This document shows positions 1-53,688 of a DNA stretch of 53,688 bases, one piece after another. The position numbers were made by a program, and so were the translations under genes. Within the stretch, counting starts at the first letter, position 1. Each line of letters starts with the position of its first letter. This DNA is from a virus. The notes under the pieces were generated by a model that saw only the letters and a list, made by a program, of their open reading frames with translations, did no database searches and had not been told where the DNA came from. The stretch is from IMG/VR virus record IMGVR_UViG_3300042541_001760, positions 1 to 53,688 of that record, one strand, 5' to 3'.

Positions 1-905
1 TACTAGGAAATGGTGTTTCAGTTGGTGTGGCAGTGTTTGTTGGGGTTTTAGTATTGGTTGGTGTTTGAGTAGTAGTAGTAGTATTAGTAGGCGTTTGAGT
101 AGTAGTAGGAGTTACCGTTGGTGTTGGGGTTTGGGTTGTAGTAGTGGTAGGTGTTTCTGTTCTAGTAGGGGTGTTAGTTGGCGTTTCATTTTGTGTTGGG
201 GTATTAGTTGGTGTTTCAGTTTGTGTTGGTGTTGGTGTCTGAGTGTTAGTCCGAGTATTAGTCGGAGTTGGAGTGTTTGTGGTTGTTTCGGTTGGGGTAA
301 TGGTATTAGTCGGTGTATTTGTAGGTGTTTGCGTAGGTGTTTGTGTTGGGGTTTTAGTCGGTGATTTTGTCACCGGTGGTGTCATGGTTGGTGTAGGTGT
401 CGGTGTATTTGATGGAGTTACGTCAGGTGTTTGTGTTGGGGTTTGTGTCTGAGTACTTGTTGGTGTATTTGTTGGGGTATTTGTTGGGGTTGGAGATTCC
501 GGCGTTGTTGGGGTTGGTGTTGGGGTTGTAGTTTTTGTTGGTGTATTTGTTGGTGTATTTGTTGGTGTAACAGTATTTGTTGTCGTGTTTGTTGGCGTGT
601 TTGTTGGTGTGTTTGTTGGTGTATCGGTATTTGTTGGTGTATTTGTTGTTGTGTTTGTTGGTGTTCTTGTTGGGTTCGGACTCGATAAAGGGGTTTTTGT
701 GTTTGTTGGTGTAACAGTATTTGTTGGTGTTTGAGTCGCGGTTTGAGTCGCGGTGGTGGTTATTGTTGGCGTATTTGTTGGTGTAACAGTATTTGTTGGT
801 GTTTGAGTCTCGGTTTGAGTTGGGGTAATGGTTATTGTTGGCGTAACAGTATTGGTAGGGGTTTTAGTTGGGGTAACGGTAGGTGTTGGTGTTGTCGTGG
901 GTGTT
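1..905 (-). repeat. Mucin-like PTxT tract of the giant adhesin
   Basis: The plus strand is GT-rich degenerate repeats (GTTGGTGTTTG-like). Read on the minus strand they give almost uninterrupted P-T-N-T, P-T-Q-T and P-T-P-T units, about 300 residues before the window edge. The period is codon-phased (6, 12 or 18 nt), so this is protein-level repetition. One interruption near 360-385 reads [10 protein letters not shown], comparable to the KTPxxT motifs in the two neighbouring proteins. Confidence 0.9.
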
Positions 906-3900
906 GGGCATACCACATCACCATTTAGAACTAAATTACACTCATCACAATCGTCAAATAACCTATACGAACTAAATGGTAATGAGGTATTAGGTATACC
1001 TCTTGAAATTACGGTACAAGCACTAAATCCATCTTCGGTTGTTAGTAAAAACGTATTTTGGGTACTACTAATTAATATACCTAATAGATCCGGCTGATTA
1101 GTTAAGTCAATACGGTAAGTACCACAACAAGAACTTAAAACAATTGGTAAAGTAGTTGTGCTCGGAGTTGGGGTATGTGTAGGTGTTGGGCTAGGTGTTG
1201 GACAAGCTCCTCCGGGTAAGTAATTAGCAATACAAGTATCACAATCACCAGTGAAATTAAAAACATAATCAGCAGTTTCAAAAACAAGATTAACATAACC
1301 GTATGTTAATTTCGTACAACCCGAATACCCATCAGTTTCAATATAATAAATTTCATTTAGAGTTAATCCAGAAGCGATTGCTGGATTTGTAAATTTAATA
1401 TTGGTATTACCACAACAAGAAGAGAATACTAATTCTACTTTTGTTGGGGTAGGTGTTGGGGTTGATGTTTGAGTTGGGGTTCTAGATGGATTATTAGTTC
1501 TAGTAGGTGTAGGGGTTGACCTATTACTCGGCGTTGATGTTTTAGTTGCGGTTATTGTAGGGGTAACCGTAGGTGTTGGGGTTGGGGTAGGCGTTAACCC
1601 TAAACAATCATTACAACTATTGTAAGGCCCAATAAATGAAGTTATTTGATTAGGACAACAAGAACAAGACCCACTCATAGTAACAACAAAACAATCCGTC
1701 TCAACATAAGAAGAATTATTTAATTCGGTAATACTATTTTGGGTGCAATTATTATATGAAGTAAAATAACCCCCAACTATTAAATTTAGACCGTCGTTTG
1801 TTAATGATACTTTATAAGCCGAACCACCACCAAAACCATTTCCTGTGACAAATGAAGTTACAACAGATCCGGTGGAATCCAATTTAACAATACCATTATA
1901 AGTTACCCCTTGATATGTGGTGAAATTACCAACGATTATATAATTACCATCAGAATCAACCTCAATATCTCTTATTGTTCCTCCACTAAATCCAACTCCC
2001 GTATTGAAACTATTGTCTACTGTTCCGTTTGAATTTAACTTTATTAATCCATTATGATTAATTCCGTTATATTGAGTAAAGTCACCACCAACTAAAATGG
2101 TATCATCCCCTAATACTTTAACCGCATAGACCGAATTATTAAACCCTACCCCACAATTAAATGCCGGTTCGATATTACCACCATTTGTTAACGCCACTAT
2201 CTTATTAGATGATATTCCATCAAACTCAGTAAAAGACCCGACCGCAATTATTGTTCCATCAGATAATAAATCTATGTCATAAACATATTCATCATTAATA
2301 TTTGGTAAAAAACCTCCATTACCAAAACCAGGATCAACACTACCATTATAATCTAATCTTATTAGTTTATGATAATATATTCCTCCGGGGTTACTAAATG
2401 TACCCCCAACCAATATTTGATTATTAGGTTGTATTTTTATTTTAGATATTGCACCTCCATTGGGGAAGTTTATTGTAGTGAATCCTGGGTCTATTAATCC
2501 TGTCGAATCTACTCTTTGTATTAGGTTACCGGCAATGTTTACTTGTTGAGCTAAACCAACCAATACGTATGTGTCTGGTTGTTGAACAACTTCATTAACA
2601 TATACATAACTTGGACCTCCGTAATTAAATGTTGTATCTAAAGTACCATTAGGATTTAATCTTATGACCTCATCTGACAAACTAATACCACTATATTGTG
2701 AGAAATTACCCGCCAATAATACCTTATCATCAATTTGTACATCAACACCAATTACAAAATTATTAAATCCTGAACCAATTCTAAAATCTCCCGTATTAAT
2801 TGTTCCGGGTAAAATATTAATATTGACATCATATATTGAATTTAAAACCATTGTACTTGTGGTACATCCACTATAAACTCTTCCATCGGTACACGCACTT
2901 AATTCATAACAATATCTTTGAATGAATGTTGGGGTAACCGTTGGTGTTTGTGTTGGGGTTGCCGTATTTGTTGAGGTTACCGTAGGTGTTGCCGTATTTG
3001 TTGCGGTTACCGTAGGTGTTACCGTCGGTGTTGAGGTTGTTGTTGGTGTTGGAGTAGGACATATAATCCCTATTGTGTCCAATCTACATGTATCACAATC
3101 TAAATATTCGGATATTGAAACGAAATCGTATAATATGTCAGGGGCATGATTAACAACCGTAGTACATCCAGTATAGCCATCTGTAATTAAATAATATGTT
3201 ATTAATGGGTTTAAGGAATAAATTAATTCTGACTCTTCAGTTAAACCAATATAAATTTCATCACAACAATCTTTAAAGGCTTTTTGTGGTCTAGTTGGTG
3301 TTGGGCTAGGTGTTTGAGTTGGTGTTGGTGTAGGACAATTATTATTACCGGTACTATCTGTTAAACAATTAATACAATTAGTATAAGGATTACTAATAGA
3401 AATAAATTCGTAAAAGTTATCAGGTCTTACGGGAACAATAGTCACACAACCAACAAATTGAGATGTCTCAATATAATATGTTTTTGTTGGATCAAGTGTT
3501 GATATAAACTGAGTTTCCTCCATCAAGGAGAATAAATCAGTTGTACAACAAGAACTAAATCCTAATTGTGGTGACGGGCTTGTTGGGGTAACTGTTGGTG
3601 TTAGTGTTGGGGTAACTGTTGGTGTTAGTGTTGGTGTGACTGTTTTGGTTGCAGTTCGACTTGGCGTGACTGTTTTAGTTGTAGTTGGAGTTGGTGTTGG
3701 TGTTGAAGTCGCGCTTGTTGGAGAGGGGGTTTGGGTTGCGGTTTTTGTGGGTATTGGTAATGGAACCCACGGACCGGTGTTTGGTTGAGGTTCTACGTAC
3801 CCAAATGTTTTAGTTGGGGTTGGGGTTGGTGTCTTAGTTGGGGTTGTGGCAGGAGTTGCGGTGTTAGTCGGAGTTTGGGTTGGTGTAGGTGTTGGGCTAG

Positions 3901-4498
3901 GTGTTGGGCAAGCTCCTCCGGGTAAGTAAGTAGTAATACAAGTATTACAATCACCAATTACATTAAAAACATTATCAGCGGTTTCTAAAACAAGATTAGC
4001 ATAACCGTATGTTAGTTTTGTACAAGCTGAATACCCATCAGTTTCAATATAATAAATTTCATTTAGAGTTAACCCAGAGGCAATTGCCGGATCTATGAAT
4101 TTAATATTGGTATTACCACAACAAGAAGAGAATACTAATTCTACTTTTGTTGGGGTGGGAGTATGGGTTGACGTTTGAGTTGGGGTTGACGTTTGAGTTG
4201 GGGTAGGCGGGGTAGGCGGGGTAGGCGGGGTAGGCGGGTCAATTACGACCTCACCTTTATCGTTCAAGATTAGATAAGTTATACAATCACCATCTAAAAA
4301 CCCATCAGGGGTATTAATACCAATTACTCCATTAACGTAAGTTTCTGTAGACCCATCCGAATAAGTAATAGTTCCAGATGTGTTATCAATATTCGGAGTT
4401 ACAATTACGGTAACACAATTTGCCCCATTACAATCACATATAGTAATAGTATATGGACCACAACTATATATTAGACCATTAAATATTAATTCACACAT
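1..4498 (-). CDS. Giant modular Thr/Pro-rich virion adhesin with seven-repeat delta-60 propeller (C-terminus cut by window edge)
   Basis: The minus frame stays open from ATG at 4498 to base 1, so at least 1499 residues are present and the C-terminus is missing. In order: an N-terminal domain (about 1-80), a PPT linker, then Cys-rich modules of ~75 residues (each starting near S-S-C-C, with Y-x-E-T-D-G-Y-x-x-C-T and a closing D-C-x-x-C) separated by PTPT linkers. Residues ~560-915 form seven delta-60/DUF5122-type repeats (cores such as ILVGGDFT). Two more CC modules follow, then ~300 residues of PTNT-type sequence running off the edge. Delta-60 repeats are predicted beta-propellers, usually on exported bacterial proteins. 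I infer a tail fibre or capsid decoration adhesin. No catalytic motif is visible. TATTTAT lies 4 nt before the start. Confidence 0.85.
1207..1445 (-). repeat. CC module, second near-identical copy
   Basis: This ~80-residue module begins V-E-L-V-F-S-S-C-C and ends near C-D-T-C followed by Y-L-P-G-G-A-C. It is nearly identical to the module at 3907-4146, differing at only a handful of residues. Other modules in the same protein share only the Cys pattern. The match suggests recent duplication or gene conversion across ~2.7 kb that includes the propeller. Confidence 0.85.
1745..2810 (-). other. Seven-repeat delta-60 (DUF5122-type) beta-propeller domain
   Basis: Seven consecutive ~45-55 residue repeats can be read. 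Each has a D-V-x-I-x-x-D-D-x-like strand, then V-L-L-A-G-N-F or I-L-V-G-G-D-F, then an x-x-x-G-I-x-x-N-x-I-x-x-L segment, a D/N-x-N-G-T turn and a D-x-x-F-N end. Seven copies would close a seven-bladed propeller. Flanking sequences look like the two halves of a CC module, so the propeller appears inserted into one. Confidence 0.8.
3907..4146 (-). repeat. CC module, first copy
   Basis: This is the first complete Cys-rich module after the N-terminal domain. It shares S-S-C-C-G-N-T-N, the Y-I-E-T-D-G-Y core and the C-x-T-C end with the copy at 1207-1445. More diverged modules lie near 3345-3575 and 3050-3290 and at 905-1160. The paired cysteines suggest disulfide or metal stabilisation, which is inferred only. 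Confidence 0.85.
4200..4238 (+). repeat. Four tandem 9-bp GGGGTAGGC repeats, potential G-quadruplex
   Basis: Four perfect copies of GGGGTAGGC are followed by GGG, giving five G-runs of 3-4 separated by 5-nt loops on the plus strand. This is striking in such an AT-rich genome. The unit is three codons and encodes the P-P-T linker of the adhesin on the minus strand, so the G-rich strand is the transcription template. Confidence 0.85.
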
Positions 4499-4502
4499 AC
4501 CG

Positions 4503-4509
4503 ATAAATA
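4503..4509 (-). promoter_or_regulatory. TATTTAT element 4 nt before the giant adhesin start
   Basis: The minus strand reads TATTTATCGGTATG with ATG at 4498. It belongs to the TATTTATnnGTATG subgroup also found at 41323 and 47466. It may be a late promoter giving a leaderless or nearly leaderless message; this is inferred from recurrence only. Confidence 0.45.
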
Positions 4510-4594
4510 CAATTCATTTTAAAATAAATATAAGGTGATAAGATATATTTTAAACAACTTTTTGTATTTACTTTATTTTATTTTTTTGTGATCA

Positions 4595-4804
4595 TTATAT
4601 AACTAGATTATAATAACAATTACTATTAATAATACTTAATGAATAGGTTCCATATATATCTTTATTAATAGAACTAGAATCAAAAGTATAAGGTAATAAC
4701 TGGGTTCCCAGACCAAAAGATTCATTACTCCCGGTTGGAGTAAACATAATATTCGCCTGTTCTCCGCTAAAATTTACACTGCTTATTATAACTGTTTGTG
4801 GCAT
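4595..4804 (-). CDS. Small uncharacterised protein between giant fibre genes
   Basis: This 69-residue protein starts at ATG 4804; a GTG two codons upstream is a less likely start. It begins M-P-Q-T-V-I-I-S-S-V-N-F-S-G and is rich in Ser, Thr, Asn, Gly and Tyr, with no Pro-Thr repeats, signal peptide or clear motif. The composition (beta-rich, polar) and the position between virion genes on the same strand suggest a small virion or fibre-associated protein. It lies 30 nt after the end of the upstream gene, so it is probably co-transcribed. Function is not recognised. Confidence 0.6.
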   Translation of the reverse strand: MPQTVIISSVNFSGEQANIMFTPTGSNESFGLGTQLLPYTFDSSSINKDIYGTYSLSIINSNCYYNLVI

Positions 4805-4834
4805 TATCACTTTTTTCTTAATAAAGTTGATGTT

Positions 4835-6118
4835 TTAGTTAAATATTTGGTTTTTGGTTTTAGTTGGTGTTCTTGTTGGTGTTAGTGTTGGTGTTCTTGT
4901 TACAGGTGGGGTTTTACGAGGCGTTCTAGTTTGTGTTGGTGAATTTGTCGGAGTTGGTGTTGGGCATGAACATACATTATTAATATATGCGGTGGCACCA
5001 CATGCACTTGAGATAATACTAACGTTTAAAGCACAGACACTATCCGTCATAAATTTCTTTAGTGTACGTGTGGTTGTAATCCCAAAACAATCTGTTACAG
5101 AAAAATATGAGAAATCACAAAGCATACCCCCATAAAGATTCCAATTTGAGCAACATTTTGCTGGTGTTGGGGTTGGTGTTCTTGTTGGGGTTGGTGTTCT
5201 TGTTACAGGTGGGGTTTTACGAGGTGTTCTAGTTGGTGTAGGAGTAGGTAATGTAGTTTTTGTTGGGGTTGGTGAACTAGACTTACTGATACTAGGAGTT
5301 ACTGTAATAGTCGGTGTTACTGTTACAGGTGGGGTTTTACGAGGTGTTCTAGTTTGTGTTCTAGTTGGTGTTACTGTTCTAGTTGGTGTTACCGTTTTAG
5401 TTGGAGTTACTGTTGATGTTCTAGTTGGTGTTACCGTTTTAGTCGGAGTTACTGTTGATGTTCTAGTTGGTGTTACTGTTCTAGTTGGTGTTACTGTTCT
5501 AGTTGGTGTTGGGGTTGAACTAACGCAAGGTATTTGAACTAATGATGTTGAGAATCCGGAATCATCCGTTATACAACTAACCGCTCCACTGAAATTAATC
5601 CATTGAGATTCATCACCAATAGGTAATGTCGTATCTAAAGGTAATGTAGACCCTGTTAGACCTAAATTGATATAATATACCACCCACTCAATCCCATTCC
5701 AATAAATAGAATAATTTTTTGAATTAGGGTATACGAAAGTGAATGATCTTTTTCCGTTTATAATTGAGCCTTCAGTTGGTGACACAACCCCACATTCAGA
5801 TGAAACCGAAAAATATTCGCAAAAGTAACCACTAGTTGAGGTTAGTGTTGGTGTATTGGTTATGGTCGGAGTTACTGATGGGGTTGGTGTTGCACCTGTT
5901 ATACAACTTTCGCACTGACCACTCATGTACTCAGGAGTAATAAAATTAGTAACACCACTTGATGTTCCTGTAAAAGATTCTAAATAATAACATGTTGTAC
6001 CACTACCATTATTATAGGACACTATGTCTCCAATTGAAAAAGCAGATAAAATTATATTAAAATTTATATCGTTAGTTGATGTTAGACAGTCGGTAAATAA
6101 TGAAGCGGTGTAAGACAT
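4835..6118 (-). CDS. Thr/Pro-rich modular virion protein with KTPPVT motifs
   Basis: The protein has 427 residues: an N-terminal Cys-containing module (about 1-80, ending C-E-S-C), a short PTPS linker, a second folded region (about 95-200) containing Y-W-N-G-I-E-W-V-V-Y-Y, a Thr/Arg/Pro tract (about 200-320), a CC module (starting C-C-S-N-W) and a terminal PT tail. The tract repeats T-R-T-P-R-K-T-P-P-V-T three times. Unlike its neighbours it is rich in Arg and Lys, giving a basic mucin-like stalk. It shares module types and linkers with both flanking giant genes and is probably part of the same fibre or decoration apparatus. A TATTTAT element lies 19 nt upstream. Confidence 0.8.
   Translation of the reverse strand: MSYTASLFTDCLTSTNDINFNIILSAFSIGDIVSYNNGSGTTCYYLESFTGTSSGVTNFITPEYMSGQCESCITGATPTPSVTPTITNTPTLTSTSGYFCEYFSVSSECGVVSPTEGSIINGKRSFTFVYPNSKNYSIYWNGIEWVVYYINLGLTGSTLPLDTTLPIGDESQWINFSGAVSCITDDSGFSTSLVQIPCVSSTPTPTRTVTPTRTVTPTRTSTVTPTKTVTPTRTSTVTPTKTVTPTRTVTPTRTQTRTPRKTPPVTVTPTITVTPSISKSSSPTPTKTTLPTPTPTRTPRKTPPVTRTPTPTRTPTPTPAKCCSNWNLYGGMLCDFSYFSVTDCFGITTTRTLKKFMTDSVCALNVSIISSACGATAYINNVCSCPTPTPTNSPTQTRTPRKTPPVTRTPTLTPTRTPTKTKNQIFN
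4901..5353 (-). repeat. Three dispersed 30-bp repeats encoding RTPRKTPPVT
   Basis: Near-perfect 30-bp copies lie at 4901-4930, 5204-5233 and 5324-5353, with one T/C difference in the first copy. Each contains GGTGGGGTTTTACGAGG on the plus strand and encodes the same peptide in frame. High nucleotide identity suggests recent internal duplication or recombination. Confidence 0.85.
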
Positions 6119-6137
6119 AATTTTTATATTTTATAAT

Positions 6138-6144
6138 ATAAATA
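6138..6144 (-). promoter_or_regulatory. TATTTAT element upstream of the 427-residue fibre gene
   Basis: The minus strand reads GATATTTATATTATAAAA, ending 19 nt before ATG 6118. It sits exactly in the gap after the stop codon of the upstream giant gene. It is a member of the recurrent motif set. Confidence 0.45.
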
Positions 6145-9100
6145 TCACGGAGTACAAGAAGTGCAACCACTAAATGTGGAACCTGTCCAAGAAATTGAAA
6201 TTCTTTCTATAGGACTTTCTTGTACACCTCTATATTCCCAACATCCTGTGATACCTGATAATTTAACTACTTGATTAATAGTTAATCCTGACAAATTAGA
6301 GTTAGTGTATATACATTCTCTACTATCTCCACTAAAGAATCTATTAAAAGAATTTTGAATTGTTGTAGAACTAAAGTCTGTTACCGTAGGGTCAATATTC
6401 CAATCAAAGTTAATTAGACCAGCCCCATTCCTATCCAACACATTCAACGAAGTATATCCGGTTAATGATGTGTATGTTGAGAATGGATTAAGTGTCTGTA
6501 ATGTCACGAACGTCCAATTGTTACCCAACTCAGAGTTTATGTTTGGCCAAACCCCACCATTAAAATTATAATTAGAGAAGTAAGATGCTGACCTTGTTTG
6601 ACCTTCAATCAACGCTAACGACTCTAAAATAAATTGGAATGACTGAGCCTCCACAGTCAAGAAACCTTCAACAAGGTTACCATTTGGATTTACAAATAAT
6701 AGGTTATTTACTTTTTTACCTAAAGTGTTTGTAAAATAATTCCAAGATGTTAGGTAATTGTTATAATCCTTTTGAACTCCCGTATTGTTAATATAGAAAT
6801 TTGATGGTAAAGATGATGTATTACCATTTGTTAATGTAGACCCTGTTCGTGTATATATCGGAGAAGATTCATTAATTACACATATAGCAATAAAACTATC
6901 CGTTTCAGGGGTGAAATTACCTGCGGTTGAGAATTGTGTTAATTCCGCATGATTAAATGGAACACCTTGAGATCCGTATATATCTGAAGTTATAGTAGGG
7001 TATGATGCGAAATCCCAACCATTATTAATTATTTGTTTAACTGACGTATCGTTTGATATACCACTATATAGTAAAGAGTTATTATCAACGTAGTTACCAC
7101 CAATTGTCGCTCCCGATAAAGTTCCTGTTATAGGATAAATCGGCCAAGAAACCCATCTTTCATCCCACAATACCATCTCATAAAGAGACCCTGTATATCC
7201 ACTTGTTAATGTTAATCCACTATACCAAGTTCTAACACTTAAAGCAACATCTTGTAATAACGAATCACTATATGACCCAGAACCGTCATAGAAAACATAA
7301 ATATTTCTATCCAAATTAGGATTACAGTTACATAGTACGTCAGATAATATATTTGACCTTGGGCTTGGTGTGTTTGTTGGAGTTACCGTTTTAGTTGGGG
7401 TTATTGATGATGTAGGGGTGACAGTTTTGGTTACACTAGGGGTTAGCGTATTTGTTCTTGTTATGGTAGGAGTTACCGTATTAGTTGGAGTTTCAGTTTG
7501 TGTTGGGGTTGTTGTTTGTGTTGGAGTTTTAGTTGCAAATGGAGTTCTATTGGGAGTTTTTGTTGGAGTTGTTGTTTTCGTAGGGGTAACGGTGCTAGTT
7601 GGCGTAGTCGTATTTGTTGGAGTTTCAGTATTTGTCGGAGTTGTTGTTTTTGTGGGAGTAACTGTGATAGTTGGGGTGGGGGTATTTGTTGGGGTTGTGG
7701 TGTTTGAAGGTGGTATAGTAATAGTTGGAGTAGGTGTTTTAGTTGATGTTGGGGTGATAGTATTTGTCGGTGTTGGTGTATTTGTTGGTGTATTTGTTGG
7801 TGTTTCAGTATTTGTTGGTGTCGTTGTATTTGTTGGAGTTTGAGTTGCGGATGGAGTTTTTGTTTGGGTTATTGTGTTTGTAGGTGTTTGTGTTTGTGTG
7901 GCGGTAACTGTGTTGGACGGCGTTTGAGTATTTGTTGGTGTGGATGTCTGAGTTGGAGTTTTAGTATTTGTTGGTGTTGTTGTTTGAGTTGGAGTCTCTG
8001 TTCTGGTTGGTGTTTGTGTAATCGTATTCGTAGGTGTTGAGGTATTAGTTGAGGTAGGTGTTTTTGTATTTGTTGGAGTTACAGTATTGGTAGGTGTAAC
8101 TGTGCTAGTTGTAGTATTTGTATTAGTTATAGTGTTTGTGGGTGTTTGTGTAGATGTTGGCGTTCGAGTTGCGAATGGAGTTTTAGCGGGGGTTTTAGTG
8201 TTAGTTGGGGTCTGAGTAATTGTTTTAGTCGGAGTATTTGTTGGTGTTGATGTAATTGTATTAGTTGGGGTGGGGGTAGGTGTTTTTGTGTTAGTTGGAG
8301 TTATAGTATTAGTAGGTGTAACTGTATTAGTTGGGGTTTTAGTAGGTGTAACCGTATTAGTTGGTGTAGATGTTTTTGTGGGTGTTTTTGTATTGGTTGG
8401 GGTTAGGGTATTTGTAGTAGTAACAGTAGAAGTTATCGTATTAGTAGGGGTTGCAGTATTTGTTGGTGTTTGAGTATTAGTAGGGGTTTTAGTTGCAAAT
8501 GGAGTTTTAGCCGGAGTTTTAGTGCTAGTTATTGTTTGTGTGGGTGTTTGTGTAATAGTGTTAGTTGGTGTTTGGGTTCTAGTGTTTGTAGGTGTCTGAG
8601 TTGGTGTTTTAGTATTTGTTTGGGTTTGAGTATTAGTAGGAGTTTGAGTATTAGTAGGGGTTTGAGTATTAGTAGGGGTTTTAGTATTAGTAGGAGTTTT
8701 AGTATTAGTAGGAGTTTGAGTATTTGTTGGTGTGGATGTTATTTGAGCAGGTGTTATAGTTGGAGTAACAGTAGTTGTTTTAGTTGGAGTTATAGTATTA
8801 GTAGGAGTTATAGTATTAGTAGGAGTTTGAGTATTTGTTGGTGTGGATGTTTGAGTTTGAGTATTAGTTTGAGTTTGAGTATTAGTAGGGGTTTTAGTTG
8901 CAAATGGAGTTTTAGCCGGAGTTTTAGTGTTTGTAGGTGTTTGTGTTTGAGTTTGTGTGGTAGTGTTAGTTGGGGTTTGAGTATTTGTATTTGTAGGTGT
9001 CTGAGTTGGAGTTTTAGTATTTGTTGGTGTAGGTGTTTGAGTTGTCGTTTCTGTGTTGGTAGGTGTTTGAGTAATTGTATTTGTAGGTGTTGGCGTTTCT

Positions 9101-11322
9101 GTGTTGGTAGGTGTTTTTGTGTTAGTAGGAGTTATAGTATTAGTAGGAGTTTGAGTATTTGTTGGTGTGGATGTTTGAGTTTGAGTATTAGTTTGAGTTT
9201 GAGTATTAGTTGGGGTTTTAGTCGCAAATGGAGTTTTAGCCGGAGTTTTAGTGTTTGTAGGTGTTTGTGTTTGTGTCGGTGTAGGTGTGGATGTTATTTG
9301 AGCAGGTGTTATAGTTGGAGTAACAGTAGTTGTTTTAGTTGGGGTAACGGTAGTGGTTGGCGTTACCGTATTAGTCGGAGTATTCGTAGGTGTGGGTGTT
9401 GGTAATATACTAAAAGTAAAATCATTAGGTAAACAAGTAATGCCGCAATTAGGACAATCAGGGTCAAATAAATTAAATGTTGGTTTTAGTATTGAGAAAT
9501 TATGTTTAACCTCCGGAGCGGAAAGCGGTGAAACGTACATCCTGAATTGGGAAATACCCCCATTAAAAGTACCAGCAAAATTCTGTTCAATTAATATGTT
9601 TGTTGTAAGGGCGGATAATGAAGTTCCACTTAATACATTGTTAGGAAATAATTCAGGATCTTGAATATAAACATTGGTGTTACCTGTAGGACATGCAGAG
9701 AATGTTAAGTTTTCTCTTAACCCTTGTGTTCCACCACCCCAACTTATACTAAAAGGGACTCCTATTTGTTTTTCTTTTTCTGTATTTAAACCACGAGGTA
9801 TTATTTCCTCTACGTCTTCAACCACAAAGAAAACTTTACCATTTACATATATCTTTAATCTACCCTTTCTATATGAACCGTCCAATAACCATTTTTCATT
9901 TAATTGGACTATTTCAATTTGTTCAGGAGTTAAATTATCGTGAGTTACGGGTGGCTTTATTAAATAAACGGTATTGTTTGCTAGTGAGTCCAGATATTCA
10001 AACTTGGTAATATCCCCTAACCCACCTCTATAAAATAAATCACAAGTATCTAACCAAGTATATCTTTCCCAAACAACATCCACCAAAAACCAATGTTCTG
10101 ATATTGTAAAGGCCGAATTAACTGGAACACAATAGTCATATATCCCGTTTTCAGAGCAATAATCATCAACCGTATATCCTGTTGTATATGTAATTCCTGA
10201 TGTATTACAAGAACCTGTTGTTTCGCAATCACCTGTGAATCTTAAAATTCTTACACCAATTTTTGGGTTATCATCGTCACCACATAATCTAAGTGACATT
10301 GCGTTTGACATTGAATCATAAATCGGATCCTTGTCAGGTATGTTACTAATTGTTCCATTTGAGCATCCGCAACCACAACCAATATCGTGAGTTACAGTAA
10401 TTCCTGATGGATTATAAACGTCAACACATCTTGAATTAGTTACACCTGTGTCAGCACAAGCGCAAGTTTTTAAACAGTCAACTAATGACTCCGTTACTCT
10501 TGTATATCCTGTGTCAGAAGATGGGACACCTGCCGCATGGTGATAAAACTTGTTTTCCGCCCTTGTACCCATATAAAAGAACGTGTTCTTATTATTTGGA
10601 TAAATTTCGTTTAATGTGGTTTGACCTGAAGATGGAGTGAATTCATTTGTTAAACGAGGCTTCAAAACCATTTCAACAGACCAACCCTTATTCATTCTTG
10701 ATGGAAAAATATCATAATCAAAACCGAATAACTTATAGAATCCTTGGTAGAATCCACCATATAATTCTTGATAGTAACCTTCCGTAGTTCCCGTTTTTGA
10801 TACTATTTCATATAGAGTTTGTCCTGTTATACCTGAGAATCTTACATTTGGTTCTGAGGTGTAACCTGTGACTTGAAAAAACTTTAATCTTCTATCAAAG
10901 GATAACCTGTCAAATTTTTGAGAATCATCTAATAATCCGTTTGTAAAGGATATTGTTTGTCCCGTCATTCCGGTAACCAAACCATTATCAATTCCTGTTA
11001 ATCCAATGTCACATGCGGTTTGTGCAGTTAAACAAGTTAAATCAATATTATCAGGATTATAATAATTTTCAGATACGATAATGTTGTTAAAATCATAAGT
11101 ACCATAAGTCAATATAGGTTGTGTTGTGGTACCAGTACTATTTAAATCAAAATAAAATGGTAATCTATTGCCGTGAGTTTGAGCAATCAAATAAGGTGAA
11201 AAAACAACTTCTTGATTATAATCAACTTCATCGGAAGCCAAAGAAATGTCTGTTAAATCTAAGAGATATGGACTTAAATAAAATTTCTTATAAACATATT
11301 GATTAATGTTTTGTTGAGCCAT
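6145..11322 (-). CDS. Giant LamG-like / mucin-like / vWA-like virion protein
   Basis: ATG 11322 (M-A-Q-Q-N-I-N-Q) gives 1725 residues; it is preferred over a GTG 24 nt upstream because its leader (AAAATATAATGG) matches that of the capsid gene. Residues ~1-635 are a folded head with LamG/concanavalin-like signatures: [10 protein letters not shown] and G-G-I-S-Q-F-R-M-Y. Residues ~637-1320 are a ~680-residue Pro-Thr tract with about five KTPFAT motifs. Residues ~1335-1600 resemble a vWA domain with a perfect MIDAS DxSxS (D-G-S-G-S, near residue 1347). The end contains G-C-T-S-C. I infer a long fibre or whisker with binding domains at both ends of a mucin stalk. Virion location is inferred from context. 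Confidence 0.85.
7370..9410 (-). repeat. Mucin-like PTNT repeat tract with segmental duplications
   Basis: About 680 residues of P-T-N-T, P-T-Q-T and P-T-K-T units. Motifs of the type [10 protein letters not shown] recur near 7530, 8170, 8490, 8895 and 9220. Longer duplications are visible: the segment at 8831-8885 recurs at 9156-9210, and the segment encoding [10 protein letters not shown] near 8740 recurs near 9290. Repeat number here is likely to vary between strains and to challenge short-read assembly. Confidence 0.9.
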
Positions 11323-11336
11323 TATATTTTTTATTG

Positions 11337-11343
11337 ATAAATA
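11337..11343 (-). promoter_or_regulatory. TATTTAT element for the giant LamG/vWA gene
   Basis: The minus strand reads GTATTTATCAATAAAA, ending 14 nt before ATG 11322. It is the mirror image of the element at 11357-11363 serving the divergent plus-strand gene, so the 54-bp gap has one copy facing each way. Confidence 0.55.
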
Positions 11344-11356
11344 CACGACATTGAAG

Positions 11357-11363
11357 TATTTAT
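11357..11363 (+). promoter_or_regulatory. TATTTAT element for the plus-strand cluster at 11377
   Basis: The plus strand reads GTATTTATTGATAAAA, ending 13 nt before ATG 11377. It differs from the opposing minus-strand copy only in the central dinucleotide (TG versus CA). Near-identical sequence and spacing in front of two divergent genes is the best single case for this motif being a promoter. Confidence 0.55.
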
Positions 11364-11376
11364 TGATAAAAAAGCG

Positions 11377-12228
11377 ATGATAAATTTTAATGAAGAGTAT
11401 TTTTCTAAACCTTACTATTTCTACCTAAAGGATAGAGGTAACAAGGTATCTTTGTACTATTCCGTGTCAGAGACATTATCAGAGTCAAGAAAGCAGGACA
11501 AGAAAATGGATTTTGATAAAAAAGATAGTCCTAAAATTAAGAATTTGATCGGTAAAATAATGAAAAATAAATCGGTAAAATCTACCGATGAGGTAACAAA
11601 AAGTTTAAAAAATATAAAAACTAAAAAACCAACAGAACTTGAAGAGTTGGTTGATGACGACGGAACAATGTCAACTTCAAAAGTTCCAATCCTTAATAAG
11701 TGGTTGACACCTAAAAGAACGATGGACCAAACTATTGTTGCCACAAGACAAACTAATAACCCAATTACTCGTGGTTATAGAACTTATTATGGTGAAAGTG
11801 TTGAAGAAGAACCTACTGTTAATGAAATTGATTACTCGGATGCTTTTGGATATGAAGAAACAAAAGATATGGACGGTAAAGATACATTCAAATCTTTAGT
11901 TAAAACTTTGGGTATGGAACCTGATGAAGCAAAACAAAGAACAAAACAATTCGGCAAAGACCCGTCAGGCAAAAGAGATAAAAAATCCAAATATAAAAAC
12001 GATAAAAATTTTATTGCTAAGATGACAATTTCCGAAAGAGAAAAAATGGAAATGAGTAAAATGGTTGATGAAATGTTGGCAAAAAGATCGAAGGATAATT
12101 CCGAAGTTCAAAATAAAGAAACCACCGTAAGTAAAATGTTAAAGAAAAATATTGAAGCGATTAAAAAAATTGCGGATAACGAAGGTATCTCAATAAACCA
12201 ACTAATTAAAATTCTTAAAAGTGAATAA
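11377..12228 (+). CDS. Uncharacterised Lys/Glu-rich protein
   Basis: This 283-residue protein starts M-I-N-F-N-E-E-Y-F at the first ATG after the divergent promoter gap. Residues ~40-80 and ~170-235 are highly charged. The C-terminal ~45 residues look helical and end [13 protein letters not shown], compatible with a helix-turn-helix-like or coiled-coil end. No enzyme motif or membrane segment is seen. It overlaps the next gene by 8 nt and heads a compact five-gene cluster. I do not recognise the family; a virion-assembly or internal protein is possible given the shared late-type promoter motif. Confidence 0.75.
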
Positions 12229-12691
12229 GGATTTATACGGAAAAGAGATTAAGATTCCTGTGGAGATTAAAAATCACCTTAAGAATTCTTCTATGTCAAT
12301 AGGTGAAACATCCGAAAACGAAGAAGGGGCGAAAAGAAATAAGGAACTTCAAGACCAAGAATCAATGACCTACCAACAACTAAAAAGGGTTAAGAATTGG
12401 TTTGACGATTATAATGGAAATAAAGAAGACGCTCCATATATTTTAAATGGTGGAGATTATATGAAAAAATGGGTGGATGATACGTTAAATTATTTAAGAA
12501 CGGATATTTATAATACAAAGAAAAATAGATCTGAAGTGTTACCGAATCAATTTAATTCTGACCACACAAAGGACGATTTAAAAACAATGAATAGACCAAG
12601 TAAATCACATAATAACCCCATTGACCAATATAATATTAAAATAACAGAAAACCTGAAAAGGATAAACGAAATAATGAAAAAAATAATCTAA
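12221..12691 (+). CDS. Uncharacterised protein (156 aa)
   Basis: It begins at an ATG that overlaps the previous gene by 8 nt, suggesting translational coupling. The protein is polar and charged. It contains Q-L-K-R-V-K-N-W-F-D-D-Y-N-G and G-G-D-Y-M-K-K-W-V-D-D-T-L, followed by a C-terminal helix ending L-K-R-I-N-E-I-M-K-K-I-I. The terminal amphipathic helix resembles those of other small proteins in this window, but it lacks the final hydrophobic-x-Glu. Family and function are unknown. The next gene starts 2 nt after its stop. Confidence 0.75.
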   Translation: MNKDLYGKEIKIPVEIKNHLKNSSMSIGETSENEEGAKRNKELQDQESMTYQQLKRVKNWFDDYNGNKEDAPYILNGGDYMKKWVDDTLNYLRTDIYNTKKNRSEVLPNQFNSDHTKDDLKTMNRPSKSHNNPIDQYNIKITENLKRINEIMKKII

Positions 12692-12692
12692 C

Positions 12693-12983
12693 ATGGCAAC
12701 ACTTTTTCCAATTGATTTTACTCAACCAAACAACGCTTTGGGACAAATCGCAAAAGAAGAAAGAATTAGAGAAATTAAAATAAACGATTACAAACAAACC
12801 GCAAACGAATATTCGTCAGTTAATAGGGACGCAATGGCCGATGGGGATGGTTTTGGTAAAGGTACTGGTATCTTTCTTGACATCTTAAATGGTGGTTCGT
12901 CTGACGATTTCAGAGAAAGAAAAGAACAAATTAAAATCAACGCTTTCCAAGTAAGCAAACCATACACTACACCTAAGGCTTAA
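12693..12983 (+). CDS. Small uncharacterised protein (96 aa)
   Basis: It begins M-A-T-L-F-P-I-D-F and is a polar, soluble-looking protein with a Gly/Asp-rich middle (A-D-G-D-G-F-G-K-G-T-G) and a Lys/Arg-rich second half. No Cys, membrane segment or known motif is visible. Its stop codon overlaps the start of the WYL gene by one base (TAATGA). Position in the five-gene cluster is the only functional clue. Confidence 0.7.
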   Translation: MATLFPIDFTQPNNALGQIAKEERIREIKINDYKQTANEYSSVNRDAMADGDGFGKGTGIFLDILNGGSSDDFRERKEQIKINAFQVSKPYTTPKA

Positions 12984-13390
12984 TGAAACTTTACAACAGT
13001 TTAAAATCCCTTATCCTTGAGATAGCGTCAGTTGACTCTGTTACCGACTCTATTAAGAATCGACAAGTTGTCTCAATTTACTATACGGGTGACGAACCTG
13101 GAGGTAAAGGATTAAGGATTATTGAACCTGTTTGTTTAGGATATAGTAAAGCGGGAAACTTAGTGTTAAGGGCTTGGGATACTGACGGAGCGTCGCATAC
13201 CGCTTATTTGGGTAAACAACCCAAACCTAGTTGGAGATTATTTAGATTGGATAAAATCGTAATGTATAAATCAACGGGGGATACATTTAATGAGGCTAGA
13301 CCAAACTACAATCTTAGTGGGGATAAAAGTATGACAAACGTTTTAATTAACGCAAAATTTGATAATACACCAACACAACAAATAGCATAA
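12983..13390 (+). CDS. Stand-alone WYL-domain protein
   Basis: The 135-residue protein has a WYL-type pattern: V-V-S-I-Y-Y-T-G-D, then R-I-I-E-P-V-C-L-G-Y-S-K-A-G-N-L-V-L-R-A-W-D, then W-R-L-F-R-L-D-K-I-V. The R-x-I-E-P and R-L-D-K-I signatures are typical. WYL domains are ligand- or nucleic-acid-sensing folds, usually attached to a helix-turn-helix in bacterial regulators or linked to defence effectors. Here no DNA-binding domain is present; only ~20 N-terminal residues precede the fold. It may sense nucleic acid or a nucleotide and modulate a partner. It sits between small unknown genes with 1-2 nt spacing. Confidence 0.65.
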   Translation: MKLYNSLKSLILEIASVDSVTDSIKNRQVVSIYYTGDEPGGKGLRIIEPVCLGYSKAGNLVLRAWDTDGASHTAYLGKQPKPSWRLFRLDKIVMYKSTGDTFNEARPNYNLSGDKSMTNVLINAKFDNTPTQQIA

Positions 13391-13391
13391 C

Positions 13392-14003
13392 ATGAGAACA
13401 GAAAATGATTTGATACAAAAACTTATGATATCCAAAAAAATAATGGATAAGCATAGTGAGATGCCAAGAGGCGGAGTTTCTGAAGGTTTGTCAAACTACT
13501 CAACACCTGAAGTTGCCGAATATAACGCACCTCAAGCGACATTCAATATTCCAAATGAATATCTAAGTGAATCGGAAATTAGTAAACCTGTTAATAATAA
13601 TCCACAACCATTAACGAAGGATAGGATTTTAAGTTCTAAATTACCCGACGAAATTAAAAGGTTGATGATGGAACATCCAATAGACCAACCAAACCAAGGT
13701 GGGGCGACATTATCTGACGACTTAGTTCAAAAAGCGGCTAGATTAATGAATACTAATAAGGGGTCTATTAATGAAACATCAACACCTAAAAAAACACAAC
13801 AATCACAACCCCAACCTAAACAACAACAATCGTCAATTAACTTGAACGAAATTAGAGATGTTATTAGAGAAACTGTGGAAGATGTATTAAAAGAAAATGG
13901 TTTATTAGTTGAGAGTACATCAAGAACGAATGATTTATTCACATTTAAAGTTGGTAAACATATATTTGAAGGTAAATTAACAAAAATAAAAAAAATTAGT
14001 TAG
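13392..14003 (+). CDS. Uncharacterised protein with hydrophobic-x-Glu helical tag
   Basis: This 203-residue protein is low-complexity and Gln/Pro/Asn-rich in the middle (Q-S-Q-P-Q-P-K-Q-Q-Q). Near residue 155 it has an amphipathic helix I-R-D-V-I-R-E-T-V-E-D-V-L-K-E followed by a short beta-like end (F-T-F-K-V-G-K-H-I-F-E-G-K-L). The helix matches a motif repeated in the genes at 46932 and 48410 and ends L-K-E, a fit to T4 prohead protease sites. It is the last gene before the terminator at 14027. It could be an internal head protein, by inference. Confidence 0.75.
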   Translation: MRTENDLIQKLMISKKIMDKHSEMPRGGVSEGLSNYSTPEVAEYNAPQATFNIPNEYLSESEISKPVNNNPQPLTKDRILSSKLPDEIKRLMMEHPIDQPNQGGATLSDDLVQKAARLMNTNKGSINETSTPKKTQQSQPQPKQQQSSINLNEIRDVIRETVEDVLKENGLLVESTSRTNDLFTFKVGKHIFEGKLTKIKKIS

Positions 14004-14026
14004 TATTAGTTTTATTAATTTTATAT

Positions 14027-14057
14027 AACCCTACGGCAATTAGTCGTGGGGTTTTTT
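14027..14057 (+). terminator. Rho-independent terminator
   Basis: A 7-bp stem (CCCTACG pairing with CGTGGGG, one G-T pair) is extended by A-T pairs and followed by a run of six T. It closes the 11377-14003 cluster. Confidence 0.8.
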
Positions 14058-14128
14058 ATTTTATATTAGCCAATAACTTGAATTAGTGTTAAAATATCTT
14101 TATACTTTGGGAAACACAATTATTTAAT

Positions 14129-15355
14129 ATGACAAAAATTAAAGTATTAGTCCTCCCCTCAGATAAAACGGGTGTAGGTAAATTCAGATCCGTTGACCCC
14201 CACACTTTCCTACAAAATATGTACCCTGATGATTTTCATGTGGACATTGACTACGAACCACGTATTAACGATATGAATTATTGGAAACAATATCAGATTG
14301 TTCATATCCATAGAAATATCGGACATTCATACGAACAAACCCCTAACATTATTAAAATGTTAAGGAGTATGGGTATTGTTACAATTGTTGATTTGGATGA
14401 TTATTGGATGCCTGGTAAAGAACATCCGATTCACGACATTATCAGAGCAAATAAGATTAATGAAAAAATCGTGGAGAATCTTAGACATCCTGACTATGTT
14501 ACAACCACCACCACTATTTTTGCTGACGAGATTAAAAAGTTTAACAAAAATGTGGAGATTTTCCCCAACGCAATTGACCCAAAAGAAAGTCAATTTAATG
14601 AACTAACATTACCATCTGATAAGATTCGTGTTGGTTGGTTGGGCGGATCATCTCACTTACATGATTTAATGTTATTGGACGGAATGGTTTCAAAACTAAA
14701 TCCAATTCAGGATAAATTACAATTTGTCGTTTGCGGATTTGATACAAGAGGAACTATCACTGAAATTAATCAACAAACGGGAGAACAAAAACAACGACCA
14801 ATACTACCACACGAAACGGTATGGGCTAAATATGAATCAATCTTCACGAACAATTATCAAATCATAACACCTGAATATAAAACATTCTTGGATAAGTTTA
14901 AGGAAGAATATTATGAAGGTGAGGAGTTTGGTAACTACCGAAGGGTATGGACTAAACCTGTTACGTCATATGCAACTAACTATTCAAAGTTTGATATCTC
15001 GTTAGCCCCAATTAAGAATCACATTTTTAATCGTGTTAAGTCACAACTTAAAGTTATTGAGGCGGGATTCTATAAGAAAGCAATTATCGCATCTGAAGTC
15101 GGACCTTATACGGTTGATTTGAAACACGCACTTAAAGATGGTAAATTTACAGATGGAAATGCTTTAATGGTTAAAGATTCAAGAAATCATAGTGATTGGG
15201 CTTCAAACATTAAGAAATTGGTTGATAATCCTAATATGATTATTGATATGGGTGAGCGTCTTTATGAGACAGTAAAAGACGAATATGACCTAAATAATGT
15301 AACAAGAAAACGTGCTGATTGGTACAAAGAAATTGTAAATAAAAAGAACAAATGA
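14129..15355 (+). CDS. GT-B glycosyltransferase
   Basis: This 408-residue protein has a GT-B layout. The N-terminal Rossmann half starts K-V-L-V-L-P-S-D-K-T-G-V-G-K-F-R, with V-H-I-H-R-N and V-D-L-D-D-Y-W. The C-terminal half starts near residue 165 (I-R-V-G-W-L-G-G-S-S-H) and contains S-L-A-P-I and K-V-I-E-A-G-F, the acidic sugar-nucleotide site typical of GT4-like enzymes. The sugar and acceptor cannot be told. It is separated from the upstream cluster by a terminator and a ~70-nt leader and overlaps the exonuclease gene by 4 nt. This is probably a core phage gene rather than part of the island, since it lies among replication genes. Confidence 0.75.
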   Translation: MTKIKVLVLPSDKTGVGKFRSVDPHTFLQNMYPDDFHVDIDYEPRINDMNYWKQYQIVHIHRNIGHSYEQTPNIIKMLRSMGIVTIVDLDDYWMPGKEHPIHDIIRANKINEKIVENLRHPDYVTTTTTIFADEIKKFNKNVEIFPNAIDPKESQFNELTLPSDKIRVGWLGGSSHLHDLMLLDGMVSKLNPIQDKLQFVVCGFDTRGTITEINQQTGEQKQRPILPHETVWAKYESIFTNNYQIITPEYKTFLDKFKEEYYEGEEFGNYRRVWTKPVTSYATNYSKFDISLAPIKNHIFNRVKSQLKVIEAGFYKKAIIASEVGPYTVDLKHALKDGKFTDGNALMVKDSRNHSDWASNIKKLVDNPNMIIDMGERLYETVKDEYDLNNVTRKRADWYKEIVNKKNK

Positions 15356-16086
15356 TAAACATCCCAATTACTAAAATATTATTTTTGGATATTGAAACTG
15401 TAGGTATATCTAAGGACTATAACACTTGTAAAAGTGAACGTCCTGAGATTGCCGAACAATTCTCAAAATACTTTGATTGGTTTTTAAAACGTTTTACTGA
15501 AGATGCTAACTTTAATTTAGTTGGTAATGGATCCACCGAAGAAGAACATATGGATTATGTTTTTAAAAAAAGATCCGCACTTGTTCCTGAGTTTGCGAAA
15601 ATTGTTTGTGTGTCAGTTTCATTCGTAACAGATAAAGGTGATATTAAATCACAAACTTTTTCAGGTGATGATGAAAAACAAGTATTGTTGGATAGTCAAA
15701 ACTTATTGGAGAGATGTGGTAAATTAGGATTCTATTTGTGTGGACATAACCTAAAGAATTTTGATATTCCAATGCTCGCAAAACGAATGGTTATCAACGG
15801 ATTATTACCACCATCAATACTTCCAAGTTATGATACAAAGCCTTGGGAAATTAAAGCGATTGACACCAAAGAAATTTGGCAGTTCGGTTCTTATACCTCA
15901 ATTGGGTCTTTGGATTTAATGTGTACTTGTATGGACATACCTTCACCAAAAGAGGGTGAGATAACAGGGGAAAAAGTTCATGATTCTTATTGGATTGATG
16001 GTAAATTGAAAGAGATTGCCGAATACTGCGAACGAGATGTTAAGGTATTGGTAGATGTAATAAAAAAATTAAAAGAATTGAAATAA
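15352..16086 (+). CDS. DEDDy 3'-5' exonuclease (DnaQ/PolB-exonuclease type)
   Basis: The 244-residue protein carries the three exonuclease motifs: Exo I L-D-I-E-T (D13, E15), Exo II H-N-L-K-N-F-D-I-P-M-L and Exo III Y-C-E-R-D-V, whose Y-x-x-x-D makes it the DEDDy class. This fold removes 3' nucleotides for proofreading or DNA processing. It is a stand-alone exonuclease resembling the predicted PolB-like exonuclease domain, with no polymerase domain. An ATGA overlap links it to the upstream glycosyltransferase, and it shares one base with the dUTPase gene. Confidence 0.85.
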   Translation: MINIPITKILFLDIETVGISKDYNTCKSERPEIAEQFSKYFDWFLKRFTEDANFNLVGNGSTEEEHMDYVFKKRSALVPEFAKIVCVSVSFVTDKGDIKSQTFSGDDEKQVLLDSQNLLERCGKLGFYLCGHNLKNFDIPMLAKRMVINGLLPPSILPSYDTKPWEIKAIDTKEIWQFGSYTSIGSLDLMCTCMDIPSPKEGEITGEKVHDSYWIDGKLKEIAEYCERDVKVLVDVIKKLKELK

Positions 16087-16709
16087 TGGAAGACCAAAAG
16101 GAGTTTGAAGAAATGCAAGCTAAACTACTACAACTTAAGGAGTTCATATCACAAAATATGGGAGACCATGAGGAGGAAGAAGATGAGGATATTGATTATG
16201 ATTTAATCAAATCTGAATTCGGTGTTGATTTAATGGCAATGGAGAATGAAATTATGTCACGTAAAGAACAATCTCCGTTAAAATATAACCTTGTTCATCC
16301 TGACGCAATTGACCCAAAATATAATTACGAATCCGACTCAGGATTTGATTTATATTCAGTTGAGGATATTGTTATACCCCCATTTGGTAGGGCATTAGTT
16401 CCGACGGGTATTTGTTTTGACATTCCCGAAGGATTGGAGATTCAAGTTAGAACAAAGAGTGGATTGGCTATTAATCAGGGTTTAATGGTAATGAATTCAC
16501 CTGGAACGGTAGATGCGGGTTACAATGGAGAAGTTAAAGCAATTATATTTAATACTAATAACTCTGAATTCACAATTAAGAAGGGTATGAAAGTTGCTCA
16601 AGGTGTATTATGTCCCGTATTAGCCGGTGGATATGTGGAATTAATTAAAGTATCGGAAATAAAAGAAAAAGACAGAAACTCAAACGGTTTCGGATCAACA
16701 GGAATATGA
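16086..16709 (+). CDS. dut: dUTP diphosphatase (trimeric dUTPase)
   Basis: All five trimeric dUTPase motifs are present: (1) S-G-F-D-L-Y, (2) R-T-K-S-G-L-A, (3) G-T-V-D-A-G-Y-N-G-E with the catalytic Asp and uracil-contacting Tyr, (4) G-M-K-V-A-Q-G-V, (5) N-G-F-G-S-T-G. The enzyme hydrolyses dUTP to dUMP and PPi, limiting uracil in phage DNA and feeding dTTP synthesis. At 207 residues it is longer than the usual ~150 because of a ~75-residue acidic N-terminal extension (E-E-E-E-D-E-D-I-D-Y-D), which may bind a partner. It is the last housekeeping gene before the sugar island, with a 4-nt overlap. Confidence 0.95.
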   Translation: MEDQKEFEEMQAKLLQLKEFISQNMGDHEEEEDEDIDYDLIKSEFGVDLMAMENEIMSRKEQSPLKYNLVHPDAIDPKYNYESDSGFDLYSVEDIVIPPFGRALVPTGICFDIPEGLEIQVRTKSGLAINQGLMVMNSPGTVDAGYNGEVKAIIFNTNNSEFTIKKGMKVAQGVLCPVLAGGYVELIKVSEIKEKDRNSNGFGSTGI

Positions 16710-18340
16710 TAACAATAGGGTATAGTACAAGAACATCAAATCCACAATTTTCCGAATATTTGAAAAAATCATCAGGATTAAAGGATGTTGAGGTGATTGA
16801 GAAAGTTAATAATGGTGAAAAGTCATTGTCTCAGGTTTATAATGAGATAATTGACGAATCATCAAATGACATTATTGTGCTTTGTCACGACGACATCTAT
16901 TTTGACACAAAGAATTGGGGTAAAAGATTATTAAGGTCTTTTGAAAAAAATCCTGAGTTTGGTATCTTGGGAGTTGCTGGAAGCACTTATATGCCAAAAT
17001 CAGGTCAATGGTGGGAAGATAGATCAAAAATGGTTGGTGTAGTTAATCACGAACATCAAGGTAAAAAATGGGAGTCTAAGTACTCAATAAATGAAGAGCA
17101 TGAAATTAAGGAAACTGTTATAGTCGATGGATTATTTATTGCTTTAAATAAAAATAAAATAAAAAAAGGATTCGACGAATCTGTTGAGGGTTTTCATTTT
17201 TATGATGTTGAATTCTCATTTCAAAATCATTTAGACGGGGTTAAGGTCGGTGTTATGTTTAACGTAAGGGTAACCCATAAATCAATTGGGCAAACTAATC
17301 AGAAGTGGGAGGAAAATAGAAATATTTTCGCGGAAAAAAATAAAAACATATTACCCATTAAGATAAAATACAAAGACACTGATAAACTTAATGTTTTAAT
17401 AGGATGTCTATTTTTTCAAAAATTCACAGGTTCAGAAATGTATGTTTTTGAGTTATCAAAGAATTTAATTAAATTAAATTGTAATGTAACCATTGTTGCA
17501 TCTGAAACAAATGGACCTTTAGTTAGTATAGCCGAAAAATTGGGTGTAAAAGTTAAAAATATTAAAGAGTCACCAGGATATAAATTAGGTGATGGTAAGT
17601 GGATGCTTAATACACAAAATGGTCAAGAAATATCAAAACCGAATCAATATTATAAAATGTCGGAAGTTAATTTTGATATTATTCATTGCCAACACAAACC
17701 AATAGTCGATGTGTTAAATATGTTGTATCCAACAATAGATAAGATATGTACTATACACTCTGAAGTAATTGATTTGGAAAATCCAGTAATACACCCAACA
17801 ATTAAAAAATACATTGCGATTAGACCCGAAATAAAAGACCAAATAGTAAATAAATTTGGAATTGATGAAAATCTTGTTGAGGTTATTTATAACCCTGTTG
17901 ACGAAACAAAGTTTTATAATAAAAATCTAAAATCAAAAAATTATATATTATTTGTTGGGTCAATTGATTATTTAAGAGAAAAAACGATTAGAGATTTAAT
18001 TGAGGTATCTAAAAATGAAAATAAAGAACTGTGGTTAGTGGGAGAAAATAAATCAAATTATTTGAATGAGATACTCCTAAATAATCACGTTAAACATTTC
18101 GGACCGACATTAGATGTAAATAAATATATTCACGAATGTAGTGAAACTGCCGGTATTTTATTGGGTAGAACAACAATAGAAAGTTGGATGAGTGGAAAAC
18201 CAAGTTGGATTTACAATGTGGATAATTTGGGTAATATTATAGGGAAGGAACTACACGAGTGTCCGAATGATTTGGAAAAATTTAACTCAAAAGTAGTATC
18301 AGAAAAAATAAAAGAAGAATATATAAAAATTTTAAATTAG
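16706..18340 (+). CDS. Two-domain glycosyltransferase (GT2-like + GT4-like fusion)
   Basis: The 544-residue protein fuses two transferase folds. Residues ~1-215 are GT-A-like: I-V-L-C-H-D-D-I-Y-F contains the metal-binding acidic pair, followed by G-V-A-G-S and F-H-F-Y-D-V-E-F. Residues ~230-544 are GT-B-like: F-T-G-S-E-M-Y-V-F-E-L-S, I-Y-N-P-V-D, Y-I-L-F-V-G-S and G-R-T-T-I-E-S-W-M-S-G-K-P. The two could add successive sugars. It is the first gene of the sugar island, overlapping dut by 4 nt. Sugar specificity is unknown. Confidence 0.8.
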   Translation: MITIGYSTRTSNPQFSEYLKKSSGLKDVEVIEKVNNGEKSLSQVYNEIIDESSNDIIVLCHDDIYFDTKNWGKRLLRSFEKNPEFGILGVAGSTYMPKSGQWWEDRSKMVGVVNHEHQGKKWESKYSINEEHEIKETVIVDGLFIALNKNKIKKGFDESVEGFHFYDVEFSFQNHLDGVKVGVMFNVRVTHKSIGQTNQKWEENRNIFAEKNKNILPIKIKYKDTDKLNVLIGCLFFQKFTGSEMYVFELSKNLIKLNCNVTIVASETNGPLVSIAEKLGVKVKNIKESPGYKLGDGKWMLNTQNGQEISKPNQYYKMSEVNFDIIHCQHKPIVDVLNMLYPTIDKICTIHSEVIDLENPVIHPTIKKYIAIRPEIKDQIVNKFGIDENLVEVIYNPVDETKFYNKNLKSKNYILFVGSIDYLREKTIRDLIEVSKNENKELWLVGENKSNYLNEILLNNHVKHFGPTLDVNKYIHECSETAGILLGRTTIESWMSGKPSWIYNVDNLGNIIGKELHECPNDLEKFNSKVVSEKIKEEYIKILN

Positions 18341-18341
18341 T

Positions 18342-18962
18342 ATGGGATTTAATAAGTTTTTTGAAAATATTTTTTGTATTAACTTGGATAAAAGGAAGGA
18401 TAGGTGGTCATTTTTTACCGAAGAAATGAAAAAAAATTCTATTGATAATGTTGTTAGATATGAAGGGATTGATGGGGATGAAATCCATAACCCAACAAAC
18501 ATGCTAAACGGAGAATTAGGTATATTATTAACACACCTATCTTTAATAAAAGAATGTAAAAAACGTAATTATAAAAATGTTTTAATTTTTGAGGATGATA
18601 TAATTTTGAATGAAAATTATAATAATTTTGATGATTATATGAATCAAATACCTGATGATTGGGATTTTATTTATTTTGGTGGAAATCATGTTTATGGTAA
18701 AACTCCTGAAAAAATTAATAATAATGTTTTAAAATTGAATTATACAGTGTCATTACATTGTGTTGCGATTAGTAATACAATGTTTGACGTTATTATTAAT
18801 AAATTAAGCGCGTTCGAAAAACAAGTGGATGCTTGTTATGCCGACCTGCATAAGTCAGTTAATTGTTATGGCATCACACCCAACTTAGCATTACAAAAAG
18901 AAGGGTATAGTAATATACAAAATAAAACAGTAAACTATTATAGTTTTTTCCAAAATATATGA
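18342..18962 (+). CDS. Family 25 glycosyltransferase
   Basis: This 206-residue protein matches GT25 (LPS-type beta-galactosyl/glucosyltransferases): an N-terminal I-F-C-I-N-L-D-K-R-K-D-R-W, G-E-L-G-I-L-L-T-H-L-S and the acidic F-E-D-D-I. It transfers a sugar to LPS or, in related families, to hydroxylysine in proteins. It overlaps the next fucosyltransferase by 4 nt. The length is normal for short phage and bacterial GT25 enzymes. Confidence 0.85.
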   Translation: MGFNKFFENIFCINLDKRKDRWSFFTEEMKKNSIDNVVRYEGIDGDEIHNPTNMLNGELGILLTHLSLIKECKKRNYKNVLIFEDDIILNENYNNFDDYMNQIPDDWDFIYFGGNHVYGKTPEKINNNVLKLNYTVSLHCVAISNTMFDVIINKLSAFEKQVDACYADLHKSVNCYGITPNLALQKEGYSNIQNKTVNYYSFFQNI

Positions 18963-19774
18963 AAAATTTTTATACTGCTTATTTAATGGGTGGATTGGGA
19001 AATCAAATGTTTCAAATGGCGCACGCAATATCCCAATCTTGGAAACATGACTCCGATTGTTTTTTTTTAAAAAAATCCGAAACGCCAGGTGATGGTAAAC
19101 AACCAAACAATTACATTAATAATATTTATAAAAATTTCAAATTTTCTGATGATGATAAATTTGATTTATTAATAAGAGAAAATCACTTTAATGATGCTAA
19201 AATCAATATAACACCAAATAAATCTATTAAATTTTGGGGGTACTTCCAAAGTAGTAAAAATTTCTTAGGGTATGATGAAAAAATTAAATCTATTTTTGAA
19301 CCTGATTTAGATTTTATAAAAAAAATAAAAAGTAAATTTCCACAATTAAATGGGAATACTACCTCTTTACACATAAGAAGGGGTGATTATTTATCAATAA
19401 CTAATATATTACCCATAATAGATAAAACATATTTTGATTTTTGTTTAAAAGAAATTGGTGACTATGGTCAAATTTTTATTTTTACTAACGATAAAGAATG
19501 GGTTAAAAATAATATAAAATATGAAAATTCAATTATTGTAACTGATTTGGAAGATTATGAAGAATTATGGATGATGAGTTTGTGTACTAATAACATATTA
19601 TCTAATTCTAGCTTTTCTTGGTGGGGTGGGTTTTTAAATAAAAATACTAATAAAAAAGTTATGGTGCCGAGTATTTGGTTTGGACCACAGGGGATACATC
19701 CACATTTTAATATTTTTGAAAAGGATTGGACGAAAATAAATGTTTTTTATGAAAATGGTATGTTAAAAACATAA
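18959..19774 (+). CDS. Alpha-1,2-fucosyltransferase-like (GT11)
   Basis: The 271-residue protein has the GT11 signature: M-G-G-L-G-N-Q-M-F-Q near the N-terminus, the GDP-fucose-binding H-I-R-R-G-D-Y (near residue 138), I-F-T-N-D and S-N-S-S-F-S-W-W-G-G-F-L. GT11 enzymes transfer L-fucose from GDP-fucose in alpha-1,2 linkage. A GDP-fucose pathway is encoded in the same island (35170-37045), so the donor can be made in cis. A degraded C-terminal copy of a related gene survives at 21883-22047. Confidence 0.9.
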   Translation: MKNFYTAYLMGGLGNQMFQMAHAISQSWKHDSDCFFLKKSETPGDGKQPNNYINNIYKNFKFSDDDKFDLLIRENHFNDAKINITPNKSIKFWGYFQSSKNFLGYDEKIKSIFEPDLDFIKKIKSKFPQLNGNTTSLHIRRGDYLSITNILPIIDKTYFDFCLKEIGDYGQIFIFTNDKEWVKNNIKYENSIIVTDLEDYEELWMMSLCTNNILSNSSFSWWGGFLNKNTNKKVMVPSIWFGPQGIHPHFNIFEKDWTKINVFYENGMLKT

Positions 19775-19811
19775 TTTACTTAAAATAAAAAAAAGTTAAT
19801 ATTATATTGTT

Positions 19812-20603
19812 ATGGGAGTAAGGATAATTTATAATGGTAGATGTGGAAATAGAGTTTTTCAGTATGTTACCGCAAGAATTTTTGCGGAAAAAAATAAATT
19901 AAATTTAGAAACGGGGTTAGGTTGCGACATTGTAAAAACGAGTCCAATTAAAAATTTTGATGAATCATCCTGTTCACATGAAATTGGAATAAATTCATCA
20001 TCATTCGTGAACGATGAAATATTGTTTAGTGGTATCCACTACCATTATATATTCAGTGACTATTTTCAAAATTGTGTTTATATTAACAATAATAAAGAAT
20101 TGGTTAGAACTTTCTTTGATTTACCTGAGTTTGAAAAAAATACAAAAGATATTGTTTTACATCTTAGATTAGATGATAAAGTCCACTCAAGTGATATTAA
20201 TAATCCCGAAAATTGGGATAATGCGGAAATAATTCACCCTGATTACTATAAAAAAATACTTGATTTTGAAACATACGAAAAAATATATATTGTGGTTGAT
20301 AAAATAAAATATGATTGGGAAAAAAAATATTTATCTTATTTTGATAAATACAATCCAATTATAGTTAGTCAAACTCCGTATGAAGATTTTATGTTTATGA
20401 GGACATTTAATAAAATTATAACCTCAACAAGCACTTACTCTTATTGGTCAGCGTTTTTAAGTGATGCGGAAAAAATATACACATTTAAAAATGCGGGACA
20501 TCTTGGAATTAATTTAAGGTCACACGGGAGTCATGTTAAAGAACTTTGGAACATAAAAAATACATCTATTGCTATAGATGAAAAATTTTACTTTGGAATA
20601 TGA
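19812..20603 (+). CDS. Divergent GT11-like fucosyltransferase
   Basis: The 263-residue protein shares the GT11 layout but is diverged: G-R-C-G-N-R-V-F-Q-Y near the N-terminus replaces G-G-L-G-N-Q-x-F-Q, H-L-R-L-D-D replaces H-x-R-R-G-D, and S-T-S-T-Y-S-Y-W-S-A-F-L replaces the SSFSWWGGFL block. The core Arg is retained, so activity with GDP-fucose or another GDP-sugar is plausible, possibly with a different linkage. A 37-nt AT-rich gap precedes it. Its TGA overlaps a tiny 19-codon frame. Confidence 0.65.
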   Translation: MGVRIIYNGRCGNRVFQYVTARIFAEKNKLNLETGLGCDIVKTSPIKNFDESSCSHEIGINSSSFVNDEILFSGIHYHYIFSDYFQNCVYINNNKELVRTFFDLPEFEKNTKDIVLHLRLDDKVHSSDINNPENWDNAEIIHPDYYKKILDFETYEKIYIVVDKIKYDWEKKYLSYFDKYNPIIVSQTPYEDFMFMRTFNKIITSTSTYSYWSAFLSDAEKIYTFKNAGHLGINLRSHGSHVKELWNIKNTSIAIDEKFYFGI

Positions 20604-20659
20604 AAAATTATAATTTAGAATTATATAACGAATCAAATTATAAATTTAGTAAAATATGA
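20600..20659 (+). CDS. Interlocked 19-residue mini-ORF, possible gene remnant
   Basis: ATG at 20600 overlaps the stop of the upstream gene, and its TGA overlaps the ATG of the next gene at 20656, so it exactly fills the 52-nt gap. The peptide begins M-K-N-Y-N-L-E-L-Y. It loosely resembles the N-terminus of the broken FkbM gene at 21662 (M-K-N-N-Y-Y-K-N-R). It may be a translation-coupling peptide or the leftover start of a deleted gene. Chance is possible. Confidence 0.3.
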   Translation: MKNYNLELYNESNYKFSKI

Positions 20660-21672
20660 AAAAAATAATCGTATTGGGTGGTGGTGGTTTCATAGGTGGT
20701 CACTTAGCTAAAAGAAAAAAAGATGAAGGTAATTGGGTTAGAGTTGTTGATATTAAAAAACATGAATATTATAATCATGATGAAATATGTCACGAATTTA
20801 TTATTGGTGATTTAACAGATTATAATTTTGTTAAATCAATAATTGATGAAGATGTTGATGAAATATACCAATTAGCCGCGGATATGGGTGGAGCTCTTTA
20901 TATATTTACAGGTGAAAATGATGCGGATGTTATGTATAATTCGGCTACTATCAACCTTAATGTTCTAAAAGAATGCGTAAATAAAAAAGTCAAAAAAATA
21001 TTTTATTCTTCTTCTGCATGTATATACCCAGAACATAATCAATTAGATTCTAATAATCCAATATGTGAAGAAAGTTCGGCGTATCCCGCAAATCCTGATT
21101 CTGAATATGGGTGGGAAAAATTATTTAGCGAAAGATTGTATCTATCTTTTAATAGAAATTATGGGTTAGACGTTAGAATCGCAAGATTTCATAATATATT
21201 TGGACCATATGGAACTTGGGAGGGTGGTAAAGAAAAATCGCCAGCGGCGTTGTGTAGAAAAATTGCGGAGTGTGAAGAAAATGGTGAAATTGAGGTTTGG
21301 GGGGACGGAAAACAGACTAGATCATTTTTATTTATAGATGAGTGTTTAGAGGCGGTTTCAAGACTTATGGAGTCTGACTTTACAGGTCCAGTTAATATTG
21401 GTTCTGAGGAAATGGTTACAATAAATCAATTATCATCTATGATAATTGATATTTCAGATAAAAATGTTAAAATATTAAATTTATTTGGGGAAGAATTTTT
21501 TAAAAAATATGGTTTTAAATGTCCTTTAGGTGTTAAAGGACGTAATTCAGACAACAATTTATATAAACAAAAAATAGGGTGGGGTGTTAGCCAACCATTA
21601 TCAATAGGGTTAAAAAAAACATTTTATTGGATAAATAATCAAGTAAAAAAAAATAAAAAATATGAAAAATAA
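20656..21672 (+). CDS. NAD-dependent epimerase/dehydratase (extended SDR)
   Basis: The 338-residue protein is an extended SDR nucleotide-sugar enzyme: Rossmann G-G-G-G-F-I-G-G-H (residues ~8-16), D-L-T-D-Y, S-S-S-A-C-I-Y-P, catalytic Y-x-x-x-K region (E-Y-G-W-E-K), F-H-N-I-F-G-P-Y-G-T-W and V-W-G-D-G-K-Q-T-R-S-F-L-F-I-D. The S-S-x-C-x-Y-P and A-D-M-G-G patterns recall plant/bacterial GDP-mannose 3,5-epimerase. That assignment is tempting in a GDP-mannose-using island but unproven. It converts one nucleotide sugar to another. It overlaps the FkbM remnant by 11 nt. Confidence 0.8.
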   Translation: MKKIIVLGGGGFIGGHLAKRKKDEGNWVRVVDIKKHEYYNHDEICHEFIIGDLTDYNFVKSIIDEDVDEIYQLAADMGGALYIFTGENDADVMYNSATINLNVLKECVNKKVKKIFYSSSACIYPEHNQLDSNNPICEESSAYPANPDSEYGWEKLFSERLYLSFNRNYGLDVRIARFHNIFGPYGTWEGGKEKSPAALCRKIAECEENGEIEVWGDGKQTRSFLFIDECLEAVSRLMESDFTGPVNIGSEEMVTINQLSSMIIDISDKNVKILNLFGEEFFKKYGFKCPLGVKGRNSDNNLYKQKIGWGVSQPLSIGLKKTFYWINNQVKKNKKYEK

Positions 21673-21895
21673 TTACTATAAAAATAGAGAATTTGGGGAA
21701 TTAAAATTATCAATCAATGATTCATTTATGTGTGATGAATTTTATTCCTAAGCGGGTCAAGACATTTTTGTTATTAGCGTACTCAATGGAAAAAAAGAAG
21801 GTGTTTTTTTGGATATAGGAGCCTCAGATCCACAAATAATAAATAATACTTTTTTACTGGAAAAGAAATTTGGGTGGAAAGGGGTTCGTTTTTAA
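21662..21895 (+). pseudogene. Broken FkbM-type methyltransferase N-terminus (nonsense mutation and truncation)
   Basis: From ATG 21662 the frame runs 29 codons to TAA at 21749-21751 and then continues in the same frame as A-G-Q-D-I-F-V-I, G-V-F-L-D-I-G-A-S-D-P and F-G-W-K-G-V. That is the typical FkbM start, in which Y-S-Q-A-G-Q-D is common. The stop therefore looks like a CAA-to-TAA change. Homology ends at a second TAA (21893-21895), where the sequence switches to a GT11 tail. The rest of the methyltransferase is gone. Confidence 0.75.
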
Positions 21896-22047
21896 ATAAA
21901 AATAAATATAAAAAAATATTTGTTCCCAGTATTTGGTTCGGACCAAGCGGTGAAAAAAATTACCAAGACATCTACGAAGATGTATGGATAAAAATAAATG
22001 TAAAATATGAAAATGGAAAACTTATTCACAAAAACATCAATATCTGA
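21883..22047 (+). pseudogene. Orphan C-terminus of a GT11 fucosyltransferase
   Basis: The frame encodes G-S-F-L-N-K-N-K-Y-K-K-I-F-V-P-S-I-W-F-G-P and on to K-I-N-V-K-Y-E-N-G-K-L, closely matching the last ~55 residues of the intact GT11 at 18959. No start or catalytic domain remains. The switch from FkbM sequence occurs in a GGGGTT...TTTTTAAATAAAAAT stretch that resembles the intact GT11 around 19625, suggesting deletion through short homology. It overlaps the start of the next gene by 41 nt. Confidence 0.75.
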
Positions 22048-22783
22048 TAGTTACGATTTTAAAAATGTATGTAATGCGGCTTCTAAAGATGACTCAATAT
22101 TTAGTAATTTTAAATCTAACAGAGCGTTTACTGAAATATTAGAACACACAACATACAACCAAGGTAATGGGTATATAAATGAAATTGAAAAAGACTGTAA
22201 AATAGATTTAAATTTTATAAATAAGTTTAAAGAGAATGATTTGCAGGGTAACCCAAAATTAGAAACATTTAAAGACCCATACGGTAGTATTTCACCATCT
22301 ACCATTAGATACATAAAAGTTTTAAATGATTTAATTTCTTTATTTGGTGACCTAACTGACTTCAGAATTGTTGAAATTGGTGTCGGTTATGGTGGACAGT
22401 CTAAAATAATACAAGATTATTTTAAAATAAAAGAATATAATTATATTGATTTACCGGACGTTTTATCGTTAACTAAAAAATATCTAAAAACATTTAATTA
22501 CGATAATTTAAATTTTTTAGATTTTACATCATTACCCGATAAGTCTTATGATTTAATCATATCTAACTACGCCATAACAGAATGTAGTAAAGAAATACAG
22601 GACTTATATGTTGAAAAAATTATTAATAAATCAAAACATGGGTATATAACAGGAAATGATATTGGTGGTTTTTTTAATATAAAAAATTATACAAAAAACG
22701 ATTGGTTATTAAAATTACCTAATGTAAAAATAACCGATGAGAGACCATTAACACATGATAAAAATTATTTACTATATTTTTAA
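22007..22783 (+). CDS. Putative sugar O-methyltransferase
   Basis: The 258-residue protein starts M-K-M-E-N-L-F. It has a class I SAM-binding motif V-E-I-G-V-G-Y-G-G-Q-S (residues ~120-130), a D-L-P-D-V segment, and S-Y-D-L-I-I-S-N-Y-A-I-T-E-C. This layout matches the NanM-like putative sugar O-methyltransferase family found in surface-polysaccharide loci. The likely role is capping or decorating a glycan. Its start lies inside the GT11 remnant, so the gene was probably placed here by the same rearrangement. ATG at 22013 is an alternative start. Confidence 0.7.
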   Translation: MKMENLFTKTSISDSYDFKNVCNAASKDDSIFSNFKSNRAFTEILEHTTYNQGNGYINEIEKDCKIDLNFINKFKENDLQGNPKLETFKDPYGSISPSTIRYIKVLNDLISLFGDLTDFRIVEIGVGYGGQSKIIQDYFKIKEYNYIDLPDVLSLTKKYLKTFNYDNLNFLDFTSLPDKSYDLIISNYAITECSKEIQDLYVEKIINKSKHGYITGNDIGGFFNIKNYTKNDWLLKLPNVKITDERPLTHDKNYLLYF

Positions 22784-22786
22784 CAT

Positions 22787-23596
22787 ATGTTAAAATTAAA
22801 TATGATAAGCAGGATTTTTGAACATAACGGTTCATCGACCGTCAATAGGGTACCAAAAAACTTTATATGGGACTTTAATGGGGTTGACGGATTAGTTGAT
22901 TTCTATATTGATGGTGATGTTCATTTAGGTTTAAAAAATAAAAATGATGGTAGGATAAAGATTTTATGGACATTAGAATCACCATATTTTAATAATAACG
23001 TTTTTGACTTTATTAAGGATAATTTAACAACTATAATAGATACTTTTGATTTAATTTTTACATACGACGATGATTTATTAAAATTAAACGATAAGTTTTG
23101 TTTTTTACCTGTTGGGGGTTCTTGGATAGTAAGTCCATCGATAAGAAAAAAAACAAAGACGGTATCAATGATAACATCTAATAAACGACTCACTCCACAA
23201 CAAAATGAAAGGGTTTTATTTGCTAATAATAATAAAAACAATATTGACGTATATGGTAGAGGGTTTAATGAAATAATCAATAAAGAAGAGGGTTTAGATG
23301 ACTACATGTTTTCTATATGTATAGAAAACGCAACCCATAATACTTACTTTACGGAAAAAATTTTAGATTGTTTTTTGACAGGTACAATCCCCGTCTATAA
23401 AGGGACTAAAAACATTACAAATTTTTTTGACACTGATGGAATTTTATTTTTAGATAAAATAGAAATCAAAGACTTAACACATAATTTATATCAATCAAAA
23501 ATAAAAAGTATTGAGGATAATTTCATTCGCGCAACTGAATTTATGTTACCTGAAGATATTATATATAATAAATTAAAAGAAAAAAAAATAATATAA
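22787..23596 (+). CDS. GT10 (alpha-1,3/4-fucosyltransferase)-like enzyme
   Basis: The 269-residue protein has the GT10 C-terminal signature: Y-M-F-S-I-C-I-E-N-A-T-H-N-T-Y-F-T-E-K-I-L-D-C, then G-T-I-P-V-Y-K-G. The N-terminal half includes I-L-W-T-L-E-S-P-Y and F-D-L-I-F-T-Y-D. GT10 enzymes transfer fucose from GDP-fucose to GlcNAc-type acceptors. It is the third fucosyltransferase-like gene of the island. Some GT10-like phage and algal-virus proteins use other donors, so linkage is uncertain. A 56-nt AT-rich gap follows its stop. Confidence 0.75.
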   Translation: MLKLNMISRIFEHNGSSTVNRVPKNFIWDFNGVDGLVDFYIDGDVHLGLKNKNDGRIKILWTLESPYFNNNVFDFIKDNLTTIIDTFDLIFTYDDDLLKLNDKFCFLPVGGSWIVSPSIRKKTKTVSMITSNKRLTPQQNERVLFANNNKNNIDVYGRGFNEIINKEEGLDDYMFSICIENATHNTYFTEKILDCFLTGTIPVYKGTKNITNFFDTDGILFLDKIEIKDLTHNLYQSKIKSIEDNFIRATEFMLPEDIIYNKLKEKKII

Positions 23597-23652
23597 TAAA
23601 AATTATTTAATCACTAAAGATTGAATACATAACAATACAAAAAATTTGAATA

Positions 23653-24336
23653 ATGGATTTTACTTTTGGTATAATTACTGGCGGGGATAATGATAAGATG
23701 ATTAATGAGATAATTGACTCAATTGAGAATGAAAATATTCCAAATTATGAAATTATTATCGTAGGTAATTCAAATTTAGTAAGGAAAAATACTAAAGTGA
23801 TAAATTTTGATGAGACTATAAAAGTAGGATGGATTACAAAAAAGAAAAATATCATAACTAAAGAGTCTAATTTTGAAAATATTGTTTTTCTTCATGATTA
23901 TATAAAATTAAATGAGGGTTGGTACAACGGTTATTTGGAGAGTGGTAACGATTTTGCGATTAGAATGGATAAAATTATAAACCACAACGGTGAAAGATTT
24001 AGAGATTGGTGTATATGGCCACATAACAACAATGAAATGGATTCTTTTATAGGTAGGGATTGTTTAATCCCTTATACTATAAAACATTTAAGTAAGTATA
24101 TGTATATCTCAGGATCCTATTGGGTTGCCAAAAAATATGTTATGATGGAATTCCCGTTAAATGAAAATTTAACGTGGGGACAAGGAGAAGATGTTTTATG
24201 GTCCAAACAAGTTAGAGAAAAATATGAATTTAATATGAACACCAATTCTAGTGTTTTTATAATTAAAGGAGTTAAAGATAGGGTTTTTAATGAACCGGAT
24301 GAAAATAAAATAGAAGCACTAAAAAGTATAAATTAA
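23653..24336 (+). CDS. GT-A (GT2-like) glycosyltransferase
   Basis: The 227-residue protein has a GT-A-like fold: I-I-T-G-G-D-N near the start, Y-E-I-I-I-V-G-N-S, then I-V-F-L-H-D-Y in place of the canonical DxD. The late block L-N-E-N-L-T-W-G-Q-G-E-D-V-L-W is the acceptor-site W-G-x-G-E-D signature seen in galactosyltransferase-like GT2/GT7 enzymes. The H-D metal site together with GQGED supports activity. It starts after a 56-nt gap and is followed within 2 nt by the HAD-nucleotidyltransferase fusion. Confidence 0.7.
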   Translation: MDFTFGIITGGDNDKMINEIIDSIENENIPNYEIIIVGNSNLVRKNTKVINFDETIKVGWITKKKNIITKESNFENIVFLHDYIKLNEGWYNGYLESGNDFAIRMDKIINHNGERFRDWCIWPHNNNEMDSFIGRDCLIPYTIKHLSKYMYISGSYWVAKKYVMMEFPLNENLTWGQGEDVLWSKQVREKYEFNMNTNSSVFIIKGVKDRVFNEPDENKIEALKSIN

Positions 24337-24337
24337 A

Positions 24338-25711
24338 ATGATTAAATTAATAATATTCGATTTGGATGGGGTTTTAGTTGATGCCAAAGAAATCCATTAT
24401 GAGTCATTAAATAAAGCGTTAAAACAAATCGATGAAAAATTTGTAATAACTAGAGAAGAACATCTAACAAAATATGACGGGCTGACCACTAAAACAAAAT
24501 TGAAATTATTAAGTGATAATAAAAACTTACCGGAATCAAGTCATAGTAAAATATGGGAATTAAAACAATCATTGACATTTGATGTAATTAAAGAACAATT
24601 AACGGAGGATGTTCGTTTAAAAAAAATACTAAAGTCCCTTAAAGACGATGGATTTAAGATTTATGTGGCGTCGAATTCAATTCGAGAAACGATTAAATTG
24701 ATGTTATATAAAACAGGATTAATTGAGTATGTTGATTATTATTTAGCCAACGAAGACGTTAATAATACTAAACCACATCCAGAAATTTATTTAAAGTGTA
24801 TGGTACATGCTGGTGTAAAACCTAACGAAACTTTAATAGTTGAAGATAGTTTTCATGGTAGGCAGGCGGCGATAGAATCTGGAGGTTATTTATGTCCTGT
24901 CGAAACACCAAAAGATGTTACCTATAACAAAATATACAATCAAATTACAAACATAGATAATGTGCCAACATCAAACAAAAAATGGGAATCGGAAGATTTT
25001 AATATTTTAATACCCATGGCGGGTGCGGGTTCTAGATTTAGTTCTGCCGGCTACACATTTCCAAAACCATTAATAGAAGTTAATCATAAACCAATGATTC
25101 AAGTTGTGGTTGAGAATCTAAACATTAAATCTAAATTCATTTATATTGTTCAAAAAGAACACTATGAAAAATATAACTTAAAATTTTTATTAAATTTAAT
25201 AACACCTAATTGTGAAATAGTACAAGTTGAGGGGGTTACTGAAGGTGCTGCATGCACCACTCTTTTGGCTAAGGAATATATTAACACCGATAAACATTTA
25301 ATCATCGCTAATTCAGATCAATTTGTGGAGTGGGATAGTAATAGTTTTTATTATTCGATGACAAACGATAAAGTAGATGGAGGTATGTTAACGTTTAAAG
25401 CAACACACCCTAAATGGTCTTTCGCTAAATTAGATAGTAATGGTTATATTATTGAGATTGCCGAGAAAAAACCAATCAGTGACCTTGCGACAGTTGGGGT
25501 TTATTATTGGAACAAAGGTTCAGATTATGTTAAATACGCTGAACAAATGATTGAAAAAAATGTTAGAGTTAATAATGAATTTTATGTTGCTCCGGTTTAC
25601 AACGAAGCGATTTTAGATGGTTTAAAATTTAAACCATATAACATTAATAAAATGTGGGGTTTAGGAACGCCAGAAGACTTAAAAACATACTTAGAAAATA
25701 AAATAAAATAA
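24338..25711 (+). CDS. HAD phosphatase - nucleotidyltransferase fusion
   Basis: The 457-residue protein joins two enzymes. Residues ~1-200 are a HAD hydrolase of the phosphoglucomutase-like group: I-F-D-L-D-G-V-L-V nucleophile motif, A-S-N-S, K-P-H-P-E-I and I-V-E-D-S-F-H-G. Residues ~225-457 are a sugar-phosphate nucleotidyltransferase: I-L-I-P-M-A-G-A-G-S-R-F with F-P-K-P-L-I, then A-N-S-D-Q-F. Likely role: activating a sugar phosphate to an NDP-sugar while the HAD half removes or moves a phosphate in the same pathway. This pairing also occurs in bacterial capsule loci. Confidence 0.85.
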   Translation: MIKLIIFDLDGVLVDAKEIHYESLNKALKQIDEKFVITREEHLTKYDGLTTKTKLKLLSDNKNLPESSHSKIWELKQSLTFDVIKEQLTEDVRLKKILKSLKDDGFKIYVASNSIRETIKLMLYKTGLIEYVDYYLANEDVNNTKPHPEIYLKCMVHAGVKPNETLIVEDSFHGRQAAIESGGYLCPVETPKDVTYNKIYNQITNIDNVPTSNKKWESEDFNILIPMAGAGSRFSSAGYTFPKPLIEVNHKPMIQVVVENLNIKSKFIYIVQKEHYEKYNLKFLLNLITPNCEIVQVEGVTEGAACTTLLAKEYINTDKHLIIANSDQFVEWDSNSFYYSMTNDKVDGGMLTFKATHPKWSFAKLDSNGYIIEIAEKKPISDLATVGVYYWNKGSDYVKYAEQMIEKNVRVNNEFYVAPVYNEAILDGLKFKPYNINKMWGLGTPEDLKTYLENKIK

Positions 25712-25716
25712 ACACT

Positions 25717-26523
25717 ATGGATCATAATTACAAATTAACACCTTTTAAATTCAGAGAAATAACAAAAAGTTTACCGTGCAATGAAATATACATAAAAAAT
25801 GTTGACGAAGCTAAATTTTTAACTGGACAACCTTTAAATAAATTTTGGACTTTTGATTTTATAGAAACGATTTCAGAATATATTGATTTTAATGAAATCA
25901 AAACAATATTAGACTTAGGAAGTAGAGACGGTTATCAAAGTGTAGAATTTAGAACATGGTTTCCAGATGCTAAAATTATTCTTTTTGAAGCAAATCCAAA
26001 TCAGTTAGACCAAATTAATAGTGTTACTTATGGTCATAATATTGAAATTGTTATGTCATCGGTAGGAAATTTTAATGGTAAAACTAGTTTTTATATTTCA
26101 CCTAGTAACGTAGGGGCTTCATCGTTATTAAAAATTAATAATCACAAAAGAAGTTCTGAATGGCATCAACACGAAATTAATGTTGATATAATTAGAGTTG
26201 ATGATTGGGCTAAAGAAAATAACATAAATGAAATTGATATACTGTGGATGGATGTCCAAGGAGCTGAAAAAATGGTGCTAGAAGGTGTCGGCGAATATTT
26301 AAAAAACGTTAAATCTATTTGTACTGAAGTAGAAGTAGAACATATGTATCATGGATCAACATTAAAAACTGAATTAGACGATTTTTTGTTAGAAAATAAT
26401 TTTGTAGAACTACAAGCTTTTCATATGGTGCCTATAGAAAATGTTACATTATCTGAAATAAAAAATTTACAAGGTGAAGTTGATGTTATCTATATAAATA
26501 AAAAGTATTTAAAAAATGATTAA
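25717..26523 (+). CDS. FkbM-family methyltransferase
   Basis: The 268-residue protein has the SAM motif I-L-D-L-G-S-R-D-G-Y-Q-S (residues ~65-76), an acidic strand-2 end F-E-A-N-P and the FkbM catalytic-region motif I-D-I-L-W-M-D-V-Q-G-A-E. FkbM enzymes O-methylate sugars or polyketides. This is the intact FkbM of the island; the gene at 21662 is a broken relative of a different subtype. It overlaps the cupin gene by 8 nt. Confidence 0.85.
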   Translation: MDHNYKLTPFKFREITKSLPCNEIYIKNVDEAKFLTGQPLNKFWTFDFIETISEYIDFNEIKTILDLGSRDGYQSVEFRTWFPDAKIILFEANPNQLDQINSVTYGHNIEIVMSSVGNFNGKTSFYISPSNVGASSLLKINNHKRSSEWHQHEINVDIIRVDDWAKENNINEIDILWMDVQGAEKMVLEGVGEYLKNVKSICTEVEVEHMYHGSTLKTELDDFLLENNFVELQAFHMVPIENVTLSEIKNLQGEVDVIYINKKYLKND

Positions 26524-26836
26524 AACAAATTTAAACGATTTTTTTAAAGGTTGGTTTGTTGGTAATTTTGATCCAACCTTAAACAACACTGAAGATTTTG
26601 AAGTTGCAGTTAAAAGATACAATGCGGGTAATTATGAAGAAAAACACCACCATAAAATATCAACAGAAATAACAGTAATTATCGAAGGAGAGGTTGAAAT
26701 GAATGGAACCAAATACATCAAAGATGATATAATTACGATACAACCAAATGAATCCACTGATTTTAAATGCATAACTGATGTTGTTACAGTTGTTGTTAAA
26801 ACACCATCAGCAAATAATGATAAATATATAAATTAA
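26516..26836 (+). CDS. Small cupin protein
   Basis: The 106-residue protein contains the cupin metal cluster in E-E-K-H-H-H-K, with I-E-G-E-V-E-M and D-D-I-I-T-I-Q-P-N-E-S. Single-domain cupins in sugar loci can be isomerases or epimerases (FdtA/RmlC-like), and some simply bind ligands. The three consecutive His give the usual metal ligands. It starts inside the end of the FkbM gene and is followed 3 nt later by another methyltransferase, so it is part of one translationally coupled unit. Confidence 0.75.
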   Translation: MIKTNLNDFFKGWFVGNFDPTLNNTEDFEVAVKRYNAGNYEEKHHHKISTEITVIIEGEVEMNGTKYIKDDIITIQPNESTDFKCITDVVTVVVKTPSANNDKYIN

Positions 26837-26839
26837 ACT

Positions 26840-27490
26840 ATGAAATTATTAACAGAAATAGCTAATAAATATGGTACAGATAAAGGAACTACTTTTTACC
26901 CATCACATGGATTTAGTGAAATTTACGATGATTTCTTTATTAATAAAAGAAATGATGTTCTAAAAGTCTTAGAAATAGGTATAGATAAAGGTAACTCATT
27001 AAGAATGTGGAGGGATTATTTTCCTAATGCCATAATATATGGATTAGATGTTCAAACACATCAATTTTTTACTGAAGAAAGGATAATCACTTCATATGCA
27101 AATCAATCAGATATACATGATTTAAATAATTTTATTGATGAATATGGAGGTGATTTTGATATCATCATCGATGATGGCGGCCATGACATAATCTTCCAAC
27201 AATTCACGTTAGGGGTATTGTTTAAATATTTAAAACCAAACGGAGTTTATATTGTAGAAGATTTACATACTTCTTTTTTAGAAGACTGGTTAAAAGATAA
27301 AGACTTGGAAGTAACATATGAATATACTGCATATAATACACTCAAAAATTTTGAAATTAATAAAGAATTAATTACCCCTCATATTGAGTTAGAAAATGTT
27401 GAATACATCAATAGAAATACTAAATCAATAAATATTTACGATATTAATGGGGATAATCAACACATAACCAGTATTTTATATAAAAAATAA
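26840..27490 (+). CDS. Class I SAM methyltransferase (macrocin O-methyltransferase/CmcI-like)
   Basis: The 216-residue protein begins with an N-terminal Y-G-T-D-K-G motif typical of MycE/TylF-like sugar O-methyltransferases. It continues with V-L-E-I-G-I-D-K-G-N-S-L, Y-G-L-D-V, and D-I-I-I-D-D-G-G-H, whose D-D-G-x-H supplies metal ligands. The likely reaction is metal-dependent O-methylation of a deoxysugar or glycan hydroxyl. The length is normal. It shares a base with the next gene (TAATG). Confidence 0.8.
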   Translation: MKLLTEIANKYGTDKGTTFYPSHGFSEIYDDFFINKRNDVLKVLEIGIDKGNSLRMWRDYFPNAIIYGLDVQTHQFFTEERIITSYANQSDIHDLNNFIDEYGGDFDIIIDDGGHDIIFQQFTLGVLFKYLKPNGVYIVEDLHTSFLEDWLKDKDLEVTYEYTAYNTLKNFEINKELITPHIELENVEYINRNTKSINIYDINGDNQHITSILYKK

Positions 27491-28185
27491 TGTTTGTCAT
27501 ATGTTGTAAATATAATCCACAGTTCCCTAACATTATTGAATTAGTTGATGGTATTAGAAGATATCACCCCACAGAAAAAATTGTGGTCGTTGACAGTAAT
27601 TCTAGTGATAAAACATATTTTAATCTATTAAAAAAATATGATGTGATTATTGAAGATATTAGTAATGAAAATTGGATGATAGGGGCGTATTGGTATACAT
27701 ATAAAAAATACCCAAATGAGGAATTCTATTATTTTATGCATGACTCTATGAAGGTAAAATCAAACTTAACTTATTTAAAAGAAAATGATTTGACTATCCT
27801 AATGCATTTTGAAAGATTCAATGTAGCGCATTTTAATAATTGGGAATCTTTGGTTAATGAGAATACAAAATATAAATATAATAAAAATGGTTATGGTTGT
27901 TTCGGACCTATTTTTTTCTGTAAAAATAAAGTCATGAAGAATATGTTAGATGCGGGTGTTGATAAATTATTACCAAAAAATAAGTTCGAAACACAAATTT
28001 GTGAAGGTGCCTATGGTTTCTTTTTAGAAAATCAGGGTTATGATTTAACTAAATGCTCGTTATTCGGTAATGTTTTTGAGGTAGAAGGGCCTAATGGAAA
28101 ATCTGGACTACCACCACATAAAACAGATTGGCAATTTCCGGTTGAGAAATTTTACGCATCACATGTTGATGCAAAAAGATTATAA
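27490..28185 (+). CDS. Putative GT-A-like glycosyltransferase
   Basis: The 231-residue protein begins M-F-V-I-C-C-K-Y-N-P. It has I-V-V-V-D-S-N-S-S-D-K-T-Y, the nucleotide-binding strand of GT2-like folds, and Y-Y-F-M-H-D-S-M as a likely metal site. G-C-F-G-P-I-F-F and E-T-Q-I-C-E-G-A-Y-G occur later, where acceptor-site residues usually fall. I see no match to a numbered GT family. Island context supports a transferase. An unrelated hypothetical protein is possible. Confidence 0.6.
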   Translation: MFVICCKYNPQFPNIIELVDGIRRYHPTEKIVVVDSNSSDKTYFNLLKKYDVIIEDISNENWMIGAYWYTYKKYPNEEFYYFMHDSMKVKSNLTYLKENDLTILMHFERFNVAHFNNWESLVNENTKYKYNKNGYGCFGPIFFCKNKVMKNMLDAGVDKLLPKNKFETQICEGAYGFFLENQGYDLTKCSLFGNVFEVEGPNGKSGLPPHKTDWQFPVEKFYASHVDAKRL

Positions 28186-28202
28186 TTAATAAAAATAAAA
28201 TT

Positions 28203-28562
28203 ATGAATAGACCAAAAACAATTTTTTTAGATATTGACGGAACACTTATAGAGCATTCTGAAAACATTGTAGAACAATTTACTAAAACACCTAAATTATT
28301 AAAAGGAACGTTAGAAAAATTATCTGAATGGGATAGAAAAGGACACAATATAATTTTAACAACTGGAAGACGTGAAGGTGTTAGAGATATTACAATTAAA
28401 CAATTATCGGAATTAGGTATTTTCTATGACCAATTAATTATGGGGATAGGTGGTGGAATAAGAGTTGTTGTAAATGATAGGAAAAAAGATAAAGAATATG
28501 ATACCGCAATAGCAATAAACCTCAAAAGAAATGAGGGTATAGGAACAATAAATGATTTATAA
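28203..28562 (+). CDS. Small HAD-superfamily phosphatase
   Basis: The 119-residue protein has HAD motif I F-L-D-I-D-G-T-L-I, motif II T-T-G-R-R, and a later D-R-K. It is the capless, short type often annotated as a capsule-biosynthesis phosphatase. It may dephosphorylate a sugar phosphate in the nucleotide-sugar pathways next to it. It is shorter than typical HAD enzymes (~150-220), with motif IV hard to locate. Confidence 0.75.
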   Translation: MNRPKTIFLDIDGTLIEHSENIVEQFTKTPKLLKGTLEKLSEWDRKGHNIILTTGRREGVRDITIKQLSELGIFYDQLIMGIGGGIRVVVNDRKKDKEYDTAIAINLKRNEGIGTINDL

Positions 28563-28563
28563 T

Positions 28564-28917
28564 ATGAAAAAAGAAGTTACGAAAGTTGATAAACCGTGGG
28601 GTTGGGAAAAATGGATTGAAGTTAATGAAAATTATGTTGTTAAAGAATTATTCATGACTGCCGGTAATAGTTGCAGCTTACAATATCATGAGAAAAAACA
28701 TGAATCTTTTTACGTTTTAAAGGGGCAATTAAAATTTGAAATTGGACCAGATAAAGACAATCTAAGTGAAATGATATTAAATGAAGGTGAATATTATACA
28801 ATAGAACCTTTTGTTGTACATAGAATGTCAGCAATTGTTGACAGTTTGTATTTAGAAAGTTCTACTAATTTCTTAGATGACGTTATTAGATTAGAAGATA
28901 AATATGGCAGAGTATAA
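28564..28917 (+). CDS. Type II phosphomannose-isomerase-like cupin
   Basis: The 117-residue protein matches the C-terminal cupin of ManC/PMI type II: K-P-W-G-W-E-K-W, Y-H-E-K-K-H-E-S-F-Y-V-L-K-G, and P-F-V-V-H-R-M. It could interconvert fructose-6-P and mannose-6-P, feeding GDP-mannose and then GDP-fucose, or act on another hexose phosphate. ATG 28564 is chosen because it follows the upstream stop directly; an ATG at 28552 would add four residues. Confidence 0.8.
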   Translation: MKKEVTKVDKPWGWEKWIEVNENYVVKELFMTAGNSCSLQYHEKKHESFYVLKGQLKFEIGPDKDNLSEMILNEGEYYTIEPFVVHRMSAIVDSLYLESSTNFLDDVIRLEDKYGRV

Positions 28918-29695
28918 AAATATTGCCATACTATTATGTGGGCATATAAGAAATTATGATGTTTTAGATTTATGTATTAAAAAACTAAATGAAAATTTAA
29001 TATCTAAAAACGAAAAAGTAAATTTTAAAATATTTTTTTGTTCTTGGGATTATTTAGATTGGCAACATGATGGAACTATTTATTCTTCAGAAAAAATAGA
29101 TGGTGAATTATTAAAAAAATATGGGTTTGATGGTTATAAAATATTAAAACAAAACGAATACCTATCATTTAATGATAGGATTCACTCACAATATCAAGTT
29201 ATTTTTGAATGCAATAAAGTTAAAAAAGAATATGAAACTAAAAGTAACATTATTTTTGACGGTGTGATAAGAACAAGATGTGATTTAATTATAGATTCAA
29301 TAATTAATATCGAAGAAATTAATTTAAATACATATACAATAACTGAAGATGAATTTGGTTTTGCTGATTGGTTTTGTGTTTCTAATAGTACAAATATGGA
29401 CTATTATAGTTTTTTGCACAAAGAATATTATAACCTTACTAAACAAATAAATACAAATGGTTGTTTTAAAAATTTTGATGTTGACCCACATAATATTTTA
29501 TTAATTCATTTACTAAACAATAAATTTGGCTTATCAAAAGAAAAAATATTAGAATTAAAAATAACAGAGAATATCGATGAGTATATAGATAATAATTTAA
29601 CACTTATTGATTCGTATTATATTGATTATTATTTAAAAAGAGTTGATAATCGAGTAAATGCAACATTTAAAAAAATTAAAAATGGAGACATATAA
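28904..29695 (+). CDS. Putative glycosyltransferase-like protein with RTRCD motif
   Basis: The 263-residue protein begins with I-A-I-L-L-C-G-H-I-R-N-Y, followed by I-F-F-C-S-W-D-Y and G-V-I-R-T-R-C-D-L. The R-x-R-x-D and F-G-F-A-D-W-F features recur in viral and bacterial surface-polysaccharide proteins (WavE-like), where the RxD acts like a DxD. Late sequence is Asn/Ile-rich. The family assignment is tentative. It overlaps both neighbours by 14 nt each, typical of the island. Confidence 0.5.
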   Translation: MAEYKNIAILLCGHIRNYDVLDLCIKKLNENLISKNEKVNFKIFFCSWDYLDWQHDGTIYSSEKIDGELLKKYGFDGYKILKQNEYLSFNDRIHSQYQVIFECNKVKKEYETKSNIIFDGVIRTRCDLIIDSIINIEEINLNTYTITEDEFGFADWFCVSNSTNMDYYSFLHKEYYNLTKQINTNGCFKNFDVDPHNILLIHLLNNKFGLSKEKILELKITENIDEYIDNNLTLIDSYYIDYYLKRVDNRVNATFKKIKNGDI

Positions 29696-31232
29696 AGTTT
29701 TAATAACCACTAGTGGGATTGGTTCTAGATTAGGTGATTTAACAAAATATACAAATAAATGTTTAGTAAGGGTTGGTAAAAAACCGGCTATTTCATACAT
29801 TGTGGAATCCTACCCAAAAGAAATAGAAATAGTAATAACAATTGGTCATTTCGGTTCACAAATTAAAGACTTCATAACCTTAGCATATCCTGAAAGGAAT
29901 TTTACCTTTATTGAAATCGATAAATTTGAAGGTGAAGGATCCTCATTAGGTTATTCGATGATAAAAGCCAAAGAAGAATTGCAATGTCCTTTTATTTTTC
30001 ACGCTGCAGATACGATTATAACTGAAGATATAAAAGAACCAACCGAAAACTGGTTAGCTTGTCAGTACAAAGAAAACAACTCTCAATATCGAACAATTTC
30101 TTTTGTACCTAACAGAATGATAAATGAAAAAGGTGATTTAGAGTCTAATTTCGCTTATATTGGATTGGCAGGTATAAATGATTATAAAAACTTTTGGGGT
30201 GCGTTAGAAGAAGAATATAAGAATAATATCAACGATACAACATTAAGCGATTGTCATGCAATTAATAAAATGAATTGTAAATGGAATGTTGTTGAATATC
30301 ATAAGTGGTTAGATATTGGAAATGTTTCTGAATTAAAATACGCTAGAGAAACTATTTATGATAAATTTGATATACTAAATAAAGTTGACGAATCAATATT
30401 TCTATTCAACGACTTTGTAATTAAATTTTCTTACAATAAAACAGTTTGTACTAATAGAGTTCAGCGATGCAAAGAATTATATGGATTAACACCAAAACTT
30501 ATAGACTATACAGATAATTTTTATAAATACGAATATGCTAATGGCGATTTATTATCAACATCAGTTGATGAAGTAATCTTTGAAAATTTTTTAGATTGGA
30601 GTAAAAATAATCTATGGGTTAAACATGGTAAATCGGATGACTTCAAATTAATTACTAAAAAGTTTTATTTTGATAAAACATTTGAACGATTACAAAAATT
30701 ATTTAATGACAATAAAATAAATGATGAATCGATTTCCATCAACGGTATGTTTGTCCCGCCGGTTATGGATATGATAAAAGAAATAGACGAAAACTGGTTA
30801 TGTTCAGACACTTATTATCAATTTCACGGCGATTATATTTTAGACAATATAATTTACAAAGGTAAAGATGATTTTGTGTTGTTAGATTGGAGACAAGATT
30901 TTGGCGGAGATTTAAAAAATGGTGATATCTATTATGATTTAGCTAAATTAAACCACAATTTACTATTTAATCACGATATCGTTCATCAAAATTTATTTTC
31001 AGTAAAGAGAACTTCAAACACCATTAAATGTGATATTTTAAGGAGTGACAATTTGACTAACTGTAGAGAGAAGTTGCATACATGGATAGTTGATAACGGA
31101 TTAGATTTAAAAAAGGTTCAAACATTGACTGCAATCATATGGTTAAACATGTCACCATTACATGATTACAAGATGGGTGAATTTTTATATTATTTTGGAC
31201 GACTTAATCTTTACAAAATGCTATATAAATAA
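29682..31232 (+). CDS. Nucleotidyltransferase - kinase (APH/choline-kinase-like) fusion
   Basis: Starting at ATG 29682 the protein has 516 residues; an ATG at 29658 would add eight. Residues ~1-230 are a nucleotidyltransferase: V-L-I-T-T-S-G-I-G-S-R-L, K-C-L-V-R-V, G-E-G-S-S-L-G. Residues ~240-516 look like an aminoglycoside-phosphotransferase/choline-kinase fold: F-H-G-D-Y-I-L-D-N (catalytic Asp, Asn) and V-L-L-D-W-R-Q-D (DFG-like metal site). Such a fusion could phosphorylate and then nucleotidylate one substrate, as LicA and LicC do separately for phosphocholine. The substrate here is unknown. Confidence 0.75.
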   Translation: METYKVLITTSGIGSRLGDLTKYTNKCLVRVGKKPAISYIVESYPKEIEIVITIGHFGSQIKDFITLAYPERNFTFIEIDKFEGEGSSLGYSMIKAKEELQCPFIFHAADTIITEDIKEPTENWLACQYKENNSQYRTISFVPNRMINEKGDLESNFAYIGLAGINDYKNFWGALEEEYKNNINDTTLSDCHAINKMNCKWNVVEYHKWLDIGNVSELKYARETIYDKFDILNKVDESIFLFNDFVIKFSYNKTVCTNRVQRCKELYGLTPKLIDYTDNFYKYEYANGDLLSTSVDEVIFENFLDWSKNNLWVKHGKSDDFKLITKKFYFDKTFERLQKLFNDNKINDESISINGMFVPPVMDMIKEIDENWLCSDTYYQFHGDYILDNIIYKGKDDFVLLDWRQDFGGDLKNGDIYYDLAKLNHNLLFNHDIVHQNLFSVKRTSNTIKCDILRSDNLTNCREKLHTWIVDNGLDLKKVQTLTAIIWLNMSPLHDYKMGEFLYYFGRLNLYKMLYK

Positions 31233-31244
31233 TATATTTGGCGT

Positions 31245-32243
31245 ATGAAACCAAAAATATTTATAGGTCCTATGAGTAAAAATATCGTAGATGCGATAAT
31301 TAAATACTCAAACGAAAATGATATTGAAATTGGGTTAATACCGTCTAGAAGACAAGTTGAATTTGACGGTGGTTATGTTAACAATTGGACAACAAAAGAT
31401 TTTTGCGAATACGTAAGAAACCGATCTAATAAAATATTATTAGTAAGAGATCATGCTGGGCCATCACAAGGATATAGTGAGGATGACGGTATGGATTCTT
31501 TTATTGAAGATTGTAAATATTTCGATATCATACATGTTGATGTTTGGAAAAAACATAAAGAGTATCGAGAAGGGTTATTATCTACAGTAGATTTTATTCT
31601 AAAAGGATTCAGTTTAAACTCAAACTTGTTATTTGAAGTGGGTACTGAAGAATCAATCAGACCAACTAACGAAATCGAATTAAATAACCTTTTAGGAGAC
31701 TTGAGAAAGTTATTACCGTTACAGGTATACGGCCAAATTAAATACGCAGTCATTCAATCTGGAACGGCCTTAAAAGGCAACACAAACATTGGTAGTTTCA
31801 ATCAATACAGATTAATCGAAATGGTTAAAGTTGTCAAAAATCACGGGATGATATCTAAAGAACACAATGGTGATTATTTGACAAATGAATTAGTTAAATC
31901 AAAATTTGAAAACGGTTTGAGCGGTATTAATATTGCGCCAGAATTTGGTCAGATAGAAACAAAAATTATTTTAGGGATTATTAAAACTAACCATCCAGAA
32001 TTGATAGATGAATTTTATAAAATTTGCTATGATTCAAAAAGATGGGTAAAATGGGTTGACGCAGATTTTATTCCGGAAAACAACAAAGAAGAAATTATAA
32101 ACATAAGCGGACATTATGTTTTTTCTGAACCTAAGTTTATCGAACTTAAAAATAAATTAAATTATAATAATTTAGATTCTGATGTACAACAATCAATCTA
32201 TAACAGAATCGATGAATTAATTAAAACTATAAATGAAATCTAG
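31245..32243 (+). CDS. Class II aldolase / GatZ-KbaZ-like TIM-barrel protein
   Basis: The 332-residue protein includes G-L-I-P-S-R-R-Q-V-E, I-L-L-V-R-D-H-A-G-P, D-I-I-H-V-D-V-W-K-K, L-L-F-E-V-G-T-E-E and I-N-I-A-P-E-F-G. These fall at spacings expected for alternating strands of a TIM barrel and recall tagatose-bisphosphate aldolase subunit GatZ/KbaZ (G-D-H-x-G-P). It could form or cleave a C-C bond to make an unusual sugar. The assignment rests on a few motifs, so a related barrel enzyme is possible. It overlaps the next gene by 11 nt. Confidence 0.5.
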   Translation: MKPKIFIGPMSKNIVDAIIKYSNENDIEIGLIPSRRQVEFDGGYVNNWTTKDFCEYVRNRSNKILLVRDHAGPSQGYSEDDGMDSFIEDCKYFDIIHVDVWKKHKEYREGLLSTVDFILKGFSLNSNLLFEVGTEESIRPTNEIELNNLLGDLRKLLPLQVYGQIKYAVIQSGTALKGNTNIGSFNQYRLIEMVKVVKNHGMISKEHNGDYLTNELVKSKFENGLSGINIAPEFGQIETKIILGIIKTNHPELIDEFYKICYDSKRWVKWVDADFIPENNKEEIINISGHYVFSEPKFIELKNKLNYNNLDSDVQQSIYNRIDELIKTINEI

Positions 32244-33024
32244 AACTGCGTTTATAATATTTGCTCATTCAACAATACACACAATTGAAGATGTTGATGA
32301 TATGATATCTAATATTTCTTATTTCCACGATAATTGTGATTTTATGATTAATCATCCTACTTTAGACCATCCTAAAATTAGAATGCGTCATATGCCTGGC
32401 AACTTAAATCACTCTAATTTAATTTTTGGTGGTTTGATTGATTTGATTAAAAATATTACCGAAGACGAAATAAACTCATTTGACCATTTTTGTTTGGTTT
32501 CAGCTAACCAATATTTTATAAACGGAATTAACTTTGAAAAAGGGATTAACTATGTTCAATTTTTTAACACTGAAGATTGGTATTCCACATATAATGGAAA
32601 AGATTCAGATATATCGATAGTAGGGTTTCCATTGCAACAACCATATGGTCGTTGGGATGGTAAAAACTTATATTTAGAATACAACGTAGACTTGCCAATG
32701 GGCGCTAATTGGGAATGTATGACTGTAACAAAAGAAGTAATATTATTGGCTAAACAACATTTAGATAAATGCTTAGAGTACTACCCAAATGATGATATGA
32801 TGTCTATATTTTTACCTTATATGGTTTTATTAAGTAAACAGACATGGGAATTCCCTTCTCATTTTGGTACTTATGACCCATCAAACAAACCTAATTATAA
32901 TCGGATAATAACAATAAATCAAATTGTTGAAAAATACAATCAAGGTTACTTTTCAATTAAAAGAGTTAATTATCTTAAAAGTTGTGAATTAAAACAATTC
33001 ATTAGACAAAATTACATGAAATGA
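32233..33024 (+). CDS. Putative GT14-like glycosyltransferase
   Basis: The 263-residue protein begins T-A-F-I-I-F-A-H-S-T-I-H, like the start of core-2/I-branching (GT14-like) enzymes, and has F-D-H-F-C-L-V-S-A-N-Q-Y-F and P-M-G-A-N-W-E-C-M. GT14 enzymes lack a DxD and have this fold order. The match is by general shape and context only. The 4-nt overlap with the following gene suggests coupled translation. Confidence 0.5.
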   Translation: MKSRTAFIIFAHSTIHTIEDVDDMISNISYFHDNCDFMINHPTLDHPKIRMRHMPGNLNHSNLIFGGLIDLIKNITEDEINSFDHFCLVSANQYFINGINFEKGINYVQFFNTEDWYSTYNGKDSDISIVGFPLQQPYGRWDGKNLYLEYNVDLPMGANWECMTVTKEVILLAKQHLDKCLEYYPNDDMMSIFLPYMVLLSKQTWEFPSHFGTYDPSNKPNYNRIITINQIVEKYNQGYFSIKRVNYLKSCELKQFIRQNYMK

Positions 33025-33983
33025 AAACAATAACAATAAATTATTTATCACATAATAGATTAGATTATTCTAATTTAATGTTTTATTTTTTATCTAAAAT
33101 AAAATTAGAAAATAAAATAAAATTAAAACTTAACGTATTAGCAACTCATGAAAATAATTGGGATAATAAATGTAAAACATTAGGTATTGATTATGAGATA
33201 CATATTATAAATACATATCATAATTATTTAGATAAAATAAGAATTGCTATTTCGAGCAACACTGAATATTCAGTTAAATTAGATGAAGACTGTTTTACTA
33301 ATAACCACGTTTGGGATTATTTAATTGAAAATGTTGTTGAATTACAAAATAATGATGTTCTTACATTATCACCAGTAATGTCAAACAATATACCATCATG
33401 CGATTATTTTATTGAAGATTTCATAAGTGATGACTTAGTTAAAAATAATGTATATAATAATTTTTTAAATAGACCGATGCCAAATGGGTTATGGAGTGTT
33501 GATTATACCCCATTAAATAAATTCACAATTGATGCAACAGAATGGGACGCTAATAAATTTTATGAAGGGTTAAACTTTTTAAACACAAACACAAAAGGAA
33601 TACACCCACTTAGAATTTCATATGAGGCTCAAATAGAAATTAATAATTATATTTTAAACAATATTGATAAATTTATTTCTAATAATGAATTTAAATTATT
33701 TGAAATAAATTCACCGTATTTTACTAATAGTTTATTTTTTATTAAAACTTCTGAATGGGTTAATATATTATCACAACCAACAATTGATGCGTATGATGAA
33801 ATAGCATTAAATAAATACAAAAGGGATAACAATAAAAAGTTTTTATTTGTTAAAAATGGATTTGGTATCCACCCTATGTTTAATACCGTATTCGGTAATA
33901 ACAACCCTTGGGGTATTGGTATTGTGAATGGTGAACAATTAGAGCAAAATTTTTATACTGACTTAAAAAATAAAATAATATGA
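33021..33983 (+). CDS. Putative GT-A glycosyltransferase
   Basis: The 320-residue protein begins M-K-T-I-T-I-N-Y-L-S-H-N-R-L. It has Y-S-V-K-L-D-E-D-C-F, a good DxD-type metal site at the expected distance (~90-100 residues), followed by a variable Asn/Ile/Phe-rich acceptor half. The high Asn/Lys/Ile content reflects the AT-rich island. The specific family is not recognised. ATGA junctions link it to genes on both sides. Confidence 0.5.
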   Translation: MKTITINYLSHNRLDYSNLMFYFLSKIKLENKIKLKLNVLATHENNWDNKCKTLGIDYEIHIINTYHNYLDKIRIAISSNTEYSVKLDEDCFTNNHVWDYLIENVVELQNNDVLTLSPVMSNNIPSCDYFIEDFISDDLVKNNVYNNFLNRPMPNGLWSVDYTPLNKFTIDATEWDANKFYEGLNFLNTNTKGIHPLRISYEAQIEINNYILNNIDKFISNNEFKLFEINSPYFTNSLFFIKTSEWVNILSQPTIDAYDEIALNKYKRDNNKKFLFVKNGFGIHPMFNTVFGNNNPWGIGIVNGEQLEQNFYTDLKNKII

Positions 33984-34618
33984 TACATTGTGTAGGAGAT
34001 AGTCACTCATCGGTGTTTAGTGGCAATGAAGAAATGCAACCCATTTGGCCGGAACGATCAAATGATATAACACCATTTTTTAAAAGTTATCGAATAGGAC
34101 CAGCAACTGCTTACCAATTAGATAATAAAAAAGAAATAATCAACCAAATAATACCGTTAGTAACGGAAGGTGATAAATTATTATTTTGTTTTGGGGAGGT
34201 AGATATAAGAGCACATTTATTAAATCAATCAATTGGTCAAAACCGACCGATTGAAGACGTTGTTATTGAATGCTTAACCCGTTATGTGGAAGTCATTAAA
34301 CATTACAAAAATTTAGGAATTTCAGTCATTGTTTGGGGACCTATTGCGTCTTGGAACGATAGTAAGCCGTATTTAGGTGGTCCTAGTTTTGGTACGAACA
34401 TTGAACGTAATGAAATTACAAGGCTTTTTAACAACCATTTATTATCACAGGTAAAAGTTTACAATATACCATTCGTCACCATATTTCATGATATGTTAAA
34501 TGGTGACGGTACAACTAATGTTGAGTTACTTGATAATTGGCAAGATTGTCATATTCATTTAAATCAAAAGGCCATGCCATTAATAATTAATAGATTTAAA
34601 AATGAAGGGTTAATATGA
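33980..34618 (+). CDS. SGNH/GDSL-like hydrolase
   Basis: The 212-residue protein starts C-V-G-D-S-H-S, block I with the nucleophile Ser. It has L-L-F-C-F-G-E-V-D-I-R-A (a block III-like segment), and near the C-terminus D-C-H-I-H-L-N, the D-x-x-H catalytic pair. SGNH hydrolases in glycan loci de-acetylate or transfer acetyl groups; others are esterases. It may remodel an acetylated sugar. The length suits a minimal SGNH domain. It has ATGA overlaps on both sides. Confidence 0.65.
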   Translation: MIHCVGDSHSSVFSGNEEMQPIWPERSNDITPFFKSYRIGPATAYQLDNKKEIINQIIPLVTEGDKLLFCFGEVDIRAHLLNQSIGQNRPIEDVVIECLTRYVEVIKHYKNLGISVIVWGPIASWNDSKPYLGGPSFGTNIERNEITRLFNNHLLSQVKVYNIPFVTIFHDMLNGDGTTNVELLDNWQDCHIHLNQKAMPLIINRFKNEGLI

Positions 34619-35055
34619 TATTAATATCCCATAGAGGTAACACTAATGGTAGGGCGGAATCATTAGAAAATAACCCATCATATGTTGATTTAGCTATTTA
34701 TAATGGGTATGATGTTGAAGTGGATGTTTGGTATCTTGAGGGGGTTTTATATTTAGGACATGATAAACCACAATATGTTACCGATATAAAATGGTTTAGT
34801 GATAGGTTGACTAAACTATGGATTCATTGTAAAAATATCGATTCAGTAAAGTACTTTAAAGAGAGTGGATATGAATTCAATTATTTTTGGCATCAGAGAG
34901 ATGACATAACTCTCACCTCTAAAAACTTTTTATGGACGTTTCCCGGTAAAAAACTAACGACCCTGTCAATTGCGGTATTACCTGAAACTGTGGACTCATG
35001 GGATATGACAGAATGTTTAGGTGTATGTTCGGATTACATTAAAAATTATATATAA
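34615..35055 (+). CDS. Glycerophosphodiester-phosphodiesterase-like protein
   Basis: The 146-residue protein has I-S-H-R-G-N near the N-terminus, E-N-N-P, D-V-E-V-D-V-W and G-H-D-K-P, matching the H-R-G, E-N and E-x-D metal/catalytic motifs of the GDPD TIM barrel. It is short for a full GDPD (~230+), so it may be a compact variant with only part of the barrel or one acting on a sugar phosphodiester. Ends Y-I-K-N-Y-I. The 114 nt after it hold only tiny frames. Confidence 0.6.
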   Translation: MILISHRGNTNGRAESLENNPSYVDLAIYNGYDVEVDVWYLEGVLYLGHDKPQYVTDIKWFSDRLTKLWIHCKNIDSVKYFKESGYEFNYFWHQRDDITLTSKNFLWTFPGKKLTTLSIAVLPETVDSWDMTECLGVCSDYIKNYI

Positions 35056-35169
35056 GTATGAAAAAACCACATCTAATAAATAAAATAATACGACAATAAG
35101 ATAACAAAATAATTATTAAATGACATATGAAGAATTAACTAAAGTAATAAAAATAGTAAATAAAAATAA

Positions 35170-36072
35170 GTGAGAAAATTATTAGTAACGGGGAGTAATG
35201 GGTTAGTTGGGTCATCAATTATTTCTGACATAAAAATAGGTAGACAATACGATTTACGAAATGTTGGAGAATCGGATAAGTTGTTTGAACTACACAATCC
35301 CACCCACGTTATTCATTGTGCGGGTAAAGTAGGTGGTGTTGGTGGAAATATGAACTATAAAGGTGAATACTTTTATGATAACATAATGATTAATACAAAT
35401 GTTATTGAGTCAGCAAGAAAAACAAATGTTAAAAATTTAGTTTGTTTTTTGTCCACATGTGTATTCCCTGATAACGTAAATTACCCCCTAACTGAGGATA
35501 TGATACATTTAGGAGAGCCCCACTTTTCAAACTATCCTTATGCTTACGCTAAAAGAATGGCGGACATACAAATAAGAGCGTATAGGGAACAATATGGTCT
35601 TAACTATACATCAGTTATACCAACTAACATTTACGGACCTAATGATAACTTTTCGTTAGAACACGGTCATGTTATGCCAATGTTAATACATAAGTTATAT
35701 TTAGCACAAAAAAACAATACCGATTTTACGGTGTGGGGATCAGGAAAACCTCTAAGGGAATTTATATTTTCTAAAGATGTTGCTAAACTATCAGAATGGG
35801 CGGTTGAGAATTATAACGAATCTGAACCTATAATATTTAGTCCTTCGCAGGAAATATCTATAATTGATTTAGTTGATTTAATAGTTAAAGAATTTAACTT
35901 TAAAGGTAAGGTTATCTTTGACAATACAAAACCTGACGGTCAATTTAGAAAGCCGTCAGACAATAGTAAACTAAAATCTTATTTACCAGATTTTAAATTT
36001 ACACCAATAGAGGAAGGGATTAAAGAAACTGTTAATTGGTTTTTTAAAAATTATGAAAATGCAAGAAAATAA
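35170..36072 (+). CDS. fcl: GDP-L-fucose synthase
   Basis: The 300-residue protein starts at GTG 35170, directly before the Rossmann motif V-T-G-S-N-G-L-V-G. It has H-C-A-G-K-V-G-G-V-G-G-N, catalytic S-T-C-V-F-P, Y-A-Y-A-K-R-M (Y-x-x-x-K), I-Y-G-P-N-D-N-F and D-G-Q-F-R-K-P-S-D. These are hallmark GDP-4-keto-6-deoxymannose 3,5-epimerase/4-reductase motifs. It makes GDP-L-fucose with NADPH, using the product of the next gene. It overlaps gmd by 20 nt. No in-frame ATG is available upstream. Confidence 0.93.
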   Translation: MRKLLVTGSNGLVGSSIISDIKIGRQYDLRNVGESDKLFELHNPTHVIHCAGKVGGVGGNMNYKGEYFYDNIMINTNVIESARKTNVKNLVCFLSTCVFPDNVNYPLTEDMIHLGEPHFSNYPYAYAKRMADIQIRAYREQYGLNYTSVIPTNIYGPNDNFSLEHGHVMPMLIHKLYLAQKNNTDFTVWGSGKPLREFIFSKDVAKLSEWAVENYNESEPIIFSPSQEISIIDLVDLIVKEFNFKGKVIFDNTKPDGQFRKPSDNSKLKSYLPDFKFTPIEEGIKETVNWFFKNYENARK

Positions 36073-37045
36073 AATAGCGTTAATCACGGGAATAAATGGT
36101 CAAGACGGATCATACTTATCTGAATTTTTATTAGAAAAAGGTTATGAAGTTCATGGAACATTAAAAAGAAATTCCGTATCTGAAAATCAAACATCAAGAT
36201 TAAATAATGTTTATGATAAACTTATATTACATTATGCGGATTTAACTGATTTAGCGTCTCTAATTAGAGTGATACAAGAAGTTAAGCCTGATGAAATTTA
36301 TAATTTAGCGGCGCAGTCTCACGTTAGAATTTCCTTTGACCAGCCAATTTATACCACAAATGTAACAGGTCTTGGAACTCTTAATTTATTGGAAGCGGTT
36401 AAACTAATAAAACCCAACACAAAAATATATCAAGCATCCTCATCTGAAATGTTTGGTAATAATATTGACGAGGATGGATACCAAAGAGAAACAACCCCAA
36501 TGAGTCCGGTATCTCCATACGGATGTGCCAAAGTTTTCAGTTATAACATATCAAGAAACTATAGAAATTCTTATGGTATGTTTGTATCAAACGGAATTTT
36601 ATTTAATCACGAATCACCAAGACGAGGAACAAACTTTGTAACAAATAAAGTTTGTAAGGAAGCGGTTAAAATTAAATTAGGATTATCTGATGAATTGAAA
36701 TTGGGTAATCTTGATGCTACAAGAGATTGGGGTCACGCCAAAGATTATGTTAAAGCGATGTGGGAGATATTACAATTGGATGAACCAGATGACTTCGTAT
36801 GTTCAACAGGGGTATCACACTCTGTTAAAGATTTGTGTGAATATGTGTTCGGTAAATTAGAATTAAATTGGGTTGATTATGTAACTCAAGATGAAAAATT
36901 TTTAAGACCCGAAGAACTACGAGACTTAAAGGGTGACTCATCAAAATTAATTAATAAAACAGGATGGTCGCACGAGTACTCCTTTGAGACCATGTTAGAT
37001 GAAATGATTGACTATTGGCTTAATTATTATAAGATTACAGTATGA
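36053..37045 (+). CDS. gmd: GDP-mannose 4,6-dehydratase
   Basis: The 330-residue protein carries Rossmann I-T-G-I-N-G-Q-D-G-S-Y-L, R-N-S-V region, Y-N-L-A-A-Q-S-H-V, catalytic S-S-S-E-M-F-G, S-P-Y-G-C-A-K (Y-x-x-x-K), N-H-E-S-P-R-R-G and G-N-L-D-A-T-R-D-W-G-H-A. It converts GDP-D-mannose to GDP-4-keto-6-deoxymannose, the first step to GDP-L-fucose, with the adjacent fcl completing it. ATG at 36059 is an alternative start. It is the last gene of the sugar island and overlaps phoH by 4 nt. Confidence 0.95.
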   Translation: MKMQENKIALITGINGQDGSYLSEFLLEKGYEVHGTLKRNSVSENQTSRLNNVYDKLILHYADLTDLASLIRVIQEVKPDEIYNLAAQSHVRISFDQPIYTTNVTGLGTLNLLEAVKLIKPNTKIYQASSSEMFGNNIDEDGYQRETTPMSPVSPYGCAKVFSYNISRNYRNSYGMFVSNGILFNHESPRRGTNFVTNKVCKEAVKIKLGLSDELKLGNLDATRDWGHAKDYVKAMWEILQLDEPDDFVCSTGVSHSVKDLCEYVFGKLELNWVDYVTQDEKFLRPEELRDLKGDSSKLINKTGWSHEYSFETMLDEMIDYWLNYYKITV

Positions 37046-37785
37046 CAAGAAAAAAAGTATCACCCACTCAGAAATCTCAAACGTCAGCTAGACCTGAGTC
37101 AAACGAGAGACGACTTTCAAAAAAAGAATTAATTAATTCTTTAATAACAAAAAAAATAAGAAATAAATTCCTAACCGAAAGTCAAAAAACCTATTATGAC
37201 CTACTGACCAATAATCAGATAGTTCTATGTTCAGGTCCGGCAGGTGTTGGTAAGAGTTACATATCAATGAAGGCGGCGGTTGATTTACTAATGGATCCCG
37301 AAAACTCATATGAGAAATTGGTAATTGTTCGTCCTGCAGTTGAGGCTGAAGAAAAATTGGGTTCTCTCCCCGGCAATGTTGAAGAGAAATTGGATCCATA
37401 TATTTTTCCATCTTATTATCTATTAAATAAAATTATTGGTAAAGAGGCTCGTGAGAAGTTAAAGGAGGCTGAAATTATTGAGGTATTCGCTCTTGCTTAT
37501 ATGAGAGGTATGAATATTGATAATACCATTTTGATTTTTGAGGAGGCCCAAAATGCCACCCCAAACCAAATGAAATTGTTATTAACAAGAATTGGTTATA
37601 ACTCTAAATTTTTCATATCAGGAGATTTGGAACAAACGGACAGATATAAAGACAAAAAACAATCCGGTCTTTGGGACGCTTTACAACGATTTAAAGGTGT
37701 TGATGATATTGGAGTATTTGAATTTGGTGACGAGGATGTTGTAAGAAATCCATTGATTACTAAACTCTTAAAAAGATACATATAA
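37042..37785 (+). CDS. phoH: PhoH-like ATPase
   Basis: The 247-residue protein has Walker A G-P-A-G-V-G-K-S (residues 65-72), V-I-V-R-P-A-V-E-A, the long L-G-S-L-P-G-N-V-E-E-K-L-D-P-Y segment, Walker B L-I-F-E-E-A-Q-N and S-G-D-L-E-Q-T-D. PhoH proteins are RNA/DNA-linked ATPases found widely in marine and freshwater myoviruses. Their exact role in phage infection is unsettled. It has a basic N-terminal tail (~25 residues). Its stop overlaps the next start (TAATG). Confidence 0.93.
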   Translation: MTRKKVSPTQKSQTSARPESNERRLSKKELINSLITKKIRNKFLTESQKTYYDLLTNNQIVLCSGPAGVGKSYISMKAAVDLLMDPENSYEKLVIVRPAVEAEEKLGSLPGNVEEKLDPYIFPSYYLLNKIIGKEAREKLKEAEIIEVFALAYMRGMNIDNTILIFEEAQNATPNQMKLLLTRIGYNSKFFISGDLEQTDRYKDKKQSGLWDALQRFKGVDDIGVFEFGDEDVVRNPLITKLLKRYI

Positions 37786-38444
37786 TGAGAGTCGGTATTG
37801 AGTTAAATGGTGTTTTGAGGGACACCATAAGCAAGATAACTCAGGTATATGAAAAACATATGGTTGAGGAGATGGCGGAAGAAATCATTAAGACCTATGA
37901 AACTACCGTAGATTCTGAGGATTATGTTGAGATGACTTTTGATGAGGTTGATTTTAAATACGAAATCAAAAGTCCGGTAACATCATTAAATTTAATGGAA
38001 CACTTTTCCTTTAAAGATAAGGACGAGTTATATAATTTTATGTATGAGGAATTCCCAATGCAAATATTTGGTCATGCCCCATCAACTGAATTGACATCAT
38101 TCTACGATTTAAACGACATTTACTACAGATTAAGAGACGATCATGACCTAATGATAGTATCTGATGAAATAGGTAGATCAAAACCGGCATCACTATTCTT
38201 TTTATCAAAGTTCGGATGTTTAATTGAAAAAGTTAAATTCTATAGTAATTCTACAATTAATTCAATGTGGGATGAAATTGATATTTTACTTACTTCCAAT
38301 CCTGACTTACTATTAAGTTATCCAGATAATAAGATTATCATAAAATACGAAACTGAATATAATAAACAAATTAATTCGGAATATTCTATAACCAAAATAA
38401 AGGAACTTGAGGATGTTTTGAATACCATTTTAAACCCTGAATAA
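37785..38444 (+). CDS. Degenerate HAD-like protein, possibly non-catalytic
   Basis: The 219-residue protein begins with V-G-I-E-L-N-G-V-L-R-D-T, a HAD motif I-like strand in which the nucleophile Asp (D-x-D-G) is replaced by Glu-Leu-Asn. Later segments L-M-I-V-S-D-E (motif II-like Ser), S-K-P-A-S-L-F-F-L (Lys) and D-I-L-L-T-S-N-P resemble the rest of the fold. Catalytic loss suggests a binding or structural role. It lies in a conserved block with phoH and late genes. The HAD link is fold-level inference. Confidence 0.6.
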   Translation: MRVGIELNGVLRDTISKITQVYEKHMVEEMAEEIIKTYETTVDSEDYVEMTFDEVDFKYEIKSPVTSLNLMEHFSFKDKDELYNFMYEEFPMQIFGHAPSTELTSFYDLNDIYYRLRDDHDLMIVSDEIGRSKPASLFFLSKFGCLIEKVKFYSNSTINSMWDEIDILLTSNPDLLLSYPDNKIIIKYETEYNKQINSEYSITKIKELEDVLNTILNPE

Positions 38445-38704
38445 TGCTAAAAGTACTTAACGAAAATTATTACCTTGATTTGGATGCTATTGAACAATAT
38501 ATCAATATCACCTCATTAACGGGAGGACCTGAAACACACATTAATGTTGTTAAATATGAGGTCGTAAAAACTATGCTTGAGGTTATTATGACCGAAGATG
38601 AAGAAGTTGATGAGGCTTTGGGTCAAAAATCAACGGGTTTAACAATCCCTTTTAAACTGGCATTTAACACGCTTTTAAATAAAAAACTAATAAATAAATA
38701 TTAA
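38444..38704 (+). CDS. Small uncharacterised protein (86 aa)
   Basis: The start overlaps the upstream stop by one base (TAATG). The 86-residue protein is acidic in its middle (E-D-E-E-V-D-E-A-L) and ends with a basic L-L-N-K-K-L-I-N-K-Y. No motif is recognised. Its position between the HAD-like gene and a glycosyltransferase, with 1-nt spacing on each side, shows it is a real gene. The role is unknown. Confidence 0.7.
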   Translation: MLKVLNENYYLDLDAIEQYINITSLTGGPETHINVVKYEVVKTMLEVIMTEDEEVDEALGQKSTGLTIPFKLAFNTLLNKKLINKY

Positions 38705-38705
38705 T

Positions 38706-39770
38706 ATGGACCAAGAAACATTAAAAAAATTAGAGAAATCTATCGAGAATCTTAAAGACAAGAGTGCTAGAATTTATTTCATTGTACAAGATACAAAAGG
38801 TAATGCTAAGGCATCTTTAAGTTACATTTACAGAATGGCTTTATCTTTAAAGCGTAACGGATTTAATCCAATTATGTTACAAGAAAAACCTGATTACACC
38901 GGAGTAGAATCTTGGTTGGGCGAAGAATTCATGACTGAGTTACCTCACAAAGCAATTGAGGGTCAGAATCTTGAAATTTCACCTGAAGATTTTATTGTTG
39001 TACCGGAACTTTATGGTTTCATTATGCCACAATTGGAGAAACTACCTTGTGCTAAAATTGTTTTATGTCAATCATATGATTATATGTTGGAGACATTACA
39101 ACCAGGTCAAACTTGGGCTCAATTAGGTTTCTTTAAGTGTATTACAACATCGGAATTACAAAAAGATTATATTAGTAACATCATGAAAGGTGTTACCTTT
39201 GATATAATTGAACCTGTTATTTCAGATAAATTTAGAAAACAAGAATTACCACCTAAACCAATCATTGCGATTCATACAAGAGACCATAGAGATACTTTAA
39301 CTCTGATTAAATCTTTCTACCTTAAATTCCCACAATACAGATGGGTTACATTCAGAGACCTTAGAGGATTGTCCGAACAAGAATTCGCAAACGCATTACA
39401 AGATTGTTTCTTGTCTGTTTGGATTGACCCTAATGGTGGATTTGGGACATTCCCATTGGAATCAATGAAGTCAGGAGTTCCTGTTATTGGTAAAATACCA
39501 AATCTATTCCCGCAATGGATGAATGAAGATAATGGTATTTGGATTAGAGAACACAATCAAATTGTTGATTTTGTTTCTGACTTTTTACAGAATTGGTTGG
39601 AGGATAATATTAACGAAGAATTATTCTCTGAGATTGAGAAAACATCATCTAACTATTCAGATTTTAGTAAGTTTGAATCTAGTGTTGTTGATACATTTGG
39701 TAAATATATGACCACTAGATTTGAGTCATTCACGGAACAATTAAATAAACTAGAAACAACGGAATCGTAA
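38706..39770 (+). CDS. GT-B glycosyltransferase (GT4-like)
   Basis: The 354-residue protein has an N-terminal half with I-Y-F-I-V-Q-D-T-K-G-N-A and L-S-Y-I-Y-R-M-A-L-S-L-K-R, and a C-terminal half with I-I-A-I-H-T-R-D-H-R-D, W-I-D-P-N-G-G-F-G-T-F-P-L-E-S-M-K-S-G-V-P, the GT4 sugar-nucleotide motif (G-x-F-x-L-E-x-x-x-x-G-x-P). The C-terminal ~60 residues are helical. It lies downstream of phoH near virion genes, so a role in modifying a virion protein is plausible. Substrates are unknown. Confidence 0.75.
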   Translation: MDQETLKKLEKSIENLKDKSARIYFIVQDTKGNAKASLSYIYRMALSLKRNGFNPIMLQEKPDYTGVESWLGEEFMTELPHKAIEGQNLEISPEDFIVVPELYGFIMPQLEKLPCAKIVLCQSYDYMLETLQPGQTWAQLGFFKCITTSELQKDYISNIMKGVTFDIIEPVISDKFRKQELPPKPIIAIHTRDHRDTLTLIKSFYLKFPQYRWVTFRDLRGLSEQEFANALQDCFLSVWIDPNGGFGTFPLESMKSGVPVIGKIPNLFPQWMNEDNGIWIREHNQIVDFVSDFLQNWLEDNINEELFSEIEKTSSNYSDFSKFESSVVDTFGKYMTTRFESFTEQLNKLETTES

Positions 39771-39771
39771 T

Positions 39772-40578
39772 ATGGAAAATTATATAAATCTATCGGTTAT
39801 TTTGCCGATCAAGTCAGCGGCGGTTAAAGATTTTGACGAATTGTTTGAAAAAGCAATTAACTCACTTAAGAATCAAAAATCATTATTTAACGAATTAATT
39901 ATTGTTCACACAGATGAAACTAAATTAGTTGATACTATTAACAGATTTGATTTCGGCGATTTAAATGTTAAGAAACTTTTATGGGATAAAGAACCAAGTT
40001 ACTCTAATCAGATTAATTTTGGTGTTGAGAACTCTTCATCTGAATGGGTTTCATTTTTTGAATTTGATGATGAATATTCAAGTATTTGGTTTAAAAATGT
40101 AAAATTATATTCGGAAGCGTATAAAGATGTTCAGGCTTTCTTACCAATTGTTGTTGATATTGACGATAAAGGGTTGTTCGCAGGATTCACAAATGAAGCA
40201 TCATTCGCGGCTAATTTCTCTAACGAAATTGGTTATCTGAATAACGAAACACTACAAAGTTATCAGAACTTCCAAAGTGCTGGAATGGTTATCAAGAAAA
40301 GTGTATTTGAGGAATATGGTAAATTTAAACCATCAATTAAATTAACTTTCGTATACGAATTCTTACTTAGAATGACTTATAATAATGTTAAGATTATGAC
40401 AATCCCTAGAATTGGTTATAAGCATTTAAATTTACGTGAAGGGTCTATTTTTTGGAACTACAAGAATGGATCTGAGGTTATGTCACCTGATGAGGTAAAG
40501 TTTTGGATTGAGTCTGCTAAGAAAGAATATTTTTTCACTATTGATAGAAACATAAAATATGAACCACAAACAGTTTAA
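39772..40578 (+). CDS. GT2-like glycosyltransferase
   Basis: The 268-residue protein starts L-S-V-I-L-P-I-K, the GT2 first strand, and has S-L-K-N-Q-K-S, N-E-L-I-I-V-H-T-D, F-F-E-F-D-D-E-Y (DxD-type metal site), then G-M-V-I-K-K-S-V-F near the acceptor site. It is paired with the GT-B gene upstream (1-nt gap) and the sigma factor downstream (1-nt overlap), away from the main island. These two may act together on a virion or cell-surface target. Confidence 0.75.
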   Translation: MENYINLSVILPIKSAAVKDFDELFEKAINSLKNQKSLFNELIIVHTDETKLVDTINRFDFGDLNVKKLLWDKEPSYSNQINFGVENSSSEWVSFFEFDDEYSSIWFKNVKLYSEAYKDVQAFLPIVVDIDDKGLFAGFTNEASFAANFSNEIGYLNNETLQSYQNFQSAGMVIKKSVFEEYGKFKPSIKLTFVYEFLLRMTYNNVKIMTIPRIGYKHLNLREGSIFWNYKNGSEVMSPDEVKFWIESAKKEYFFTIDRNIKYEPQTV

Positions 40579-41321
40579 TGACATTAAGTGGTTCCACGGA
40601 TATTGAGGTTAAAAGGAAAGGTAGAAAACCTAAAGCGGATAATTATTTTGATGTAAGGGAAGAGGTTGCGGTAAGATTATTCTTATCCGCAACAACTTCA
40701 GAAGAAAAAAACAAAATATATAATCAAAGTTTAAGGAAACCTCTCGACAAAATGATATCGTCAATAATAAGACGATATAAGTTATATCGGAAAGATATGG
40801 ATTTTATTGAGATCCACGCTGACACGCACTCGTTCTTAATGACCAAAATAGATAAGTTTAAACCATCAAAAGAAAAGAAAGCGTATTCGTATTTTGGTAC
40901 CATATGTAAAAATTATCTTATGGGTCAAATAATAAAAGACCAAAAAGAAACGAACAGAAAAATTTCATACGAGGATATATCATACGATTTGGAAAATAAC
41001 CTTAGACCCGACTTAATATATTATATTGATAATGATTCAATAGACACGGACGATATAATATCCTCTTACATTAGTGAATTACAAAAAATAATACATGAAG
41101 AAGGTTTAAACGAAAATGAGCGTAAATTAGGTGAATCTTTATGTGAAATTTTTGTTAATTACAAATCAATCTTCATAAGTACCGACAATAATAAGTTTAA
41201 TAAGAATATTATATTGTTATCATTAAGAGAAATGACCAACTTATCAACTAAAGAAATAAGGTCATGCATGAAAAAATACAAAAGAGTATATTTTGATTTA
41301 ATTCAAAATATGGTTAAGTAA
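40578..41321 (+). CDS. Late-transcription sigma factor (gp55-like)
   Basis: The 247-residue protein resembles T4-type late sigma factors. It has a basic N-terminus (K-R-K-G-R-K-P-K), the pattern D-K-F-K-P-S-K-E-K-K-A-Y-S-Y-F-G-T-I-C that matches the sigma region 2-like core, followed by K-N-Y-L-M-G-Q and a C-terminal helical region. gp55-like factors direct RNA polymerase to late promoters. T4 gp55 recognises TATAAATA. Here TATTTAT is the recurrent upstream element. It has no -35-binding region 4, as expected for this family. Confidence 0.75.
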   Translation: MTLSGSTDIEVKRKGRKPKADNYFDVREEVAVRLFLSATTSEEKNKIYNQSLRKPLDKMISSIIRRYKLYRKDMDFIEIHADTHSFLMTKIDKFKPSKEKKAYSYFGTICKNYLMGQIIKDQKETNRKISYEDISYDLENNLRPDLIYYIDNDSIDTDDIISSYISELQKIIHEEGLNENERKLGESLCEIFVNYKSIFISTDNNKFNKNIILLSLREMTNLSTKEIRSCMKKYKRVYFDLIQNMVK

Positions 41322-41322
41322 A

Positions 41323-41329
41323 TATTTAT
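41323..41329 (+). promoter_or_regulatory. TATTTAT element directly before the 120-residue gene
   Basis: The plus strand reads AATATTTATAGGTATG, ending 4 nt before ATG 41334. It matches the close-spacing form TATTTATnnGTATG seen at 4503 and 47466. It lies 2 nt after the stop of the late sigma gene. Confidence 0.45.
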
Positions 41330-41333
41330 AGGT

Positions 41334-41696
41334 ATGACTAGACCACAGAAAAAAAAGATAGAGTTAAATAAGGAATCAATATTATCCTTATTACAGGAAA
41401 TCTACAACGAGCTTGTGGAACAAAGAAATACCGCTCTAAGGATACAGAATAAAATGTTATCAATGATGAAAGACCCTGAAGATATGACTCTTATTGGTCC
41501 GGTAATTGAGAAACAACAAAAAATTATAAACGATTGTGTTGAGAAGAAGTTACAACTCTCTAAACTACAATCGTCTATTTGGGAAAAATCCGCAAGTAAA
41601 GAGGAGAGTTTCTCTATTTCCGATATGGATGATGATCTGTTAAAAGATTTAATTGAAAAAGACGCTTTAGAGAGTAAACCATTTAAATTAAAGTAA
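41334..41696 (+). CDS. Uncharacterised helical protein (120 aa)
   Basis: The protein begins M-T-R-P-Q-K-K-K-I-E-L-N and looks almost entirely helical, with heptad-like E-Q-R-N-T-A-L-R-I-Q-N-K-M-L and V-I-E-K-Q-Q-K-I-I-N-D-C-V. It is a candidate coiled coil (residues ~15-85). The C-terminus ends with acidic D-M-D-D-D-L-L-K-D. It is preceded by a TATTTAT element and followed after 6 nt by the large structural gene, so an assembly or tail chaperone role is plausible. The family is unknown. Confidence 0.7.
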   Translation: MTRPQKKKIELNKESILSLLQEIYNELVEQRNTALRIQNKMLSMMKDPEDMTLIGPVIEKQQKIINDCVEKKLQLSKLQSSIWEKSASKEESFSISDMDDDLLKDLIEKDALESKPFKLK

Positions 41697-41702
41697 TCAA
41701 TT

Positions 41703-43607
41703 ATGGCCATAGATATTAATCAAGGTTATGACGATATTGGTAAAAAAATTGCTTCTAGCAAAACCTTCATAAAGATAAAATCGGATATTAAATCCATTAG
41801 CTCACAAGGCAATAGTTCTTTTGAAGAGGCTAACAAAGATATTGCTAATAGTTTAGATAAATTAACCGAACAGAAAAATAGATTACAAAAACAAGTACAA
41901 ACTCAATTTGAACAACTATTAAAATTATTCGTACAAAATAGAGGTAATGGGTTAAGTACAAATAAGTATTTAAAGACCGCACTAACTAAGACACTATTTA
42001 AAATAAAACCTGATATTGAGGAGATTTTAATTGATGCAGTAATTACCGCAATAGGTTGTTCACAACAACAACAATACCAAGGAAATCAAACTCTATATAT
42101 AAGAGTATCTTCAGTAGATTTTAAATCTCTACTAAAGATAGACCCCAATGCAAAATCAGGTAAAGTTAAATACGAAAAACAAAAAGACCTAAACACCGGA
42201 AACATAAAATATCCGATGAATAGACAATTGTTTCAAAGAATATCAGAACAAGGAATTTTATACCCATTTAACGGAGCTTCTGGTCAGAATCTTTTTGATA
42301 TCTCATACGAACCTGCTGATGGGTCAGGTCAACCGGGCGATTGGTTTAAAATTGATTTAAAAAATAAAGCAAATAATACTAATAAAATATCGGATTTCTT
42401 AAGGGATTATTATAGAAGAATGTCAGTTGTGGAGATTACAAACATATTCGCGCAACTGATGGATCAAATAACGGGTGCGGTATCATTTAACGCTAATATA
42501 GGATTAAAGGGTCTTGAGGAACAAACAAAGTTCAGTAGATTACTACAAAGAGCTATGGGATTATGTTTTGACAACAGAAATGAAATTGATGTAAGTGGTA
42601 ATTCAAAAATAGGGGAACTTGATAATTTAGATGATGATTTCTTTGAATTCACTAATTTAGATTTACTTCAGATTGGTCAGGAGGTTACAAACATACAAAA
42701 TGGAGCGGTGGAGTTTGAGGGTTGTGATAATATTAAGTTTCCTGTTAATTCAATTCAGATATTAGATAGTTTAGACCAATTAAACTTTATTGAAGGTGAG
42801 GGGGATGAATTAGTAAACGCTATTAATAATCTAACTTCAACATTCACAAATAATCCAGAACTAAACGGGATTGGGTTGGACTTGAATGTAAAACTATCTT
42901 TAGATTTTTCTTTTATTAAAGAATTACCGAAAGCGTTAGTTACGTCATTATTAACACCAAAAATAATGTTACCTATTTTTACAATGTTAGCGGCGTTAAA
43001 TCAGACGGCATCTCTTGAAATAACGTCATTGACTGACTTCGCTAAAAAATTCAAATCTTTTTTTATTGAGATAACAACCAAAATTGGGGGATTATTCGTT
43101 AAAGAATTATTTGGTATGTTGAAGAAAGATATTGTAATTTTACTTAAGTCAATTGCTAAGGATTTATCCAAAGAGAAATCGTTAAAAAAATACGCATTAA
43201 TTATAAACTTAATTGCTATATTAATACAAATAGCCAAAATAATAAATGATTGGAGGCAGTGTAAAAATATCATAGACCAATTATTAGCTTTATTTACCGG
43301 TATTGGTATTCCGTCATTTAAAAGGACATCAATACCACTACCTCTTTTATTGGCAGCGCCGGCATTACCAGGATATTCGCCGAATAGAGCGTTTATAAAT
43401 CAAATTGAGGAGTTACAAAAATTAGGTTTACCGACCGGTCCTTTACCTGATGGTAGTCCTAATTTGGGGTTAATTGCGGGATTTGCGGCGTTACAAGGAC
43501 AGGGAAAAGAGTTAAATGAAAACGCTAAAGTGGAGTTTGCGATACCTCCTTTACCGGTTGCCGTTGTTTCAACATCAATATCAAGTTTTTCAGGAAAATT
43601 TGTATAA
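41703..43607 (+). CDS. Large uncharacterised probable virion protein
   Basis: The 634-residue protein has an N-terminal coiled-coil-like region (residues ~45-80, N-R-L-Q-K-Q-V-Q-T-Q-F-E-Q-L). The middle is mixed alpha/beta. A hydrophobic stretch near residues ~410-440 (S-L-L-T-P-K-I-M-L-P-I-F-T-M-L-A-A-L) and an Ile/Leu-rich one near 490-510 could be membrane-interacting or core helices. The end is Pro/Ala-rich (L-L-L-A-A-P-A-L-P-G-Y). It sits just before a gp5-like baseplate gene, so a baseplate/tail role is the best guess. No motif is recognised. Confidence 0.7.
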   Translation: MAIDINQGYDDIGKKIASSKTFIKIKSDIKSISSQGNSSFEEANKDIANSLDKLTEQKNRLQKQVQTQFEQLLKLFVQNRGNGLSTNKYLKTALTKTLFKIKPDIEEILIDAVITAIGCSQQQQYQGNQTLYIRVSSVDFKSLLKIDPNAKSGKVKYEKQKDLNTGNIKYPMNRQLFQRISEQGILYPFNGASGQNLFDISYEPADGSGQPGDWFKIDLKNKANNTNKISDFLRDYYRRMSVVEITNIFAQLMDQITGAVSFNANIGLKGLEEQTKFSRLLQRAMGLCFDNRNEIDVSGNSKIGELDNLDDDFFEFTNLDLLQIGQEVTNIQNGAVEFEGCDNIKFPVNSIQILDSLDQLNFIEGEGDELVNAINNLTSTFTNNPELNGIGLDLNVKLSLDFSFIKELPKALVTSLLTPKIMLPIFTMLAALNQTASLEITSLTDFAKKFKSFFIEITTKIGGLFVKELFGMLKKDIVILLKSIAKDLSKEKSLKKYALIINLIAILIQIAKIINDWRQCKNIIDQLLALFTGIGIPSFKRTSIPLPLLLAAPALPGYSPNRAFINQIEELQKLGLPTGPLPDGSPNLGLIAGFAALQGQGKELNENAKVEFAIPPLPVAVVSTSISSFSGKFV

Positions 43608-43608
43608 T

Positions 43609-43815
43609 ATGGAAATTGAAAAATTTAAAAGTATCATTAGCAATATTGAAAATAGTCCCAATAAGGATTTAACTTCTGTTATGGATTTCATTAATGAGGA
43701 TTTTGTTAAAACTAAAAACTCAATTATTAACTTGACGCATTATTTAGATAATTTAGAAATTACCTATAATAGAGTATTAAAAGAGTATCAAAAAAGAAAT
43801 AATGGAAATAGGTAA
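43609..43815 (+). CDS. Small helical protein (68 aa)
   Basis: ATG 43609 directly follows the stop of the upstream gene and gives 68 residues beginning M-E-I-E-K-F-K-S-I-I. A longer reading from 43516 would sit inside the previous gene and encodes implausible sequence, so it is rejected. The peptide is acidic and helical with a basic end. It overlaps the gp5-like gene by 14 nt. Likely a small baseplate or chaperone protein, by position only. Confidence 0.7.
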   Translation: MEIEKFKSIISNIENSPNKDLTSVMDFINEDFVKTKNSIINLTHYLDNLEITYNRVLKEYQKRNNGNR

Positions 43816-45406
43816 AATATTATTTACTGGTGTTGTTCTTGATAGTGCAGACCCTTATAGATTGGGTAGATTGAGAGTACAACCCGAAAATCAAACCAAA
43901 AGTGATATATTAAATAGCGTTGACCCAAAATATCTGAGTTCAACTAAGGACAATATTTCACCAATTTATCTATGGACAAAATATGATCCATTTGTTTTTT
44001 TACCCTTACTACCATTTTCTTTAAATGTAACACCAAGAATTAACGAATCTGTTAATATATTATATCCTGTTGTTCAAAATGTGGGTAACACTCAGTTAAC
44101 CAAATTCACGGATGCGGCGAGATATTATTTACCAACATCACCATCCTCACCAATGGCAGTGGTTTATGAGAACTATATCTCTTCAAAAACAAACACATCA
44201 AAAGGAGATAATATTGCCCCAACTTTACCATTAGCGGGTAATGGAGGTGAGGTACCAAAGGATTCAAGAGGAATATTTCCCGAACCTGAAGATAATGCGA
44301 TTTTAGGTAGGGGAACAACAGATATCGTTCTTAAAGAGAATGATGTGTTAATTAGAGCCGGTAAAACAAAAAAGTATGATGTAAATACATTACCAACCGC
44401 AAATGATAATAGATCGTTTTTACAATTGTCACATTTCACGACCTCAATGGTTAAGGATATTCCAACATCCCAATTAAGTATAACCACCGTACCACAACAA
44501 ATAAAATTATTGGTGGAATGGCATATAACTAACCCTGAGAATGACCAAGACGTTTTTACAGGATACGTTAATTTATATAATGTACAAAGAAAAAAAGACG
44601 AAAGATTAAATAGTAAAAACTTCAAAGTATCTACTGATATTGAAGACATAAAAGGCGCTCAGCTACCTATTAGCACTAACTTCCAAGGACAGAGTTATGA
44701 AAACGCCGTTAACTTAATCAACACTTTTATTTTTCAATTATTTAGTGGTGAGATAAATATGAAAGATTTTGATGGTTATAATGGTAAAATATTCAAACCC
44801 CAAAATGATGGAGACCAATTCACATTTGCTTTTAGACCTTCACCGGCAACATATAATAAATTGAATGATTTGGGAGGACAATCGGGACTTGAGTCGGTTT
44901 TAGAGTCAAGTAACATAATGAGATTTTACCAAAGAATTAAAGTGGGTAATGGAACTTTGTCCGCCGGTTTTGGTATTGTCTCAGGTAAAAATAAAGATGG
45001 AGAACCTATTTTTGGTGATCCAATTAAAGTTAAAACAAACAAATACACGCCATTTAAAGTTAATAATGAAAGTGTAACTTATGGTGTGTTAGGTGCTCAA
45101 AAAATATATTTAATATCTCAAGATTCACAAGTGGGTCAAAAGAAGGTAGATTTAAAAAATACAATTTACGGAATACCCCAACCGAAATTAGTTGATATGG
45201 TAAATCAAACCGAACCAATGGTTAGAGGTGATAAATTAATGGATATGATAACTTTAATTGTTAAATTCTTAACCGCTCACGTACATTCATATCACGGGTT
45301 AGCCCCAATCCCAACGGCATTGGATGGTACATTATCCGCAGATATATTACAAAAGATGTTGGACGCTCCAAATACGGTTCTAAACCAAAACGTAAGAATA
45401 AATTAA
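43802..45406 (+). CDS. gp5-type OB-fold baseplate/central spike protein
   Basis: The 534-residue protein begins I-L-F-T-G-V-V-L-D-S-A-D-P-Y-R-L-G-R-L-R-V, the gp5 N-terminal OB-fold signature (G-V-V-x-D-x-x-D-P-x-x-x-G-R-x-R-V). The C-terminus has V-K-F-L-T-A-H-V-H-S-Y-H-G-L-A-P, like the trailing segments of phage hub proteins. Between them are ~450 residues with no lysozyme motif that I can see. It probably forms part of the baseplate hub or spike. A gp5 lysozyme domain appears absent. Followed by a TATTTAT element. Confidence 0.7.
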   Translation: MEIGKILFTGVVLDSADPYRLGRLRVQPENQTKSDILNSVDPKYLSSTKDNISPIYLWTKYDPFVFLPLLPFSLNVTPRINESVNILYPVVQNVGNTQLTKFTDAARYYLPTSPSSPMAVVYENYISSKTNTSKGDNIAPTLPLAGNGGEVPKDSRGIFPEPEDNAILGRGTTDIVLKENDVLIRAGKTKKYDVNTLPTANDNRSFLQLSHFTTSMVKDIPTSQLSITTVPQQIKLLVEWHITNPENDQDVFTGYVNLYNVQRKKDERLNSKNFKVSTDIEDIKGAQLPISTNFQGQSYENAVNLINTFIFQLFSGEINMKDFDGYNGKIFKPQNDGDQFTFAFRPSPATYNKLNDLGGQSGLESVLESSNIMRFYQRIKVGNGTLSAGFGIVSGKNKDGEPIFGDPIKVKTNKYTPFKVNNESVTYGVLGAQKIYLISQDSQVGQKKVDLKNTIYGIPQPKLVDMVNQTEPMVRGDKLMDMITLIVKFLTAHVHSYHGLAPIPTALDGTLSADILQKMLDAPNTVLNQNVRIN

Positions 45407-45423
45407 TTATCCGACTTTATTGA

Positions 45424-45430
45424 TATTTAT
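45424..45430 (+). promoter_or_regulatory. TATTTAT element before the 496-residue structural gene
   Basis: The plus strand reads GATATTTATTGTAAAATAG, ending 14 nt before ATG 45445. Spacing equals that of the divergent pair at 11337 and 11357. Confidence 0.5.
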
Positions 45431-45444
45431 TGTAAAATAGAAAA

Positions 45445-46935
45445 ATGTCAATAAATAACTCATATTTCATTAGAAACAACACTATACTATATAACACATA
45501 TAGTAACCAAGGTCAGTCACCAATAACAGAACTTTTTTTTGGGTATATTAGTATTGAAAATCCAAGTCCTATATATAGCCGATTTATCTTTGATTTAAAT
45601 TTAGATTTATTAACAGAGAAGATTAGTGATGGCATCATCCAAACAGGATGTACCAGTTCTATGACCCACACATTAATAATGACCAATACCGCATCATTTG
45701 ATTCAGGATTATTAAATTCTAGTAAATTTTCAGGTGAAATAAAAAGAGCCTCATCTTTTGACTTAATATTATTTAGAATACCTCTATCTTCAGGATCGAC
45801 AGGGAATTCACAACCTTGGGATGAGGGTGTTGGTAAAGAATATGATTTGGGTATAGGGTTAAATGACACCGAATCAATTTTTACAAAAAAGAATTACTCA
45901 ATAGACCCATCCAATTGGTTTTATCGTCAAACAACATTACCTTGGTCAACAGAAGGTATATATGACAACACAAACTCAATAACAGGGGCAGGTGTAAATT
46001 ATTCAGGTCTTACGATTATTGGAGAACAACACTTTGAATTTGGAAATGAGAATATATCATTTGATATGACTGATGAAATTAATGGTATATTAAACGGGAC
46101 TATAACGGGAGTAACAGGATGGGGTATTGCATATAAACCAAATATAGAATTATTTAATCAATTAACTCAATATTTTTCTGTTGGTTTCTTTACTCGACAT
46201 ACTCAAACATTTTACGAACCATATCTATTAACTAATTATGATGATTTAATTACCGATGATAGAAATCTATTTAGTTTAGGAAAACCAAATAAATTATATT
46301 TGTATATATATGAAGATGGTAATCCGGTTAATTTGGATTCCAACCCAATTGTATCACTATTGGATAATAGTGGTGACGTAATACCATCATTATCGGCAGT
46401 TACAACTTGTAGAAAAACTCAAGGAATATATGAGGTAACGATACCCGCATTATTGGGGTATAAGTCACCTTGTACCTTTACTGACGTGTGGGGTGATTTA
46501 TTTTTAAATGGGATTCAATTACCTGATATTGAAAATGAGTTGGTGGTACAACCATATTCAAAATCCATAACTATAGGAACTTCAACCAAAGAACCCTCAT
46601 TATTCGGTTTTGACTTTTATGGTATAAATCAAGATGAGAAGTTATTAAATACCGATTTACGTAAGGTTGGTGTTATTATTAAAAAACAATACACATCAAA
46701 CCAACCATTAGAAAAAATTAAGGCTTATTACCGAGTATATGTTAAAGAAGGTCAAACAGAAGTCCAAGTTCAGGATTGGACACAAATAAATAAAACACCT
46801 AATGAGTATTATTTTATCTTTGATACAAGGGATAAAATACCTAACGAATATTACATTGATTTGAAATTAGATGTAACGGGGGAAATCAACACATACAAAA
46901 AACAAATTAAGTTTCAAATTGTAAATAAAAAATGA
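45445..46935 (+). CDS. Uncharacterised probable virion protein (beta-rich)
   Basis: The 496-residue protein is Ser/Thr/Asn/Gly-rich and beta-like, with G-Y-I-S-I-E-N-P-S-P and I-S-F-D-M-T-D-E-I-N-G-I-L-N-G, then T-G-W-G-I-A-Y, recalling DNRLRE-type surface domains (an inference). Later, Y-Y-R-V-Y-V-K-E-G and Y-Y-F-I-F-D-T-R-D look like beta strands of a second domain. It has its own candidate late promoter and ends 4 nt into the next gene. A baseplate or tail-fibre-connector role is likely from position. Confidence 0.7.
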   Translation: MSINNSYFIRNNTILYNTYSNQGQSPITELFFGYISIENPSPIYSRFIFDLNLDLLTEKISDGIIQTGCTSSMTHTLIMTNTASFDSGLLNSSKFSGEIKRASSFDLILFRIPLSSGSTGNSQPWDEGVGKEYDLGIGLNDTESIFTKKNYSIDPSNWFYRQTTLPWSTEGIYDNTNSITGAGVNYSGLTIIGEQHFEFGNENISFDMTDEINGILNGTITGVTGWGIAYKPNIELFNQLTQYFSVGFFTRHTQTFYEPYLLTNYDDLITDDRNLFSLGKPNKLYLYIYEDGNPVNLDSNPIVSLLDNSGDVIPSLSAVTTCRKTQGIYEVTIPALLGYKSPCTFTDVWGDLFLNGIQLPDIENELVVQPYSKSITIGTSTKEPSLFGFDFYGINQDEKLLNTDLRKVGVIIKKQYTSNQPLEKIKAYYRVYVKEGQTEVQVQDWTQINKTPNEYYFIFDTRDKIPNEYYIDLKLDVTGEINTYKKQIKFQIVNKK

Positions 46936-47420
46936 AAAAAGTAATTAGATTAACTGAAGCGGATTTAAGTCGTTTAGTTAAACGAGTATTAAACGAATCA
47001 CACGAAGAACGTGGTGATAGATATATGTTCTTTTCAAACTTAGAACAGATGAAAAGACAATGTGAGATTCTATTAGAAAAAGATAGAGGGATGATAGAAG
47101 AAATATTGGATAATGGTCACGATTGGGCACAAGACCATATTGCCGAATCCAAAAACAATATGGATCAAGTTTTTGATTTTATGATGAATCACATAGAAGG
47201 TGATGGTGAACAACATATGGATGATAATTCTTTTGATGATGTAATTGGGGAGGGTAGAAAAAAAGCCGGAACTAAATTATGCGCAAGAGGTAAGGTGGCG
47301 GCAAAAGGTAAATTTAAGGTCTACCCTAGTGCTTATTCGAACGGCTACGGAGTTCAAGTATGTAAAGGAACAAAACCAGGTTTAGATGGTAAAAAAAGAT
47401 GTTCCCCACCATATTGTTAA
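46932..47420 (+). CDS. Small protein: hydrophobic-x-Glu tag plus Cys/Lys-rich domain
   Basis: The 162-residue protein starts with the amphipathic tag M-K-K-V-I-R-L-T-E-A-D-L-S-R-L-V-K-R-V-L-N-E-S; the L-N-E-S end fits a T4 prohead-protease site. A charged middle follows, then a compact Lys/Cys-rich C-terminal domain (K-L-C-A-R-G-K, Y-P-S-A-Y-S-N-G-Y-G-V-Q-V-C-K-G) ending C-S-P-P-Y-C. This suggests an internal head protein delivered with the DNA, by inference. The C-terminal domain recurs in environmental phages; its function is unknown. The 4-nt overlap links it to the upstream gene. Confidence 0.65.
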   Translation: MKKVIRLTEADLSRLVKRVLNESHEERGDRYMFFSNLEQMKRQCEILLEKDRGMIEEILDNGHDWAQDHIAESKNNMDQVFDFMMNHIEGDGEQHMDDNSFDDVIGEGRKKAGTKLCARGKVAAKGKFKVYPSAYSNGYGVQVCKGTKPGLDGKKRCSPPYC

Positions 47421-47465
47421 TACGAAAATAAATAATATTTTTTTGTATTTTTATGATTATCCATA

Positions 47466-47472
47466 TATTTAT
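47466..47472 (+). promoter_or_regulatory. TATTTAT element before the HNH gene
   Basis: The plus strand reads ATATTTATATGTATG, ending 4 nt before ATG 47477. It is the third close-spacing copy. Confidence 0.4.
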
Positions 47473-47476
47473 ATGT

Positions 47477-47968
47477 ATGGATACACAAAAGATATGTAAA
47501 ATTTGCGGTTTATCAAAACCAATAAACGAATTTTATAATAGTCAAAGAGGGAGTAAATGTAAAGAATGTACTTTAATAGTGACTAGAGAGTATAAAAAAG
47601 AAAAAAGAAAAAATCTTGATTTTAGAAAGATTGAGGGATTAAAACAAAAAGAAAGAAGAATTAGATTGTGGCAAAATACCTTAATTAACGACTCTAAATG
47701 TAGAGGGTTAGAGAATACTTTAACGGTAGATGACATAAATGAACTATACAAAAAACAAAATGGGTTATGTTATTGGTTTAACGTTCCTCTAATACCATCC
47801 AACTCACATAAATCCCCACAACAACCATCATTAGATAGGTTAGACGGAAATAAAGGTTATACTAAAGATAATGTAGTATTATGTTGTTACTCCGCAAATA
47901 TTGGTAGGAATGAGAATGATGTTGAAACTTGGGAATCTTTTTTAAAAGTTTTAAAGAACAGTATCTAA
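47477..47968 (+). CDS. HNH-like endonuclease with zinc-ribbon N-terminus
   Basis: ATG 47477 gives 163 residues starting M-D-T-Q-K-I-C-K-I-C-G-L-S-K; an ATG at 47453 would add eight. C-x-x-C and later C-x-x-C pairs form a zinc-ribbon. The C-terminal part has L-C-Y-W-F-N-V-P-L, S-L-D-R-L-D-G-N-K-G-Y-T-K-D-N-V-V-L-C-C and N-I-G-R-N, the pattern of phage HNH/homing-like endonucleases (D-R-x-D and N-x-V residues). Such genes are often mobile and sit between structural genes. It could be a free-standing homing endonuclease. Confidence 0.75.
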   Translation: MDTQKICKICGLSKPINEFYNSQRGSKCKECTLIVTREYKKEKRKNLDFRKIEGLKQKERRIRLWQNTLINDSKCRGLENTLTVDDINELYKKQNGLCYWFNVPLIPSNSHKSPQQPSLDRLDGNKGYTKDNVVLCCYSANIGRNENDVETWESFLKVLKNSI

Positions 47969-47976
47969 TTTTTTCA

Positions 47977-47984
47977 TATCTTTG
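47977..47984 (+). promoter_or_regulatory. Candidate Bacteroidota-type -7 element TATCTTTG
   Basis: TATCTTTG matches the Bacteroidota -7 consensus TAnnTTTG and lies 19 nt before ATG 48004. No good TTTG -33 box is seen at the expected distance, so this may be partial or chance. Confidence 0.25.
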
Positions 47985-48003
47985 TAAAACCAAAATCTGA
48001 TAT

Positions 48004-48423
48004 ATGACACCCTACCAATTCGTAAAACATAAAATCAATAGATTCGCTTTCCATTATTACAAATGGATAAAACGTCGTCCATTAGACCAAGGATTAGATC
48101 CAGAAATTAAGGAGTTCCAAACGACTTGCTTTCACATTTGTCGTAAATTAATTAATCAGAATGATTCTGAATTAATATTATCACCCATAAGTGATAAACG
48201 TGTGGTTAAGAATGAGAGATTGGGTATATACCTAACAATACAGAATCAACAGGCATTCGTAACCAATCACGTATATCATTATTCTATTATTTTAGACGCT
48301 AGAACTTGGGAAAGGGTAGTTTACTTGTTTAACAACGAGATAGAGCGTCGTAGGAAGTCCTACGAGGTTGTTATCAATAGTCAGATTAGTCACTCGCTTA
48401 ATGATATTCTTAAAAAGTTCTAA
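48004..48423 (+). CDS. Uncharacterised protein (139 aa)
   Basis: The protein begins M-T-P-Y-Q-F-V-K-H-K-I-N-R-F and is basic at the N-terminus (Y-K-W-I-K-R-R-P). It then has a mixed alpha/beta region with F-V-T-N-H-V-Y-H-Y-S-I-I-L and ends with a helical I-S-H-S-L-N-D-I-L-K-K-F. No motif is recognised. It overlaps convergently by 14 nt with the minus-strand gene ending at 48410. It is the last plus-strand gene of the long block and has a different promoter-like upstream element from the late genes. Confidence 0.7.
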   Translation: MTPYQFVKHKINRFAFHYYKWIKRRPLDQGLDPEIKEFQTTCFHICRKLINQNDSELILSPISDKRVVKNERLGIYLTIQNQQAFVTNHVYHYSIILDARTWERVVYLFNNEIERRRKSYEVVINSQISHSLNDILKKF

Positions 48424-49135
48424 TTTCCTTTAGGATTTTTTTAACCAACACATTAATACTTTCATTTTTGGAAGTATTTTTTTTTGGTTTATAATGAGTC
48501 ATTTTTGGTTTGTTTCCCGTTCCTGACTTAGAGTGTGATTTCTCGGCAGTTCTTTTTTGTTGACAAGCACTTTTCTTTTGTGAGTCAGTCATTTTTGAGG
48601 CAACTCCTGCTGCTCTACATTTTGGATATCCCTTATCTGAAGCCTCAGGTCTACCACAAGGAGGATGACCCCCACCTTCTTTTTTACGACATATATTAAC
48701 CCAAGGACCTCCCGGTTGTTTACTACCTTTAGGTTTTTTCTTAGTCCCAAACCAAACCGCTAAATCCTCCCTTAAAACATCCTTAATAATATCCCTGATG
48801 TTTTCGTTCTTAGGTGCTTTATTCAATGGTTTAATCGGACCATTACCACTATTTAAGTTATTACCATCATCATCAGAATCACTTGGATGGTCCTTAATAT
48901 ATTTAGATATCTTTCTTGCGTTTGCTTCCATTTTCTTTATCTTTTTTTTTGGTGTTGACATCTTACCGTCATAACTATCATAAGCCAATTCGGAGTCATC
49001 GTATTTAGAGGTTGGTATATAAAAAGGTTGCATTTCTTGCTTATCAAATTCCCTAATACCTGGCGATAATGGTGCTTGGTATTTACCTGACGATGAAGAT
49101 GTAACTGTAGCCTCGTTTAATTTCTTGTTACTCAT
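48410..49135 (-). CDS. Lys/Cys-rich protein with two hydrophobic-x-Glu helices
   Basis: The 241-residue protein has a Ser/Gly N-terminal region, charged low-complexity middle, I-R-D-I-I-K-D-V-L-R-E-D helix (near residue ~130), a conserved Cys/Lys/Gly-rich block (G-T-K-K-K-P-K-G, I-C-R-K-K-E-G-G-G-H-P-P-C-G-R) and a C-terminal V-L-V-K-K-I-L-K-E-I helix. Both helices resemble the tag in the genes at 46932 and 13392. The block suggests metal or nucleic-acid binding. Probably an internal virion protein. I do not recognise a named family with certainty. A TATTTAT element lies 32 nt upstream. Confidence 0.65.
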   Translation of the reverse strand: MSNKKLNEATVTSSSSGKYQAPLSPGIREFDKQEMQPFYIPTSKYDDSELAYDSYDGKMSTPKKKIKKMEANARKISKYIKDHPSDSDDDGNNLNSGNGPIKPLNKAPKNENIRDIIKDVLREDLAVWFGTKKKPKGSKQPGGPWVNICRKKEGGGHPPCGRPEASDKGYPKCRAAGVASKMTDSQKKSACQQKRTAEKSHSKSGTGNKPKMTHYKPKKNTSKNESINVLVKKILKEIRTF

Positions 49136-49167
49136 TTGACTTAATGATTTGTTATTTCTATTTTTAT

Positions 49168-49174
49168 ATAAATA
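49168..49174 (-). promoter_or_regulatory. TATTTAT element upstream of the Lys/Cys-rich gene
   Basis: The minus strand reads GATATTTATATAAAAATAG, ending 32 nt before ATG 49135. The core is nearly palindromic, so it could also serve the plus-strand gene starting at 49194. Confidence 0.4.
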
Positions 49175-49193
49175 TCTTAAAAAACGAATTGTT

Positions 49194-49334
49194 ATGATAT
49201 ACGAACATTTTAAATGGACTCCTGAGTTAAGAGAAGAATTTTCTAAAATAGTTTTGGATAATTACGAATTAATTGATAATATTGAGCAAGAAATAATGAT
49301 GTTTATAAAATCAAAAGTATATGCAAGAAGATAA
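49194..49334 (+). CDS. Small uncharacterised protein (46 aa)
   Basis: ATG 49194 gives M-I-Y-E-H-F-K-W-T-P-E-L-R-E-E-F; a start at 49149 would add a Leu/Phe-rich leader lying in the intergenic promoter region and is less likely. The peptide is acidic and helical and ends with basic K-V-Y-A-R-R. It overlaps the next gene by 14 nt, the same overlap length seen in several genuine pairs here. Function is unknown. Confidence 0.55.
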   Translation: MIYEHFKWTPELREEFSKIVLDNYELIDNIEQEIMMFIKSKVYARR

Positions 49335-49554
49335 TCCATACGCAGTTTTATTCGGTAGTATAGAACTACACTCAGAAGAACATATAGATTTAATTTTGGG
49401 TGTTATGGATAAGGAACACGCAAACTATTACTTAGTGGAAGCCGTTAGACACGCTTATCAGAGGGGGGTATATAGTTTCGCTGAGGTTGAAATCATATCT
49501 AAATCAATAAGGGTATTGTCTAAAACGGAAGAATTACCAAAAGAGGGGGAATAA
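49321..49554 (+). CDS. Small uncharacterised acidic protein (77 aa)
   Basis: The protein begins M-Q-E-D-N-P-Y-A-V-L-F-G-S-I-E-L and is helical and acidic, with Y-L-V-E-A-V-R-H-A-Y-Q-R-G-V-Y. No metal or enzyme motif is evident. It is the second gene of a two-gene plus-strand island between two minus-strand head genes, ending at the bidirectional terminator at 49556. Possibly a regulator or chaperone for head assembly; this is positional inference only. Confidence 0.6.
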   Translation: MQEDNPYAVLFGSIELHSEEHIDLILGVMDKEHANYYLVEAVRHAYQRGVYSFAEVEIISKSIRVLSKTEELPKEGE

Positions 49555-49555
49555 A

Positions 49556-49581
49556 AAAAGGGACAATCTCTTGTCCCTTTT
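49556..49581. terminator. Bidirectional Rho-independent terminator
   Basis: The stem AAAAGGGACAA pairs perfectly with TTGTCCCTTTT around a TCTC loop. It lies between convergent genes (49554 end, 49603 end) and can stop transcription from both sides. Confidence 0.85.
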
Positions 49582-49602
49582 CAATATTACATAGATAATT
49601 GA

Positions 49603-51441
49603 TTATCTCAATTCTCTCAAATCAAACGTTCTAACTCCATCAACGGTAATTCTAGCATAGAAGCGATTATTTACCATCTTTTTCGCGTATCTTGTCATAA
49701 TCCCTTTAATTGGTGTGAAATTAAATGGGTTATACATAGTTGGAGTTAATTGTAGAGGTACGTACGGTGCGTAGATGTAACCTGTGTCAAGTAACGATGT
49801 ACCTTTGTGACCAATCAACACCTGATTAGCAGGGAAGTAAGGGTCACGGAACACTTGGTAACGACCAGCTAATGTACCAACTCTTTCAATACCCATGTTG
49901 TACTGATCTTGCTCCGGTGAAGCATTTGATACGTGGAAGTATTCTAAGTCATCAAAAATTGCAGAAACTTCAGAAGAAACTACGATCCAATTAGCGCCAC
50001 CTCTTAAAGTTGACTTGTGAATTTGAGCTGACAATTGGTTAATTGCAGTAATCAAAGTCTGATTCCAATCTTTCTGAGTGTATTGAGTTAATGGATTAGA
50101 TGATGTTCCTCTTTTCCAACCGTTGTAATCCCAACGTAGATTCCAAGCCGCTCCTTTACGTAAGTCACGTAAAATTTCACGGTCAATCTCAGCAGCTACT
50201 TGTTCTGACAACAATGCCGTCAATTCAGCCTCAGCGTCGATGTTATGGAAAGCCGCAACGTCTTGAGCTAACTCAGGAGACCATTGTGCTCTTAGTTTTC
50301 TTTCAGTAACAGATACAGTAACAGACTGAAGATCGAAAGAAACTTCTCCAATTTCATCTTCAAATTCTAATGTCTTATATCTTCTGAAAATACATCTAAA
50401 TTGAGTCCCAGTAGCAACAGTACCGGCAACAGTTAAAGTTAAACCTGAGTAACCATCCAAAGATGCTGCTCCAAGCGCGCAAGGAACTTGTAGGTCTACT
50501 TCTAAGTAAATAGTACCGGTTGAATCACATATATCGTAATAAGAACCACCATTTCCTGTTGATGACCAAGTTGTTGATTGTTGTGATCCGTATTGTACGA
50601 TACCTTTACCGTATTTTTGAGTAACAACTCTAAATAGTAAATCACCAGAACCCATACCTGAGAACGCCCCGGTGGATATTGCTTGAACTCTTAAATCTGA
50701 AAGGAACGCTTCACTATCCATTTCCTGACCGTCAGGTCCAATTAATTTACCTTCACCTGCATTAGTGAAACCTGTTAAAACAATTAACGCTTTTCTATAA
50801 ACAGGACCTCCGTCAGCACCAGTTGCGGCAACTTGGCCACCTGTTAAACTGTAAGCGGTAGGTACTAATACTCCATTTGACCAAGCAACTGTAGTGGTAT
50901 CGGTAGTTGTGATTGCCGTGTAAGCTCCTTTAGAGTAATCGAAAAGACCAGGAGGATCCAAAGTCGGTTCATTACCTTCGTAAAATCTGTCATAAAGGTT
51001 TTTGTCGTTAGCTCCATATGCCGCTTGTGATTCCGCAAGTGTTGGTCCGTTTGGTGCTCCTACAGGACCAAAATGTGCATTTTCGTTAGAACCTGCCTCT
51101 TGGTATCCTTGGATTTTAGGTACGAAGTAGAACAATTTACCAATTGGTAAGTTCATTGCTTGTACTGATACGATTTCGTTAGCCAACAATTTAGAGAAAA
51201 CACGTCTTACGATTGGAAAAACAACTGTTTCAAATGCTCCGTTAGAAGATTCTGAAGATGCTTCGTTAATCAAGAAAGATGCTTGGTTTTCATAAAGTTG
51301 TGCAACGTTTTCTTTTAGGTGGCCTTTAAGACCTTCTAGGAACCCTAATTTGTCCCATTTGTTAATTGTATCTTCTTTGATAACCTTAAGGTGCTTAAGA
51401 CCGATGTTACCAACAAGACCTGATTCTAATAATGCTCCCAT
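49603..51441 (-). CDS. Major capsid protein (T4 gp23-like precursor)
   Basis: The 612-residue protein resembles gp23. Its N-terminal propeptide ends F-L-I-N-E then A-S-S (E60), fitting the T4 prohead-protease rule (I/L-x-E cut) and close to the T4 position (65). The text after it, P-I-V-R-R-V-F-S-K-L-L-A and V-Q-A-M-N-L-P-I-G, matches the gp23-type start of the mature protein. A long middle (~150-300) is Gly/Thr/Ala-rich, likely a surface insertion. It forms the capsid shell. It starts 20 nt after the scaffold stop and is co-transcribed with it. Confidence 0.92.
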   Translation of the reverse strand: MGALLESGLVGNIGLKHLKVIKEDTINKWDKLGFLEGLKGHLKENVAQLYENQASFLINEASSESSNGAFETVVFPIVRRVFSKLLANEIVSVQAMNLPIGKLFYFVPKIQGYQEAGSNENAHFGPVGAPNGPTLAESQAAYGANDKNLYDRFYEGNEPTLDPPGLFDYSKGAYTAITTTDTTTVAWSNGVLVPTAYSLTGGQVAATGADGGPVYRKALIVLTGFTNAGEGKLIGPDGQEMDSEAFLSDLRVQAISTGAFSGMGSGDLLFRVVTQKYGKGIVQYGSQQSTTWSSTGNGGSYYDICDSTGTIYLEVDLQVPCALGAASLDGYSGLTLTVAGTVATGTQFRCIFRRYKTLEFEDEIGEVSFDLQSVTVSVTERKLRAQWSPELAQDVAAFHNIDAEAELTALLSEQVAAEIDREILRDLRKGAAWNLRWDYNGWKRGTSSNPLTQYTQKDWNQTLITAINQLSAQIHKSTLRGGANWIVVSSEVSAIFDDLEYFHVSNASPEQDQYNMGIERVGTLAGRYQVFRDPYFPANQVLIGHKGTSLLDTGYIYAPYVPLQLTPTMYNPFNFTPIKGIMTRYAKKMVNNRFYARITVDGVRTFDLRELR

Positions 51442-51461
51442 TATATTTTAGTTTTTGTTGT

Positions 51462-52943
51462 TTAGTTTATTTTACTCATCAGATCTTTCATTCTCAAGAA
51501 CTGAGGATTTTCATACGTTTTTGATTCAATCAATGTAGAAGCCGATCCTGATGCAGGTGTTTTTTCGATTCTTGTTTCAATTGATTCTGTAATTGACCCT
51601 TTAGTTTTTGTTGAAAGTTCGTCTTTTATTGTTTTATACAAATTCTTAGATTCTTTTATGGTTTCAACACCGTCAAATCTTCTTAAGATGTTTATTTTTT
51701 CTTGTTTTGAAGTTGAGTGTTCTGTGAACAATCTCGTAGCGTACGCTAGGTTTGAATTAAAAATAGCGACTTCATTAAGTTTATCTCTAAACACATTAAG
51801 AGCCTTACGATATTCTTCGTTCTTTTCTCTTAAAATTTGTACTTGATTAATGTTTCTTTGTTCTTCAATACTGATATTTGATTTGGAATGAGCTCTTGGT
51901 TTTGGTAGACCGCCTTTTCTGAACATTGAACCGTTACCTAATGTACGTGAAGCTTCTTTGGTTTCTTCCTTAGATTTACCTGAAACAAACATAGATGAAG
52001 GTTTCCCTTTGCCCATCATAGCACCTTCTTTGGTTTCTTTCTTCACAGGTTTGTTAAAAATTGTACCTTTAACTTTACCCATTCCAACACCTTTAGTACC
52101 TGTTTTCATAGATTCTTTGAAACCACCTTTAGAAGTTTTGTAAGAGAATTTTGAAGGTTTTCCGATTTTTGCTCCTTTACCAATTTTTGGTTTCATTGAT
52201 TCGTAAATATCTTCATCTTCTTGTTCAGACATTTCTTCTTCATCTTCTTGTTCAGACATTTCTTCTTCGTCAGAATCCATTTCAATTTCATAGACAACTT
52301 CTTCATCGTCTACATCAACTGTTTCACCTTCGTCAAAAACTTTTGATATAATACTATCAATGTCGTCATCATCAGATTCTTCCATTTCTTCGTAAGATTC
52401 ATCCATTTCTTCCTCATCAGATTCGTACATTTCATACTCCTCTTCTTCGGACTCACCCATTTGGATTAGATATTCAGAATCTTTGTTTTCGTCTGTTAGA
52501 TGAATTTGGTCATCGTCTTTTTTAACAATAATACCATCTTTTTCTCCCATCGCCATGAAAACCTTTAATAGGTCATCATCTGAGATACTATCTTCATCTG
52601 ATAGATCGATAACTTCGTCATCCTCCATATCCATATCAGTATCCATTTCCATTTCATCCTCATCAGAGTCAATGTCCATATCCATTTCCATTTCATCCTC
52701 ATCGGAATCCATATCCATATCCATATCCATCTCTTCTTCATCAGAATCCATATCCATGTCAACTTCTGTGTCAATCTCCTCGTCATCATCATCTTGTTCA
52801 GATACGATAGATTCTTTTACTAATTCTTTGATTTCTTGCTTCATTGTAGATGCAAGTATTCCTTTTGCGTTTTGTGAAACTGCCTCTTCCAAATTTCTCA
52901 TTTGTAGAAGAGCGTCTTCAACTAAAGATTTTTCTTTTGCCAT
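51462..52943 (-). CDS. Prohead core scaffold protein (gp22-like) with acidic repeat region
   Basis: The 493-residue protein has an N-terminal helix with K-E-L-V-K-E-S, then a very acidic region (residues ~50-265) with tandem M-D-M-D-S-D-E-D-E repeats. Next is a basic Gly/Lys-rich stretch (~270-370), and last a helical part ending P-Q-F-L-R-M-K-D-L-M. Acidic-helical scaffolds that are cleaved by gp21 are the T4 norm, and gene order (gp21, gp22, gp23) supports this. The acidic region is longer than in T4 gp22 (269 residues). Potential hydrophobic-x-Glu cleavage sites are abundant. Confidence 0.85.
   Translation of the reverse strand: MAKEKSLVEDALLQMRNLEEAVSQNAKGILASTMKQEIKELVKESIVSEQDDDDEEIDTEVDMDMDSDEEEMDMDMDMDSDEDEMEMDMDIDSDEDEMEMDTDMDMEDDEVIDLSDEDSISDDDLLKVFMAMGEKDGIIVKKDDDQIHLTDENKDSEYLIQMGESEEEEYEMYESDEEEMDESYEEMEESDDDDIDSIISKVFDEGETVDVDDEEVVYEIEMDSDEEEMSEQEDEEEMSEQEDEDIYESMKPKIGKGAKIGKPSKFSYKTSKGGFKESMKTGTKGVGMGKVKGTIFNKPVKKETKEGAMMGKGKPSSMFVSGKSKEETKEASRTLGNGSMFRKGGLPKPRAHSKSNISIEEQRNINQVQILREKNEEYRKALNVFRDKLNEVAIFNSNLAYATRLFTEHSTSKQEKINILRRFDGVETIKESKNLYKTIKDELSTKTKGSITESIETRIEKTPASGSASTLIESKTYENPQFLRMKDLMSKIN
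52620..52760 (-). repeat. Tandem acidic (MD/DSDE) repeats in the scaffold gene
   Basis: The plus strand is a near-tandem set of CATATCCATATCCAT and TCATCCTCATC units that encode M-D-M-D and D-S-D-E-D-E-M repeats. The repeat is imperfect but clearly recurring (about three rounds), so its length may vary between relatives. Confidence 0.8.
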
Positions 52944-52961
52944 TAGTGCTAATTTTTCTAT

Positions 52962-52968
52962 ATAAATA
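52962..52968 (-). promoter_or_regulatory. TATTTAT element before the scaffold gene
   Basis: The minus strand reads AATATTTATATAGAAAAAT, ending 18 nt before ATG 52943. It may drive both scaffold and major capsid genes. Confidence 0.5.
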
Positions 52969-53020
52969 TTACCATTTCAGTAAAAATTCGTTTATTATAG
53001 TTAAATCGTAAAAAAAAGCA

Positions 53021-53056
53021 AAAAAAAAAGGAGAACGTTAGTTCCCCCTTTTAAAA
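53021..53056 (-). terminator. Terminator-like hairpin after the small DUF4494-like gene
   Basis: On the minus strand the sequence reads AAAAGGGGGAAC, loop TAAC, then GTTCTCC and a long T-run. The stem has one mismatch, or a bulge. It separates the small gene from the scaffold promoter. Confidence 0.6.
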
Positions 53057-53070
53057 TAGTTCATTAAATA

Positions 53071-53280
53071 TTAATCAATAACCTCATCAATTTTACTTTC
53101 TGATATTGAGGTGATTCGCCAATCAAAAGTAAATGTTTCATATCGTTTGGTTACCTTTGCCTCAACATCTGTTGGGTTATACCCATTAATCAATTTTTCT
53201 TCTCTGACCTTTTTAACTTTTCCGGTTTGTTCGTCAGGCATTTCATAAGTGATTTTAGCCACAAAATATTTCTCGTCCAT
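53071..53280 (-). CDS. DUF4494-like small protein
   Basis: The 69-residue protein begins M-D-E-K-Y-F-V-A-K-I-T-Y-E, with V-R-E-E-K-L-I-N-G-Y-N-P-T-D-V-E-A-K-V, resembling DUF4494 (F-x-x-K-V-x-Y, E-x-Y-L-V-x-A, E-A-E). That family is common in Bacteroidota and phages infecting them, which supports the host guess. Its placement between gp21-like and gp22-like genes is unlike T4 itself (gene order 21-22). Its function is unknown. Confidence 0.6.
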   Translation of the reverse strand: MDEKYFVAKITYEMPDEQTGKVKKVREEKLINGYNPTDVEAKVTKRYETFTFDWRITSISESKIDEVID

Positions 53281-53297
53281 AATTATTTTTATTTTTT

Positions 53298-53304
53298 ATA
53301 AATG
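53298..53304 (-). promoter_or_regulatory. CATTTAT element before the DUF4494-like gene
   Basis: The minus strand reads GACATTTATAAAAAATAAAA, ending 17 nt before ATG 53280. It is a one-base variant of the recurrent TATTTAT element. Confidence 0.35.
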
Positions 53305-53351
53305 TCGTCATTAAATTATAATTTGTCAAGTTCTATTGACATTAATAACAA

Positions 53352-53688
53352 TCATCTACCCAAATAATCCGATAATTTTCTCATTAAATCTAATGACTTA
53401 TTTCCTGTTTCACCAACTTGTCTTTCAATAGACATTTTTTTCTCCTCTTCCAAGTTCTCTTCGTATTTCATTCTATCATCAGGGTTTGAGAATAGATATG
53501 CTCCCGGTGTTGATGGTGATGATACTAAGTCAAAACAAATTAATTCAAAGTCGTCCTGAACTTCATTTTGTTCTCCCACTTTTTTAAGTGAACCAACACC
53601 TCTTGAAGATATACCTAATGTAACTCCTTGTCTAAGGTAGTTTGCTGCTAAGTCACCCTTTGATGAACAAACCCCTCTTTCGTGGAAT
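53352..53688 (-). CDS. Prohead core protease, gp21-like (N-terminus cut by window edge)
   Basis: The minus frame is open to the right edge; 111 residues remain. It reads F-H-E-R-G-V-C-S-S-K-G-D-L, then V-T-L-G-I-S-S-R-G-V-G-S-L, V-Q-D-D-F-E-L-I-C-F-D-L-V and S-S-P-S-T-P-G-A-Y-L, the C-terminal catalytic-domain pattern of T4 gp21-type prohead proteases (G-x-S-S-R-G-x-G; D-x-V-x-x-P-S). Gp21 cleaves scaffold and capsid after hydrophobic-x-Glu. Treating it as a separate gene starting at GTG 53579 would split a continuous homology. The catalytic His and Ser lie in part outside the window. Confidence 0.85.
   Translation of the reverse strand, partial: FHERGVCSSKGDLAANYLRQGVTLGISSRGVGSLKKVGEQNEVQDDFELICFDLVSSPSTPGAYLFSNPDDRMKYEENLEEEKKMSIERQVGETGNKSLDLMRKLSDYLGR

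Follow-up and report, generated by a model that had tools for sequence, protein, structure and literature searches.

To our knowledge, few cases of phage virion glycosylation are known, and mucin-like O-glycosylation in bacteria is little charted. The glycans of chlorovirus PBCV-1 are N-linked and carried on the capsid protein. As is proposed for the phage described here, the glycosylation machinery of PBCV-1 is encoded by the virus (cited in PMC5852040); PBCV-1 is, however, a eukaryotic virus. Virion proteins of mycobacteriophages (Che8 and others; Freeman et al. 2023, as described in PMC11256854) are modified by phage-encoded glycosyltransferases, which gives the particles a shield of glycans. 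In contrast to our case, the acceptor named in PMC11256854 is the major capsid protein, and neither GT60 enzymes nor Thr/Pro (PT) tracts are mentioned there. In jumbo phage XacN1 at least two glycoproteins were detected, without being assigned there to the PT-bearing ORF (PMC5852040). XacN1 has GT60 and HtrL_YibB, and a giant protein encoded next to its baseplate genes contains a PT tract; its host group is another one, its PT tract is short and no fucose genes are annotated nearby. Outside phages, family GT60 contains the T. cruzi UDP-GlcNAc:polypeptide alpha-GlcNAc-transferase (PMC6939170), which was assayed on KPPTTTTTTTTKPP (PMC3769586). This enzyme starts the glycans of Thr-rich mucins by attaching alpha-GlcNAc to Thr. 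Mucin initiation in T. cruzi resembles the phage system in enzyme family (PF11397 in phages, GT60 in T. cruzi; PMC6939170) and in its Thr/Pro acceptors; unlike it, the phage and bacterial enzymes would operate without a Golgi, and the predicted phage acceptor is a virion-type protein.

The window analysed here, 53,688 nucleotides long, makes up the left-hand end of an IMG/VR record of 261,052 bases (IMGVR_UViG_3300042541_001760; G000 below). The record comes from a giant freshwater T4-like jumbo phage: the major capsid protein gp23 (49603..51441, minus strand, the strand of the PT genes) matches phrog_138 with 226 bits, as expected of a T4-like myovirus. Judging from sequence, phages of this lineage probably make 'mucins' of their own. 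A search of the genome for the TylF family gave no match. The T4 late-promoter motif TATAAATA occurs 17 times vs 15.5 expected, a count so near expectation that it gives no evidence on expression timing.

PT tracts amount to 1,632 residues in three tandem minus-strand ORFs, which bears out the claim of more than 1,300 PTNT/PTxT residues made in an earlier note on this DNA. With 41.9% Thr and 18.1% Pro (5.4 and 3.4% in the other genes of the window) and 213 PTxT words, they form long Thr/Ser/Pro-rich repeat domains of the mucin-like kind. The 77 copies of PTNT have 32 different DNA spellings and codon use in the tracts is that of the rest of the window; the tracts are thus not a simple DNA expansion. 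Besides its seven PT tracts, PT gene 1 (2..4498, minus strand, 1,499 aa, its C-terminus lying past the contig end) encodes a DUF5122 beta-propeller (2899-1634, minus strand) and small modules that contain Cys. PT gene 2 (4835..6118, minus strand, 427 aa) has tracts at 4838-4993 and 5126-5554. PT gene 3 (6145..11346, minus strand, 1,733 aa), which probably starts at the ATG at 11322, contains a 702-aa tract at 7342-9447, and its C-terminal domain bears a MIDAS-like motif, DGSGS. Its N-terminal domain of ~630 aa is conserved and had no match among isolate phages; since its structure model is of low confidence (pLDDT 59) and its fold matches to ConA/LamG-like proteins are weak, we claim no function for it.

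Flavobacterium phages are among the nearest cultured relatives of G000, and the tracts might accordingly be modified by a general O-glycosylation system of the host, as in Bacteroidetes. The Bacteroidetes sequon is D(S/T)(A/I/L/V/M/T). It occurs only twice in the 1,632 tract residues, and hydropathy analysis revealed neither a signal peptide nor a membrane helix in the PT proteins. On the sequon count and the missing export signal we reject the Bacteroidetes system, and modification by a general host system is highly improbable.

A divergent plus-strand region follows the PT genes; all genes named in this paragraph lie on that strand. It begins with five small genes (11377..14003) kept in ~70 of 80 relatives and a conserved protein (14129..15355; 69 of 80) that is glycosyltransferase-like by eye and has no Pfam or NCBIfam match. 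The dUTPase gene (16086..16709) and a two-domain Glyco_tranf_2_5 + GT4 glycosyltransferase (16706..18340; 63 of 80 relatives) precede a variable glyco-cassette (18342..37045), the longest among 20 compared, which ends at PhoH (37042..37785). The cassette encodes a GT25-family glycosyltransferase (18342..18962, Pfam); a GT11-family, alpha-1,2-fucosyltransferase-like protein (18959..19774) with a 69-bit Pfam match and the motif HIRRGDY, as expected from the HxRRGDY pattern; a second, weak GT11-like protein (19812..20603), marginal at 25 bits with a cut-off of 24; an NAD-dependent sugar epimerase/dehydratase family member (20656..21672); and a GT10-family, fucosyltransferase-like protein (22787..23596, Pfam). 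Further on are a HAD phosphatase + nucleotidyltransferase fusion (24338..25711), an FkbM-type methyltransferase (25717..26523, Pfam), a methyltransferase under the Pfam cut-off (26840..27490) and a cupin resembling the mannose-6-phosphate-isomerase C-terminus (28552..28917). The last two genes score above the Pfam cut-offs but below the curated ones of NCBIfam and are therefore named fcl-like (35170..36072; Pfam Epimerase, best NCBIfam family GDP-L-fucose synthase, 233 bits, cut-off 500) and gmd-like (36053..37045; GDP_Man_Dehyd 396 bits, best NCBIfam family gmd, GDP-mannose 4,6-dehydratase, 400.8 bits, cut-off 415). Beyond PhoH lie a conserved possible glycosyltransferase (38706..39770), for which the sole support is a weak GT1 match in its G022 homologue, and a conserved GT2 glycosyltransferase (39772..40578, Pfam).

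Pfam thus backs the gmd, fcl, two GT11-like and one GT10-like genes of the earlier note, with the reservations just given. Its 'at least eight further' glycosyltransferases and sugar methyltransferases are borne out in part, at a Pfam E-value of at most 0.001 by the Glyco_tranf_2_5 + GT4, GT25, GT2 and FkbM proteins plus the one methyltransferase below the cut-off; many island ORFs had no match in the Pfam scan. The GT2 gene falls outside the range which that note covered (1-37045). Replication-type genes (dUTPase, exonuclease, PhoH) adjoin the cassette, on the strand opposite to the PT genes.

Both anchors, dUTPase and PhoH, were found in 19 of 19 relatives. Between them phages exchange cassette content at a fixed locus, and the fucose genes are often missing: the cassette is a swappable set between fixed anchors. 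In its conserved flanks and exchangeable glycosyltransferases it is like an O-antigen or capsule locus; it differs in being viral, and of the window island proteins that were scanned none was recognisable as a polysaccharide flippase, a polymerase or a lipid-linked initiating transferase. As to the co-occurrence of PT genes and island, proposed earlier as a check, G020 has PT tracts but an empty cassette site. Conversely, G013 retains a cassette and has no PT tracts. The PT-richest relative (G022, 92 pattern matches) has no gmd, GT10 or GT11. Fucose genes being optional, their link to PT is weak; as a defining partner of PT they are ruled out by several PT-rich relatives that do without them.

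This separability of cassette and tracts would also suit another explanation, in which the tracts are extended linkers that bear no modification and the island alters host LPS or capsule for superinfection exclusion or receptor masking. PT tracts serve elsewhere as plain unmodified linkers, PT linkers with no proven glycans are common, and phage glycosyltransferases that modify the host O-antigen are well known. We consider this explanation unlikely, given the absence of recognisable flippase, polymerase and initiating transferase families from the scanned island proteins and given the distribution of a further enzyme, GT60, whose gene is linked to PT-rich genes in phage and bacterial genomes alike and lies amid the structural genes, in the orientation that they have.

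GT60 (PF11397) is encoded by 26 of the 41 records, among them every one of the nine others that exceed 200 kb; GT60-negative records stop before the region where relatives carry the gene (G010 about there). In relatives it lies downstream of the PT genes, among structural genes and on their strand, often one to few genes from a PT-rich gene. The GT60 gene has a downstream transferase set of its own. Across 43 non-redundant, yet partly interdependent, viral GT60 loci, 37 have a PT/TPS-rich ORF within 10 kb, and in 21 such a gene adjoins GT60 (8.9 expected; reached in 0 of 100,000 simulations), while gp23, used as control, gave 5 of 43, with adjacency at chance. The signal in bacteria is modest: 8 of 56 homologues adjoin PT-rich genes vs 2.8 expected (p ~0.002). 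Four of the PT-rich neighbours of bacterial GT60 have twin-arginine N-termini, and in Sphingomonas GT60 lies within a contractile-injection-system operon. The unrelated jumbo phages XacN1 and RAS14, which have GT60, carry PT tracts in giant baseplate-adjacent proteins, ORF325 and WAX21643, respectively. It is GT60, rather than the fucose genes, that tracks PT tracts. This linkage in relatives, unrelated jumbo phages and bacteria lends support to the idea of the earlier note that the phage glycosylates its own fibres; the fucosylation part of that idea is weakened by G022. PT is not the sole GT60 substrate, since PT-negative G013 retains GT60, together with an SGTSG-repeat protein.

GT60 had no match in the 261 kb of G000. 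The tail sheath gene, found in G003, G005, G009, G013, G022 and G026, is missing as well, and we therefore take the record as incomplete. In G003 and G026 both genes lie within an interval of 54-55 kb, 11 kb of which is retained in G000; ~43 kb is missing at the site where relatives carry GT60 and tail sheath. We infer from this synteny that the G000 phage has a GT60 gene in the missing part.

The phage GT60 matches PF11397 with 232.7 bits (cut-off 21). Among 34 phage and bacterial sequences D92-S93-H94 is invariant and HGEE nearly so, marking a putative active site. A search against PDB sequences gave no match, so a fold search was used: for the structure model (pLDDT 94) the best PDB matches are mucin-initiating ppGalNAc-transferases (E 8e-11), at Foldseek TM-scores of ~0.5 and 11-12% identity, a level at which other GT-A enzymes could fit too. 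The animal ppGalNAc-transferases (GT27) act on Thr/Pro-rich tandem repeats, which are also the predicted acceptors of the phage enzyme; they belong to another sequence family, and the phage sugar is likely GlcNAc, not GalNAc. GT60 also includes the Skp1 hydroxyproline GlcNAc-transferases (PMC6939170), so that the sugar could be placed on hydroxyproline made by a phage prolyl hydroxylase. PF13640 (2OG-Fe(II) oxygenase), the one family searched, is present in 2 of 41 records and has no match in the G000 genome, which speaks against such a hydroxylase as a general partner and leaves hydroxyproline a very improbable acceptor.

The reading we favour, with a probability of about 0.65, is that PT stalks on virion-type proteins are glycosylated by phage GT60 and that other phage transferases extend the glycan. 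The PT proteins would be made in the cytoplasm and associate with the virion; they would resemble adhesins or fibres, the long tracts forming extended stalks. In the infected cell GT60 would put the first sugar, probably alpha-GlcNAc, on tract Thr; HtrL_YibB-type enzymes, the conserved glycosyltransferases (14129-18340 and 38706-40578) and the dUTPase-PhoH cassette would lengthen it, with fucose and methylated sugars among the outer sugars in the G000 phage. Stalks associated with the tail may thereby gain a dense coat of glycans that varies between strains and confers stiffness, protease resistance, shielding or adhesion. Alternatively, both roles might be split, the cassette sugars going to another virion protein or to DNA and the stalks being modified by GT60 alone or left bare. 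The position of the cassette on the opposite strand beside dUTPase, exonuclease and PhoH, and the separate transferases downstream of GT60, would fit such a split. We think it improbable, as homologues of window cassette genes (the HAD-nucleotidyltransferase, 59% identity, and a 146-aa protein, 57%) are found within the GT60 operon of G003, a close relative, so that the two loci exchange genes.

The favoured reading, self-glycosylation of PT stalks, can be extended, at somewhat less than even odds, to a general mucin-type pathway of prokaryotes and viruses. GT60, often paired with HtrL_YibB, would act in the cytoplasm and modify Thr/Pro tracts of phage tail proteins, contractile injection systems and twin-arginine-exported cell proteins, and phages would vary the outer glycan by a swappable cassette as bacteria vary O-antigen. 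If true, contractile injection systems and unrelated jumbo phages have a dedicated GT60-PT enzyme-substrate pair in common with the large freshwater phages. Such a pair would offer a simple bacterial test system for mucin-type glycosylation, suggest glycan 'serotype' variation in phages and help to account for the glycosyltransferase islands found in so many large phages from the environment. The GT60 operon of one relative also encodes a UDP-galactopyranose mutase, which recalls the Galf on T. cruzi mucins.

The earlier note described Thr/Pro-rich tracts in three tandem minus-strand genes of the window, and the description was borne out: the tracts total 1,632 residues, with 41.9% T and 18.1% P versus 5.4% and 3.4% in the remaining window genes. 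PTNT occurs in 77 copies with 32 DNA spellings, and codon use in the tract is close to that of other window sequence; the pattern is thus apparently maintained at the protein level. No signal peptide or membrane segment was evident in the three PT proteins, one of which includes a DUF5122 beta-propeller. In the largest, an N-terminal domain of ∼630 aa precedes a 702-aa tract, and the domain after the tract has a MIDAS-like DGSGS motif. The N-terminal domain is kept in 148 viral loci; among 80 loci encoding it, tract length ranges from none to >1,000 residues. PTxTPTxT coding was found in 35 of 40 records examined. Judged from sequence, the phage probably decorates its own stalks, as proposed earlier; the decisive gene, GT60, is outside both the window and its contig (G000).

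In relatives, the GT60 gene (PF11397, polypeptide-GlcNAc-transferase homologue) lies downstream of the PT genes and shares its strand with structural genes; further transferases and an HtrL_YibB gene usually come after it. Of 41 records, 26 carry GT60, among them all nine records >200 kb other than G000. Contigs without GT60 stop short of its position in their nearest relatives, with one borderline case (G010 holds 64.4 kb; the position is 62 kb in G009 and 67 kb in G005). Neither GT60 nor tail sheath was found in the G000 record (IMG/VR, 261,052 bases; the window covers 1–53688). In two relatives, G003 and G026, the N-terminal-domain gene and the homologue of G000's right-end gene delimit a stretch of 54–55 kb that includes both GT60 and tail sheath. 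G000 retains 11 kb of it, implying that about 43 kb are missing and that the full genome would be near 304 kb, as long as G026.

A PT/TPS-rich ORF lies within 10 kb in 37 of the 43 non-redundant viral GT60 loci, and in 21 of the 43 such an ORF is adjacent to GT60; random gene order would give 8.9 adjacent cases (0 of 100,000 simulations). Only five of 43 gp23 control loci had such an ORF, with adjacency at chance; the control loci are shorter, still the rich-ORF rates are 68/638 (GT60) versus 5/422 (gp23). For 56 non-redundant bacterial GT60 loci adjacency was observed in 8 versus 2.8 expected (p about 0.002). Four PT-rich neighbours of bacterial GT60 have twin-arginine N-termini, which would fit cytoplasmic modification ahead of export. 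At two Sphingomonas loci (L157, L162) GT60 follows a PT-tract protein with an Rv2525c glycoside-hydrolase-like domain; genes for gp25, a baseplate hub and the tape measure of a contractile injection system also lie in L162. HtrL_YibB accompanies GT60 in 74/80 viral and 19/80 bacterial loci. Isolate phages with GT60 are XacN1, CM1 and RAS14; the PT tracts of XacN1 and RAS14 are located in giant baseplate-adjacent proteins, and at least two glycoproteins are reported for XacN1 (PMC5852040).

The GT60 family includes both the GlcNAc-transferases that act on Skp1 hydroxyproline and the polypeptide alpha-GlcNAc-transferase of T. cruzi (PMC6939170). The T. cruzi activity starts mucin glycans at Thr; the substrate in its assay was KPPTTTTTTTTKPP (PMC3769586). 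Best PDB matches to the predicted phage GT60 model (pLDDT 94) were mucin-initiating ppGalNAc-transferases (TM about 0.5, 11–12% identity); this modelled similarity is evidence for the fold class but not for the acceptor. The prolyl hydroxylase family searched for, PF13640, is rare among these phages, and thus Thr is a likelier acceptor than hydroxyproline. In the PT-negative relative G013, a long SGTSGSSG-repeat protein is encoded shortly downstream of GT60 (L027:19717–20985), a possible alternative acceptor. Beside the GT60 operon, L016:12248–17269 encodes a 1,673-aa putative fibre of repeated IGGG/NTASG units.

Some relatives carry a sulfotransferase, an APS kinase and a cytidylyltransferase-like gene just upstream of GT60 (L113:5431–7177 in G026; also L011, L016, L019, L075, L228, L274–L278 and L283); the gene content suggests sulfated glycans. 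In L024:15478–16578, a UDP-galactopyranose mutase immediately following GT60 would supply galactofuranose. Either neighbourhood would fit varied glycans. XacN1 ORF333 (L123:13409–15706) is a carbamoyltransferase adjoining GT60, possibly yielding a carbamoylated glycan.

The gmd-like, fcl-like, GT11 and GT10 genes reported earlier in the window are real; still, the gmd-like and fcl-like genes score under NCBIfam curated cut-offs and the second GT11 gene is a marginal match. Both anchors of the sugar-gene island, dUTPase and PhoH, are in 19/19 relatives examined, with the island at a constant site, but the site is empty in G020, where PhoH directly adjoins dUTPase, and fucose genes are absent from G022 (aminotransferase, pyruvyltransferase and UDP-sugar dehydrogenase at the site) and G013 (GT15, hexapeptide transferase and FkbM). 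The interval is 7–14.5 kb in most relatives versus 20.3 kb in the window; relatives' intervals have 7–17 ORFs each, only 0–4 with a homologue in the window island. Ten records exceed 200 kb; nine have PT tracts and six a strong gmd match (E<1e-100). Given fixed anchors and differing contents, the cassette is a swappable glycan locus with fucose one outcome among several; by gene content, the fucose island appears to be an interchangeable outer-sugar cassette. A LAGLIDADG homing endonuclease is inserted in the G013 PhoH gene (L086:13663–15483), probably as an intein.

The window phage is a T4-like jumbo myovirus. Its major capsid gene is of T4 type (phrog_138); the closest annotated isolates by capsid protein are one Microcystis phage and Flavobacterium phages (40–42% identity), the latter kinship suggesting a Bacteroidetes host. 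An acidic MDMDMDSDEDE repeat lies at 52555–52943, in the gene adjoining gp23 (51462–52943, minus strand); the gene product, possibly scaffold-like, had no match in a PHROGs search. Near the record's right end, L001:15713–17094 encodes four tandem paralogues of ∼100–111 aa ('MDIQVNKNQLERVVIKWL...').

Follow-up and report, generated by a model that had tools for sequence, protein, structure and literature searches.

A large T4-like virus encodes a stalked protein with a conserved head and exchangeable C-terminal modules

We have found that a 1,725-residue protein of a large uncultured virus belongs to a family in which viruses keep the N-terminal head and exchange all that follows it. The gene lies in a stretch of 53,688 nucleotides (hereafter the window) that forms the left end of a 261-kb virus record (IMG/VR IMGVR_UViG_3300042541_001760). 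The protein consists of a head, a long Thr/Pro-rich stalk and a C-terminal tip, and we think it probable that it is a modular adhesin on the virion surface whose tip, mounted on the stalk, can be replaced. A first-pass annotation of the sequence had emphasised the tip, describing it as a von Willebrand factor A (vWA) domain with a perfect metal-ion-dependent adhesion site (MIDAS). The modularity, which that annotation missed, is the stronger finding: the tip in the window is one of many interchangeable modules.

Results

A single gene under purifying selection

The frame is uninterrupted from 6145 to 11346 on the minus strand, where an in-frame GTG at 11346 lies 8 codons before the ATG at 11322 from which we number residues. 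Head, stalk and tip are thus read from one open frame (Table 1), as the first-pass annotation had it. When the gene is compared with that of L004, the closest relative carrying the whole protein (~80% identity in the head and likewise in the tip), dN/dS is 0.083 for the head, 0.081 for the tip and 0.235 for the stalk. Because head and tip are conserved at a dN/dS of about 0.08, the frame is not a chance reading of the repeat; the gene is real and selected as protein, with purifying selection on both ends. Long opposite-strand frames across the stalk were rejected as genes, since they are mirror images of the repeat.

Table 1. Features of the adhesin gene and its surroundings in the window
Feature	Coordinates	Strand	Basis or remark
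Whole gene	6145..11322	-	1,725 aa from ATG
Head, residues 1-640: LamG/ConA-like domain, probable virion anchor	9403..11322	-	Relatives, AlphaFold2, Foldseek, alignment
Stalk, residues 641-1319 (~680): Thr/Pro repeats	7366..9402	-	Composition, tandem repeats
Tip, residues 1320-1725: vWA-like first ~260 residues plus further conserved region	6148..7365	-	Relatives, alignment; AlphaFold2 model poor
DGSGS (DxSxS), residues 1346-1350, after first predicted strand	7273..7287	-	Alignment
Asn-Glu after fourth predicted strand, at the vWA third-loop Asp position	6868..6873	-	Alignment
Cys-rich terminal module of tip	6148..6357	-	Related modules in other large proteins
Conserved syntenic block: WYL domain, two glycosyltransferases, 3'-5' exonuclease, dUTPase, unknowns	11377..18340	+	Synteny
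Next gene downstream: second Thr/Pro-repeat protein, 427 aa	4835..6118	-	Not syntenic in relatives
Third Thr/Pro-repeat protein, at least 1,499 aa: DUF5122 beta-propeller repeats between Cys-rich modules	2..4498	-	PF17164, E 4e-40

The virus is T4-like: the window holds a T4-type major capsid protein (PF07068, E 1.5e-72), and portal, large terminase and baseplate wedge genes are found in the same record. The gene of the 1,725-residue protein is outside both the head and the tail gene clusters of the genome. Two further Thr/Pro-repeat proteins follow it, the second of which is truncated at the left edge of the contig. We rejected completing that gene by a join of the two contig ends, since the contig end has no matching repeat. 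We also note that positions 14129 to 41321 of the window carry a long run of genes beside the adhesin locus, including glycosyltransferase, nucleotidyltransferase and sugar-epimerase-like genes, which may decorate the virion or alter the host surface.

The head is conserved and what follows it is exchanged

Viral contigs contain at least 148 stretches that encode relatives of the head. Head identity ranges from 46 to 97%, and the head evolves at the pace of its upstream neighbours. Each gene of the adjoining syntenic block is present at 59-78 of about 80 loci, and across these loci gene order holds as far as the head gene and breaks down beyond it.

For a comparison of C-termini we took 81 proteins with a full head and clustered their extensions of at least 20 aa. 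The extensions fell into 22 clusters with no detectable similarity between clusters. Eighteen of the 81 proteins stop within 30 aa of the end of the head, and 39 contain at least 10 PT pairs. In one relative (L070, 8001-11588) the head is followed by a short PT linker and a tip recognised by Pfam as VWA (PF00092, E 5.1e-7), with the motifs LDYTGSM and LITDA. In three others the head precedes a papain-like cysteine protease (PF00112, E down to 3e-7; L031 10131-10961, L057 10137-10841 and L071 3127-3870), which by its sequence is possibly an enzymatic tip. The layout found here, a conserved anchor end and an exchanged distal end, is that of receptor-binding proteins.

The genuine vWA family of L070 also ends relatives, in L176-L178, of the protein encoded at 231066-234068 of the genome, within the tail/baseplate cluster; in L176-L179 this arrangement lies around 5001-5708. 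In two other contigs (L041 5776-9647 and L042 995-4866) the head is spread over two frames, the first with residues 1-157 and a PT stretch and the second with residues 154-626, which reflects either a gene split or an insertion.

The head is predicted to be a LamG/ConA-like jelly roll

An AlphaFold model of the head built with 39 sequences reached a pTM of 0.75 and a pLDDT of 66. In a Foldseek search of the PDB its top match was the minor pilin PilC (E 4.9e-4), followed mostly by lectin-type jelly rolls. Against BFVD there were 20 matches with E below 1e-3, several named ConA-like or LamG-like, and these include ConA/LamG-annotated phage proteins and two virion structural proteins of the Synechococcus phage S-PM2 (Q5GQW3 and Q5GQW2; E 5e-6 to 8e-4). 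By Foldseek the modelled head thus has a jelly-roll fold in common with virion proteins of large tailed phages. Sequence identity to LamG/ConA phage virion proteins is about 8-10%. The head has no Pfam match over the cut-off, Laminin_G_3 (PF13385) reaching E 0.094 and 13.3 bits against a cut-off of 27.6. The LamG-like head of the first-pass annotation can therefore be upheld, with moderate confidence, as a modelled fold and not as membership of the Pfam family. In comparison with known LamG/ConA phage virion proteins, members of the head family are ~550-750 aa long, carry long insertions and have no relative in cultured phage records.

More distant heads also exist as proteins of ~550-690 aa without a stalk, on contigs assigned to rumen Bacteroidales, Paludibacteraceae, a Prochlorococcus single-cell genome and others. 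Four of these (L115, the Prochlorococcus contig, and L116, L117 and L119; 28-37% identity) are filed under bacterial genomes and are presumably phage sequence. Cultured phage records held no relatives of two distant heads either.

Sugar binding is common among ConA-like folds, which raises the question of whether the head itself is a lectin that binds host glycans, the stalk and tip being accessory parts for shielding, spacing or contacts with other virion proteins. This is the main functional rival to an adhesive tip, and the 18 relatives with little beyond the head indicate that a head can function without a tip. We nevertheless consider it unlikely, as viruses that otherwise differ greatly share a conserved head, which evolves no more quickly than the adjacent enzymes; surfaces that bind hosts tend to diversify, and in this family the part that is exchanged is the C-terminus.

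The stalk is a Thr/Pro repeat of variable length

The stalk contains 334 Thr (49%) and 111 Pro (16%), and its DNA consists of tandem repeats, so the PT-repeat stalk of ~680 residues described in the first-pass annotation is as reported. Its length varies, from 682 residues here to 866 in a relative. From its composition the stalk is likely to be extended and possibly O-glycosylated. An extended chain spans 0.25-0.3 nm per residue, at which a stalk of this length could reach some 170-200 nm. The two glycosyltransferases of the conserved block could glycosylate the stalk; we offer this as a suggestion only, because the block is kept at nearly all loci, even those where the head protein has no stalk.

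The tip is probably vWA-like, with an incomplete MIDAS motif

The vWA assignment began with the DGSGS motif, which alone would be expected by chance because several other frames of the genome also contain DxSxS. Among nine relatives of the tip (30-80% identity) the motif is intact in seven, and in the other two it reads DGT-S, with one residue lost. At the position of the third-loop Asp of vWA domains, seven have NE and two DE, the Glu being invariant, and no conserved column corresponds to the second-loop MIDAS Thr. This Glu could stand in for the Asp. A MIDAS depends on residues from other loops besides the first, and what the first-pass annotation called a perfect MIDAS is by sequence incomplete: the first loop is present, and the Thr and the canonical third loop are not.

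The AlphaFold2 model of the tip is poor (pTM 0.38, pLDDT 40). The predicted order of elements, beta1-DxSxS-alpha1-beta-alpha-beta4-alpha-(beta)-alpha, fits that of vWA domains, and about 19 of the best 50 Foldseek matches of this weak model are I-domain or vWA folds by description (integrin, Ku, Sec23, factor B, VWF and related proteins), every one of the matches having E above 0.7. No such fold is found among the best 50 matches of the head model.

Profile methods did not recognise a vWA domain. The whole protein and the tip relatives had none in Pfam (PF00092/PF13519, curated cut-off), NCBIfam or PDB sequences, and a profile search of the genome for PF00092/PF13519 also returned none. In hhalign comparisons with 55 bacterial vWA domains, the tip was matched only at the strand and DxSxS, and 18 of 200 column shuffles equalled the score; the genuine phage vWA of L070 gave 93.5% against the same set in the same test. 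Across hhalign comparisons with the bacterial set and the L070 family, the tip aligned at the strand and DxSxS only or not at all, and a BLASTP comparison of the tip with the L070 vWA found nothing significant.

It is possible, if somewhat doubtful in our view, that the tip has a different alpha/beta fold, restricted to these viruses, in which DxSxS is coincidental or used differently. This would account for the silence of vWA profiles, PDB sequences and hhalign in a setting where a genuine phage vWA is easily detected, and for the motif residue lost in two relatives. It sits less well with the order of elements, the placement of DxSxS after the first strand, the conserved [ND]E after the fourth and the enrichment of I-domain folds among the structural matches. 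The motif, the element order and the low-confidence model lend the vWA reading partial support, and on balance we favour a vWA fold for the window's tip; a working metal site is a more tentative proposal, which we think rather less likely than not.

Beyond the vWA-like layout the tip has a further conserved region of ~80 residues and then the Cys-rich end module, neither of which belongs to the vWA or integrin I-domain plan. The end module recurs in an open reading frame of L005/L006 (E 3.6e-7) and at 228319-228534 of G000 (E 4e-7), the latter copy lying in a small frame among the tail/baseplate genes. Members of the tip family are found in three settings: joined to the head (the window and L004), within giant Thr/Pro proteins (L005 and L083), and as a separate protein of ~845 aa without a long stalk (L086 and L087). 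We note that in L005/L006 (10364-17917 and beyond) the head protein is 660 aa long and the vWA-like tip is part of another, giant Thr/Pro protein, whose open frame exceeds 3,300 aa and includes Cys-rich modules and DUF5122 repeats. Cultured phage records contained no relatives of the tip, and neither did bacterial genomes, in searches of which one lacked a positive control.

Discussion

The conservation of the head, the exchange of everything behind it and the Pfam-level VWA tip of L070 make a binding tip on a long stalk the best-supported reading, as the first-pass annotation had proposed with more certainty than we would attach to it. We infer that the protein is carried on the virion and oriented such that the LamG/ConA-like head would fasten it to the particle, the Thr/Pro stalk would keep the tip at a distance from the particle, and the C-terminal tip would act as an exchangeable binding module that probably contacts a molecule of the host surface. 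In the virus studied here this module would most likely fold as a vWA-like alpha/beta domain, and the contact might perhaps be aided by a divalent metal at the DxSxS loop, which is a guess.

This arrangement resembles that of T-even type adhesins and tail spikes, in which the anchor end is conserved, the distal end is exchanged and a variable region lies beside a conserved block. It differs from them in having a LamG-like anchor, a Thr/Pro stalk in place of a trimeric fibre, and tips that are vWA-like or proteases. The tip in turn has in common with vWA and integrin I domains the DxSxS after the first strand and a predicted alternation of strands and helices, and its list of Foldseek matches is rich in I domains, but it differs in having no statistical support from sequence comparison, no conserved Thr, and NE for the third-loop Asp.

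LamG3 domains are present in jumbo phage fibres (PMC7824862). The known jumbo-phage vWA proteins are mainly MoxR-vWA co-chaperones and members of Ter systems such as TerF (PMC7824862), and more generally the phage and archaeal-virus vWA proteins in the literature are co-chaperones, CobT-like or TerF. The literature that we searched, with partial coverage, contained no vWA-tipped phage fibre. These precedents would be in keeping with a protein that acts inside or on the infected cell, for instance by altering its surface or by assisting assembly in the manner of the MoxR-vWA co-chaperones. We regard such a role as improbable given the very long Thr/Pro stalk, the match in fold between the LamG-like head and virion structural proteins of S-PM2, and the way tips are exchanged where a conserved block ends.

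Some indication of the host comes from ribosomal protein S21, which was over the cut-off in six of 11 records tested, all with this head; the window's own record had no S21 match over the cut-off. Phages of Bacteroidetes that encode bS21 have been described from fresh water in the portion of a study considered here (PMC9723584), with which the presence of S21 in six head-bearing records is consistent, and the hosts of the viruses studied here are probably freshwater Bacteroidota. The head-stalk-tip protein is not described in that portion of the study (PMC9723584).

Returning to the stalk-mounted adhesin, it is conceivable, though we hold this loosely, that integrin-like vWA domains serve these viruses as metal-dependent tips on a mucin-like stalk with a LamG-like anchor, and are swapped with binding or enzymatic modules such as proteases. 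If so, the viruses would possess a plug-in adhesin platform made of components that animal cell-adhesion proteins also use. It would represent a new type of host-contact device in phages, with a lectin-fold anchor, a flexible Thr/Pro stalk and plug-in tips (vWA, protease and others), would provide a natural catalogue of tips for testing, and would explain how widespread uncultured large freshwater phages change their host contacts.
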